Shown here: piece after piece, positions 1-64,000 of the stretch
Position numbering within the stretch: the stretch's first letter is position 1
Layout of the letters: every line of letters begins with the position of its first letter
Assembly (NCBI GenBank): GCA_025201365.1
Contig: JAIXMF010000021.1
Location: 62,001-126,000 of the forward strand
DNA from: Syncephalis plumigaleata
Taxonomy: Eukaryota > Zoopagomycota > Zoopagomycetes > Zoopagales > Piptocephalidaceae
Direction of reading: 5' to 3'
DNA length: 64,000 nucleotides
Notes under the pieces: generated by a model
Told to the model about the DNA's origin: nothing
What the model saw: only the letters and a program-made list of their open reading frames with translations
Databases searched by the model: none
Program-made: the position numbers and the translations under genes

Positions 1-1
1 C

Positions 2-1189
2 TGGTATCGAAAACAGCCAACTAAATCAATAATGGTCAGGCATCGTTCGAATGGTAGTCTTATGACGCGACCTCGTGCCAATACGGCCAACAGTTTAACA
101 GAGGAAGAAGAGTATGACAACAATGGCGACAACAATGGCGATGATGATAATGATGGTGAACGAACAAAACATATTACCACCACCTCCATTGTTCCGGTTA
201 GACATTTATCCACGTCTAGTAAAAGATCCTCGCAGATTATACTACCGGATGAGGAAAAACTGGATTTACTCAATCGTATGCATGCAACGCTGCGATACGT
301 TATCGGCACTCAACATCTCGTTCCATCTACCACTCGGCCTAAATCCGTGCTTGATGTGGCTACAGGTGCAGGTACTTGGTTGATGGTAAGTGGAACAAGT
401 GGACTGATAATTATAAAGTGATAATGACAATAATGATATGTAATCCCAATATAGGAAGTAGCGATGGACTGGCCCGAGGCACAATGTATAGGCATTGACA
501 AGTCGCCTTTATTCCCGACCGCGGTCATGCCAAAGAACTGCAGGTTCTATCTACTCGATATCCTTGAAGGTAAGATAGCATTCCTTTCGTTTTCATGCAT
601 TGTACATGCTGTTACTAATAGTTGAATAGAACACGCGCTAAGTACTCTGGAGCAGTCGTTCGATTTCGTTTATCTACGCTATTTAGCCACTAGTATACCC
701 GCTGATCTATGGCCGCAATTATGCAAGGATTTATACGAGGTCACCTCCACCAAGAAGGGAATGCTGCAAATGACGGGATTCGCCTTCAAGTTGGAATCGG
801 TAGGACCGGCCGGTGAGGAGATTAATCGTTTGTTGCGCATGTTCGCCGAACACAACGGCCTTGACATCGACATAAGTGAGCGGTTGACCGATCGTCTGAC
901 TGATGCTGGGTTCGTTGACGTCAATCATATTACCATTTCATTACCATGCGGTGACTGGGGCGGACACGTTGGTCGACTATTCCTAAGCGATGCCATGGCT
1001 CAGCTTAACACGCTGAAACCATTGCTATTAGACATGATGCTAACGGATGATACGACATTTGCGCAATTGATCGTGGATTGGCAGAATGAGATCGATACAA
1101 GTCGATGCTACGGCAATGTCTACATTCATACGGCGAAACGTCGTGAAAAACCAATGTATAATCAAATGTATGAATGTACGAATGAATGA
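2..1189 (+). CDS. MT1: LaeA-like SAM-dependent methyltransferase (5' end outside window)
   Basis: Probable class I SAM-dependent methyltransferase, first of six tandem paralogs. Exons read 2-385, 455-569 and 630-1189 (352 codons visible) with clean GT-AG introns. The frame is open to the window edge upstream of the first Met at 32, so the true start probably lies outside. After an Asn/Asp/Gly-rich stretch the core starts near EEKLDLLNRM; motif I reads VLDVATGAGTW, with the first Gly of GxGxG changed to Ala; the acidic end of beta-2 is GID. The family's C-terminal hallmarks follow: a G-D-W-G-G-H-V-G motif and a last strand VYIHTAKR. Introns after motif I (phase 0) and before the FDFVYLR block match MT2 and MT4. 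The substrate is unknown; LaeA-type regulators and UMTA-type enzymes share this fold. The family call is firm, the function open. Confidence 0.8.
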
Positions 1190-1670
1190 ATGAACAAAAA
1201 TGATAATTTGCATATTAACGACAAGACACTATTATAGTTTGTCTGTTTATAATTATTTTATTATATTATATTAATAAAGAACTATTCTATACTATTAAAT
1301 AGATCGTTAAATAATAGATATATATTTGTAGATCGAAATAACGATGTCTTACTATTTGCGAGCGGAATTGCAACTTTTCTAGGTTTCAGTATTTATTTTG
1401 ATGAATGATGATTGATCGATCGTGGTTTCACAGGCGTGGTGATATCATCGCACCGGCAAAACCTTGGAGGGTGAAACATTTTACGATTCAGTTACTTATT
1501 GCTTGCTTACGTGCTTACGTATCAATATCGTTGTTATTCACCAATAGTATACCCTTTTCCGTCGTTGTTCATATACATTCTACTTGTAGTATACCCCCGT
1601 GCATTAGTTCTTTCACCTTCATTCTATTCCCATTTATTCATTAAAGGGCATACCAGCTATTCGCATCAAT
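1190..1670. other. Spacer MT1-MT2
   Basis: No gene seen. It is AT-rich after the MT1 stop and contains AATAAAG near 1273, a candidate polyadenylation signal for MT1. The last 250 bp, pyrimidine-rich, should hold the MT2 promoter and leader. Confidence 0.5.
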
Positions 1671-3380
1671 ATGGGCTCGCCTCATTCCAAAGCACGCCGA
1701 CAGAGTCAAGCATCGGTACGTAGTGCGCCAACCGACTATCGTCATCGTCGTCCATCCGCGGGCAGTGTCGTGGAATTGACTCAGACACGATGCTATTCAG
1801 ATACTGGCATGAAGCCTATAGCCAGTGTCTCCCCTAAATACAAGAATAAAAGACGGTCACGACGTTACTCTGGTTTGGAGTCACGTATTAGTTTGCAGGA
1901 ATGGTTGGGCGATCATTACAACGACGTTTATGACACGCCACCCATCAAGTCGTCGTCCTACAAGGAGATGACGAGTAACAAATCGACGACGAATCGAGGT
2001 AGATTACACGACTTTTTCTCAAAGAAATCTCGAAAATCGAGAACGCTAGCGGAATCACCATGTAGTGATAGTGATATCGACAATGACAGTGGTGACAACG
2101 GTGGCAGTTGCAATTGTGACAATAATGCCAATGACAATGGTGACAATGATGATAAATGCTCGGTACGAACAGCAAAGTCTAGGCGAAAGCTTTCCTGGGG
2201 ATCGCTAATACGCACGTCAGATAATGCATCCGAGAATACGAATGAATCATCGTCATCATCAATAAGATCATCATCATCATCATCATCATCATCGAAGACT
2301 GAACCGAAAAAAGCAGTGTCCACGATAGTCAAGAATGGCCTACTTGTCCCAAGGTGTGAAGAGGAGATAGCACGGTAAGCAAGCAAAACAAGTAATACAC
2401 TTGGCTAATTCAGATAAAAACAATCGCTTTTATCTTCTTAACAAAAGCGAGAATAACAAGCATTACATTCTTAATCAAGTATTCGGTCGTAATTATTTCA
2501 TACCACTTGATAATGTTAAACGAGTATTGGACGTCAATACAGGCACAGGCATTTGGGTTCTAGTAAGTGGTGATGATGATGGCGATGACAATAATATGCT
2601 AGCAAGGATATGAATGAATGATTAATGCGCGTATACGTGCTTGTCAATGATACTCATAGGAAATGGCTACTGCCTGTCCCAACACATTATTCCTTGGTAT
2701 AGATACGGAAAAGTGTTTTCCACAGTGTACAATGCCACCTAATTGTCGATTTGAATGTATGAATATATTTCACGGTAAGTGTATAACATAGCGAGAGAAA
2801 GAGAAAGAGAAAGAGGCACAAGGTATAATTAACGCATTCCATTGTTGCTGTTGCTATTGCTAAAGGGCTTGATTGTGCATCGGAACTATTCGATTATGTT
2901 CATATTCGTTTACAACTCGCCTTTATCCCTACTGATGCGTGGCAGCAAGTACTACTAGAGATGTATCGTATCACTAGTCCCGGTGGATGGATTGAGGTAG
3001 TCGAATGGGATGCATTCTATCGACAAGGCGGTCCAATTAGCAATCGAATGACCGATGTAGCGCGACAATTATTGAGTATGCGTGCTTGCGATCCAAGTAA
3101 AGTGCCACGACTTGATGGAAGAATCACAGACGCTGGTTACACGCAAGTGACTACACGCGCTTATGATATACCATTAGGCCGTTGGGGTGGCAGTATCGGA
3201 CTGCAGATGATGCTTGACATCGAGTCAATAGTGCGTATTGTCGCACCGAATGCCATTAAGGCGGGGCTATTCGGTCCGGATGAGGTGCCAACATTGCTCA
3301 ATGAATGGGAAAAGGAAATGGACGTGACTAAACCATTTGTAAGATATTATGTTTATACGGGACAACGTCCTAATAAATAA
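1671..3380 (+). CDS. MT2: putatively N-myristoylated LaeA-like methyltransferase
   Basis: Complete paralog, 482 aa. Exons 1671-2374, 2448-2562, 2660-2774 and 2866-3380 join in frame. The start was chosen at MGSPHSKARRQS: Gly2, Ser6, Lys7 and following basic residues fit the N-myristoyltransferase consensus and recur in MT3, MT4 and MT6. Residues about 15-230 are a Ser/Asp/Asn-rich, probably disordered extension with a Ser run encoded by TCA/TCG repeats. The methyltransferase core follows: VLDVNTGTGIW (first motif-I Gly is Asn), GID at the end of beta-2, FDYVHIR, the R-P/S-G-G-W strand-4 region, G-R-W-G-G, and the terminal strand YYVYTGQRP. An ORF covering 2401-2613 is only exon 2 plus intron; the acceptor at 2447, not 2413, keeps the frame and matches the EIDR/ELDR junctions of MT4 and MT5. 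A LINE begins about 100 bp after the stop. Confidence 0.85.
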
Positions 3381-3462
3381 GTTTATTACATAATGCATCT
3401 TGGTCTGGTCAGCTCTATTAATCTCATCTCGTTTACACACGATTGTAAGCATGAGCAAGTCA

Positions 3463-3481
3463 TTTCTTGGTAATAACGTTA
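3463..3481. repeat. Target-site duplication, left copy
   Basis: Reads tttcttggtaataacgtta and recurs exactly at 10025-10043. The next base on the left starts the element's A-rich tail; the base after the right copy is unrelated flank. A direct repeat of this size is expected from target-primed reverse transcription. Confidence 0.9.
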
Positions 3482-3594
3482 TTTTTATTTTTATTTTTAT
3501 TTTTTAAAGCAAGTGGGCCGCTGCTGTTAATAATTAAATGAATAAAGTTAACTGCATTCTCAAATTATTGTGTAAAAATGATTCGAGTTAGGCC

Positions 3595-3612
3595 GCCACG
3601 TCTTTACGTGGG
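3595..3612 (-). other. Hairpin at the LINE ORF2 stop / 3' UTR
   Basis: A perfect 6-bp inverted repeat (ccacgt at 3596-3601, acgtgg at 3606-3611) closes a CTTT loop, with further GC pairing (ggcc/ggcc) possible outside a small asymmetric loop. It lies directly after the ORF2 stop in the 3' UTR, where LINE 3' ends often carry structure bound by the reverse transcriptase. The functional role is inferred. Confidence 0.4.
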
Positions 3613-3618
3613 CCGGCC

Positions 3619-6600
3619 CTAAAGGCTCCACGAGGGGGCTACCATCTTGAGGTAATACTCCGTTCGGAATACTACCTTGTTGATGGAGTCCCAGGAAGTA
3701 GGTTCACTCGGCGAGGAGTGAGAGGAGCCAGTATGCGGCCGATCCGCATTCTGGCTGGGTCTGGGGCCAGTCAGTTGGCCTGGGGGGTTCGCTGGGGTCT
3801 GGTTGATGGATTTCCAGGTGCCTATGATGCGCTTTACCTGCTTGCATCTTGGGATCCATATTCTTCTCCATACGATGTCTAGTGCTTTTGTTGACATATG
3901 ATGTATGACGCTTGTTCTTTCTTCTTTTGTTAAACCTTTTTGCGTCATGTCTAGTTGAAGCTCCTCACTCGGCCAGCCCAGCAGGTAGCCTACATCGTGG
4001 AGGGGATGTAGTGGGGTGGCTCTGTGCGCTGTTTCTGCCACTTTCACCAGTCGAGGGTGGATTGACCTTTCCGCCCTTTCCCTGTTGATTCTGCTTATAA
4101 TCCTCATTCCTTCCTGGAATATTTCGAATTTCGCATTTCTTTCCACTTCCCCCTCGTTGACGTCACAGTTGACTATATGCCTCCAATTTTCGCTTTCCCC
4201 TTTGGTACACCTACAGCATACGTCCGTAGTGTATTTTTCCTTGCTCCATAGGTGCTGTCTAGCTAAGGTAGGTAACTGACCCGTCGCTAGCTTGATCGCG
4301 AACTCCCTCTTGTGCTGCGCTCTTCTCAATGCTCTTTCATCTTCACTTCTGTCCCTTTGCGCTACCACGTTCATCTCTTGCTCCAATCTGGTCCTCAGCG
4401 ACGGGTGGTGCTTGAGTATATGCTGCTTGAGTGTTCTTGCGTGTCGCGCCTTGCTTTGTTTCTTGATCAGTTGTCGTGGTGGAAGCAATGTGTTCAGCCC
4501 TGACGCCAGCAGATCGTACTGGTGGACCTTTCCTGGCACTGTATTCAGTGTCCATCTAGGCACCTGATTTGTGGTGACGGCTGCCGCTTTCGCCTCCATG
4601 TCTGCCATCTCGTTTCCCACTGTGCCTATATGCGCCCTAGTCCATTCTATTTCTGTGCTTGCTTCTCGTCTCGCGACTCTATCTGCTATCAACTCCCATA
4701 TTTTGTATGTGGGCGTTGCTCTTCTTTTCGCTCTGGACCAGGGCACCGCTTCCGTGACATACTGCTTCCACCAGGCCACCGAGGTCATGGAGTCCGTCAT
4801 GATCTTGATTGCTATGCTGTTTGGCGCGCATGCTATCGCGTGGGCTATCGCCATAGCTTCGAGCATATCTGAGTGGCAGTGTGGACCTGCGTACCTTCCC
4901 GTTGCTACTGCCACCTTCGCGTTTCCTCTCATAACTATCGCTGCGTAGCCTCCTTCTTTGTCTGGGCCAGTTGGATTTGTGACTGATCCATCTGTCCATA
5001 TAAGCACCGTCTCGCTGTCTTGGATCTCCGACCAGTTGTACTGTCTGCCTTGCGCGTCTGTGGACCACGCCGCTAGGTTTTCCTCGGTGAATGGTAGCAG
5101 CGTACTGTACTCCTCTCGATCTGCCAGTCTAGCTGCTATGGCCATACTCTTGGCTTTAGATGCAAGTTTGGGCCACCTTTCTTCCAGTTTCTTGTACCAT
5201 TTCGGTGCGCCTCCCTGCCTTTCATTTCGATTTGTGATGGCATTGTAGCTCGCTAGCCTGGGTGTATCGAGTCCGTCAGTCAGTGCTATGTCTTTCATCT
5301 CCACTAGGTCGAACCTCTCCGCTGCTTCTCTAACGTCTCTTCGAGTCGTTGGAGTCGCTGCGTCTTCTAACAAAATATCATCTATCCTCTTGGATTGTTC
5401 GAGTTCGTCCCCTAGTACCACCTTCAGCTCCCTCGTATGCAGTCGGTATGCCAGGTGAATAGCGTACACTCTATTTCTATCGCGTGTTTCCGTGTAACTG
5501 TTGTATATCGATCTGATACTGTTGACAAGACTGCATGCTGCTTCTTCTTGTGCTCTTGCTGATTCACCTAGCATACCTGGGCTATCCAACCTCCTCATTA
5601 AGTCCGCTATTTGGGAAGTGTCCATAGCGTCTCTCACGTTGGTCAGATTGAATCCTTGCGGCGCCCATAGCAATACGTTTGGCATAGACCTAGCCATGTG
5701 TGCTTTGCGTTTGATTAGCGTGAGCCAGCTTCTATCCAGCTCGTCGCACTGTGAGTCCGACAGCGGTAGAGTAGCTGCTTTGTGAGTAATCGCCGGTATT
5801 ATCACTGAGTTGATGATATATATCGCAATCTCGTGACTGATCTCCTTCCGCCTTATAATGCTGCAAAGCCCTTTAACTGATTGATGGATGATTCTGAGTG
5901 GCTCTTTGCTCTTGCCGTCCAAGGACAGCCAGCAGCCGAGTAGTCGGAAAGGTATTGTCGGTGGCGCCACCGTCTGTACCAGACCCGCTTCTCCTTCCGC
6001 CAATCGAATTTTCGGTAGTGATTCCGCTACTGAGTTGCCTAGAGGATCTTTCGCCGTATGAATCGTTTTGTTGCAATTCACCTCGATATCGTGTAGTTCG
6101 AAGAAGGATCTACAGATATCTGCCAGCCTTTGCAAGGTGTCACGATCTTCTGCTACTAGAGTTAGGTCATCTGCGAAGGCTCCATATGCTACTATCTTCT
6201 GTGTAGTGCCCGGTTGTCGTTCTCTCATCGCGTATCCTATTTTGGATTCATCGAGTTTGCTGAGTAGCGTGTCGTAGAATATCAGCCATAACGTGGGTGA
6301 GTTCACTTCTCCCTGGTCCAAGCCGCACTCAGGGTGGTGGGCTTCTGTTTGACCGTGCGCTGTAATAACCGAAGCTGTTCTGCTGTTAAATATGTTCTCT
6401 AGCAGAGTTATGAACTCTTCCGGCACTTTTATTCTTCGTAGCGAGCAGGCTAGGCTTTGCCATGAGACCGAGTCGTATGCTCGTTTCACATCCAGCATGA
6501 GCACCTCTAGTCCTTTCTTGTAGCAGATCGAATCATCCATCACTGATCTCAGAATTTGTACAAAGTCGGTAGCTTGGTTCCCCCTAGTGAAGCCGAAGTT

Positions 6601-8712
6601 CCCTCCTCGCAGTACATGATTCTTCTCCAGTATGTTTTGTAAGCGCTTCGTCATGGATATCGAGAATAGTTTGCGCATCGTCTCTAGCAGGGTGATTGGC
6701 CGCAGCTGCGCCATATCTCCACACCAGTCTGTCACTTTCGGGATGGGTATGATTTTTCCGTGTTTCCAAGTTTGCGGTATGTCGCTGCGTTGTAAACACG
6801 TCGTTATCATAGCTGCCATGATTCTATGGATTCGCTTGCTGGCTTGTTTCAACATCTCGTTTGTGACTCCCGACTCTCCTGGCGCTTTAGCGGAGGGAAG
6901 TTGACGAAGCGTGGCCTCCAGCTCCTCCACCGACACGTGGTCCATGAGATTATCGTATATACTTTCGTGAACGTGCGGCATTGGCGCGTAGGCGTCTCTC
7001 CACCTAGGGTGTGTCATTGGGTCCGTACCGTTTCTAATCGACATCCACTGTATAAAGTAATCTCGAACCCGCTGACGTACTTCCTCCGGTCTATCCTCGA
7101 TCTCATGACTGCTCGTTTGCACGACCGTGATGGTTTGCAGAGGTTTCCCTCTTTCCAATATGTTCGTCAAGGTTCTCTTCATGTCCGTATGGAAGTTGAA
7201 GTTTCTTGCTGTAACTGCCTTTTGAATCTTGTCAGCTACCTCTCTTTTCCTTGCACGACTATATTGGTTGTGCAATCTCGTCCTCAGCCTTCTAATCTCT
7301 CCTAGGATGATCCCACCATGACTGTTCGCCGATTCGGCCAATAGCTCCACGCTAGGATGTTGCGCGGCTATTCTTCTGATCTCGCCTCCTATCCTTCTAT
7401 CTGATCCACCTTTGCGCAGGATCCTTGCTAGCTTCCTGGTTACTTGTAGCGTGGGATTTAACATCATAGGTTTGTTGGGCTTCCTTTTGCGGACGGTCGT
7501 GAACGGTAAGGTGTCCTCGGCACATTTCATCAGGTGAGTGGAGAGCTTGTTCCATAGCTCGCTGATGTAAGGCATATTCGAGTGTGGTAGGTTCGGTTGA
7601 GTACGCGTAAATCTCTCTGCTTCTTCCATCATGCTGCACCAGTCCTTGTCTGTCGCCTCAGAGTAGTTACTCCATTGCGTTTCAGTCACACTCTTGTTGT
7701 TCAGTATCTTTCTAGGTTGGGTAACTCTGTCCTCGGCCTGCGGGAACATCATAGAGGTGGACAGCTCTAATAGGATGGGCTGGTGAGATCCAGGTATACC
7801 TTCGTTTATGTAACTGGTGTCGTCAGAGGTATCTAGCGCGTTCTCTATGCCCACTCCTGTTACCTGCTCCAAGAGGTTTGCCGATACCAGGAATAGGTCG
7901 AGCCGTGCCTTCGAAGTAGATGTGGAACCGATCATCGTGTTGGTGAATTGTCGGACATCGGGGAATCGATATCGCCATGCGTCAATGAGCTGTCGTTGAT
8001 CAAGTAAGTACTCTAGTAGTTGCGTTTCTGCTCTACTACTCGCCGGAGCAGTAAAGTCCGGTTCATCTCCTTCATGTTGCGTGGATGGCAACGCGTGGTG
8101 ACGTACCGAGCTCCTGTCAATCCATGGTTGTGGTGTTGCGTTAAAGTCGCCTGCGACTATCGTTTCGGCTCTCTTCTCACGGGCTTTGTTCAACCAGACT
8201 TTTAGGGTATTGTACATGTTGTTTGCTGTCCCGGCATCTCTTCTCCCCTGATCTGTGGGATATAGGAGCCCGACAATCAACAGACCTCTACCGCGAAAAG
8301 CCATACGTACTCCTAGCATTCTCCTATCTACTTTATAGATCTCCTGGATGTGCTTCGTCCATTCCTTCTTCAGCAGCATCGCCACTCCATGATAATTTGG
8401 TGTGTCGTCGTCTCCGGCTCCCGCGGTGATAACTGAGTATCTCCTCTGGATGTCCGGTCGGTACGGTATGCTTCTTTCTAATGCGCTCGACCAGCGAGTC
8501 TCAGTCAATATTATACAGTCTATATCTAGCGGTTCTAGTGCGTTGAGTATTAAGCTCAGCTTAGTCTCGTTCGCCGCACTTGTGACGTTCCAATGTACTA
8601 TACGCATCTTCTTCGGCCCGTCTCTTCGTATTCGGTGAAAGTTCGAATACGTGCCAACGTACGGCCATTCTATAATTTCGTTTGGGTTTTCGGGTATAAT
8701 TGTATTATTCAT
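3619..8712 (-). CDS. LINE ORF2: AP-like endonuclease, reverse transcriptase, RNase H
   Basis: A 1697-aa polyprotein that nicks target DNA and reverse-transcribes the element RNA. Endonuclease about residues 35-320: HWNVTS, ILTETRW, AGDFNATP and catalytic GSHQP. Reverse transcriptase about 600-900: SAKAPGESGV, IIPIPK, LMLDVKRAYDSVSW, GLDQGEVNSPTLW and the catalytic FADD near residue 847. RNase H about 1230-1380: WTDGS, the Glu of SDMLEAMA, MTDS, and HIGTVGNEMAD, so all four acidic/His positions are kept. C-terminal CCHC-type knuckle near 1500 (C-x2-C, then H-x4-C). The ATG at 8712 is the first in frame, 43 bp downstream of the ORF1 stop on the same strand; translation probably uses reinitiation or readthrough, as for other two-ORF LINEs. 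The domain set is complete. Confidence 0.93.
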   Translation of the reverse strand: MNNTIIPENPNEIIEWPYVGTYSNFHRIRRDGPKKMRIVHWNVTSAANETKLSLILNALEPLDIDCIILTETRWSSALERSIPYRPDIQRRYSVITAGAGDDDTPNYHGVAMLLKKEWTKHIQEIYKVDRRMLGVRMAFRGRGLLIVGLLYPTDQGRRDAGTANNMYNTLKVWLNKAREKRAETIVAGDFNATPQPWIDRSSVRHHALPSTQHEGDEPDFTAPASSRAETQLLEYLLDQRQLIDAWRYRFPDVRQFTNTMIGSTSTSKARLDLFLVSANLLEQVTGVGIENALDTSDDTSYINEGIPGSHQPILLELSTSMMFPQAEDRVTQPRKILNNKSVTETQWSNYSEATDKDWCSMMEEAERFTRTQPNLPHSNMPYISELWNKLSTHLMKCAEDTLPFTTVRKRKPNKPMMLNPTLQVTRKLARILRKGGSDRRIGGEIRRIAAQHPSVELLAESANSHGGIILGEIRRLRTRLHNQYSRARKREVADKIQKAVTARNFNFHTDMKRTLTNILERGKPLQTITVVQTSSHEIEDRPEEVRQRVRDYFIQWMSIRNGTDPMTHPRWRDAYAPMPHVHESIYDNLMDHVSVEELEATLRQLPSAKAPGESGVTNEMLKQASKRIHRIMAAMITTCLQRSDIPQTWKHGKIIPIPKVTDWCGDMAQLRPITLLETMRKLFSISMTKRLQNILEKNHVLRGGNFGFTRGNQATDFVQILRSVMDDSICYKKGLEVLMLDVKRAYDSVSWQSLACSLRRIKVPEEFITLLENIFNSRTASVITAHGQTEAHHPECGLDQGEVNSPTLWLIFYDTLLSKLDESKIGYAMRERQPGTTQKIVAYGAFADDLTLVAEDRDTLQRLADICRSFFELHDIEVNCNKTIHTAKDPLGNSVAESLPKIRLAEGEAGLVQTVAPPTIPFRLLGCWLSLDGKSKEPLRIIHQSVKGLCSIIRRKEISHEIAIYIINSVIIPAITHKAATLPLSDSQCDELDRSWLTLIKRKAHMARSMPNVLLWAPQGFNLTNVRDAMDTSQIADLMRRLDSPGMLGESARAQEEAACSLVNSIRSIYNSYTETRDRNRVYAIHLAYRLHTRELKVVLGDELEQSKRIDDILLEDAATPTTRRDVREAAERFDLVEMKDIALTDGLDTPRLASYNAITNRNERQGGAPKWYKKLEERWPKLASKAKSMAIAARLADREEYSTLLPFTEENLAAWSTDAQGRQYNWSEIQDSETVLIWTDGSVTNPTGPDKEGGYAAIVMRGNAKVAVATGRYAGPHCHSDMLEAMAIAHAIACAPNSIAIKIMTDSMTSVAWWKQYVTEAVPWSRAKRRATPTYKIWELIADRVARREASTEIEWTRAHIGTVGNEMADMEAKAAAVTTNQVPRWTLNTVPGKVHQYDLLASGLNTLLPPRQLIKKQSKARHARTLKQHILKHHPSLRTRLEQEMNVVAQRDRSEDERALRRAQHKREFAIKLATGQLPTLARQHLWSKEKYTTDVCCRCTKGESENWRHIVNCDVNEGEVERNAKFEIFQEGMRIISRINRERAERSIHPRLVKVAETAHRATPLHPLHDVGYLLGWPSEELQLDMTQKGLTKEERTSVIHHMSTKALDIVWRRIWIPRCKQVKRIIGTWKSINQTPANPPGQLTGPRPSQNADRPHTGSSHSSPSEPTSWDSINKVVFRTEYYLKMVAPSWSL

Positions 8713-8755
8713 TATATATTATGTTATATATAATATTCTAGATATATCCTGTATA

Positions 8756-9952
8756 TTATTGACTGGTTTGACCCAGTCCCATACTTCTTGTAGTAACCAT
8801 GTGTATCTTTGGTGTTCGGTCTGGATCGTCGTTGTCGTCGTCGTCGGCGTTGGCGTTGTCGTCGTCGTCAAATTCGTTTGCTGATCCATCTGGTATGTTT
8901 TCTTGCTGTTCATGTGAGTTGCTGTCATCATAGTCCATCTCATCGTCGGTTCCCTCGCGTTCTTCTGCGTTGTTGTTCTCTTGATCCTCTTCACTGCTCA
9001 TACTCGCTGGTTGCTCGTCGTTTTCGTCGACTGGCGCTGTCTTCTGCTGTCTGGGTTTAGCTGGCTCCAGACTGTTGCCGGTTAGCATAGCTAGGCCATC
9101 GACGTTTACATCACAGAAATCGCGCTTCTTTCCGTGTGTGTAACCGCCCGTACCTTGCTCTCCTACCGCCACTGGTTTCCCAGTTCTCTGTGGACCAAGA
9201 GGGGTGGGTGAGGTGCTAACTGCTTCTTCATTCTCTTCTGGCACATTCCGTTGTTGCGTGTCGTCTTCATTCGTCGTATCCACTCTCTTGCGAAGCCACT
9301 CGCTTCCGGCTTGCTTCTCTTCCGTCGCTCGCGGCGGACTCCTCATGCTTTCGCTCGCGGGGCAGAATTTCGCAATGTGTCCCACAGTATGACACTTATA
9401 ACACGCGTCGTTTCTAAATACTTTAATGTAAGAAGTATTCAACTTTATTGCCTTAGGTATGTTTGCTACAATCCCTTCAAATTTGCAAATCGCGGTTGAG
9501 GTAAAGTAATGGTTATCACCATACCTGCGAGTTACTCGTCTGACAGACAGTACTCTCGCTGCTCCTCCCAGGCTCTGCTGCATTATCCTAGCGACCTCCT
9601 CCTCCTCGTCACTAGCGTCCAAACCTACAAGACGTAGGTTTACCGGGGTGATTCCTTCGAATCCACGGATTTCCAGCTTCTTGCCGTTCACTAGTAGACC
9701 CTCTTTGACTAAGGTTCTCGCTTGATCTTGGCTTTTCGTGCTGATAATGTATTCGCCAGCGGCTGTGTCGTGGCTAGCTCTCCAATGGGTCTTGCCGAGC
9801 TTATTATCCATGGCTGATAGTATCTCTACCAGGTTGGTCGTAATCGGGACTGCGATGCAGTGGCTCTTTATACGCTTTTCTTTTAGCTGCTGCTGAGCTG
9901 CTTCTGCTTCTGCTCTGGCTGCCGCTACAGCGTATGGGGTCGGTTGTTCCAT
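8756..9952 (-). CDS. LINE ORF1: RNA-binding CCHC zinc-knuckle protein
   Basis: Predicted 398-aa nucleic-acid-binding protein of the LINE. The frame stays open further upstream, but those extra 52 codons run through the target-site duplication into flanking DNA, so I place the start at MEQPTPYAV (9952). An Ala/Glu helix comes first, then an RRM-like alpha/beta region (about residues 30-170) and a zinc knuckle CYKCHTVGHIAKFC near residues 184-198. The C-terminal half is acidic and Asn/Asp/Glu-rich and probably disordered. ORF1 proteins of this type coat the element RNA in the ribonucleoprotein that carries ORF2. Confidence 0.85.
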   Translation of the reverse strand: MEQPTPYAVAAARAEAEAAQQQLKEKRIKSHCIAVPITTNLVEILSAMDNKLGKTHWRASHDTAAGEYIISTKSQDQARTLVKEGLLVNGKKLEIRGFEGITPVNLRLVGLDASDEEEEVARIMQQSLGGAARVLSVRRVTRRYGDNHYFTSTAICKFEGIVANIPKAIKLNTSYIKVFRNDACYKCHTVGHIAKFCPASESMRSPPRATEEKQAGSEWLRKRVDTTNEDDTQQRNVPEENEEAVSTSPTPLGPQRTGKPVAVGEQGTGGYTHGKKRDFCDVNVDGLAMLTGNSLEPAKPRQQKTAPVDENDEQPASMSSEEDQENNNAEEREGTDDEMDYDDSNSHEQQENIPDGSANEFDDDDNANADDDDNDDPDRTPKIHMVTTRSMGLGQTSQ

Positions 9953-10024
9953 GTTGTACTGGTTAACTTTGATTTTTCCTTTTTCTTTTTCTTTGAAAAA
10001 ATAAAATGGGAGAAAGAGCTTTTT

Positions 10025-10043
10025 TTTCTTGGTAATAACGTTA
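10025..10043. repeat. Target-site duplication, right copy
   Basis: Exact 19-bp copy of the sequence at 3463-3481, at the 5' end of the minus-strand LINE. Together they define the empty site: MT2 3' flank joined to the sequence after 10043. Confidence 0.9.
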
Positions 10044-11706
10044 GTATAGTATATATAAATATAAATATAAAAGTGCATGTGTATATCAATAAAGTTTATT
10101 AAATCCATTGAACGTCATTGATGTGTATAGAAATGTACAATAAGTGTACGATAGATCATTAATTCAGTTAATAGTAGCAAATGAATCAGTTAATTATTCA
10201 AGGTCATGCAAGTTTATACGTTGAATGCAATGGTTGTAACAGTAATAACAATGAATACTTCTTTAGAATAGATAACGGTTTTTTTTCCGCTATTGTTGAC
10301 ATTATCGCTTCACTTCCTCTTACTCAGCCATCCACACGTGTGTGTTTATCCTTTTTCTTCTTAAATAATTTGCCATCATTAAAATAATAACATAACTTTG
10401 CAATATCATCATAGCTATGCACTATAAGGCGTGACCGCTCACCATTGGCAAACCACCTTGACCCATTCTTTCTTCTTGATACTAAAAATAGCCAAAGGAT
10501 TGCACATTAGAGGGGAAAAGGGAGCATGGCGATTTGTATTCACATACCCTGAAGAATAAAGAAAGATAACGAGATGCCGGTGCCGATGCTGATGTTGCAA
10601 TGTCTGCAAAGTTGGAAGCATTGTCATTGCAATTATTCGTCTTGTTCTAGTGACATTTGCATTGTCAATAATGCTTCTATTTGCCATGAGTAATACCGAG
10701 TTTATTATTGTAGTGTTTTAGCAATTAGAATTGAATTCTAACATGCGGCAGATCAAACATACTCCCTTTTTTATTTTGACGCACAATGTATGTACTTGTT
10801 GATGCATACATACATAGAGAAAGAAAGAGAAAGAGAGAGAGAGGCGATGATAATGGTGTTTAGGGTGAACAAGTGTGCGCAGACGACGCGTCCCTCACTC
10901 ATTCGCTCGTTCATTCACTTGTTCACTCGCACACTCATCTGTACATTGTTTCACAGCGCATCCTTGATCTCCTAACCACGAACCAGTGTGACACCTTGTT
11001 CATTGTTGTTGTTGTTGCTGTTGTTGTCACGATTGTTACGGTTTTTTGTTATGCTTATTGTTGCTGTTGCATCCACCACCATCATCTACCACTGCTATTA
11101 GTACTATTGCTACTACTGCTATCGCATTTGTTATTGTTATTGGCATTGTTATTGTTCTTATTACTATTGTTGTTGTTTGTTGTTGTTGTTGTTGTGATGG
11201 TGATCCATGTTACAACAAGTACTTTTTAATAAGCTCATACCCTGTGATAAAAAGTATGAGGATTGTGTAATCTACCACAGGTAAACATTATTTGTCGGTA
11301 TTTTGGTCCATATCTCTCTCTCTCTTGTCCACCTGAACTGCATCGAGCATCGTCGCGTCCATTGCTTGTTGGACGGGAACGATACTTTAAACTGCGTATA
11401 CCCTTTCTTCTTCTATTATCATCATCATCTTTTATCTTTGCATCGCTGCTTCCAAGTGCTCGCACCAGGTCAATAGCGCTCTTTTTTCCTGCATCTTGTC
11501 GGGGATCCCTTTAGCATGACATTGAACTTTTGACATTACCTATTTCTCTATCTCATTTAATAGCTTACCTTCACTTTCCTATCGCTTGACAACCGACAAC
11601 AACAACATCATCATCACTATTATCATCACTATTATCATCACTATTATTATCATTATCATCATCATCGCATATTGATCGGTCGGTTGAGTCGCATTATTCG
11701 CTCTTA

Positions 11707-11737
<31 letters not shown>

Positions 11738-12215
11738 GCTAGTTACTCGGCCATTTCGTTGCCAGCCTTTATTGTCTATTTGGATACATGTCAACCGGAT
11801 TGCTACTTATCCTAGGATAGTTACTTTTTTGCTTGTTTTTGTTTCTTTCTTTCTTCTTCTTTCTTTACTACTATTGCCACTACTACTACTACTACTACTA
11901 CTACTATTGCTGCTTATTTCATTCTTCATACTCAGCAATTAAACATTGCTCTTGTAGTTCATTATCGTCTCTACTCCTTTTTTCATATATCATCTTGTAA
12001 TTTAATATACACACGCGCACTCACTCACTCACTCACTCATACATATTTAATATCTAACATCTAATATCTATATCGATTATTTAGTATACTACTACTACTA
12101 CTAGTTAACCTATTTGTAAGCCATAATATCATTATCACTTTTATCTATTATTCATTATTTGTTCCCATTTGTTCTCTTCTTTATTGCAGTCAACTTTTTA
12201 ATCCTCCTTGTCGTC
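10044..12215. other. Low-complexity spacer, LINE to MT3
   Basis: No protein gene seen. AATAAAG near 10086, formerly close to MT2, may be the original MT2 polyadenylation signal. Simple repeats dominate: GTT/GCT and TTA runs at 11000-11200, a CT run near 11705-11740, ACT near 11880 and ACTC near 12020. A splice-acceptor-like TTATTGCAG ends at 12189, 27 bp before the MT3 start, so MT3 may have a 5'-UTR intron. Apparent ORFs here are translations of repeats. Confidence 0.5.
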
Positions 12216-13609
12216 ATGGGTAATACCACGTCTAAGCGTCATCCTATCAATCATAATAATGTGGTGTTTAATATCAAAAAGGGAACAGCGTTACCATTGT
12301 CAGACTGTCATTCAACGTGTGCACCTAGCAACAACACGTCTACTACGCATCCATGCGCCCAGCCAACGACAGCATTTGTACAAACTATCACCGATGCATT
12401 ATCAAATCGTTTACCTCGAAAGAAGAGTAATCGATCTTTACGAAGCGTGAATAGCGAGAATAGCAGTTGCAATTATGACTTGACCGATCCATTGGGACGT
12501 CATTTCTGGTGGATCGCCCATAAGCAATGTAATTCCGGCATCCCACTCTCGCTTTCAACGAGTAACCTCCTACTGACTGACTCGACGAGCACGACACGAT
12601 TCTACGCGTTGATGAATGGTCTACGACGTAATAATAATAAAAAGATTCGACGCAATGCCTCGTCTTCAACATTGAACTCGATTACTATAGCAATGATGGC
12701 TGCTGCGAAGCGAGAGGTCGACGATGTCGATGTCAACATGGATACATTGCTAGACAAGTGGCCCATCACCGAGGAGGGACGACCATTGACGAAATCGCTA
12801 TGGAAGTATCAGCTTTATCTATTTGTACTAGGTGACTTGTTTATCGCTCCCGTGCTTAATTTGGCAAACGTACTTGATGTGGGGACAAGCGCGGGTGATT
12901 GGTCGCTTGCCGTGGCACGCGAGTTCCCTCATTGTCAGGTGGTTGGCATCGACTCGCAGGGCAACAACTATCCACACCAGCATTCCTGGCCTAATAATTG
13001 TCAATTCAAACATATTGACATCAGTCATGGTGAGTGAATCGATTGCGTAACTTTTCCTTACATATACCGTTTCGATTAATGCAATGCAAAAAAATAGGCC
13101 TGACCATTGACGCTAATCGATTCGACTTGATCCACTGGCGACATCACTTGACGAGTATTCCATCGGCGCACTGGCATTACTGCTTCTCGGAGTTGTTTCG
13201 TTGCACTCGCCCTGGCGGTTGGATACAGGTCACCGAGTCTGATGATCGTCATCTTGAATGCGGCCCGATAGCTGGTGCGATTAACATGCTCGTTCATCGT
13301 TTTGCTCTGGTGAACGACGTTGATCTCGAGTTGCTCCGCCATCTGGATGATGTGTTACGAGCGGCTGGATTTGTCAACGTCGAACGAACGATGATATCAT
13401 TGCCTATCGGCAGGTGGGGTGGTCAAGTGGGCGAGCTACTTTTACAGGACAACATCGAGAAGCTCCAAACCCATCGAAAGGCCATGCTTGAGGAGGGCAT
13501 CACCTCCGAGGAGGAGATAGACTGGCTCTTGGCAGGCTACGAACGTGAAGCGAACATGACCCAGGCATACTACAATGTTTGTATCTATACGGCACAACGT
13601 CCAAAATAG
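12216..13609 (+). CDS. MT3: putatively N-myristoylated LaeA-like methyltransferase
   Basis: 441-aa paralog in two exons, 12216-13029 and 13098-13609. I start at MGNTTSKRHP (Gly2, Ser6, Lys7, Arg8) rather than at an upstream in-frame Met, because the upstream codons cross a splice-acceptor-like TTGCAG and the MGxxxSK start recurs in the paralogs. About 200 residues of Ser/Thr/Asn-rich extension precede the core. Motif I is VLDVGTSAGDW, with the middle Gly of GxGxG replaced by Ser; the beta-2 end is VVGID; then FDLIHWR, CTRPGGWIQV, GRWGGQVGELLL and the terminal strand VCIYTAQRPK. Of the shared introns only the phase-1 one before the GLT block remains; the motif-I intron is lost. Substrate unknown. 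Confidence 0.85.
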
Positions 13610-14812
13610 CGGGCAGCTTATATATATATATATATGTATATATATGCGTATATATATGTGCATAGTTGTACCAGTGTATTTAATTGATTCTAAAGCGCTG
13701 GTCGCTGTAATATTTGGTTCTATACGAGCGTATTCACTTTAATATTATTCAATAAACACAGTAAAACCATTATACCAATGTACGTGTCAAACCATGCCAA
13801 CTAAACAATAGTCCAATGATTTAGCAAATGTATATCATTGAATATACTTTAGTTCGTACTCTTGTATACTAGGCAATAAAAGTAGCAAGTCATTGTAACC
13901 GTATCAACTAGTATTTCTCCTTCTATATCCTTTCTCTCTCTCCATGTGGGTGTGTACCACATTCATGTTTTTGGCAAATCTATTCAGTTTTATTGTACAT
14001 ATGAAATCTTACTAATCGGTCAAGTATTCATGTTTACCGTGTAGCCAAAACAGGGAGATATGTGCATTTCACATTGCATACGAACAAGTCGTGTCATTGT
14101 TTCCGGCAAATATGCTGGGAATCCATAGTTTACAGATGTCACGCCTTGACCATTGACGATGTGGCTATATGGGTTTATCCGACCATTATTACTATCACTA
14201 TCACTACCATTAAATAGAATAGAGCTTACCAGCTGGGTATACGTACAACCAAGCGGTAAAGTATCAATGTCATTCCGCTAATCAGATTGCTTCTAATGCA
14301 ATATCTGCATTGCATATCAAGCATGCTCGCTCCAAGGCGATAACCTGCTGCACCACCGTCCTTATTCTTTTTTCAATTCTTGTCCCTCCCCTTTTTTCTC
14401 CTCTCTTTTACTTACGTGCTCGTTCACTATTTGTGCCGAAACCTTGACACATTATCACTGTAAGCGTCCACCTACTCCTATCTGGTCTGTACGTTTCTCC
14501 GGACGTGTAGCACCGCCGGTGTGACTAATATTGATTCAAGGGATAAGAAATTGCGTTGCATTGATTTCAAAGATATATAGTTTTCTTCTGACAGCAAGAG
14601 TTCCAATATCCATTGAATTACACCTTACAAAAGTCAACAATCAATCAATCAATCAATCAATCGTCATCATCATCATCATCGTCATCAATCATCGCTTGTT
14701 CGTGTGTATGTCGTGAGTGTGAATAGTATTACATCAAAGGTGGCCTAACTACTCCTCGGTGGATATCCGTTCAAATTATCATTACCATTATCACTGTCGA
14801 ATTATCGATAAT
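13610..14812. other. Spacer MT3-MT4
   Basis: No gene seen. A TA-rich tract at 13620-13660 follows the MT3 stop and AATAAA occurs near 13751. An AATC run (14637-14662) and CAT runs precede MT4. Confidence 0.45.
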
Positions 14813-16005
14813 ATGGGTAATCATCAAAGCAAAAAGCGTCGACCTTATAGAGGTAGTGACACGCAAAGTGAACGTATGTATATGATGAAAAATGAGTATG
14901 TAAATGAACAAGTTCTAAGAGACAGTTGCACGAATGTTACAAAATGAAATAGGATCAGTGAGCAATGAGCGACGTGAAAATGGATACATTCTCGAAATGA
15001 GCATAGAGGAGATTGACCGGTAGGTGTTTTGTCACGAGCGAACCATCTAAGCTAGCGTTAAAACCAACGAATATCACACATACGCATACGCAACAATAGA
15101 CTGAATCATATTCACAATGTGTTCGTCGACATTAGTGGCACATTACACCACGTTTCACTTGACAATCCACGACACGTAGTTGATATCGGTAGTGGTACCG
15201 GTATATGGATGAAGGTAAGAATGAAGCAGTTGTACAAAGTGTTGTCTTCACTCAGCATACGTAACACACACATGTATATGTAGAATATGGCCATGAAGTT
15301 TCCTGACACTCAGTTTCACGGCGTTGACTTGTTCGTCGACGTATGCCAAGAGCACATCCTACCCAATTGTAAATACATCCAGCATAATGTATTCAATGGT
15401 AATGTAGGGCGATGCCTAGCATGTACACCGAGCTAATCCTCCGTATAGGCCTGCCATTTGGCGAGCAGTCTATCGACTATGTGCATCAGCAATTGTTCAA
15501 TATCGTGGTGCGTACCGAACAATGGCCGCAACTATGTGCCGATTATTATCGCGTGCTTGCACCGGGCGGTCAAGTTGAAATAGCGGAGATCGATGGCACT
15601 CAGTTGTCCAAGGGTCCTGCCGCTCAGCGTATGGAGAACTGGATAATGCAGTCATTGAAGCAGCGTCAACTAGACTTGGGCGACATCCATCGATTGCCGC
15701 AACTACTTGCCGACACGGGATTCATCGGGATCGAACATCGAATCATTAGTATACCCACTGGATGTACCGCAGGAAAGTACGGCGAGATGGCATGGCTCGG
15801 TTGGAATAGCTTTGCGCGTATTATGCTGCCGCTACTGCTAGATGACGGCGTTGCCGCCTGGGAGTTCGAGCAAACGATGCTGGAATGGCAGCGTGAAGTC
15901 AAGGAACTGCCGAGTATCACTCAACTTCATGTCTACTCAGCTCGTCGTCCTGGTAGCGCGACGACACCTTCTCAAACCGCGTATACCGACACAGATCGAT
16001 GGTAG
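14813..16005 (+). CDS. MT4: short, putatively N-myristoylated methyltransferase with canonical motif I
   Basis: The shortest paralog, 304 aa in five exons: 14813-14873, 14953-15019, 15100-15214, 15284-15398 and 15449-16005; all phases agree. It starts MGNHQSKKRRP, a strong myristoylation-plus-polybasic signal. The N-terminal extension is only about 43 residues, so this is nearly the bare enzyme. Motif I VVDIGSGTGIW is the only copy in the array with the full D-x-G-x-G-x-G. The beta-2 acid is GVD; then IDYVHQQ and LAPGGQVEI. The WGG motif is diverged (TAGKYGEMAW). It ends HVYSARRPG plus a short tail. It holds all three introns shared among the paralogs plus one of its own in the extension. Confidence 0.85.
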
Positions 16006-18381
16006 TACGGGTCGATGAATCCATCCAACTCTAATACAATAATACGAGATGCTTGTTCACCTCTTATTAGACAAGCACTCTGCTATAAATTATTCTACAA
16101 CCATTGTAACCGGGGATCATCACATGACGATGCGTGTACGCCCTATGTACACACACACATACGATATGGCCTTTTCATTCCATTCGTAACACACACACAC
16201 ACACACATATATATATATGTATTTATACGTATAAATTGTCAATTTGTATAGAATAGCATGTAATGTGTAAATACACACACACACACACACTAAGAGCGAT
16301 GAACACATGCCTAACCATGTTTGGAGTATTATAATTATAAAACACAATATTGACAACCGAGCGAATAATGAATGCTTTAATCGCCAGAGTACGGTCAGAT
16401 ATACGAGCCATATGTATCCCCTTCATGTTCACCTATTCTCTATGGTACGAGAATGTTTTAAATTATCAAATGAGCATCATGCGTGTAATCTATACTCTAA
16501 TACGGATTGCTAGATGTATCGTTCTTGACGTGGTATAATGGGGCATATCAGTTACACCTAGCACTACCACGGTTATCTGGTCATTGTAGACCGCGTGTTT
16601 TTGCCATCAAAACAAGCAATTGGCCTTTCCGCTTCCTCATTTCTTTCTATCGAATCGGTAAATTGTACAACACCGTATCTACACGTTCCTATCTGGTCAT
16701 TGATGGTATGGCAGGGAGAACAAGCGCGTGCTATCACGAAGTTCAATGTGTAGATAATTAGCAGATGACAGCGATCATCGGTCTGCTCGATTCCGATATC
16801 ATTTGGCACTTGTCTATTTAAGCCTGCATGTAACGTAAGACGATCCATTAATGTTGTATTCAACTATTGCCGTTGTAATAAGATTATTGCGTAATATTGT
16901 AATTTATCAGCTAGGCAAGATTAACTATTTATAGACTATAGCATTCCTCACTATCATCTATATGTCATTGCCTTTCTTTCTTGCTTGCTTATTTGTTATA
17001 ACTAAATGACTGATTGCATCGTCATTGACATTAGTGTCTGTAGCATCATTCTAGGCTAATTTGCATCATTGAAGCACCATGTTTCATGCTAGCATTCTAC
17101 TTTCCTTTTTCCACGATTAGTTTCACGAAGTTCACGCGTTACCTTTGTCGTATGATAGACGGCATTCGCTATTCGTTCGCCTTTTCTCGTCTCCTAACTG
17201 TACCCCTCAATGAAGCAATACCTACCGCCTAATTTCTCGCTTTCTCTCCCTCGTCCTTTCCCCGCTTTCTTTATGCTTATCTTGAGTGTCATCGGGAACA
17301 TGACTGGTGGATTCAACTTTTTGCGCGTCCCATAAAGAATACATGCGGATTCGGCACAATATGCACGTGGTGACGCGATTCAGCGGTTGTTCCACGGCAC
17401 TCTTATTTGTTGCCTAATTTTAAGCAATCACCACTAAACAGAGGGTGCCTGCGTTGTACACGGTCAGAGAAGAATGAGCTCATCTCCTCATCAGAACAGT
17501 TCTATACATCATTCTATTGTCTGGATAGAACTTGCCGCTGTTTCAGTATCAAAGCACCGCGGCCTGTTCTTCCGTGAGCGTCGTTCTATTTAACCAACGC
17601 CTAACGTGCTCGCCTATTATTCGTATTATTCATCCGGTTATGCATCCCACTCAATTAAACTAACGACCTTTTATTCTGTTTTACTGATATTATTTCATAC
17701 GATTTACGAATTAAAAGCATTAGCAAGCTAAATGACAAATTAGCAAACCTGGACCTAATAATAATATCGCTATTACTTTAATCGAATTACAATTTTGACT
17801 CATTACCATTACAATACGCGCACGCAAGTAAGTATACTCGCTAATAATCGTAAGAGTAAAATGTGTTCTGTGTTTCATTCTTGTTTCTTCTTTTGCTCGT
17901 TAATCCGTTATAAGCATTATTATATACTTGACTGCACGTAGACTGCTATCCCTTTTTTTGTTCTGCTTTTGACATCATCTAAAGTAGATAGTGATGTGTG
18001 CTCCATTTGCAAATTGACATGTTGTAATACATATTGTCATTTCAGTGGTTGTTCATTATTTCCATCATATGATATTAATTCTTTATTATATATATTCCTT
18101 TGACAATTATATTATAGTCTCCTGGTTTGTTACGCAAGTGATATTATCACAATCTGACGACAGAGTTATCAGCATCATTCCCTCCTACTAGCTGACCGAC
18201 TACTCGACGAATTAAACAGTATCGCATACTATTATCGGTGTAGTGCTTTTGGAAGCCAGCGACTAACATAAAATCAATCCAATTGATAATAGTAACTAAA
18301 CGTCAAGGAAAAGATTATAACGCTTTTAAACTTGCAATAGCGTATCCATCACGTTTACTTTATTCCGCATTCTGTTTTGTC
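16006..18381. other. Spacer MT4-MT5
   Basis: 2.4 kb without a convincing gene on either strand. CA/TA tracts lie at 16190-16219 and 16270-16291. I saw no methyltransferase motif that would mark a decayed seventh copy, but short remnants could be missed by eye. Confidence 0.45.
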
Positions 18382-20869
18382 ATGCCAATGCCCGATCCTT
18401 TTTGGTCTTTATCACCGTCGTCGTTGTCGTCGTTGTCGTCGTCCGCATTACCGTCATCCTCCCCGCCAGTTTCAAGTCCCTTGGCCAATGCATCCTATAG
18501 ACATTTAAGCGCAACCACCATATCATCCACCACTACCACTATCACCACCGCGAGAACCGTGAAATATCGCAGTTCATACGCGACACTATTAAGGAAACCC
18601 AAGTCTATTAAGATAGTGCATCCTACTCTACGCGAGCAAGATGATTCACCGTCAAATGCTCGCCAAGCGAAATCATCACGTCGACTGTCAGCAATGGCGA
18701 CCGAGAAGTTGCGTCGTATCGGTAGAAGCATGCGTTTCTGGCGTCATTGCTTCTTTATCGCTGATCTCCCGACAAGTAGAAGCAGTGGTAGTAGTAGCAA
18801 TACGCCTGCCATGAGAAGATGTCCCATGCAAACGCAACCCGCTTACAAGACCACCATCGTATCCAAGCCCACTTCATCCATGCAAAGTACCATTCATGCC
18901 AAATACTCGAGCTACGAGAGCTGGGCGTCCGATCAGCCTTTATATCTTCAGGATGATTATACCACGGATGTTTCCGTATTCTACGATTGGTACGCGAGTC
19001 CAAACACCGAGAAAGACCAGTTTACCGCGTCATTCTACGTCGACGATAGTATCGCCTATTCCTGCGATAATTTGTCCATGCCATCTCATAGAATCTCCCG
19101 CACCTACTCGGGCACCTGTCTTTCCAATAAGAATCATAACCATACAAATCGCCTTCTAGACGCGCAGCCATCATTACCGCCATCACCATTACCGCCATCA
19201 TCATTACCATTACCATTATCATTATCATCGTCATCGTCATCGTCATCGTCATCATTATATAGTAGAAATCGTCACATGTCAGCGGGAGCTGGCGACAGGA
19301 GTAGGCAATCATCACGTCTGCCTCCATTGCCTCCGTCGCCGAAAACGGCCGATTGCTTTCCTGGTCCATCATCGAGTATCACGCAAGTAACATCCGGTCC
19401 ATCATCGTTGCCATTATCGATGGTGTCATCACATGCGGTTATGCAGTCTCCGGTGGTGGTCAAGCCACTCGAGTCGCGATCGGCATCGTCTAGAATGTCC
19501 CGTAAAGAGTCGTCTCATACGTTGAAATCAACTCGAAATAGCAGTCAGCATTCTTCACTCGACATCAATAGAGAGTTCACCCTAGCATCGCCGGCTACCA
19601 TGTCATCCGCCAGTAATTTCAACGAGTTTGTGCAATCTTCTCTAACTGCAGGCGGAAATAAACTGCGCAAACGTTCGACTACTCAAATGAGTATTCATCC
19701 TCAGCATCGTGGTATATCCACGCCCATATTGCCTGAAACGCCGCGTCGCTCAACCAACACTGCACCTTGTAGTCGTAATGTAAGCATCGACTTGGTCATG
19801 CTTAGTCCGAGTGATACGATCGCTTCCCTCCCCGTTAGTCGGCATGGAAGTGTTAATAGTGCAGCCAGTGCTCACTCATCAAGACGCAAAAGTGTCGACA
19901 CGGCACGATCAACGCCCTGCAGTTCTAAGCGTAGATTCCGGAACAAATCCGCATTACCGGCTATTACGATTAAAGATCAACATGAATTAGATCGGTACGT
20001 GTTATGATTATTGCCATTTATTTACTATAATATTTATTCTCTTTACATTAGACAAGACCAATTGCACTATTTGTTGCGCACTTTCCTACACAATAATCAT
20101 TTAGCATTTATCAATACTACCGGCAACATACTTGACATCATGACTGGTTCAGGCGTGTGGGCACTAGAAATGGCTTCGGAATATCCCGCCTGTCAGGTTC
20201 ATGGTGTGGATTTACTGCCGGCACAACCCTCGCACGTCTTACCGCCCAACTGCCACTTTCGCTTAACCATTAGTATGACCGGTAAGTTTGCTCATCTACC
20301 TATGTAAGCAAACTAATTATTTGCTATTTTATTATCATTATTATCAATCATCACTCCTAGCCTTACCTTATCAGAATGATGAATTCGAGTATCTACACCA
20401 TCGATTCGTTGCTCTACATGTCCCGCGGGAAATACAACCGGCCTATTGGCATGAATGCTACCGTGTATGTAAGCACGGTGGTATTATCGAAGTGCAGGAG
20501 CGTAACATGGTCATGCGTAATGTGGGCGAGATAGGTCAGCAGATTAACATTTGGCTCGGTAGTATTCTTATACATCAGAATGGTATTCCGCTTGCCGTTC
20601 AAGAGATCGCGAACGATATCAAATGCGCAGGCTTCCACATACTAGACACGCAAGAATTACCGGTGGCCGTCGGACAATGGGCAGGTAACATGGGTGCGGC
20701 AGGCTTTGCGGAAATTCGTAGCTTTCTCGAGGAACATCGCGAATATCTTGTGCGTCTATTTACACTGGAAGACGGCGAGTTTGACCATTTACTAGCCGAC
20801 TGGCAGACAGAGATCAACACTTATCGTACTGTCTGGACATTGCAAGTGATTATCGCACGTAAAATATAA
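18382..20869 (+). CDS. MT5: LaeA-like methyltransferase with long Ser-rich N-terminus
   Basis: 783-aa paralog; exons 18382-19994, 20052-20281 and 20361-20869. The start is the first in-frame ATG (MPMPDPFW); upstream frame is open but has no ATG. Unlike MT2, MT3, MT4 and MT6 it has no MGxxxS/T start. About 535 residues of Ser/Pro/Thr-rich, low-complexity sequence precede the core, with Ser runs and several Arg/Lys-Ser-Ser patches that could be phosphorylated. Core: ILDIMTGSGVW (first motif-I Gly is Met), VHGVD, FEYLHHR, CKHGGIIEV, GQWAGNMG and the final strand LQVIIARKI. The ELDR/Q junction intron (phase 2) is shared with MT2 and MT4; the motif-I intron is absent. The true 5' end could lie upstream in an unrecognised exon. 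Confidence 0.78.
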
Positions 20870-22739
20870 GCTATTCATTAGAGTATGCGATACTCCAGAG
20901 TAGTCATACCATTGCCAATTTTAAATATAATCAGTCTGTCAAGTCTGTTTATCGTTTTGCTTAACTCGTACTATCATTTCTATCATTATCTTCATTGTTT
21001 ATTCATTAAATGTAACATCGAATCATGATGTGAAACATTGTTTATTTACTGTTATACTACATGCGTGTAATGTTTTCCTTTAACTTGGTCGATTGGCAAA
21101 GCTATATTTATACATACATACATACATACATACAGGACATTCCTGTTTGAATAAATAGAATAATCCATGACAACAAGTTTACAATGGAGGTATACATACA
21201 CACGGACATGGACACGGACACACGATTGTTACCAATTGATCATATGCTTGGTATTAGTCATATGTCAGCCTTTGGCTGAATGAATTGCCGCGGACAAGCA
21301 TTAACAAAGCGTAACACTCAATTCGAATAATGAATACATTCACGAATATTCTATGCATTTTCATTGTTCTCAAAGCTTGATGAATCTACAAAATGAATAA
21401 TGAAGAATAAAGAAAGGTGATGGTACGCATCTAGACCGGTCCATGGACGTGCACGATCGTTACTAGTGGCTCAATTCCCCCCTCCCCCCCATTCACTCAT
21501 TTGCATGCCTCGACTGTAATGCAACGGATGTTTCTATAGGAAACTTTAACACTGTCGTGCCAATCATTCTGCAAAAAAGGACTGAGTAAACCATGCATTC
21601 TTGTAAGTGATGGCGAGTGCATATCGCGTGTCACTACCATAATCACCACACGCACACGTGTGTATATGTACATGCCTATCATTGGCTATCTGTACATGTG
21701 GGTTGGACAATGTTTCGTAATGTCCCTCCATTTATGCAAAATGAGAGAGGAGAGAGGAGAGAGGAGGATAGGTGGACAGGTCAAGCGACAAGTAAACCGG
21801 ATAAATTCGCATGCATCAAACGCTGCACTGGCATGACAATGAAGATACGACGATTACCTTCCATAGTTAACAGTTCAACTTTACTATCCATTCAGTAGCA
21901 ACTGCAATATCATCAATATCATTGATTACATTCATTTCCTTACGTACTGCGCGCTCTTTCCTTTCTATTCTTTTTTAACCATACTCTCATCCTGCGATAT
22001 TCATCATCTCCATCATCTTCTTCATCTTCATCAGTATTACTAGCCATCTGTATTGCTGGCACATTACTACATACATACCAATTTCTCCCATCGTTTATTA
22101 GTATACTCGCATACTAGTGTATACATCATTAATGTGCTACCGTGCTCATATGCATTGATTGTTCACGCACATACACTATCGTTCACAGTTGCTCGGCAAA
22201 TTAAGTGACTAGCTTCTAAGCAATACAAATGAGAACCTTGAGACGTCGCTAACTGCATCGGCGCCTTGTATTTGCATATCCCTTCTACTCATAGCGGTAC
22301 ACGATAGCAGACGTATAATCATTGATCATCTATAAAAGTGTTTCCTACGCTATCATCACATCTCGCTTTCTCCTTCATCATTCTCGGATTGTACTGCCAG
22401 GTTTATGTATCATCTTGTTTCTTCTTTCGTCAGTTGCTAATTGTGCGTGTGCAATCACAACTAGGTTGACTAATTATCATATTTTGCAATTAACTATTAT
22501 TTCCATTTATTGTCATTTATTACCAAGTTACAACATCGGAGTTTCATTACTCATACTGACTTTTTTCTCTTGTCCCTTGCCTTTTCCTTGCCCTTCCTTG
22601 CCTATTGTGAGCGATAAATATTAGTCCTTCTTTTGTTTAATAACCAAAAGTGCTAGCACTTTATTATCCTCTACCTTTCTTCACTACGACTACGACGACA
22701 ACGACAACGACAACGACTGCTATTCCACCTCATTCGAAC
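20870..22739. other. Spacer MT5-MT6
   Basis: No gene seen. A TACA repeat lies at about 21111-21135 and a GAGAGAG tract near 21750. The last 400 bp are pyrimidine-rich with a possible long leader for MT6; a 100-codon ORF at 22322-22624 has no family resemblance and probably is leader sequence. Confidence 0.45.
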
Positions 22740-23828
22740 ATGGGCCAGTCCAACACCAAACATCCTCGAATCCGACGACGTGGATCGGAGTTATCACCCT
22801 CGACGGATAAATCGATTTATTCCTCTACAAGCATGGATTCATTCGACAAAAGTAAAAACAATCTACTTAGTGTTCGTATAGTGAATCCATTTGCAATCGA
22901 TTGTAAACGTAAGAAGAGTCTGTCGTCTACAAGTGATCAGAGCGGATATAGCTGCTACTTACTGCCGACGAATATACACGAGAGTGAGCGACTAAACAAG
23001 CAGCATGAATTCCTAAGGATGGGACTAAAGACCAACCATTTTGCCCCGATCCATCATCCCAGGAAGGTACTCGATGTCGGCACGGGAACCGCAATCTGGA
23101 TCAAGGACATGGCGAGACTATGGCCATCATCGAAATTCTATGCCATGGATTTGATACATCCTGGACCGCAAGATGTCAAGTTTAAGTTTGCATTTGCCGA
23201 CCTACTCACCGGTAAGTATAATGGTTAATAAGTGTTTGTAGTAGATCTACACGCTACTATTCCAAACGTATTTATACCGACACGATGGCTGATCTATTAC
23301 TCCTCAGGTCTACCGTATTCTAGTAAGACGTTCGACTATGTACATCAACGGTTTCTATCCTCGGCCATCCCTACCAATAAATGGATGTCGGTATTGGAGG
23401 AACTCTATCGAGTAACACGTCCTGGTGGCTATCTCGAAATCGTCGACACAAACGTGAAACTCTCCACGGTAGGACCTATAACCGGTCAGATATTCGCACT
23501 CATTACCAACATGATGTCACTGGGCGGTATCGATTTGGAACTAGTCGGCAATGAGCTCGGGCTATGGCTAACGGAGGTTGGCTTCGAGCTAGTTGAGAAA
23601 CGTATCGGTAAAGTGCCCGTCGGTGAATGGGGAGGCAAGACAGGCCAGATGTGCTTTAACTCTTGGTGCCTGCTCATACGTTCACTCAAGGATAAACTAC
23701 TCGCCTCGAATTCATTGCGTTCCTGGGACTTTGAACTACTAATGAGCGAATGGCAGGCCGAGATCGAGGAAATCAATACGAGTTGCGAAATGGTAATCTA
23801 CGTGGCTAGACGTCCACTCAAAGCATAG
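22740..23828 (+). CDS. MT6: putatively N-myristoylated LaeA-like methyltransferase
   Basis: 330-aa paralog in two exons, 22740-23211 and 23308-23828. It starts MGQSNTKHPRIRRR: Gly2, Thr6, Lys7 and a basic cluster, again fitting N-myristoylation plus electrostatic membrane binding. About 75 residues of extension, then the core: VLDVGTGTAIW (third motif-I Gly is Ala), YAMD at the end of beta-2, FDYVHQR, TRPGGYLEIVD, GEWGGKTGQMCF and the terminal strand MVIYVARRP. Only the shared phase-1 intron before GLPYSSKTFDY is kept. It is the last member of the array in this window; the next gene is unrelated and on the other strand. Confidence 0.86.
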
Positions 23829-24171
23829 TAGTAATAACATCACATGTGTCAACATACCAAGACTAGCACATCTACCTGTTTATCTGCCTATTTACTCTAC
23901 TTACCTATTCATCTATTTGATTACACATCTACATGTATCCTCAGCTATTGCTTCATTCTTTTCTTTTTAGTTCTTTCTTTCTTTTGTTGTTGTTGTTCAT
24001 GCAAGCATACTATACTCTATTTTTGTCGCATTATTAATCTTCTTCTTCTTCTTCAAATATTACTTTATTAAACATTTACTTTACTTTTTTTACTTTATAT
24101 AAAATGATTACTGCTTATTACAATTATAATTCATTTACAACTTCCAATAGATATGATCAATGATTCTACAG
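23829..24171. other. Convergent 3' spacer
   Basis: Lies between the MT6 stop and the stop of the converging G-patch gene. TTC/TTG-rich; no gene or clear motif seen beyond AT-rich sequence near 24060-24130 that could serve as 3' ends. Confidence 0.4.
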
Positions 24172-24968
24172 TTAACGCTTCAGATAAGCTAATAGTTCTA
24201 GTCGTTCTACTCGATCAACTTCAGCTTTCCGTGCAATAGCTGCCTGTGATATATTGCTTCCTATCTAATAGACACATAGCATTCATGTATGCATATTAGA
24301 TTAACAACCTGTAGACTATACTCAAAACAACTAATCCCTACCTCCAAGTCTGATGGCGCGGATGATGGTCGCTCTTTCGCACCGAGTCCAAGTTGTCTTG
24401 GTCGCATACGAGCCTTTATCGGATGTCGTCGCCCTTGTAATTCAACGCCCAATCCTTGGTTGTCATCCCAGCCTGCCCGCTGAAGCATACGATAACCGAT
24501 ATTCGTCTAGAATCAGGAGATAGCAATAAATACGTTTGCACTACTACGTATATGATGAAGAATCTAGCTTACCTCATTCAAAACGATAGGGTCAGGTATG
24601 TCAGGATAATCACTACGCGATGCCAAGTGTCCAATACTTTGCTGATGTCGCTCTACACTCTCCCTCGATAGTGCTACTTGACATACGCGACACCATAGTT
24701 CATTGTCTAGTTGATCTGCCAAGTCATTTAAGACAATATGCTATCGTTGTATTTACTATTATCACTTACCTGCCGTTCCCGAGCTACTTTGTCCAGTGCT
24801 TTCGTTTGATTTGTGCTTATTCAGTTCGCTTGCACTTGTTAATACAAGATTCCGGTAAAAATCAACTACAGATTCGGTGTTCTCCTTGCTACTCTCGCTA
24901 TGGGATTCCGGTGTTCTATCGTGATCTGCTGCTCCTTCGGCGACAAACTCAATGCCTCTCCGGTACAT
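24172..24968 (-). CDS. Zinc-finger plus G-patch protein (GPANK1-like)
   Basis: 199 aa from four exons (minus strand: 24968-24770, 24715-24573, 24506-24342, 24264-24172); phases close exactly. A short acidic, Ser-rich N-terminus with YRRGIEFV and FYRNLVL comes first. A C2H2-type finger follows (W-C-R-V-C, then H and H in VERHQQSIGH). The G-patch is GYRMLQRAGWDDNQGLG with GRRHPIKARMRPRQLGLG, and a short helix closes the protein. The finger followed by a G-patch with the GRR-P-K linker is the arrangement of animal GPANK1 C-termini; no ankyrin repeats are present. G-patch proteins usually bind RNA or activate DEAH-box helicases, so a role in RNA processing is likely but inferred. Confidence 0.82.
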
Positions 24969-25587
24969 GGCGTAAGTGCACGAATGAAAGTGAAAAGAAA
25001 AAGCTTTACTGGCACGTAATCACTACTTCACGAACACGTTTTAACCTTTGTCCCTTGAATTAATGAGATCATTACGTGAAACCATAGAATTACTGCTAAT
25101 AACAATGGAATAGTATAATGTAGCACAATTGCATTTATAGTAGGCTAAGCATAAGATCGATGTCACTACTACCGATTTTAACGAGTTTAATGTTTACGCT
25201 GTCATTTGCTTTGGCTATGCCAATCCAATGGTCTATCGATGCTACGTGCATCCAGTAAAGATGACTACATTATTACAAAGATACCTCATTGTCCCTGGAC
25301 AGGCAAGAAAAGTCTCGATTTAGCAATGATGCTAAAAAAGAAATTTATGCATAATTTGTTAATGACCATGAGGTTGTCTTCTTTGTTAATCCACTTTACT
25401 CGACAGCTTCGTGCAGTAGATTCGTAATCAATTCTTAAATGCATCATTCTTCGCATCCTCCTTTCTCTCCCAAATCGAATAAATAGCATAGCTCGTTGTA
25501 TCATTCACTTCATTAAACAGCTTATCTTGAATCATCCAACCATACTAGGTATAGTCTCATTTATTACTATTTTCCATACCCTTAACC
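24969..25587. other. Divergent spacer, G-patch / BAHD-A
   Basis: Promoter region between two divergently transcribed genes. No gene seen; ORFs here are short and show no family motif. Confidence 0.4.
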
Positions 25588-26894
25588 ATGACCATTGAGG
25601 ATGTCGTTGAAACGTGGATCAAACCAAGTGAGGATAGTGTGTCGAGCACTATCAGTTAAGCTATGCCGACTATGTAGTAGCACCCACTTATCCGCAGCAT
25701 CTTTACTTTTATAAAAACCATGAAAGAAGCCCCGACTTTATGCCGTCACAAAAGCTAATTGATGGACTGCGTAGAACATTGGAGTTGTACCCGATCGTGT
25801 ATGGACGACTTGCTTTCCATAATGGTCAATATGAAATACGCCACTCGGATAAAGGCGTGCCATTGATTGAGGCACAGTCTAGCGATGATATATCAAAGTT
25901 TGAACCGTACTATCCGTACAAATCGCTCGATCCTAGCTGGCGTGCCATAACCCAGTTGGCATCGGAGGATCTCCCGTTGTTGGCCGTTCGAATAACTCGC
26001 TTCGCTAATCAGTCGGGATTGGTGATATGTTTCACGGGTAATCATATGATTTCTGATGGCACTGGCTGGGCGATGCTACTGAAAACATGGATGATGTTTG
26101 TCCGCGGTCAAACACCCTTGCCGCCCATTCACAATCGTGAACTTCTCTCGAGTCCACCAGGCTATCGTGTACCAATTAACGATGGCTCAACCGTCAATGG
26201 CAATGCTATAAAAAGAACTCCTGTTATATTTCGATTTAGACCGGAGAAACTTGCCCTACTAAAGAGCAATGCTATGACATCGCTTGGCACGACAAACGAT
26301 AAGGAGAACTGGGTATCCACGAATGACGCGGTTCAAATGCTAATATGGCGTGCCTGTGTTAGAGCAGAAGGTGCGTCGCCTGATAAGATGCTCGAGGGTG
26401 GTATTACGATAAATCTACGTTCATTTATACCGGAACTATCAAGTAATTATTTCGGTAATGCATTTGTCATTTCAAAGGTGCAAGTACGCGCGAATGACCT
26501 GCTTGCCATGTCCATTGGCGAGGCAGCTATAATGAATCGACGATCGCTTAATAGCACAAAGGCGCGACCGAGGGAGCGACTATTGGAGGAGGCCAGCATT
26601 AAAAATGGCAAGTCATTGGAAGCCAGTGTTCTAAGCTGGTTGAATGATATCGACTTTGCCACAACAGACTGGTCGAAGTTCGGCTATTATAGTATCGATT
26701 TTGGTTATGGTAATCCGGTATGTTGCAGGCGATTCATGTACTCCACAATGCGTGCTGCCACCATACTGGATACGACGATATTTCCAGAAAGTGGTAAACG
26801 CGGTCTTGACGTATTCGTATCAGTTGACGACAGTTTCATGGATCGTTTCATCACTGATGTCGAGCTATGCAGCTACGCGCAATTACTTGACTAA
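25588..26894 (+). CDS. BAHD-type acyltransferase A (frame broken once near its start)
   Basis: Member of the BAHD (CoA-dependent acyltransferase) superfamily, expected to move an acyl group from acyl-CoA to an alcohol or amine. HMISDG matches the catalytic HxxxD and DFGYG the structural DFGWG motif. The best start is the ATG at 25588 (MTIEDVVETWIKP), which aligns with the N-terminus of the paralog at 53637-54977. At about 25652 the frame jumps by -1; the main frame is then open to 26894. Restoring one base gives 435 aa, the family's usual length. Without it, translation could only begin at 25740 (384 aa), losing the first strand. One missing base in a CC pair would explain the break, as in neighbouring genes, so I list it as a gene with a likely consensus error; a true null allele is the alternative. 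Confidence 0.72.
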
Positions 26895-27071
26895 ATGCTA
26901 GAATAAATAATCTTATACTTTATTTGCTATTCTGTTTCTTTCTTTGGCTACTCTTCAGATATATATATATATATATAAGTTTTAAGCATCTTGTATATTT
27001 ATTTATAAGAGATTATGAGAGATGCAAATACAAAATAGGGACTAACAACAATCCATATGGTATGCATACGC

Positions 27072-28062
27072 TTATTCAGCCAATTTACTAGCAATCAATT
27101 CTTTTGAAAAATTCCATACATCATCGCGCAATTGCTCATTGCAAGCATAGTCGCTAGGTGTTTTCACCTCGCCATAGGGAACGAAATACATGCCACTATA
27201 CCGCTTCTCTTCGATCTCCCGGGATGTGACAGCGTAGAGTGTGGTGAGCGCACCATCTGCGGCGGAAATACCAGCGAAATAATAGTAAACCCTGAACAAC
27301 ATATCGCCGAACCATCCGAATGTTCGTCGCGCGTGTCGTGCCAATTCGGTACGTACCGAGCCTGGATGCACCGAATTCACCAGCACCGAAAGTCTCCCGT
27401 CATTCTGCTCGCTCTCCTCTTCGAATAACTTGGCGTAGTATTTAGCCGTCAGAATATTGGCCAACTTTGAACGACCATAGGCCGCGATAGGCTTATACGC
27501 GCTTCGTCGTTAATCTCTGCCAGCGTGAGTTGTACACCACCCTTCGGTGGCAGATTATGCCCGACACTTGACGTGAAGATAATACGCGATGGACGATCGG
27601 GTGTGCCGGCCGCTCGTATCGCCTCTAGTAAGCGTGCCGTGAAGTGATAGGGACCCAAATGATTCGTGGCGAATTGTCCTTCAATGCCATCGGGCGACAA
27701 CTCGTACGGCGTCACCATGATGGCGGCATTATTAACGAGGATATCGATCTTTGACTCTTTCTCAAGTAGATTGCTCGCGGCTTCATCGACGCTTTTAGAT
27801 TGCTTAGTTCCAACGGCAGGTAATGAATGTCCACCTTGCGATCGATATCGTTCGTCAACTTGATCGCATCCTCGCGTAGTCGTGCCATCGCATCAGTAGC
27901 TCGTTTCTCGCTACGACACGCCAGGTAGACACGGCACCCGTGAATGGCGAGTTGCAATGCAACATGATAGCCTAGACCAGTGTTGGCACCGGTGACCACG
28001 GCGACTTTACCGCTCTGGTCGGGGATCATGGCATTGGTGAAGTGTTTCGAGAATAGTCCCAT
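27072..28062 (-). CDS. Short-chain dehydrogenase/reductase (frame broken twice)
   Basis: NAD(P)-dependent oxidoreductase of the retinol-dehydrogenase/WW-oxidoreductase-like SDR group. Start MGLFSKHF at 28062. Cofactor motif VTGANTGLG, the NNAA motif, a Ser in FTSSVGHN and catalytic YGRSK are all present, but in three successive reading frames. Jumps of -1 lie near 27797 and 27497. The span of 991 bp plus two bases equals 331 codons with no intron, the usual size. Both breaks can be explained by one base lost from a short homopolymer (AAAAA, GG). Downstream, VHPGSVRTEL and the C-terminus are well kept. It is convergent with BAHD-A (177-bp gap). Substrate unknown. Either the assembly lacks two bases or the gene is very recently inactivated. 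Confidence 0.72.
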
Positions 28063-29024
28063 ATTTATAATAGTGCCGGTATTATGTGTATGTGTGTGCA
28101 CACTCTCTTCTCTTTCTTTTATTACGAATAAAGATAATAATGGATTACTAAGGATTAAGGAAAGTAGAATAAGGATGCATTCCATGTGACGAGTACAATG
28201 TAGTTCTCTTTATAAAGTAGTCACTACTGTTGTGGTACATATGTATGTATGCTCGTCATTCTTTCATGCTCGTCATCCAATTACATTCATAGTTTTGGAT
28301 AGAAGGAAGCAGCATTCATACAAAGCATTACACAATTGTACTCGATGTTCGCTTTACTTTATCTCCTATGCTAATGTAAGCCAAGGCCTTAATATCACTA
28401 ACAGGTGTACAGGTCGAGAGTGTTCGATTGGCTAGACCTACCCAGCCCGATATCATTAAACGATCACTCTCTTTCATTACCGGTTCAATTAATGTGCTGG
28501 TAGTAGAGGATGAAGAAGAATGATAGTCGGCCTCAATTCAGCTAGACCACCATGAGTCATGCGACATTTGCACATGCGTGTGTGTACCAGTCTAGCATTC
28601 TAGCCATTGTAGGTAGTACAACGTCAAGTATGCATACTAACATGGTACAGGTAAAGTAACCAGTTATACGGTATACTCGCACAATGTCGCTTACTAACGA
28701 TCTAGACAATTGTATATCATTGAGACTCAATCACAAGGCTACCGATATTTTGCTAGTATCCAACAAGTAGGTTACAAGGTATGTCGACAATCTAGACTCT
28801 TTCAATTTAGATAACAATTATGAATATAATGTGATCATTATTAGGACACAATGATAGTTATGTATAAACAATCTATATTAATAGTATTAGTAGTAGTAAT
28901 AATAATGAATTGCAAAATAAACCAAGTGATCTCCATTATAAAATATACCGCACAAACAATACAAAATGTAAATAATATAGTTAGAATAACAATAGTAATA
29001 AAGGTAGGTAGAGGTGGTGATAAG
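28063..29024. other. Spacer upstream of SDR
   Basis: No convincing gene. It contains the SDR promoter region (right of 28062) and the 3' flank of the large hydrolase gene, with AT-rich sequence near 28850-29000. Confidence 0.4.
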
Positions 29025-32000
29025 CTACAGTCGAGCTCTTAATGGTTCCAATCGGAATTTTAGCTCTTTCATCGGTCGTGATATCGGATCCCATTGTTCA
29101 AACTGTCGTTGTAACAATTCCACATCACGTAATAATGCGGTATTTTTACGTAATCGTTTATCTTCAAGTAGGCCACGCATAATCCATGGAAGGTAGTAAG
29201 GGTTAAGCCGTTCATCTGCCTGGAATGGTGTAAGTACCGGGTCAGCCGGATGTTCAACTGGTTGTCCACCACGTAATGGTTCTGGATGTGCATCGAATAA
29301 CCATCGAACAGCCAATCTATCATTATTAACAGCAGTAATATAGGTTGAAATACGCATTAATAAATGTGTAGTTACTCGCAATCATTCCATAATAGAAAGT
29401 AATAGCAGTACTTACACGTAAACTTGCAACTCCTCGTAAATAGTCGAGTGGCCCTGAGTGCCACTATAGAGTGAACCGGCAATTGCCTCGCTTAGATAGA
29501 CGATCAAACCATGATCGTGTATACCGTGATTACGCAATCGAAGTGCAAATGTAATTAGACTAGTTAGGAAATCGCCTGTATAGTCGACACCATCAATGTA
29601 GATGGCACGCAATAGCGAAGGATGCGAGAAACCATGCATGATACCCGAGTACAACTATATGTATTCATAGTTATATATACACAGCTAACATAGACCATAA
29701 TACTACTTACCGGTACCACTTGATCAGCCATCGATCCAACGCATACCACTTTAACACCTTGCTTCAACACCGTATGCATATCATTACGATATCGAGTGGT
29801 TACTTCCCGATCGGCATCCATAAAGTGGAATAGTTCACGCGCTGCATCTGCCTCGACATAACGTACCACTAGATTGTCCTTTAGAAATGGGAACGGACCA
29901 TGAGATATACCGGCCATAGCTAGCATACACACGCGTTGTCGATGTGTACGAACAATACCCTCGCGTAGTAGACGAGCGAGTAGCATAGTAGACACCGGTG
30001 TACCCTGTGAATGCGTGGTAACAAACACGCAATCCGCCTCGCTAAGTGCTTTTCGCCATAGAGCACGTTCCGGCGACATCAATATGGAGTACAGCTTCTC
30101 CACTCGATTCTGTACTTTACCCTCGCCATTAAGCGGCATTAACGTGATGGCATCGGCCGGTAATTGTACCTGATGCGTCTCGTATAGGAATTGTCGTACA
30201 GCCTTTTCCATTTGTTCGCAAAACTTTTCCGATGTTCCTGTAGGCTCACCAAACACTGTAACAAATAAACAAACAAATAAGTATCTATATACGCGCTTTC
30301 TTATTTAGACTTACTTCTCTGGATCAGTTTCACCGGTGCCCATCCATGTACACCAATGATGGCCACTTTATTGACGCGTGGACGTACAGTTTGACGTGAA
30401 GGGAACAAGTAGCTGCTAACCATTTCAACTGCTTGTGCCACAATACCACCCGATGCTTGATTAGATCGACGTGCTAGATCCGATTCAAATGCTGGCAATA
30501 CAAAATTAGTCGATATAGACTCGAATTGACCGGTTGTCGATCTCGTGTGACGTCCAGTTAACGAAGAAGGACGTGATTTCGTAGATGCTACACTATTTCG
30601 TCTACTATGTTGACGACCGCGTTCTTCTTCCGTAGTATTAGTAATGGTAGTAGTAGTAGTAGTATTCGTTGTTGTGATGGCCACAGTATCCTTTGAATTA
30701 TCCGTTGTCTTCTTCTTCTTCTTTGGTGTAGTTGCAGGTGATTTTGTTGTATCATTTGTTACAGAAGCAACAGTAGTATCAGTATTACTAGATTGATCAT
30801 CGATTAATGCATCAGTGGATACGTGTGCCTTATCCTTTACAAGATGTTGTGCCTGAGCAGAAGCAACGGCAGAGGAACGGAAAAAGTAGGACCATGCTGA
30901 TCGTGTTGCAGGCATGGTACTGATTAATGGATTAACCGATGAATCATTGTTGTACTTGGTACGTGTTGTAGTTTTACTTTCTACTTCTTTCACTTTATCA
31001 GTAGTAAGTGGTGATTCATTCGATGATGGCTTTTCCGTTTTCTTTTGTTCCACCATTGTTGTTGTTGTTGTTGTTGATTCTGTTTGCTGTTGTGCTGCTG
31101 TATTGCCATCTGTACCATGCCACCAAGACCATAGATAACCTGGTTGTGATCTTGATGTTGAATGATCTTCCATGATATTTGCACTATTATCTTCGTTATT
31201 AGATGACATCGTTTCTTGATGAACATTATCGCTATCATTATCATTGATCATTGTCGTGTCATTCGATGATTCTTCTACCGTACTAGTTTCCGGTGCTGTC
31301 CTCCAGGTAAAGAACCATGATGATCTTGCTGATGGATGATGTTTACTATTACCATCATTACCATCATCATTACCATTACCATTATTACTAGTACCATTAG
31401 AAGCATTTGATGTAATGAATGATTGTGCTGACGTGTCTGGTCGAGCAATATCCGATTGATCTTGCTTTACTGGATTGGAATCTACAGCAGGAGTACTGTC
31501 ACTATCCCCTTCATATGGTTCTTCTGTAATCGTTGTAATAGTATCAGGTTGTTGCCAATAACTAAATGGCCACCAACTACCAGATGATGCAGCTGTATCG
31601 ATTGCGTTATCATCATGTAAAGAGGAATCAACCATTGAATGATTTTTATATGATGAATTGGTATCTGCGTGAATAGAAGTCGTTTCTACTGTCTTCACTG
31701 TCTCTACTGTTTCTACAGGTGCAACTGTATTGTTGTCATCATCTTCTGTGTTGGTATAATATCCAAACCACCAACTAGATCGTTTGTTGGATGCTGCTGT
31801 TGATTCACTATGTTCATGACTATAATCCATCTGCTTTGTTGTATCAATAGCCTTGATCGACTCGGTATTCTTACTATCCTCCAGAGTTTGCGTAGATACT
31901 GATTCAGTTACCGGTGCATGTGTATCCTCTTGTGCATCAGTTGTGTCATAGTCACCACCACCACCGTAGAACCACCAGCTTCTTCTTGTTGGACGTGCAG

Positions 32001-33281
32001 CAGTGTCAGATGTATTCGATTTACTTTCATCTTTTGGTTTATCGAGCATAGTTGACGAGGATATAGGCATGGTGGCACTTTTCTCACGTTGCAATCCCTT
32101 GGGATGACGAGTATCCTTGATCATCGAATCATCTTGACTGGTTGACATGGTATGACTACTACTATGTGAATTGACCTCAGTTGTAGTGGTAATTGTAGTG
32201 GAAGTAGTGGGAAGACATGGTGTTGACGTGGATGCACCCGATGAACGATAGAACCACCATCCACCGCTTGTTGTACCCTTTTGCTTATCACTTTCCAGTG
32301 AAGGAGGAGCTGTCACATCAGTAGGCGACGTCTGTGTACCGACACTCTGTTGCCGTTTCATACTCGATGATAATTGACGATCATTGTTGTAGGTATCCCG
32401 ATAAGTGATTGCCTCTGCGGTTTGTAAGGCTGCCTCTGCAACTGCTTCATTATCACTATTCGTGGAGTGATCATTTGACGTTGAGTTTGCTGCTAGTTGT
32501 GCGGCAACAACGGACAATTCCCTAGTTGCCATCGATTGCGATCGACTAGACTCGATGTCATGATGAGATTGCTCGTTTGACTGATTGATCACGGGTGTTG
32601 CCAGTGCTGCACTTGCTGTGGCGGTAGTTGCAGTCACGGTAACTTCAGCGGTTGTAGCGGCCACCAATGATGTCGAGGATGTCGAGGCAGCTGCATTGGT
32701 TAGCAGTGAACGTAGGCTACCACGTCGTTGATGCGATGAGGTACGATCACTTTGAAGCATCTCGAGTGATATCGGGTCTATTTGACCGGTAGCCGAAGTG
32801 ACCACTCGTGCCGTAGTGTTTGTAGATGCAGTGGCTGATTGTCCAGCGGTAGATGATGATGATTGACGTACAAGACTAACGCCACCAATGCCTCCACCGA
32901 TACCGATCCCGTTACTACCAACTACCACTAGCGATGCCGGTCTAACCTTTGTCGATGGATTGGTTCTCTTTTGTACAATGGATTTAGGTGATGTGCTAGC
33001 AGCAGTATTCGTCATAGATGAATGTCCACAACTATCAACACTAGTGGAATGACCGAGAGATGACTGTTTGTTGTTGTTGTTGGATAAGGAGGATACCGAA
33101 GTGCTCGATGAGTAAGTGAACGTCGATAATTCACCTCTTGACCTAGCGAGGAGGAGAACGATGCGGTTACCGAAGATACAGCGGTGGATGCCGGACTATG
33201 TCGATTCGATTGTCGCCCAACAATGGGAATAGCGTTTGAAAAACGTAAATCCGTAGTGGATTCGTTGTCTTGTAGGTGCAT
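29025..33281 (-). CDS. Large alpha/beta-hydrolase with disordered Trp-repeat N-terminus
   Basis: 1323 aa from five exons (minus strand: 33281-33135, 33063-30315, 30255-29711, 29654-29416, 29316-29025); all phases close. Residues 1 to about 930 are Ser/Thr/Asn-rich and probably disordered. In this part seven short Trp-rich motifs recur at 65-95 residue spacing (near residues 318, 412, 480, 546, 632, 695 and 774): GGWWFYRSSG, RSWWFYGGGG, SSWWFGYYTN, GSWWPFSYW, SSWFFTWRT, LWSWWHGTD, SAWSYFFRSS. The C-terminal 370 residues resemble a serine hydrolase: VAIIGVHGW at strand 1, GEPTGTS, the nucleophile elbow VTTHSQGTP (x-H-S-x-G) and AMAGISHGPFP. This looks like a conserved fungal family of unknown role; no signal peptide. 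The 71-bp first intron (33064-33134) is the weakest part of the model. Confidence 0.75.
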
Positions 33282-34081
33282 TGGAAGTCAGTCAGGTCAG
33301 ATAGCAATTATATGTTGGATGAGTATATATATATATATCGTATGCTAACCAGTGCAGATAGTAACAGTAATAATAGTAAATGGAAACCCGATACTGAGTG
33401 ACCAACTAGTACTACTACTATTACTACTATGAAATGTTACTTGTACAACTACTTCCAACGCTAATTGTTACAGAAATAAGTAGAAAAAAGAAGAAAAAGA
33501 ATGCACGTCGAGGATTCCTTTTTGTAAGTGTAGTAACGTTGAAATAAGAGTCTGTTGCTGTGATGGTGGTGGTGGTGAGATTGCCGTTGCTATTGCAGTT
33601 ATTGTTGCTGTGTCACGACAACGGTTGCCGTGGCTATAAAATATTATGACTACTATGACTAATGAACTATCGGATAAAGAATATATGCAGTCAGTTTGTA
33701 TGCATTCTATATGTTGTACAAGGTGTATATATCCACATATACTGGCCAGTTGACTCATAATATCCTTGTGCATATACTCACCTTTTTCTGAATTAACCTT
33801 GCTAAATAGTCGACATCTACTAGTAGGTAGAGAGGAAATGTCTTACATGAGAAAGTATTGAAAGGATGAGATGGGTGAGAATGTGTGGAGTACTAGAATG
33901 AGATATGTGTGCGATTATTATGATGATGGAAAGGAGAGACGATGATTATCAGAATGAATGCGTATTAATGTCATCGTTATCTTACACACTAATATAGTAA
34001 TGCATATAAATAGATTGTAATGTAGTTATCAGATAATAAACAGTCATTATAGATATGTATTTGTATATTGGAATAGTAGAT
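33282..34081. other. Spacer, hydrolase promoter / TRM10 3' flank
   Basis: No gene seen. GGT/GTT and TA repeats are present (for example near 33330 and 33560); apparent short ORFs lack motifs. Confidence 0.4.
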
Positions 34082-35220
34082 TTAATCATCTGTAGTAGTA
34101 GTAGTAGTAGTAGTTGGTGAGTCAACATGGTTAATAGTAGAATTGGTTGTCGTTGTCGTTGTCGTTGTCATCGTTGGGGATTGCGTTAATTTACGTTGGG
34201 GAATTGTTGTAAGGAATGCTTGTTGCCAATCACGATATCCACACCAATGTGTAAGTATTTCTACCACTAATGGAATCAATTCAGTTATAGTGGGTTAACT
34301 ACCATAAACTATAAGTAATTGTATACACTTGATACACTTACCATGATTAACAGTGAGTACACGTCGATGACTAGTAGCAATGAATGAACCAATGGGTAAT
34401 TGTGCCGTCTTTATACCCAATTCAGTTGCTCGTTTATGTGTTAGATTCTAATAGGATAGATACAATTAGATAGACAAATAAACAGTCGAGTCATTTACCT
34501 TATGATGATTCCTATCAACTAGTGCACCAATAATATACACCATATCAGGTTCTAGTGTGTCTAGTACAGTATCTGCATCGGCTGACAAATAGACAAGTTT
34601 ATCGAGTGGAAATAGTTCAGTATACGATTCAGATGCACATCGGTAGTTCTGCCATCGATGTGCATTCGGGCTGACTCGTTTCATTTGTGCATCGAGTCTA
34701 TCGCCATAACTAGTGAGTACTAGGCCACCTGCTGCTGCACACTTGGCCACCTTCTGTACACTGTAACATCGACTGATTTGTTGGGCAAGCGAGTGTAATT
34801 CCTAGTAGTAAATCAATATAGAATGCATGGTCATTCATTGAATAATAGTGTACGCATCCACACGGTACTCACTTTATCGGTCATTAGATCATCGTAGGCA
34901 CAATCGAGCACAAGAGTGATATCGATGGGTGGTATGGCATCCTCGGGTGGACGTGGATGTGAGCGTCGATTACTGGTGTCACGACGAGCGGCTCTTTGTT
35001 GTTTGCGTCGTTCTCGCCAGAGTGGTGCGATTATTTCTTCGCGTGCCTCTCGAATACGCTTCTTTAACGCATTACGCGAGATTGGCTCACCTGTCGTTGG
35101 GTCAACGGTAGGAATACCCAGGATGCGGCAATATCTAACGTTGAACCGGCACGTCCCGGAAGTGGTGGCACTACCGGTATTACTAGGTGTAGATTGAGTG
35201 TCGTAAACTACTATTCTCAT
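34082..35220 (-). CDS. TRM10: tRNA (guanine-9) N1-methyltransferase TRM10
   Basis: SPOUT-fold enzyme that methylates N1 of purine 9 in tRNA. Exons on the minus strand 35220-34873, 34801-34499, 34447-34342 and 34266-34082 give 313 aa. Family blocks: [19 protein letters not shown] basic N-terminus; [15 protein letters not shown] and [13 protein letters not shown], the SAM-binding region; [15 protein letters not shown]; and [11 protein letters not shown] with DWQQAF.TIPQRK at the end. The C-terminal tail is Thr-rich. The start is MRIVVYDTQ, the first Met in this frame; another open frame just upstream overlaps it but would need a +1 change to join. Typical housekeeping gene. Confidence 0.93.
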
Positions 35221-35733
35221 TCATTATCGTGGCATCCACCACTGACACTTTAGTTTGCGCGTCTACGGTCGAATTAGTGGAAGGAGTTGCCATTACCGAA
35301 TTCGAACTGAAAGAAGAAAAGAAAAGAAAGAAACAATCAGTTAAAAAAGAAAACAATAAAGAACTATGAGTGTACGTCAAAATGATATAGTCATTTAATG
35401 GATCAATAATTAATACAAGATGCTATTATATATAACATCATCATCACCATCATTAATAGTTCGCGTTCAATAGTAATTTATTGTAATATATCGTTAAACT
35501 AACAAAAGGGAAAAGGGAGACGACGCGTTCATGATGAGTGTATGTATGTGGTTCATTTTGTAAACCTTGATCGTTCGTGACTGGCGTGAAGAGATAACTG
35601 CCAAACAATATATGGTATACATAAAAGAGACGAGGGAAAGAGGACAACACACACGTAGGGCACACACGCACACACAACACAAATAAGCAGGGATGCAGTT
35701 GTTGCAGTTGTAGTGGTAGTGGTAGTAGTAATT
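35221..35733. other. Spacer TRM10-AVT
   Basis: Holds the TRM10 promoter and the AVT 3' flank. No gene seen. Confidence 0.4.
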
Positions 35734-37290
35734 TTAGTTAGCATTACAAATGTCTCGATGAACTGCAACATCCTTGAAGCTCTTTGCGGTGATGTAGGTG
35801 CCGTAGATCATCACTGCCGTACCGAATACCACAAGTGTTAGATCGGCGATACGTGCGAGACGTGTCCGTGCCACGGCACGATAATGGAAGATGGGTGGGT
35901 AGATGAAGCAAAGTGGAATACAGGCAAAGTTACCGATGAGTGCGACGAACTTGTCGAGTTCCGAGGAACCGGCCCAAGCGACCAAGATGCAAACGAGTAC
36001 GAGAGCGGTACGGAAGCCATTCTTGGACCATTTCCACTTGTGAGAAACGGCACCGGAACGATTAGGACCGAAGGAGCCCTTCTCCAAGATGGTGATGGCA
36101 GGGAACATCTGCAATGGTACAGAGAGTAGAATGGCCAACGCGTATAGGATTTGTAGGGTTTGCACGATCGGGTGACGCTGGTTAAGATTACCGGTGATGG
36201 GACCTTCAACGGTGTCACCGAGGGCAGCGTACGAGATGGCGCCCACACCGACGAAGAGCATGGTGGACACGATCAGTGTGATGGCCAATACACGGGGGAA
36301 CTTTTGCGGCTCCTTCATGGCCTCGACAATGGGGATAACGAGACCGATACCTTCGTAGCTGTACACGGCCGTGCCAATGAACAAGGCGAAGCTGTTCGTG
36401 TTCAAAGCTTGCACGGAGGAGGAGACACCCTGACTTACTAGGATGTTGATGTCAAAGTACAAAATGTACACAATACCGAAAAGCATAAATAGTTCGGCCA
36501 TCAACGAGGCGAAACCAAGTCGTTCGATGCGGCGAATCAATGCAAATGGCACGAGTATAGCGATCTGCACGACAATAAACACGGGAACGGAGATGATAGT
36601 AGCGCAGTTGGACAGGGATTTCGTTACCGCTTGCAACATTTCCGCAATAAAAATAATATAAGCACAGGAAAAACCGATCTGAGAGATGGCAATGGAGAAT
36701 TGGACAATCCAGCGCATATAACGACCGTATAGTACGTCGGCAATTTCACCGAAACTGGCACCACCTGCGACATTACCGTTGGTGGAGGCGAGTACCGCAT
36801 TTCGACTATGCACCAAAAGCATGTACGAGTAGTAGGAGAGTGCGCCCACGAACGTCATCAAGCAGATGGAGAACCACATGCCGCCGTTTTCGAAGGCTTT
36901 AGGCAAGAATAGAATACCGGTGCCGACGAAGGCTTTGATCAACATGAAAACGGCTCGTGTCACCGAGGCAGTACCTTCATGATGACGAGCCTCGACCATG
37001 GCCATTTCCTTACAGGATGAGACATCGCTGGTACGAGTGGCTTCATGAACCGGTGTTTCACCGCCGAATCGGCCATAAGTGTCGGCGAGATCATCGCCCA
37101 ATGAACGACGTCTATAAGTAACAAGGAAGAAGAAGAGCGTATATTAGTCAATGATGATGATGATGATGATGATGATGATTATGGCATTGATATGCATAGT
37201 GTAGTCAAGCATTATTATGCATTGTTTATTATTGTTTACTTACGGTTCAACGGGTGATGCCTTCTCTAGAGGATGTCTGTCATGCGTCAT
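35734..37290 (-). CDS. Vacuolar amino-acid transporter, AVT3/AVT4-like
   Basis: 474-aa member of the AAAP (Aa_trans) family. Exon 1, 37290-37244, encodes MTHDRHPLEKASPVEP; exon 2, 37111-35734, the rest. The core opens with SVTRAVFMLIKAFVGTGILFLPKAF, the family signature in TM1, and shows about 11 hydrophobic segments, including FSCAYIIFIAEM, AVYSYEGIGLVIPIVEAM and VPLQMFPAITILE. An acidic, hydrophilic N-terminal tail of about 60 residues matches cytosolic tails of AVT3/4-type exporters, which move neutral amino acids out of the vacuole. The single long exon and high conservation fit a housekeeping gene. Substrate range cannot be read from sequence. Confidence 0.9.
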
Positions 37291-40200
37291 GATGCAATAC
37301 TATCAAGGAGTGGAACGGGAACCGAGTAGCTGTTATAATAATGAATGTGCAGTTATTTTTTGGTTAGTGGCAAAGTCAATCAATTAATATAACTAGCTAT
37401 ATGGAGAGAGGATGTAGAAAAAGCTAGGATTTTAACGATTGAGTAACAAGAAATAAAAATGTAACAATAATGCGATATATTGTAATGGCGTGTCAGGGGT
37501 GCGTGTGAGAGAGTGAGTTAGTCAATGGAATAAGCGGATGAAAAAAATGAGAGAATGAGGGACGAACACGTTAGTTGGGTTCAAACCAATTTATGGATTC
37601 GGGTTGCACGGATTGGTAGAGGAGAAAAACGCAAAAACTATGCGTGTGAAGATTGAAGAGGGGTAAATACTCAGCACGAGAGGAAACAATAAAGAGAACG
37701 AGATACTGGATAGTAGTAAATTAAGATGCAAGCACCATTATACATGTATAACTATGTATTATATATATATGAAGTATGAAACACCAAGAGACAACTAGAT
37801 ATGAAAAAACTAGTTATCCATTCGAGTAGCACATACATACACCATATATATATACATGCATGTACGTATTTATCCAGATGCATAGGCACATGTACAAACA
37901 ACAATTTCTAACATAGTAGAAAAAAGCATGTACACGCTTTATGTTACTATGTCGTCAGGGAAGTGCCTCTTTTAAGATGTAATGGAAGGGTAGAGGGATA
38001 TGCAACGATTGCGCGCGCGTAAACCATAATAATCGGAGAGATCGACTAAACAAGGAGAAAGAAGTAGGAAGGAGAGAGCAGTAGTGTAACATGAAGATCG
38101 CTAATGATTTGACTTGAATCCAATATTCATAATAATGATCATGGATGTGCGTGTATGTATGTATGTATGTATGTATGTATGTATGTATGTATACGCACCT
38201 GTATTCAATAAAATCAAAATAACAGTAGGATAATGATGATGATGATGATCGTTTCAAGTAGTAGATGAACGTTAATTTGCTAGTTAGCTAGATAAATGAA
38301 TAGATAGATAGATAGATTGTTTTGTCGTAATAGAAGAAGAGAAACTCGTTATAACAACAACAATAACTGGAGTCTTGTTTATCTCGTTAAACACGGACGA
38401 ATCGTGTCGTATCAAAACAAAAAGAGCAAGTGAGCGAGTGAATAAGAGAGGACTATCAACAACACGTTTGCAACTGTTGTGGCAAACAAGTCAATGACAG
38501 ACGAAAAAAGGAGTATCACTAAAAGGCGAACGCGAATAGTGGTGGTGTTGGATTGGTGGTAGCGGGAAGAAAGAAAGAGAAGAAGAAAGAGAGAGTGTGT
38601 GTGTGGTAGTTTGAACACCATCCGGTTACACCTCATATGAAAGAGAGTCCATTTTTATAGAGAAAAAACCGGTAAACCAAGCACAGAATGAAGAACCCGT
38701 CCTTCATGCATGTCACACGCGCACTACACGTTAAACAATCATCATCATCATCATCATCCTATCTATTTATTCGTCTAATAATAATAATAATAATAATGAA
38801 CTGTCATGTTGCCCAAATGACATTGTACTACCCCGTATCTACATTTAGATAGGACATCAAGACGAACTTTAATTGGTCTTTCCTCTTATCAAGTAAAACA
38901 AAGAAAGAACCGGAAAAGTCATACATGACAGCAATAGGGCAAACTATTATTACTATTGTTACTACTATTATTGTTGTTATTATAAACAATAGAAATGAAC
39001 ATGTGACACACACACACATCTACTAGATGATGTGTTTATAGAAAAGACAACACATGATTGCTTATGCAATTGTCAATATACATACATATACATACATACA
39101 TACACATACCATACACACAGAGATGCACATTACGTGATAAATAATAATAGGAAATGATTATAGTAAATACATACCTTGAATAACAACGGTGATATATGAC
39201 TGAATGAAATAGTAACAATTGAGAGCGAGCAAAAGTGATGTACGTGAATTGTAAGCGTGAGGAATAGGAACAGTAACGAGGAACAGGAGGGTGGTTAAAG
39301 GGAAAGATAGGGAAAGGTAAGGTGAGGGAAAGCCCTAGTGTGGATGAACGAGGATGAGTAAGCGAGAGAGTGTGGGGAAATCGTAGAATGAGAAAAAGAG
39401 GATCGATATAGTCGTTAATAATCGTTACGTTCAATATTTGAGCGCTATAATGATGTCAGAACAGTTACTACTACAACTACAACTACAACCACTAGAACTG
39501 TACTATCACAAATTGTGCGTGCGTATGCGTGTGGCACTATGTGATAATGACGAAAGTGCTAGAGTGATACGAGTCAAGTGACTGATTCGATTGACTCGAT
39601 TGACTCGGACTGATTCGACTGACCAAGAAGTGTGTAGGGTATGTGTGTGTGTAGTGTTACTGAGCAAAAAGATTTCGTAAAAAGAAAAGAAAGGATACCA
39701 GAAAACAGCAAGTGGATAAGGTAAAACACAGAATAGAGATAGAGGGAGATAATCGACGACTGTGGGACAATAGGAAGCGTAAGTGGAGAAGCGTAGTGGC
39801 AAAGTGGTTAGCGAAAGTGTGAAAGAGAGAGTGTGTGTTCGTGATAGGCGTAGCAAATAGATTGATAATGGTGTGCAAACTATGGGTTACCTAGGAGAAA
39901 CACAAGCTATATATATATATATTTGTATAGGTACATGTATATAGGTATAGATTGGCATCAACACAGAATAGAGAAGCTGACACGAGTGGTACCTCCCTTC
40001 CTCTCCCCTTCCCATTAGAGCATACCGCAGATGACCGGTGTCACATGCCCAACATTCTACGCGTTATCCTCGCAAGTTGGATTTGCAAAGTACATGTGGT
40101 GTCATCACTGTAAAGAGAAGGTGAACGCCAGAAATGGCCAAAAGCTCCGCAACTGTTACTTTGAAGCCGGTTCCACATTCACCGACACACATACGAATAC

Positions 40201-41837
40201 ACACGCAACCAGCCGTCCTTATCCGCGCGTGATGATTCTCGTGCGTATGTACGTGCTGTTTGTATTGTATATGCGTGTATGTATCGTGATATTACTCGTT
40301 TCTGACTGGATTTGGAGAAGGAAGACGGTATAATGAACAATAGATCATCACTACGTCACAATAGCAATAAAACAGTAACGGCAATAACAACATGTAGAAT
40401 GTACACGTGTGTATAGAGAAGCAATGCTAGAGTATTATCGGTAGCACTTGGTAGGCAAGCTACTAAGTCTATACACATTAGAAACTTATTAAATCGAATA
40501 CGTATGGATGACATATAGCCATAGTTTCAGTAATGGTTTCATGATTATAACATATATCAATAGGCGTAATACATTGTTATTATAATACCATTCCAATCCC
40601 TGGGGATAGTACACTTGTCCTACATACATACGTACGTACATACATACACACACCTGATATGCATACAATACTATTCGTTTGAATAACCGCACTGAAATGG
40701 TAATGTAGAAAAGAAAAACGAAGCACCGCAATCATCAAACCATACAAGCCCCGTCTTTCTCTCTTCTCTCTTTCTCTCTTTCTACAAATTAAACAAACGA
40801 AAACTACCCTGCTATGCAAAGTGGGACATGTAGAAACGTGTTGTCCATCCAATTCTGGACAGGAGTAGTCATGTTTCACAACATCATTTGATATAGAAAT
40901 GGAACACGAGGTTTTATCAGCCTCCAACTTGTTGCTATCGGATAATGTGATCCTTTTCACTTGCCTCTAAAGGGCTTAACCCTTAGCCAGTGCACAAGTC
41001 TAATAGTACATGTACATATACATATACAAATACACTGTTCCAAGAACCGATAACCATGAGGTAAATGTGAGATCACTCATAGTCATAAAAGTCATAAGAG
41101 CATTGTGATTAATATAATAAGCACTAAATGATGTCATGATGATATAATATACATATATATATTTATAAGATATATTATGTCGAACTAAACATTCATTGCT
41201 TCTTCTCTTACTACCACTACTACTACTACTATTATCAATACTTGTCGTATAATAAAGAGTAAGATGAGTGAAACCATGCAATGGAGTAGATGGAACACAA
41301 TTGGACTGGTAAATGTCATGTAACACGTTGTGTCGTTTTTTCTTCTTTCTACTCGACCAGAAGAGAGCCACATGGTCAAAGAAGAAGGAGTAAGGAGAGA
41401 GAGAGAGAGGCACAGGAGTAGTAGGCAATATACCGAAATACAAAAGAAAGTAGTACAGAACCTATACATGAATGAATGAATGAATGATTGGTGTACATAG
41501 CCGTGATAATGATATGACATGCGTCTACTACCAAATACTTCTTATCTTTCCAGTAGATACCAATATGTTAAGAAAACATGGACATAAAATACATATTCTA
41601 CTAGCAAATAACGATTACCTATTCCTTTAATGGCTATCCATCACATGCGAATAAAGAAGTGTGTATGTTTATGGGTTTATTCGTATCATGTAGTGTAGGA
41701 TGAGTGATTTATAGGTAATTCATTTTACTTAATGAATAAAGGTATTTATCCTAGAATGTTTATTAATTGTCCAGTAATCAACTAATGAAACAGAGTACAT
41801 TGATGAGTGTAGAGGTAGAGGAAAAGAAAGACAATAA
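37291..41837. other. 4.5-kb gene-free, repeat-rich spacer
   Basis: The longest stretch without a gene. Simple repeats include a GTAT tract at about 38153-38192, CAT and AAT runs at 38735-38800, TACA near 39080, TA near 39905 and a short GATTCGATTGACTC-type reiteration at 39580-39625. GA/CT-rich blocks occur near 38575 and 40760. Its left edge is the AVT promoter; the thymidylate synthase gene ends at the right. ORFs of 60-150 codons (for example 40031-40333) show no family motif and follow repeat composition. Confidence 0.5.
38153..38192. repeat. GTAT tetranucleotide microsatellite
   Basis: About ten perfect GTAT units in the gene-free spacer. Confidence 0.85.
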
Positions 41838-42935
<1,098 letters not shown>

Positions 42936-43340
42936 GTCGTGTCTTATTGCTTAATCCTCGTATAATGATAAAAGTAAAGCACTAATCTACTTGTATTAGT
43001 AGTAGTATTGTTGTTGCTGATTATTATCACGTAGATAGAAGCGAGAAATCACAGGAAAGAAAAGGATTCTTTTATTTTCACAGTAAGGTAAAATTGATTA
43101 TTTACGCGTTAATAACAATAACAATAGGAACATATCACTTACCATTTTATTACATTGACACGTCGTGTTTCCTTCTTTTTCTCTCTCTCTCTCGTTATTT
43201 ATTTGTTTGTTTGTTTACTTTTAACACGCGGTTTCCTCGCCTTCACATCTCATATTGTCATATCATATCGTCTTGAATCGTTTATCCCTTGATCAGTAGG
43301 TGATTCCATTTCTTTTCTAACCTTACTACAAAGTTACAAC
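42936..43340. other. Divergent spacer, TYMS / Csm1-like
   Basis: Shared promoter region of two diverging genes. A CT run near 43180 and a GTTT run near 43203; no gene seen. Confidence 0.4.
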
Positions 43341-43547
43341 ATGATAAACGATATTATAATGCACGGCAATAACAATGTTATCCCATCAGCTGCGGAGAGA
43401 GTAAGTATAAATAGGTAGATAGGTAGATAGATATGGTGTACAAGCTAACATAATGGATTGCTGTAGCGTAAACGTGGACGTCCACGTAAAGATGAGAGGA
43501 ACAACAGAGGAGGTAAGTAGCGTGTTATTGATAGGGATATTGTCCAA

Positions 43548-43588
<41 letters not shown>

Positions 43589-45044
43589 GTAGTGGCAAGT
43601 CCCACTATCCACTTCTACGTGATTGTAACCAAGAATATGTAGATGAAAATATCAATCAAATACTCGCCAGTAGAATGCGACCTGTATTCACAACCAACGG
43701 AACATCCTGTAATCATTTACCAAAGCACAATCATAATACTAGCAATGATGTAGCTGATTTCAATATGGACCATCAAAGCCTTTTGTTAGTAATCCACTCG
43801 AGGAAGTTAGGCATAAGCAGCCTTCATTGCCTATTACAAAGAAGCCTAGGTGGATGACAAGAGTAAATCAAATACTGGTAGGTGATGGCTATAGTTAGTA
43901 TATATGTGTGTATAGAGACATATACTTACCTAGTGAATACACTACATTTAGCGACATCATCCAAGAGACCTGAGTATAAAGCATCAACATCGGTAGAAAC
44001 TAGTGATGATATGGACGTGTCATTTGATAATGTAAACTTGGATCAGCCATGGTTAGCAATGGGTGTTGACGAGGTAAGTTCAATGTATGATTGAATGATT
44101 GTATACATATTATTATATTACAAATGAACAAAATAATAAACACATATATATATATATAACAGTTACGTAAATCCTATGGCAAGTTACATGAACGTCATCG
44201 AAAACTACGTGAACTACGTGAACAGAGGCGGAAGAATGTTGAAACGCTATAAACATGCCATGGAAGCAGAGGTGGCAGGTAGGTTGAATAAATGCATAGA
44301 TAAATATTGGCATGAATAACTAATGGAAGCATGATTAAACACCATGTAGCAATGAACGAGCAAATGAAGGCATTACAAGCAGAGAATCAACACTTGAGAA
44401 TGAACATAGTGGTAGTAATTCTATGTGATTGATAGTAAACAAGATCAGACATCCAATGCTGCATCGATGGAACAGGACAAACTAGGTGAATTACAAGCTT
44501 TTAATTACAAGTTAAGCATAGACTATGCTAACTAATAGCCAATGTGATATAGTGCAAGGCTTAAGGAACAACTGGAATTGGCAAAGGAACGAGAGAAAAG
44601 TTATATCGATCAATTGGAGCAATTACAATCGAGTGAACTACTAGAGCTATACTCGAAACTTACACGTACGATAGTTACACGGGTAACACCGACAATACGG
44701 GAGAGATTATATTTGATTTCGAGCAAGAAGGTCGTAATGGAGGTAAGTAAAGGAAAAGAGATAGGTCATTGGTTACTGTCATATGAATGCTAACACATTC
44801 ACCATTATAGTTATTCAATATCGATTGATATTCTCACTGGAAGATGAGGATGTCGATTATGCCTACCATCGATGCAAAGAGCGATCCCGAAATGTGGAGT
44901 CGTCTACCGGATTTCCTACGTGAGCCACTATTGTTTAATCAAGACGAGTTACCAATGTTCTTCTGGCGTGTTACAAATCACATGAATCATAACACAAAGC
45001 TAAAGGTGTTATCGCGTAGATTGCTTGACTCCCCTCCCTCTTAG
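43341..45044 (+). CDS. Csm1/Pcs1-like (monopolin) protein with AT-hook; model incomplete
   Basis: Multi-exon gene. Exon 1 (43341-43400) ends SAAER and joins exon 2 (43467-43512), RKRGRPRKDERNNRG, a canonical AT-hook (RGRP core). Further exons near 43634-43788, 43850-43877, 43952-44073 (ending DQPWLAMGVDE), 44163-44278 and 44350-44408 lead into a Lys/Arg/Glu-rich coiled coil (LRKSYGKLHERHRKLRE, MNEQMKALQAENQHL, LKEQLELAKEREK). The C-terminus resembles the Csm1/Pcs1 globular domain: LYSKLTRTIVTRV, YRLIFSLEDEDVDYAY, and DPEMWSRLPDFLREPLLF with MFFWRV. Csm1 and Pcs1 crosslink kinetochore components and act at rDNA. Some exon borders in the coiled coil and the C-terminal domain do not close in frame; small consensus errors or unrecognised short introns may explain this. 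Confidence 0.62.
43551..43582. repeat. AT dinucleotide microsatellite in an intron
   Basis: About 16 AT units inside the second intron of the Csm1-like gene, just before its acceptor region. Confidence 0.85.
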
Positions 45045-45262
45045 TCTTTTTGTGTTTATTCTCTTGATTACATCAAGATTACTATCCTAATCATCTCTTC
45101 ATTTCTTAACTACTACTACTATTCTTATTATCCTTACTATTGGGTTTGTGTGTGTGTGTGCGTGTTTAATAAATCGTTGATCGAAATAATACACTAAGCA
45201 TGATTATGATTATTATTATTATTTGACAACCATTAAACTACACAGTTTATTCGTTTTTTTGT

Positions 45263-46080
45263 TTAAATCTTACATTCGAAGTAACACTCACTACATAGAG
45301 TGATTTCGCCGATATGAAAGCGGTTATCTCGTGGATGCCATCTTTGTTTTAATGCGGTAGGTTGGCTCAAGCACTGGTCCTGATTTAGGATGTAATAGCC
45401 AATCGGTTCCTGATCTGGTACACGAGTGAGGCTCTTGCTCACCGTAGCGATTACTTCATCGGTGCCTTTCGCACTACGCTAAAGTGTGGCCCCTCTAGTT
45501 TGCATCGCTAATAGGCTTGACGTCAATGAGGACATCGGAGATTTTCCCATATGTCCAATAGCTTCTGGACTGCGTTCAATGGTGCCTTATATTTTTCCAT
45601 TGCTGCGGGAGTCCATTCGTGACGATTCTCGTCGGTTACTGTGGCAAAGCTATTCGCCACCGAGTTAATCTGAAGGCTTTCCTCATCATATTGATATTGA
45701 GCTCGGCATTGGATACCTTTACATTGTTAATGACTTGAATATAACGGTGACCTGATGGTTGGCAGTGTTGAAGGAGTGACCATCAAGAATTTAGCATCGG
45801 TAACTTGTACAGAGCGCATGTACTCTTTAATCCTCATTTCTACAGGTGATTTGCTTGCTTTTGCCTGGAAACCAACCGCTCTTTCCGTTTGTGTATTCAG
45901 TGATTTCTGTTAAACGCTTTCAGCTCCTCCGAGTTAACCAACGTGTGGAATGGAGAAGTGGAAGCTCATTGGTTTTTAGATAGGGTAACTTCGATGGACC
46001 AGCTTGGAAACCTGTAGGGGCACCGAAAATAGAAGTGGCCATGGCAAGAACGGTAAATAGGAAAGATTGAACAGATGCAT
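45263..46080 (-). pseudogene. Interrupted gene for a secreted protein of unknown function
   Basis: Protein-like sequence runs right to left across this stretch but is split among frames about six times, so no long ORF appears. The first segment looks like a secretion signal followed by SIFGAPTGFQAGPSK. Later segments include KASKSPVEMRIKEYMRSV, SFATVTDENRHEWTPAAMEKY and a Cys-containing end, LCSECYFECKI. I recognise no family. It could be a decayed gene or one affected by the same base loss seen in SSL1; I do not attempt a joined model. It sits convergent to the Csm1-like gene. Confidence 0.5.
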
Positions 46081-46969
46081 GTTGCAGGCTTGTAGTCTTA
46101 TAGTCGTTGTTGCTCGTAAAGGCGCTGATCGCAAAGGCGTTACTCGTAAGATTTGATGTAAGGGCGGTTGATGTCGTTTCTAAGCGTAAATCGTAGAAGA
46201 GAGAGGCAGGTATGGAGTGAGGAAACTATAGCAACTACCAACAATTTAGCCTATGGTTTTATAGTCGTTTTTAGTCATGGTGTAGTCCAAGCAACGAATA
46301 GCATAGATAAACGCATAGTTGAAACAATTGTAGAGCGTGCGCTGTAAGTAACGGAGAATGCGAAGAAATAAAAATACGGGCCCCCTTTTCCGCCCAAAGT
46401 TCAAAGGAAATCCTATTGCTTGCTTGCGTGGAGTAATCTATTTTGGCATTAACTGGAACATGTCATTGTAACCACAGATACTCAAATGGGGTTCAATCAC
46501 ATGGCTTCCGTGCTCATATAAAACAGAAAGATTCTAGACGACTCCATGTAAGCTATGGCAGATAAGCATAAATAAATATCCGTAACATCGAGGCATCAAA
46601 ACATTGCTAATATGTTCTGATACGAAGTATGCTCCGTACGCTTATACTATCACTAATCCCACTGCATATTCATACAGTATATTGGTTGACTCAATAGACG
46701 AATATCTATGCTAGTGAGCTACAATGTATAATAAATAGGTCGGTAATTATTGTTACCTCATTGTAATAGCACGCCTAGTGTGACAATCATTTAGTAAAAC
46801 GTGACATGTCTACCGCATCAGTTTTTTTGTATTATTTCTTAATCATCATTATGACCGTACACGTCCTCACTCACTCATTCGCTCGTTCTCGCTCTTACTC
46901 CCCTCGTTTTCTCTCTCTCTCTCGCTCGGTCACTCCTTACTCTCGTGTTCTTCTACACTGTAACCTGTC
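46081..46969. other. Spacer upstream of the 13-exon membrane-protein gene
   Basis: No gene seen. Ends with a CTCACTC/CTCTCTC-rich tract (46860-46945) that is probably the promoter or leader of the next gene; similar CT tracts precede MT3 and lie upstream of TYMS. Confidence 0.45.
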
Positions 46970-49728
46970 ATGACACCGCTAACTCGTGCCTTTTCCATAT
47001 TTACTGCTGGAATTGTCGCGTCAGCAGTCATTGTTCTACTTCTTCATGACCCGCCTTACCCCGTGCCACGCCATCTTGGTACAAATAAACCAATACCACT
47101 AGAGCATTCTAGTGTGGAGGAGGAGAATATTGCGCTACAGCACTTGGTGGCAGTGCCAACACCACGTGCAAGAATCAAGATTATGAACCATATTGTACTT
47201 GTTGGCACAGTAGAATCTCGGCTTATTATTAATAACGACAATACGGAAGACTATACTCATCAGGGTAGGTGTACACGTAGAAAGCAATACACGTTCGTTG
47301 AATTAATTCATACGAATACACGTATAACCACGGGTAGATCAAATTCGTATTGTTTATCAGCCTATTCATCATCATCATCGCCATCATCATCAGAACCAAT
47401 CAGGAAATACATTAGATAATTCAGGTACATTTACTTTATATGGCATTTCTATTAGTTGTTTAATGTGCTGATTATACTGAATTATATATGATATGATCAT
47501 GTTATCCTAGAGGAATCATGGTATACAGTAGTTAATGAGACGGTGAATGGCTCCATCACGGCATTACCAAGTGACTCCGATAACTGGATTCATGTATTGT
47601 ATTATGTAATGCAGCCATATCTACAGTTTCATCTAAGATCCTATCAAATAGTCGATCATTCTAATGACATGATGAAAGGTGTGTACGTGGATCTATTGCG
47701 AGTAAATGCATACGCCTACTACTAATGCATAATCATAATCATTATCATTATCATCATGTAAAGTGGATCAATGTGATAAATCGGCTGTCTACTCGATTGA
47801 TGAATCAAATCGTATCATCATGTGCGATATTAAATTAGCAGAACATGGATGGATCGAGGATGCTATTGTCGATAAAGGTCTATTTATTTATTCACGGTAA
47901 ATGAGATATTATATACGCACTAGAGTAACATAAATAATATAACATAAATAATGACGTGTGATCATGTTTATTACTTCTACTATTACTATTACTTGTAGTC
48001 GACCTGATATTGCTCGATTCCGTATGTACAGACTTCCCTATTATTATCATTACTATACCCAGTCCAATAATGACAATCCAGCAACGGCAATCACTAACAG
48101 CGGACCAGTTATCAGTAAGTGAAGTGGCCATTAATTATGCTAGCGAGTGTACCATTAATATCGATACCAGATGAAAGAATACCAGAGAGAATCGGTCTAT
48201 GTAGATTGTCAACCACCACGTATGTATTACGTCATCATCATCGTCGTCGTCATCATCATAGTATGATTATTAATTGAAAATTGCCTATTTATCCATCACA
48301 ATAGAAATATTACACGTATTTTGTTAGCTGAAGTACGACAACAGGATCTGACCGGTAATTTCGACTTTAAAGTAAGACTAGTTAGCAATGCTGGTCAGTC
48401 GGGAGAGTCATCACGGGATATTACACGTCGTTGGACACATACACAAGTGGTTGATGTAACTATCTAAGATTAACCATAGTGACTATTCCAAGCAATACTA
48501 ATGTATTCCATTTAACTAGACGCTTTATCACTCTATGGACAATAGTCGAATGAATTCCAATTTCAATCAGGATGGCTATGATGATGATGATGACTATGAC
48601 GCTGATCATCATCATTCAGATGAACCAAATCTGCTTGCACTATCCAAACCAACACCAATCATTAGTAAGTAATGAAATGGTTATCATTTATTATCATTGT
48701 AATAATAATTTCATCCGATTAGCATCAGGATCACGGATTACTATAGTTGCATTTCCTCATTCTCAAGTGCTCTACTCGTTAGATGAAGTCAATGAGGTTC
48801 AGGGACAGTATAAATTACGTCCGCTTGAAATACCGTATGTTGAGAATGTAGTTAATTCCGTGACAGGTCTACACGTCAATTATGAAGGCACACATTTAGC
48901 TATTGTTACCGCAGTGAGTTACTTTATTCTACAAAGCAAGCATTTCTTTCTCATTCGCTAATTGGGCATTGTCCTTGTTTAACGATGCGTTTCATATAAT
49001 GTACGTTCTCTTTCTTTCTTTTTCCATTAAGGATAACACGGTGATGCTATTTACTCGAGGCATGGGTGATTCATTATTGGATTTACTATTAAGGGATGAT
49101 ACGAGGAGTGTTGATAATAATGAAGGCGAGAATAAGAAGAAGGATCGATACGATAGTGCTAGTAGTAGTAGTGGATCACATCAATTGAATTTACTACGAA
49201 ATGCACGCGATGATTTGGCACTACGTTGGCGACTCAAGGCAATCATTCCTACACGCAGTAATGTAACAGTATGTATTACCATCATTTCTCCTTTCTCTCC
49301 CCTTACTATTATTTACTGTTACAACCAACAACAACAACAACTAATAATAAGCATTATGTAGTCGATAGTTGATGCGGCGTTCGTTGATGGTGTCAACAAA
49401 GTCGAGGGTCCCATATTAGGTAGGACATGTTTGATGAGTGTTGATGGATGATACTAACAATAATGGTGATACTGTTGCTGCTAGTGCTACTTCATGCAGA
49501 TGATAGTTTGAGCCTATGGCAAATCACGGATATCTATGCGACTTGGTCGTGGCCCTTGATATTATACTCGGAACATTGGATTCTATGCCTAAGTAAGTGA
49601 ATCCAGCAATGCTTCATATTTATACATTGATGATGATGATGCTAATATGTACATAAATTAATCCTACAATAACAGTTCTACTATTTACCGTGACCATGTT
49701 TACTTTACACGAATTACGACTACGATAA
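46970..49728 (+). CDS. 13-exon membrane-anchored protein of unknown function
   Basis: 596 aa. Exons: 46970-47264, 47338-47424, 47511-47678, 47764-47896, 47999-48114, 48171-48219, 48305-48455, 48520-48664, 48723-48913, 49032-49268, 49362-49419, 49485-49592 and 49676-49728; every phase closes, which supports the model. A hydrophobic segment near residues 8-25 (IFTAGIVASAVIVLLL) is a signal anchor. The end (WPLILYSEHWILCLILLFTVTMF) is a second membrane segment with the short basic tail LHELRLR. Between them lie beta-strand-rich segments of WD/propeller flavour (VTGLHVNYEGTHLAIVTADNTVMLFTR; ILVLLHADDSLSLWQI) and N-glycosylation sites (NET, NGS). A lumenal, glycosylated propeller held by two membrane segments is my inference. 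I do not recognise the family. His-rich and Asp-rich runs lie in exons 2 and 8. Confidence 0.68.
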
Positions 49729-50868
49729 TTAATGTTGTATTGTTCTCATTATCGTTTATCGTATTATCGAGCTTATACGTAATATTTCTACATGTTCCAA
49801 TACCTGAAACCATTTGTAAATTAAATGAAAGATGTATATTGGTTATTAGTGTTATTGTTTCTACTTCTTCGCCTTCTCCTCTTCTTTTTGCAATATAGTT
49901 TATTGTACAGGCGGAATACGGACATCCGACTTTGTAGTAATTAGGATGCATATCCCGTGCAAGTATCTCCTAACATGTTGAAGTTACTAGATCGATATAG
50001 TGTGTCCAGTCCTAGGGCCTTAACTCAACAGCAACAGCAACAGGAACAGCAATAGTAAGAGTGATGATGATGAGTTACTGTGTGATCATTATCGCATGTG
50101 CCATACGTCTTGTTTTCTTATTAGTTTGTAGTAGTAATGTTAATGTACAATATCAACTAGTTGTATACAGGTGATTACCATTGGATTACGCAACTTATAG
50201 CATGTGTCATCATTGTAAATTTAATACGAATATTGGACATGTTGTAACAAACGCGTGAAACGTTCCTTTACAACTATAACTGTTATGATTGACAATTTTG
50301 TCTGTCAGATATCGATGACGCGCTATACTTCATTGACCGCGTATAATAATGGCCTTAAGTTATTGGGAAACAGCCCAGGTACTTGGAACTGGTTTTGTTC
50401 CCTTACACCGTTGCATGGCAATGATCGCGGGTCCCTTCTCCTTATTCATACGGTATGTTATATGGCGTAACATGAAGTATTACTTCATATTATTCTAGAC
50501 TTGTATAGCATTTGGTTAACAATTGAAACATATGCTTCCTCGCTTATTCGCCAATTGGGATACAAGGTGTACTGCCATCAACAAGTGCAATATTATCATC
50601 TGGAAATCAGTATAAATAGCGCGCTTACAATGTATGGTTCGCTAACATTCTACACCACATTCAACGACAACAGCTCTCTCTCTCTCTCTCTTTCATCGCT
50701 TTATACATTCGGTAACTGATACACAAGAAGATAGCTAGCCTATCACTATTGCTATCTCACACCATTACAAAATCACGGATAACCATACACCAACTATCGC
50801 TTACATTCAATTAGCCGTGGAACCTACGTTGCTGGACAACTTACGATTAAACAACCATTCAAGACATC
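49729..50868. other. Spacer before small secreted protein gene
   Basis: No convincing gene. A CT run near 50672-50690 and a possible leader for the next gene. Confidence 0.4.
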
Positions 50869-51524
50869 ATGATGCTATTCAAGAGTATTACCGCCGTTAT
50901 CATTGCCACTGCCGCAGTACAGCTATGCCTGCTGGATGGTGTCGTGGCACTACCAGTCGGTGGCTTAGCGCCCATTACAGCGGTAGGTAGCTCGTCACGA
51001 TCACCCAATAGCATCCCGCTCGTTCCAATAAGAGGTGGCCCGTCACAATCAATCAATGGTTTTGCGCCTCCTGGAAAGGCAGGTCTTCTCCTGCACGCAT
51101 GAGTAATGACGTTATTCGATCAACAGGACAAACCGATAGTAGACCACTGAATACGCTAGTGCAGGCACCCGGCATTCAAAACACGTTCAGAGGCAGGCTA
51201 AACAATATGCAGCACAATGCCAAGTAAGCTGCTCGAAATCCTGGTCAGGCTATTAGCAATAATGGTGTTGAATTCCTTGCTGGTGCTGCTGGTGCTGCTG
51301 CTGCCCTAGGAACGGCATCCCTCCTAGGCCCCGCAGGATTACCAGCAGCGGCTGCGGGAGTCATGGGCGGTGGTATGGGTGCACTTGCCGGCAGACAGAT
51401 AAGAGATAGTCTGAAACCAAACCAGAATAATAACGATGTCGCACCGATAATACCAAATCAAAAACCAAAAACTCTTGTTGTTAGCCCAACTAACCCGCCA
51501 TTCGTTCCAAGAGTAGGACAATAA
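50869..51524 (+). pseudogene. Small secreted Gly/Ala-rich protein gene, frame interrupted
   Basis: A strong signal peptide (MLFKSITAVIIATAAVQLCLLDGVVA) leads into a Pro/Ser-rich segment (LPVGGLAPITAVGSSSRSP). In another frame a Gly/Ala-rich hydrophobic stretch follows, with repeated small-x3-small spacing (EFLAGAAGAAAALGTASLLGP, GGGMGALAGRQI), and a Pro/Asn/Lys-rich tail to the stop at 51522-51524. The stretch resembles glycine-zipper membrane segments. The coding frame is interrupted about twice, one of which could be a very short intron. No family recognised; a secreted effector or surface protein is possible. Confidence 0.5.
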
Positions 51525-51621
51525 TAGATAATAAACTGTTTATCATCTATTCTTTTATTTATTTATTTATACTATTAATCATAGAGATGTATTATTATAC
51601 TGATGATGATGATGATGGTGA

Positions 51622-53378
51622 TTATGCACAACCAGGACAATTATGTAATGCTTCGTGAATGAATAAATCGCATTCTAAACAGAAACATTGTGGCATTCGG
51701 GACATTTGAATCGATCACTCGCTCGTTGCATCTGACCTGGCATTGCTGCTACTGTCGTTGTTGTTATCGTTGGCATTGTTGATAATGATATGATGATGAT
51801 GATGGTGGCTGTTCAAACATGGATCGACAACCGAAACACCAACTTTCATAATGACCAGATAGGACACTAGAATTGATCATTTTGATTAGCTAGTTAATAA
51901 TATAATAATGATAATGATCTCATGATTGCAATCTTACTCTTCCCATTTAACTTCAACAAAATTCTTAACCGGAAACAAATGATGATAGGAGCGTGCAAGA
52001 TGCGGACTAGCCACTAAGGCAAGTCCACAAACATCGCAATCGGTCGGTAGTTCACATACTTTTGCACTACATTGAGGACATACGTAGCCACCAAGTACCG
52101 GTTTACGATGACTTTTAAATGTGTTAAAATGGTCAGTAACAAGTATCAATCTATTCATCATGTTCATTATCACTTACCACATACACATGGATGGCGTGTG
52201 TTCAGTGATTCGTTTAGGGAATCCCATAGCAACTAGACTGGCCGCCTTCTTTGTGGATATAATGGCCGGTGGTGTCACCAATTCGAATAGTAGATCCTTA
52301 TAATGAGGTTCATTCATAACAACACCAAATGTGCCTATTCGTCGTAGTTGTATAATGATTAATATCCTATTTTGCGAATAGTACACGCGTATGCTTGTAT
52401 TCATCCGCTTACCGCTCGTTTCTTTAGCCATTGTACGGCATAGTTGAATTTCAGCCGCCAGACCAATAACTGAACATCGAATCTTCTCCCGTTTATACCG
52501 TTCGATCGTATCGAATATATTTCCCGGATCACAGGTGGTTAACGAACCGAACAGCACAAGTACCTCGCGAGAACCATGTGGTGGCACATGACTAACATGT
52601 CAGATGAACCATTAGTATTTGTACTAGCATCGTCGTATCTCTCCCGCTCTATCGCCATACATCTATATACACACACACACACGTACTTGAGTGAACTTCG
52701 AGCTGTTTCCAACGCGTTCTGTAATGATGGTTCACCCGTGGCCTCTTTCATTTTCTTCTCTTTGAGCACGCGAATATGCTCCATGGGATTACCTATCATT
52801 GACGCGTTACATCATCGCATTGTTGTTGTCGTAGTTGCGCTAGCTAGTAGACCGCTTCGCTTACCGCTTAGTTCAGTTAGTTTCTCGGCAATGCCATCGC
52901 GGTAATAATAATGCCCATTTGACTAATTGGATTCTGATCAAAGTATTCCCCGATAAATGTTTCCGCAAGCTTAGCGTCAACTCCAAACGCGATGGGCGTA
53001 AATCCTTCTCGAGCATGGAGGCAGACAAGTCAATGACAATGAATAAGTGTCTAATAATACCACGCTGAATCGTGTCAGTATCACGAAGTAATCTATTTAC
53101 ATAGGGGTATATATGTATATATAAATATATAAATATAGATATTAGTAAATGCTTTACTATTACTCTAACGATATAGATATATAGATAGATAAAACCTACC
53201 GACGACGAATCTGTTGCTGCTTGATTGTCGCCACCACGCTTTGTAGACTGCCTTCCTCGTCCTCTTGTAGAACGTCCCAACTACGCTTGAATTCCTCCCA
53301 GGCCAAACTCTGCTCCTTTCCCTTCTCCTCGTCTTCTCCTTCCACGTCTACGTTAACCTCATCTTCAGGTGGTGCCAT
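51622..53378 (-). CDS. SSL1: TFIIH core subunit SSL1/GTF2H2 (four apparent single-base losses)
   Basis: Subunit of TFIIH, which opens promoters and acts in nucleotide-excision repair by stimulating the XPD/Rad3 helicase. Exons on the minus strand: 53378-53200, 53092-52865, 52792-52687, 52591-52413, 52334-52178, 52111-51938 and 51866-51622. Start [11 protein letters not shown] domain: [52 protein letters not shown]. Then the C4 finger [39 protein letters not shown], and a C-terminal finger ending [19 protein letters not shown]. In exon 2 (near 52985 and 52900) and exon 7 (near 51777 and 51688) the frame jumps by -1; adding one base at each closes a 423-codon frame of normal length. As SSL1 is essential in yeast, consensus error is likelier than decay. 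Confidence 0.85.
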
Positions 53379-53636
53379 AATCAGTAGAAAAGTGCTGTAT
53401 AATAAAAATAGAAACAAACAAACAAGCAAATAAACAAACAACAGCAACACGAAAATAGTTAAGCATATTAGTTTAAATCGTCATCATTTATACCATTTTA
53501 TAACATTTGTTAATACAGCACATGAACATGTTGTATACCATCAATCGAATAAGTAAATGACTACATTAATGGTCATTAGTTTATTAATATGAACAAATAT
53601 TAAAGCAAATTAGAGTAAATTAGAGTTAAAGAATAA

Positions 53637-54977
53637 TTAGTTTGTATCGAGTAGTTCAGCATAAGTGATAAGTTCACTATCATTGATAAATTGATCGTAG
53701 GTATCGTTCTTAACCATCGCGCTGATATCAATGCCTTGCTTGCCTGTCTCGGGACAAGGTGCCGTCTCCAAGAATGTCGTGGTTGTCTTGGCCGGGTGTG
53801 CAGGTCGGCGGAAGACTATTGCATTGCCGTAGCCGAAATCCATTTCAGTACAAGCGCCAAACTTGGTTATATCCGTGGTAATGTAATCGATACCGTTCTC
53901 CAGGGTGAGACACCGATTAATGACCGAGGGTGCATTGCCAGTGTTCGCCCATTTCAACCATTCGTCTCGGGTAGCGCGACTTGCTGCAAGTAGTACACGA
54001 CGATGGAATAGAGCTATATCACCTAGTGGACGACTTAGTAGTTCACCCGCGGTAATCTTCATTATCGATGTTTCAATGGCATTGCCAAAGTAATTCTTGG
54101 GAAGATCCGTAAGGTAGTGTCGCATGTTGATACCGGCCATCTCATGGAGTATTTTGTCGGCTGGCACTTTATTAACTCTGACGTGAGCGCGCCAAAACAG
54201 GGCAACCACCGCGTCAACCGTGGAGAACCAACCGTTATTACGCTCTTCATCGCTAACCGACTCGATGGCTGCTGCCTTTAATCGAGCAAGGTTCTCCGGA
54301 CGAATTCTGAACATGATGGCACATTTACTGGGATCGCCATGGTCATAGGTGGGTTTCACTAGTTCCTCCGGCGTCGGCTTTCTCACCATGTGTCGTAGAT
54401 CAGCCGGCAATCGTAGTAGGTCTCGATTGTGTACAGGTGGCGGTGGCGTCTCACCACGGGTAAAGGCCGCCCACGCTTTCAGTGCCATGCAATAGCTTGC
54501 ACCATCGGTAACGTATTGTTGTGTACTGGCACAAAGTGCTAGACCAGAGTTATTTGCAAAACGAATGACTCGTGCGGCGAATATAACATCGGTCTCGGTG
54601 TTCCATGCGACGGCCTGCCACTCGGGTAGAAGGCTGCTTTGTGGCCAGTTTGGATTAAAGCTCGAGATGTCCTTGTCGCACTGCACCTCCCGATAGGGCG
54701 CGCCATTACCTGTCATACGAATCTCGTAATCGACCCCGTCGACCTGCGCTAGACGACCGGCAAGGATTGGATTTTGCTCGAGCATCTTGCGAAGACCTTC
54801 TAGCAATTGCTCGGTAGGCATGAAATCGGCCACTCCTTGATGATTCTTGTAAATTAGAAGAAATTGGAATTGTGGCGGAGTAATGATATAGTCCGCATCA
54901 CTTAGTTGATACTTGGTTCGCTCGTCGACATTTTCCGGTTTTACCCAGTGCTCAATGGGATTACTGTACGAGATCAT
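53637..54977 (-). CDS. BAHD-like acyltransferase homolog B with Gln in place of catalytic His
   Basis: Single-exon 446-aa paralog of the gene at 25588. The family's two-domain length is kept, with MISYSNPIEHWVKP at the start and DFGYG near residue 385. The catalytic HxxxD reads QYVTDG: where the other copy has HMISD, this one has Gln-x-x-x-Asp, a CAA codon one base from CAT or CAC. The frame is open and the rest is conserved (VIRFANNSGLAL, RIRPENLARLKAAA, NYFGNA), which argues for continued selection. It could be a pseudoenzyme or have a changed mechanism. It lies next to SSL1, with no related metabolic genes around it. Confidence 0.82.
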   Translation of the reverse strand: MISYSNPIEHWVKPENVDERTKYQLSDADYIITPPQFQFLLIYKNHQGVADFMPTEQLLEGLRKMLEQNPILAGRLAQVDGVDYEIRMTGNGAPYREVQCDKDISSFNPNWPQSSLLPEWQAVAWNTETDVIFAARVIRFANNSGLALCASTQQYVTDGASYCMALKAWAAFTRGETPPPPVHNRDLLRLPADLRHMVRKPTPEELVKPTYDHGDPSKCAIMFRIRPENLARLKAAAIESVSDEERNNGWFSTVDAVVALFWRAHVRVNKVPADKILHEMAGINMRHYLTDLPKNYFGNAIETSIMKITAGELLSRPLGDIALFHRRVLLAASRATRDEWLKWANTGNAPSVINRCLTLENGIDYITTDITKFGACTEMDFGYGNAIVFRRPAHPAKTTTTFLETAPCPETGKQGIDISAMVKNDTYDQFINDSELITYAELLDTN

Positions 54978-56209
54978 ATTTGAATAATAGGCTAGGCTAG
55001 ACTGCGTGGAATGGTTTTTGATTGATCGAGTCGCATTGTCCTACATTATCGCTAGATATTTATATAGCAGTCGAATGCTCAGAATACCATGATGATAACG
55101 CGTTCTCAACACGCACCAGTCCCCAGCTCTTGCCGTTCGTGTTTTCCCATAGACAATGGATAAAGATCTAGTATATACCAAGGTAGTATTCCTTATGGGT
55201 TTATGAGAAATATGCCATTTGTTACACTACAATAGATGATAACCAATACTTGATCAGTTCTAGAATTCGCTCATGATTATAACGGTCATTTGTCGTTTAT
55301 TATGAGAACATCTATTCCTCTTTAATCCTCGATAGCACAAATATGGATAGACTACCAATAAAGTATAACCAACTGGGAATATTTATAGTTTACTACCTGC
55401 GGCACTAATTATAATGACTGCGTATAATTGTAACAAAAAGGCAATTACAAGGTCTTCCTATATTGGCTGTCTAATTGGATAAACGGGCAATATCGGCAAT
55501 TCTCCGATGTTCGGTATCCTATTTGGGTCCAATACTAAGTTATAATCCCTACGGGTAAATGTATAGAATATCGCTATTGATAACGATTAGTTTAATCAAT
55601 TAGTATAGCTGCTGTTATGCCATAATAGTTCTAATAGAACTAGATACTCTCTTTATCTCTCGCTTTGCTTGCTTATCGATTGATACTGAACAAGTCACAA
55701 AAGTTATTGCATAGTAGAAATAAAGTCAATTAATGGGAATAAATCTGCACACATCTGCGCTAATTGAATATGGAATCAAGTTCATCGTGAAACGAAACTT
55801 GCCGAACGATGCGGCTGCGATTTAGCCGATCAAGCATTGCTATAATTCGATATCAGTATCAGTGCACTAATAGGTGATATTTCCCAGCGACAACCTGGTC
55901 ACTTGGGAATATAGGCGCTGTTGTAGAATTGCGTCAATTGAACGAGATTTCAAGTCATCATTTATTCCGATGTAAACGACTTAATTATGATGCCGTAGCA
56001 ATACACGATCCATATGTTCTGTACAATTGTTAAGTATGAAAGAGTAAACAATAAAACACTTGTAGATTGATTGATACAACATGTGATATGAGCTAGAATG
56101 ATTCTATGTGCACTAGCACCATTCAAATAACAATAACGGTGTCAATGATGATATCACGTCATTAATTTGCACTTTCTTCCACTCTCTCAAATCCTATTCA
56201 CATCTCAAC
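54978..56209. other. Divergent spacer, BAHD-B / CLPP
   Basis: 1.2 kb of AT-rich DNA between divergently transcribed genes. No gene or notable repeat seen. Confidence 0.45.
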
Positions 56210-57462
56210 ATGTCCTTCTTTACTTTCCGCTCAATGCAAAGAGCATTGCGAGTATGTCATAATACTGGCTTATCGGTGAGAAGAGAAAACATGCACATAT
56301 ACGTGTTTTTATATGTGTGTGTGAGTGACGAAGTAAACCTATTCGCTAAACGTGACAAACAAATAGACTACTAGAACTAGGCAATTCCAAACGACTACTC
56401 GCCAAGATCAGGCGCTCATTCCATTTGTAATAGAACAGACGGTACGGTAGCGAGTAGAAGAATGTCAACCTAGGCTAAACTTTATATTCATACAGAGTCG
56501 CGGTGAACGTTCTTACGATATATTCTCGCGTTTATTAAAGGAACGAATTATATGTCTTAATGGCGAGGTATAGAAGAAGTCTACTACTACTACTACTAAC
56601 ATGCGCGACGGGTCATACTCACCAATCATATTATTATTACTATTGTTATTATTATCACTATTGTTATTATTATCAAACTAGGTTCATGATGGTGTTGCCG
56701 CTAGTCTAGTGGCGCAATTACTATTTCTTGAATCGGAAAATCCCGAGAAACCAATTAGCATGTATATCAATAGTCCTGGCGGTAGTGTTACCGCTGGTAT
56801 GGCCATTTATGATACGGTAAGCTTGAGTCTAAAGGATGCGTTACTTTTATATGGACATAACTGAACTCTGCTATTTAGATGCAAGTAGGTAGAATCTAAA
56901 ACTAGGATTCATGATCATTTAACGTTCATTCGATGATAGTACATTCAATCACCGGTATCGACACTTTGTATAGGACAGGCATGCTCGATGGGTTCATTAT
57001 TGTTGACGGGTGGTGAGTAATAGTAGTAATTGTTCATTGTTATTCGATAAGGGTAGTAGCATTATACGCTACTAATCATCTGGTATATAGGTGCACCTGG
57101 CAAACGATTTGCACTACCCAATGCTAGTATCATGTTGCATCAACCATCGGGTGGTGCATCCGGTCAAGCGAGTGATATTGCCATTCATGCTCGTGAGATA
57201 TTACGTGTACGCGATCGACTTAATCAAATCTACCAAACTCACACAGGTCAGGATGCGGCCACTATTGGTGAGTTGTCCACAATGATTAATTATACGATCA
57301 ATGGTCATAGTCGACAAATGTATTAACTGATATATATTGCATTGTATTGTAATAGAGAAAACGCTTGAGCGAGACTTTTTCATGACAGCTGAGGAGGCAT
57401 TGAAATTTGGAGTAATCGACAAGATACTGGAACGTCGCGATAGTGCTCAAGTAATTGCGTGA
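56210..57462 (+). CDS. CLPP: Mitochondrial ClpP serine protease subunit
   Basis: Proteolytic subunit of the ClpXP protease of the mitochondrial matrix. Eight exons: 56210-56275, 56367-56441, 56496-56567, 56682-56816, 56879-56884, 56940-57012, 57091-57267 and 57356-57462; 236 aa. An Arg/Phe/Thr-rich N-terminus ([14 protein letters not shown]) fits a matrix presequence. Conserved blocks: [38 protein letters not shown], catalytic Ser in [11 protein letters not shown], catalytic His in [20 protein letters not shown], and [21 protein letters not shown]. Exon 5 is six bases long and codes for the Met-Gln of DTMQYI, conserved from bacteria to animals. A second donor at 56252 could shorten exon 1 by eight codons. 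Confidence 0.93.
56879..56884 (+). other. CLPP: Six-nucleotide microexon of CLPP
   Basis: ATGCAA lies between TATTTAG and GTAGGT. It is needed to give DT-MQ-YI; skipping it keeps the frame but deletes the conserved Met-Gln. Confidence 0.85.
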
Positions 57463-57644
57463 TACTCGCACACTATTGAATGACGAATAAAACTGCTGTT
57501 ATTTACTATGTGTAAAGAGAAACGCATCAATGAAATTATTTATTTGCTATTCTATTTACAATTAATTAGGGTGATTCAAATATAGATATATACTTGAACC
57601 ATAGATGATTTATTAATGTTCATGCATATCAACATCAGCTGTGC

Positions 57645-60589
57645 TTAACCGGTAGCAATGCCTAGCAGTTGAATAGTTCCAGTTTGAACGGAGCTATCCA
57701 CGTCAACGTTGCCGGCCTTGGTCAATACCGATGATGAGACACCACCATTCTTGGCTGAAGTGGCCGCCAAATTTGCACCACCCTTGCTAAAGACATTGGC
57801 GATACCTTTTACGGTGATGGCACCGGAAAGCCAGGTGTCATAGTTGGATCGAACGGTACTGGTGGTGGCATCGAACGGAATGAAGGGACGGAACGTGAAT
57901 AGACGCAGTTTATATTGACCATCAGCTACCGCAGAGATAGTGTCATCGAATTGGTTGAACGATGGCATGGGTTGGATCAGACCGGTCCAGGCACTCCATT
58001 GATCGTCGTTGACATCGCTCTTTGTCGCGTCCAATGCACCGCCGTAGGCATCGGCGGCAACACCGAGAATGTTGCCATTTGTATCCTCAACAACGACAAA
58101 TGCCCAGGGGGATGGTGTCTCAAGACGGAAACGTAGCGCGACATATTCGCCGCCATCATTGACCAATCGATTGTTCGTTGAACTAATGGAAACAACGCCA
58201 TTAGGATCGATATAGTCGAGGCGGGGATAAGTGCTAGACACTCGGTGAAGTGGACCGATGTTTTGTTGCGCACCACGAGATGTCTGGTAAGGAATGTGAC
58301 GCACGGTCTGAACACCGGTGGAGGCATCCTTGTGCACCGCTTCGATGAGACCGTTGAATATAAAGTATTTGCTCGAGCCCGACTGATAGGGCGGGTAAAG
58401 TGTGATGGTAGTCGACTCGGAACGGATCTGATTTGGATTGGTGACCGATGACGCGCTAACGCTGATGCTGTTCGGATTCGCGCTAAATGCCGATGGTGCC
58501 GCATCGATGCTAAGACTTGTACGCGCGCGACTGTCCCAGTTGGATATCGCAACACCTGGGATATGACGGAAAGTGATCGTACCAGCTGGGATATTCCCGG
58601 TAAGCTTAATGGTAAACGTTTGAGCAGCGGTCGAACCACCCTCGTCGCTACCGACAAATCCAAGTGACAAAGGACTGAGACCCCAGGCTTTCTCGGTGGA
58701 GGGAAGACCCTGGGCAATACCGCTACCGCTAAATGGAATGGACGACGTGTACGAGGTGCTATTACTAAGCTGCTTGGCCATATCGGGAGCCGGCTTAGAG
58801 ACGGTCGTTTGCGTAAGAAGTCGACGAACGGCCAAGGGACGCTCGACAGCGGCACGGTGCTACCGAGCTTCTGGATGAGTGCGGCGGCTAGACCGGCCAC
58901 TTGAGGTGCAGCCAAACTAGTGCCCGACAAAAGCGCATAGGATCCCAGTGCCACTGGATACGTGCTGTAGATTGACTCGCCAAAGTAGGAGAGATCCGGT
59001 TTGACATTAGTAATATCGACGTGGGTCCATTCGAGCCGAATGCCGACGACTGGTAAGAGGCGGTCGACGTGTAATCAGCGGTGGATGTGCGCCATCTAAT
59101 GGTGGTACTACTACTCTCACTAGACAGTAAATTGTACAGTTTCTTGCCATCACTATTGCGATGACAAGTGTGTAGATGTTGACGGCGGATGTGTCGACCA
59201 CCGGTGTCACGAGCGTGTTATCCGTGTTGACAATGAAAATACCCAAAGCTTTAGCGTTTTGCGCGTTAACTGCCTTCGTGGTAAAGTCGCAGTTACCGCG
59301 ATTAAGCACGACAACCTTGCCACTATAGCTGGCAGTGTAAGGCGCACATCCATCGGGATTGCTAAACTCCACTCGTTTCACCGTCTTGTAGGTGGCAGTT
59401 GGCACGTAGGTACGATTGGCGGCCAAGTAGTGAATGGTACTACTATCGTCATCGAGCGTGAACGAAATGCCTTGGTGGTCGAGTCGCTGGTGGAGGCCAC
59501 GGAGATGACATCGGGGGCTAGACCGGGACTCGAGATGGTGGTCAATCCGGTAATACCATCATTACCGGCGGATGCCACCACAGTAATGCCGCGAGCGATT
59601 AAGGCTTGCGCAGCCAACGAGTCGATACCATCGGTGAAGAACTTGCCCGTACCAATGGAGATGTTGACGACATCCATGCCATCGGTAGCGGCACGTTCCA
59701 ACGCGCTAATAAGAACGTCGATACCTACACCGCCTGTGCAACCGAGTACACGGTAAGCACCAAGGGTAGCGGCGGGTGCAGCACCGGTAACCTCGCTGGA
59801 ACTCGCAGCCACTAGACCGGCCACATGCGTACCGTGTCCATTGCAAACATCGCGAGGATCCGTGTCGGGTACCGCTTGCCAACCGGTCGATGGCCAACTG
59901 GCACCGGTGTAGGCATCACTGACAAAATCGTAGCCGTAGGCCACTTTACATCCAGCACCGAAACAACCGCCGAGTGCCGAGTGCGTATAATCGATACCCG
60001 AGTCTACGATGCCCACCTTCACGCCTTGGCCGGCACTCGTGTCAGTATTCCCACCGATACTTTGACGACGTTGTAAGCGTGACAAATGTCGTTGATAGCC
60101 AGTACTATGTACAATAGGCGTATGACTACTACCGCTAGTCACCGGTTTAACTTGCTTCACGCCCGAATAACTAGTCACCAGATTGAAGCTCCACTCGTTA
60201 CCGTCGAGAACATCGAGCACCACCGCGTTCAATAGCACGTTGTAGGAACGACGAAGTTGCACGTTCAAGCGCTGTTTAACGAACGAGACAAATTCCGCTT
60301 GTTGCTGTGCTACCTGACTACTGCCGAGTGGCGCGTCAAGTACAACAATATAGGATTTTGGCACGTATCCCGTACCGGTATACTTGATGGTAAGTGGGGA
60401 GTCGGCACGAGCAAACAAACGATGTCGTGTGGTTGGTGTGACATCATCGCGTCGTACGAGTGATTGACGATGTACTTGATTCTTATGCTCGATAGCATTA
60501 AACGGAAAACGAAACGCAGCGTTAACATTGGTACTCGCGATCACCATAGCGAGTACCGCCGATAACAGTGCATTATCAGCGAGACGCAT
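57645..60589 (-). CDS. Secreted subtilisin-family (S8) protease (four apparent single-base losses)
   Basis: Extracellular serine protease of the large PA-domain subtilase type. Signal peptide MRLADNALLSAVLAMVIASTNVNA; I9 propeptide SYIVVLDAP...VVLDV; catalytic Asp in VGIVDSGIDYTHSA; His in NGHGTHVAGLVA; oxyanion Asn in ASAGNDG; PA domain about 59.0-59.4 kb (VLNRGNCDFTTKA); catalytic Ser in LSGTSLAAPQVAG. A beta-rich C-terminal domain of about 390 residues ends the protein. The frame jumps by -1 near 59470, 59155, 59035 and 58835; 2945 bp plus four equals 983 codons with no intron. Each break fits one base lost from TTTT, AAA, CCCC or CCCC. If real, the product would end before the catalytic Ser. 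Such proteases serve nutrition or host attack in fungi. Confidence 0.82.
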
Positions 60590-61980
60590 CTTTTGCTGTC
60601 AATTAGATGGTAATGGAAATCACAAGAATAGATACAATTAGTATGATACGAATAATGTAATGTAATAATAATAATAATAATAATAACGAATACTAGTTGA
60701 CTAGTAAGGAGTAGATAGGTGAATAGGTGATAGACAAGTAAGTAAGCAGACGAGTAGGCAATGCTCATTGCCAAGGCTACTATCTCTTTATTATATAGGT
60801 TGCAATAGTCATTGTAGAAGCGCAATTGTATTGTACATGCTGTTAAATGTCCGATAAGTTGGATTGCAGTTTCGTAGTCCGCGTCTAGTAATATACGGTA
60901 CTATTTTGGTCATTGATCTAAATAGTATATTCGCAAGCCATCACTTATTGATGTTCAAGTGCGGATTAATGAGATAACATAGAATGCATGGGATACGTTA
61001 AATTACAATGGACAACAACCTAGCTAGACGAGTTCTAGTAAACAGATAGGATCTATAGGAAACGAATAGAAGATAATCAAAGAGTAACTGATCGAATCAT
61101 GGACTATACTGGCCAATTATCAGGTTGATCAAGTGTTCTAAATTGCTAAATTGAATCAATGATAAATAAGGTAATGGACATTGACATTCACAGAGCTTGA
61201 AAGAATAGATTATTCCTTGGCTAGTACATGTATATTCATTCAATGACATGTGTAAACATGTATGCGTGCATGTATAATCTATGAGTTTATAGTACTGCTG
61301 TCTAGCGTATACACACTAATATACGACAAGATAGCAGCAAGTAGCATTGTTTGTTTGTTGATTATACAGTACAATAGAGAGAGAGCGTGTCTCCCTTTAA
61401 TTGTTACATGTCCACAAATGGTTGTAGTGATATTGGATGAGTTCCAATTGGAATGTTGCCATTCCGCTAAATTGCATAGTAGATTAGCATGTTTGTACCC
61501 ATGCCTTGTAAACAACTTAAATAAGCTCCTTGTACTTTTGGCGTACAATATGGAATAATCTATAGCTGCCACCTTGAGCTAAGGTAGATTCGCCCGTATT
61601 ACAGTAGGCATTGCTCATCGGAGTATGGCATAATCGTGCCATTGCTTCATCACGTCAATCGTTAGACTATGATAATCGTGGATTGATCACTAGTTGGCTG
61701 TGTTGACTTTTTGTCAATGTATCATTCTAAATTCAGTATATCCACTTGACTACAGATACAATATACGCATAGATTCATATCTACTAGTTGATCTCATCAT
61801 AGTATAACCATGTTGTCGTTGTTGTTGTCTACGCGTTGTTACTCATTAAGCAATGTAATCGACATTGATGAAATGTGACTCATATTAAATGGCGATAATT
61901 AGCGAGATTTACTTGGTAGCAACATTGTGTTTCTTTGTTTTTGTTTTTTTCCTAATCATTTATCCTTCTACTACGTTGCA
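60590..61980. other. Divergent spacer, subtilase / SDO1
   Basis: 1.4 kb without a gene. An AAT run lies at about 60663-60685 close to the subtilase start; the rest is ordinary AT-rich sequence. Confidence 0.45.
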
Positions 61981-63147
61981 ATGTCTATCTTTCAACCGAG
62001 CAATCAAATCAAGTACGTGTAGCAGTCTATAGACAGCATAGCATACTACTAAACTAATCTACGCGTGGATACACCCGATAGACTCACCAATGTATCGATT
62101 GTACGCCTTAAAAAAGGTGGCAAACGCTTTGAGGTTGCTTGCTATAAAAACAAAGTAATGGAATGGCGGAACAATGTGTAAGTTGACGTAGTCATTACTG
62201 CGATAGTTCACCACTCGTATCGTACTATGACAGTATACTAATATTAACGATGGAATACTTAATATTTGCTTTGTTAACAACATAGTGAAACGGATTTGGA
62301 CGAAGTATTACAGATTCACTCGGTGTTCGTCAATGTCTCCAAGGGTCAGGTGGCCAGTAAGGCAGATTTGACGAAATGTTTCAAGAAAGATAATGATGAC
62401 GAGATTATTCGCGAGGTAAGTGTCATCATGAATGTCAACGTGTATTTGCACTAGTAGCCTCCTGACCATCCCTCCATGTAGATATTAGCCAAAGGGGAGA
62501 TGCAAGTGAGTGATCGAGAACGCTCGCATCAACTGGAGAATCTACACCGTGACATCATCACGACGGTGGCCGAGAAATGCGTCAACCCCGAGACTAAACG
62601 ACCCTACACCGTAACAATGATTGAAAGTGCCGTTGAACAGCTGCATCTCTCGGTTAATCCAAATCGAAGTGCTAAACAGCAGGTAAGTTAACACACATAT
62701 AGCACAGCATAGTATAGCATTGTATTATAGTAGTTGTCATGTCTAATTGATACATATCCTTTGTAATAATTAGGCACTTGATGTGATTCGACAACTACAA
62801 GAGAAACAAATTATTCCTATTGCACGAGCACAAATGCGTATTCGTATTACAATGCCTGCCAAGGAGGCGAAGAAATCCAAAGAGAAGTTGACACCGCTTA
62901 TCGGTTCGATTGAAGATGAAGATTGGTCGGATGATTATGAATTGGTAATTATTGCAAATATTTGCTACTATTGATTTATTGTATACTAATTGTTTGTTAT
63001 TATTACAATGTAATCAAGGTTTGTCTCATTGATCCCGGTCAGTATAGAACCATTACAGATTTAATTCAAGCAGAGAGTCGTGGTCGTGGTCGAATAGATC
63101 TACTCAGTTTAAGTGAAATGGCCGAAGGCGATGAAAAGTTCGACTAG
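61981..63147 (+). CDS. SDO1: Ribosome maturation protein SDO1/SBDS
   Basis: Works with the GTPase EFL1 to release eIF6/Tif6 from nascent 60S subunits. Six exons: 61981-62012, 62082-62177, 62286-62415, 62482-62682, 62774-62944 and 63019-63147; 252 aa, normal length, all phases closed. N-terminal SBDS domain: [48 protein letters not shown]. Middle domain: [51 protein letters not shown]-terminal domain: [13 protein letters not shown] and [12 protein letters not shown]. Intact and highly conserved; its clean frame contrasts with nearby broken genes. Confidence 0.96.
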
Positions 63148-64000
63148 AATTGATATAATATATATCTAGTTCTATTGATAATCATTCAATAAAACTACGA
63201 GTGAGAAAAGATGACACAATACATTATAAATCAAGCGTTACATTTATCCTATGAATAATAGCTCTAGTAATCCACTAATAGTATTCATTTATTGACATAT
63301 GATTGTCCTCTAATGTTAGTGTCTCCTTTGGCTTTTTATTTATCTCTAAAAGAAGTCAAGTTGCTCCACCACCATTCAACAATGACAAAGGAATAGGAAG
63401 GAAGAAAGCAAGCAAGCAAGAAAAAGGGGAAAGGAGATGCGAGGGACTATAATTAATTCAATGTTTGCTTGTCACTTCCTCTTCTTCTTATCCCTTAAAG
63501 CTGGGCATGCTCCGGCAGTCATTGGCCATTATAATGAAGTAGATGTGTACATGCATATCTGCTTGTCTGTATATGATAATCGTTTATGGTTTAAAGGTAG
63601 ACGATAATGCTTACTTCTTCCCTCCCCCTTTGAATGACTAGATGCATGCAAGTAATGTTACGCACTGACACATCAACAATTGTCCCTTGGTAGGGATTAA
63701 TAGTATATATCAGGCGTATCCCTTACGTAGCCAATGATTACAAAATAGCTTAATTGAATTACTACTATTACTACTACAAAAGAAAGTGTAAGTATTGCTT
63801 GCTAATTTCGTGTTGTCCGTTTTTATTGATCTCTACTAGCGAATCTATTCACATTCATCCTCTCCTTCTATCTATAGTACTTGTTTACGTACATTATTGG
63901 TTAATTACTTATTGTATCAATAGAGTACAGGATAATACACATACACATACATACACACATACAACATGCCTTGCTATCGACCACGTATTACACGTCATTA
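63148..64000. other. 3' flank of SDO1 to window end
   Basis: AATAAAA near 63188 is a likely polyadenylation signal. No gene seen in the remainder; AAGC/AAGG-rich DNA at 63390-63440 and ACAT repeats near 63940. Confidence 0.45.

What the first reader, a model, noticed from the sequence alone, without database searches (positions are those of the whole stretch)
1671..23828. LaeA-like methyltransferases with N-myristoylation starts
MT2, MT3, MT4 and MT6 begin MGSPHSK, MGNTTSK, MGNHQSK and MGQSNTK: Gly2, Ser/Thr6, Lys7 and basic residues after. This is the N-myristoyltransferase consensus (as in Src and G-alpha proteins). It is the most constant feature of otherwise unalignable N-terminal extensions, which argues for selection. 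LaeA-type methyltransferases are usually thought of as nuclear or cytosolic, so a membrane-anchored, tandemly expanded branch would be a new variant. MT5 lacks it and MT1 is cut off.
Basis: partly seen in the sequence, partly recalled or inferred. Interest (0 to 1): 0.82.

Follow-up and report, generated by a model that had tools for sequence, protein, structure and literature searches.

The report
Methyltransferase family with lipid-anchor start signals
A mould that parasitises other moulds carries a large family of methyltransferase-like proteins, most of which begin with the short signal that cells use to attach a membrane-anchoring fat, so these usually soluble regulators are probably held on membranes.

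Summary
The window is from Syncephalis plumigaleata. Spliced models confirm the starts of MT2, MT3, MT4 and MT6 and no Gly2 in MT5. I count 36 loci of this family (haplotype copies collapsed); for 26 I find a Gly2 start, the 5'-most in-frame ATG of its frame; 23 of these have Ser/Thr6, 24 match PROSITE PS00008, 19 have Lys/Arg7. Three of the 26 are not securely joined to their domain. Domains share a median identity of only 27.7% (25 compared). Readable starts in relatives: 2 of 2 from S. pseudoplumigaleata and one environmental MT3 relative keep Gly2; Thamnocephalis lacks it; 4 of 4 S. fuscata models are inconclusive. The genome encodes N-myristoyltransferase. Best reading: a lineage-expanded family of N-myristoylated, basic-tailed methyltransferase-fold proteins, membrane-anchored in cis. 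LaeA-like enzymes tethered in trans (VapA-VipC-VapB) and N-myristoylated PRMT8 are known, hence a new variant of a known kind. Lipidation, localisation and substrates are untested.

The parts
1..1189 (+). MT1, 3' part; its ATG lies 155 bases before the window (C124:61846; L001 9346). Start MGNYHARSRR (Gly2, Ala6, Arg7). Exons -154..385, 455..569, 630..1189 in window numbering (base 0 = last base before the window)
1671..3380 (+). MT2, 482 aa, exons 1671-2374, 2448-2562, 2660-2774, 2866-3380; start MGSPHSKARR
   Evidence: Pfam Methyltransf_25 1.9e-9
1671..1691 (+). N-myristoylation signal of MT2 (MGSPHSK)
12216..13609 (+). MT3, 441 aa, exons 12216-13029, 13098-13609; start MGNTTSKRHP; identical to the public model P0021
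12216..12236 (+). N-myristoylation signal of MT3 (MGNTTSK); environmental relative P0024 starts MGNNSSR
14813..16005 (+). MT4, 304 aa, exons 14813-14873, 14953-15019, 15100-15214, 15284-15398, 15449-16005; start MGNHQSKKRR; the only one of the six with an intact GxGxG SAM motif
14813..14833 (+). N-myristoylation signal of MT4 (MGNHQSK); the public model P0022 instead starts inside what I read as intron 1
18382..20869 (+). MT5, 783 aa, exons 18382-19994, 20052-20281, 20361-20869; long Ser-rich extension, no Gly2 start found
22740..23828 (+). MT6, 330 aa, exons 22740-23211, 23308-23828; start MGQSNTKHPRIRRRGS
22740..22760 (+). N-myristoylation signal of MT6 (MGQSNTK); S. pseudoplumigaleata ortholog P0003 starts MGQFSTKHPRIRRRGS

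Best explanation
These proteins belong to a lineage-expanded family of class I SAM-methyltransferase-fold proteins in Syncephalis, most of which carry an N-terminal N-myristoylation signal (Met-Gly-[N/S/Q/A]-x-x-[S/T]-[K/R]) followed by a basic, disordered linker of variable length. After Met removal, N-myristoyltransferase would attach myristate to Gly2; myristate plus the basic tail would hold the methyltransferase domain on a membrane face, with the linker as a tether. The signal looks ancestral to the Syncephalis family and kept by selection while the rest of the extension drifts. Shown from sequence: the starts, their enrichment, their presence in relatives, the fold model, the NMT gene. 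Inferred: actual myristoylation, membrane location, and a role like VipC-VapB of Aspergillus (LaeA-like methyltransferases held at the plasma membrane until a signal), here with the tether in cis.
For: 26 of 36 family loci have a Gly2 start with no in-frame ATG before it in its frame, and 24 of 26 fit PS00008 (wording of PS00008 in PMC2829124, passages). Information content is high at residues 3 (2.59 bits), 6 (3.32) and 7 (2.19), low at 4, 5 and 8 (1.08, 0.77, 0.85): the NMT profile rather than general similarity. Domains are old: median pairwise identity 27.7% among 25. MT1 confirmed the pattern blind. Readable starts elsewhere: S. pseudoplumigaleata P0003 MGQFSTK and P0028 MGGVQSR; environmental MT3 relative P0024 MGNNSSR with only 36/168 identity in the rest of the extension. 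Public models P0021 and P0096 of this genome carry the same starts. NMT gene at C373:113 kb. Whole-genome pattern MGNxxS[K/R]: 21 sites against 1 for the reversed-pattern control. Model of P0001: mean pLDDT 86, residues 1-39 almost all below 50, then a methyltransferase fold.
Against: No experimental start-site, lipidation or localisation data. Starts are my gene models. 4 of the 6 public models of this genome that I saw start elsewhere (P0001, P0022, P0025, P0026): P0001 at an internal Met, P0022 and P0026 in what I read as introns, P0025 in a locus that I count as negative. 10 of 36 loci, MT5 among them, have no accepted Gly2 start. C362:591k and C1:1191k have Pro6 and fail PS00008. For C340:1078k and C223:1053k the join from the Gly2 ORF to the domain exons was not shown (none found for C340; not modelled for C223), and for C329:1276k the introns offered were unusually long; without these three it is 23 of 36. 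One haplotype copy (C18, of C318:957k) has an in-frame ATG 141 bases before the MG codon. Thamnocephalis P0029 starts MSVNLSR. All 4 S. fuscata models lack the start (probably wrong starts). The search favoured finding MG: up to two introns were allowed, and four starts came from MG-directed scans or by eye.
Confidence: 0.82

Rival explanations
1. Relic of duplication: the family founder happened to start MGN..S[K/R] and the copies keep it by descent without myristoylation.
For: All members are homologous, so the shared start is partly inheritance; parsimony on the tree puts Gly2 at the root of the fungal part.
Against: Domains share a median identity of 27.7%, and positions 4, 5, 8 and 11-18 of the extensions are poorly conserved, yet residues 2, 3, 6 and 7 hold. 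Residue 3 varies only within N/S/Q/A, and K and R interchange at 7, as an enzyme specificity would allow.
Confidence: 0.06
2. Wrong starts or another N-terminal signal: translation begins elsewhere, or the basic Ser-rich N-termini are mitochondrial presequences.
For: Four of the six public models of this genome that I saw start elsewhere; mean net charge of residues 3-30 is +3.7; one haplotype copy has an upstream in-frame ATG.
Against: In 26 of 26 of the copies counted the MG codon is the 5'-most ATG of its frame; the public models of MT3 and C362:362k agree; P0003 and P0028 of another species start with Gly2 too. Presequences do not require Gly2, N/S/Q/A3 and Ser6 (general knowledge, no predictor was run).
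Confidence: 0.08
3. Myristoylated, but working as membrane-bound small-molecule or lipid-head-group methyltransferases rather than VipC-VapB-like regulators.
For: Best fold match is an uncharacterised archaeal methyltransferase (3mgg), followed by phosphoethanolamine N-methyltransferases and natural-product methyltransferases.
Against: These are generic class I matches at 12-19% identity in the 50 rows shown. 13 of the 35 domain sequences examined, among them 5 of the 6 in this cluster, depart from GxGxG in motif I, which argues against a metabolic enzyme for those.
Confidence: 0.3

Closest known systems
VapA-VipC-VapB of Aspergillus nidulans (PMC4299510, passages seen)
   Same: LaeA-like methyltransferase-fold proteins held at the plasma membrane
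   Different: The tether is a separate FYVE zinc-finger protein (VapA, in trans); here the predicted tether is a myristate on the protein itself. Release to the nucleus is not shown here
PRMT8 (PMC8621972, passages seen)
   Same: A methyltransferase with a myristoylation site at its N-terminus, targeted to the plasma membrane by myristate plus basic residues
   Different: An arginine methyltransferase with a PRMT core, in neurons; this family is Pfam Methyltransf_25/23 in a fungus and has about 36 loci
LaeA and LlmA-LlmJ (PMC4299510, passages)
   Same: Class I SAM-methyltransferase domain; expansion into paralogs; velvet genes are present in this genome too
   Different: LaeA is described there as constitutively nuclear and LlmF as nucleo-cytoplasmic; orthology to LaeA was not tested here
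Bacterial class I methyltransferases of Ktedonobacteria (P0045, P0065, P0078; also P0007 of Thermogemmatispora, whose place in that class is recalled)
   Same: The organism-named relatives outside Zoopagales seen in the listings; 30-37% identical to MT6 over the aligned part's non-Zoopagales rows
   Different: Bacterial; no myristoylation system (general knowledge)

Membership tests
N-myristoyltransferase substrates (PS00008) | Gly at residue 2 | tested here: met
   26 of 36 loci; 5 of 6 in the cluster; three of the 26 not securely joined to their domain
N-myristoyltransferase substrates (PS00008) | Residue 3 not charged, Pro or large hydrophobic; residue 6 small and uncharged; residue 7 not Pro | tested here: met
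   24 of 26; failures C362:591k and C1:1191k with Pro6. Wording of the rule in PMC2829124
N-myristoyltransferase substrates (PS00008) | The cell has N-myristoyltransferase | tested here: met
   PF01233 at G000:C373:113 kb, four exon matches, best E 1.2e-17
N-myristoyltransferase substrates (PS00008) | Myristate is attached | not testable with these tools
   needs labelling or mass spectrometry
LaeA / LaeA-like methyltransferases | Class I SAM-methyltransferase domain | tested here: met
   Pfam Methyltransf_25 and _23 above cut-off in MT2, MT3, MT4 and MT6; MT1 only for Methyltransf_25; MT5 was not scanned
LaeA / LaeA-like methyltransferases | Intact SAM motif I (GxGxG) | tested here: inconclusive
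   22 of 35 domain sequences intact; in the window only MT4 of 6
LaeA / LaeA-like methyltransferases | Orthology to LaeA | not tested
   no LaeA sequence was compared
LaeA / LaeA-like methyltransferases | Velvet proteins as partners | tested here: inconclusive
   Velvet genes are present (PF11754); interaction not testable
VapA-VipC-VapB | Membrane tether supplied by a separate FYVE protein | not tested
   No FYVE search was made; the predicted tether here is in cis
PRMT8 | PRMT catalytic core | tested here: not met
   No PRMT family among the Pfam matches of the five proteins scanned; it works like PRMT8 in anchoring only

The most novel reading that the evidence does not exclude
A family of membrane-anchored regulators in which the lipid signal is kept even where the enzyme is not: in the cluster MT1, MT2, MT3 and MT6 keep Gly2 although each has lost a SAM motif I glycine, so many members would be myristoylated pseudo-methyltransferases acting as membrane adaptors, a cis-tethered counterpart of VapA-VipC-VapB, perhaps gating velvet-type regulators during contact with the fungal host.
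Probability: 0.25. Interest if true: 0.78.

Novelty: new variant of a known kind. Interest (0 to 1): 0.63.

Why it matters
If true, one fungal lineage has put most of a methyltransferase family of about 36 loci on membranes with a lipid, instead of borrowing a tether protein. It gives the open question of what LaeA-like enzymes do away from chromatin a clean handle: G2A mutants of defined proteins. Some public gene models omit the signal (P0001, and probably P0022 and P0026), so it could be missed in surveys that rely on them.

Tried and rejected
A myristoyl-electrostatic switch by PKA was considered: PKA-like sites R[R/K]x[S/T] in residues 7-60 occur in 9 of 26 against 5.5 expected, p 0.077 (the looser [RK][RK]x[ST] gave 12 against 7.6, p 0.035), so not claimed. 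Palmitoylation was considered: Cys in residues 3-20 in only 3 of 26. A 5' exon with Gly2 for MT5 was looked for: the one ATGGG within about 2.4 kb upstream, at 16538, soon meets a stop. Literature searches for a myristoylated LaeA-like or other methyltransferase, listings seen only: 2 papers; 302 papers, 20 listed; 4 papers with Syncephalis and methyltransferase; 13, 12 listed; 364, 12 listed; 31, 10 listed; 143, 10 listed; five phrases, 0 papers; one search found the VapA papers (60, 10 listed) and PRMT8 (22, 5 listed). Other Gly2 proteins of the genome from the pattern search: short pieces of four were fetched; three were translated without my recognising a family, and the fourth piece did not span its site.

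Ten loci without an accepted Gly2 start: MT5; C362:501k, C112:856k, C318:1135k, C329:1281k, C13:457k, C223:1167k, C124:15k, C362:594k and the three-domain gene C373:818k. For several of these the upstream exon was not resolved, so they are 'not found', not 'absent'. A short MGNNISS frame 1.9 kb before C318:1135k was not accepted. In C223:1167k an ATGGG lies upstream but out of frame with the coding exon in this assembly, while the S. pseudoplumigaleata ortholog P0028 starts MGGVQSR; I left it counted as negative. C1:722k (L029) gave no match to the family profile and was dropped. C35:294k runs off its fetched piece and was left out. The domain models used are automatic and some contain doubtful extra introns.
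Full report
What the window is. The MT6 domain matches a Syncephalis plumigaleata protein record at 100% on a contig of 334,664 bases, the length of contig C124 in which the window lies. Syncephalis belongs to Zoopagales (Zoopagomycota); that it lives on other fungi is general knowledge. The assembly seems to hold second-haplotype copies: C155 matches window 1-3481 and 10054-24844 at 98.6% and 99.0%.

Checking the starts. Exon-by-exon models give MT2 MGSPHSKARR, MT3 MGNTTSKRHP, MT4 MGNHQSKKRR and MT6 MGQSNTKHPR; MT5 begins MPMPDPFW and I found no Gly2 exon for it. MT1 is truncated in the window; the upstream DNA (L001) shows its first exon opening MGNYHARSRRNTLD. It has Gly2, Asn3, Ala6 and Arg7, which PS00008 accepts.

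Genome-wide. A search of the own genome with the MT6 domain gave 74 matches, mostly single exons. I fetched the loci, located the domain with a profile built from MT1-MT6, two Syncephalis orthologs and four other relatives, and enumerated possible starts upstream with up to two introns, extended. Collapsing near-identical haplotype copies I count 36 loci: 7 on C124 (MT1-MT6 and one at 15 kb), 3 on C223, 7 on C362, 1 on C112, 2 on C1, 3 on C318, 3 on C329, 2 on C68, 1 on C13, 2 on C35, 1 on C24, 1 on C340, 1 on C373 (three domains in one apparent gene) and 2 on C279. For 26 I accept a Gly2 start, for example MGNTTSRK, MGQVPSRG, MGQTMSTR, MGNSPSKT, MGAEASKY, MGNQPSKK, MGQALSRL, MGNQPTKL, MGSSISRP, MGNNSSKN. 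In all 26 copies counted the MG codon has no in-frame ATG between it and the preceding stop; of nine further haplotype starts checked, eight agree and one, the C18 copy of C318:957k, has such an ATG 141 bases upstream. Residue 3 is N 13, S 6, Q 5, A 2; residue 6 is S 21, T 2, A 1, P 2; residue 7 is K or R in 19; a K or R occurs within 7-9 in 25. 24 of 26 satisfy PS00008, whose wording I checked in PMC2829124 (passages). Three of the 26 are insecure: no consensus join to the domain exons was found for C340:1078k, none was modelled for C223:1053k, and those offered for C329:1276k are unusually long. Without them it is 23 of 36, with Ser/Thr6 in 20 of 23.

Is it chance? In the window's first 25 kb plus loci L001-L034, 929 ORFs of at least 50 codons begin at a 5'-most ATG; 59 begin MG and 33 begin MGxxx[ST]. 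By my reading of the list 28 of the 33 are N-termini of this family (haplotype and window duplicates included) and 5 are not. Among 9122 ATGs with ten open codons in L001-L034, 0.79% begin MGxxx[ST], the real ones included. Binomial values are; they ignore kinship. Kinship alone is not enough: 25 of the 26 domains have a median pairwise identity of 27.7% (maximum 45%), and positions 4, 5, 8 and 11-18 of the extensions carry 0.5-1.1 bits while 3, 6 and 7 carry 2.2-3.3. On a FastTree tree, with bacterial tips left unlabelled, Fitch parsimony puts Gly2 at the root with 9 changes; branch supports were not examined, and unresolved starts were scored as absence. A whole-genome scan for one codon form of MGNxxS[K/R] found 21 sites against 1 for the reversed control; 6 of these sites (4 loci) are family members and the other 15 were not identified.

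Other species. Three database searches were made (20, 4 and 882 hits, of which 20, 4 and 120 were listed). I read 32 sequences. S. pseudoplumigaleata: MT6 ortholog P0003 starts MGQFSTKHPRIRRRGSDL and P0028 starts MGGVQSRSSS, 2 of 2. Environmental MT3 relative P0024 starts MGNNSSRPHS, with 4/8 identity in residues 1-8, 36/168 in the rest of the extension and 120/250 in the domain. S. fuscata: P0002, P0005, P0023 and P0027 all start elsewhere; against the S. plumigaleata models they begin at internal positions or, in P0005, in apparent intron sequence, so they are inconclusive. Thamnocephalis P0029 starts MSVNLSRSNS: no Gly2. Environmental fragment P0030 begins at the domain. Public models of this genome that I saw: P0021 (MT3) and P0096 (C362:362k) carry the Gly2 start; P0001 (MT6) begins at Met32, P0022 (MT4) and P0026 in apparent introns, P0025 (C223:1167k) at MAYNGWVQSR: 2 of 6.

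What the proteins are. Pfam assigns Methyltransf_25/23. The AlphaFold2 model of the public MT6 protein has mean pLDDT 86 with residues 1-39 of low confidence, followed by alternating strands and helices as in class I methyltransferases; the best PDB match is 3mgg, a Methanosarcina methyltransferase, then phosphoethanolamine N-methyltransferases. Motif I GxGxG is intact in 22 of 35 domain sequences examined but only in MT4 of the six window genes.

How it probably works. Met removal exposes Gly2; the genome's N-myristoyltransferase acylates it; the following basic residues add electrostatic membrane binding; a disordered linker separates the anchor from the domain. PRMT8 reaches the plasma membrane by myristate plus basic residues (PMC8621972, passages). 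In Aspergillus nidulans VipC and VapB are held at the plasma membrane by VapA and released on a signal (PMC4299510, passages). Velvet genes exist in this genome (Zoopagomycota velvet clades are described in PMC10845976, passages). The regulatory role is inference; the anchoring is a strong prediction; neither is shown.

Verdict. Neither lipid-anchored methyltransferases nor membrane-held LaeA-like proteins are new, but I found no report of a large family anchored in cis by myristate (searches listed under Tried and rejected; capped listings of open-licence papers). New variant of a known kind.

Noticed in passing
3482-10053: A LINE-type retrotransposon (1697-aa ORF with endonuclease, reverse-transcriptase-like and RNase H-like parts by eye, plus a 450-aa ORF with a zinc-knuckle-like motif) separates MT2 from MT3; contig C155 lacks it, so the insertion is probably heterozygous and young.
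   Followed up: partly
L023 (C26) and L033 (C373:814001-823900): Apparently one gene with three methyltransferase domains of this family in a row; its start was not found.
   Followed up: partly
window MT1-MT6: Five of the six domains in the cluster have lost a glycine of SAM motif I; MT4 alone is intact. The S. pseudoplumigaleata MT6 ortholog has the same Ala substitution.
   Followed up: partly
G000:C1:1359959, C1:3009657, C2:486822, C24:52239, C24:79460, C68:395264, C318:1122921, C329:174642, C329:1308670: Further sites of the form MGNxxS[K/R], not identified as members of this family; possibly other N-myristoylated proteins or chance.
   Followed up: partly
L018 (C223:1167k): An ATGGG upstream is out of frame with the coding exon in this assembly although the S. 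pseudoplumigaleata ortholog has a Gly2 start: assembly error or real loss.
   Followed up: no
L003 (C155 copy of MT6): The second-haplotype copy of MT6 has a one-base length difference in exon 1 against the window copy: assembly error or a broken allele.
   Followed up: no
MT domains against P0007, P0045, P0065: Organism-named relatives outside Zoopagales in two listings are bacterial, mainly Ktedonobacteria, which hints at exchange between bacteria and early fungi.
   Followed up: no
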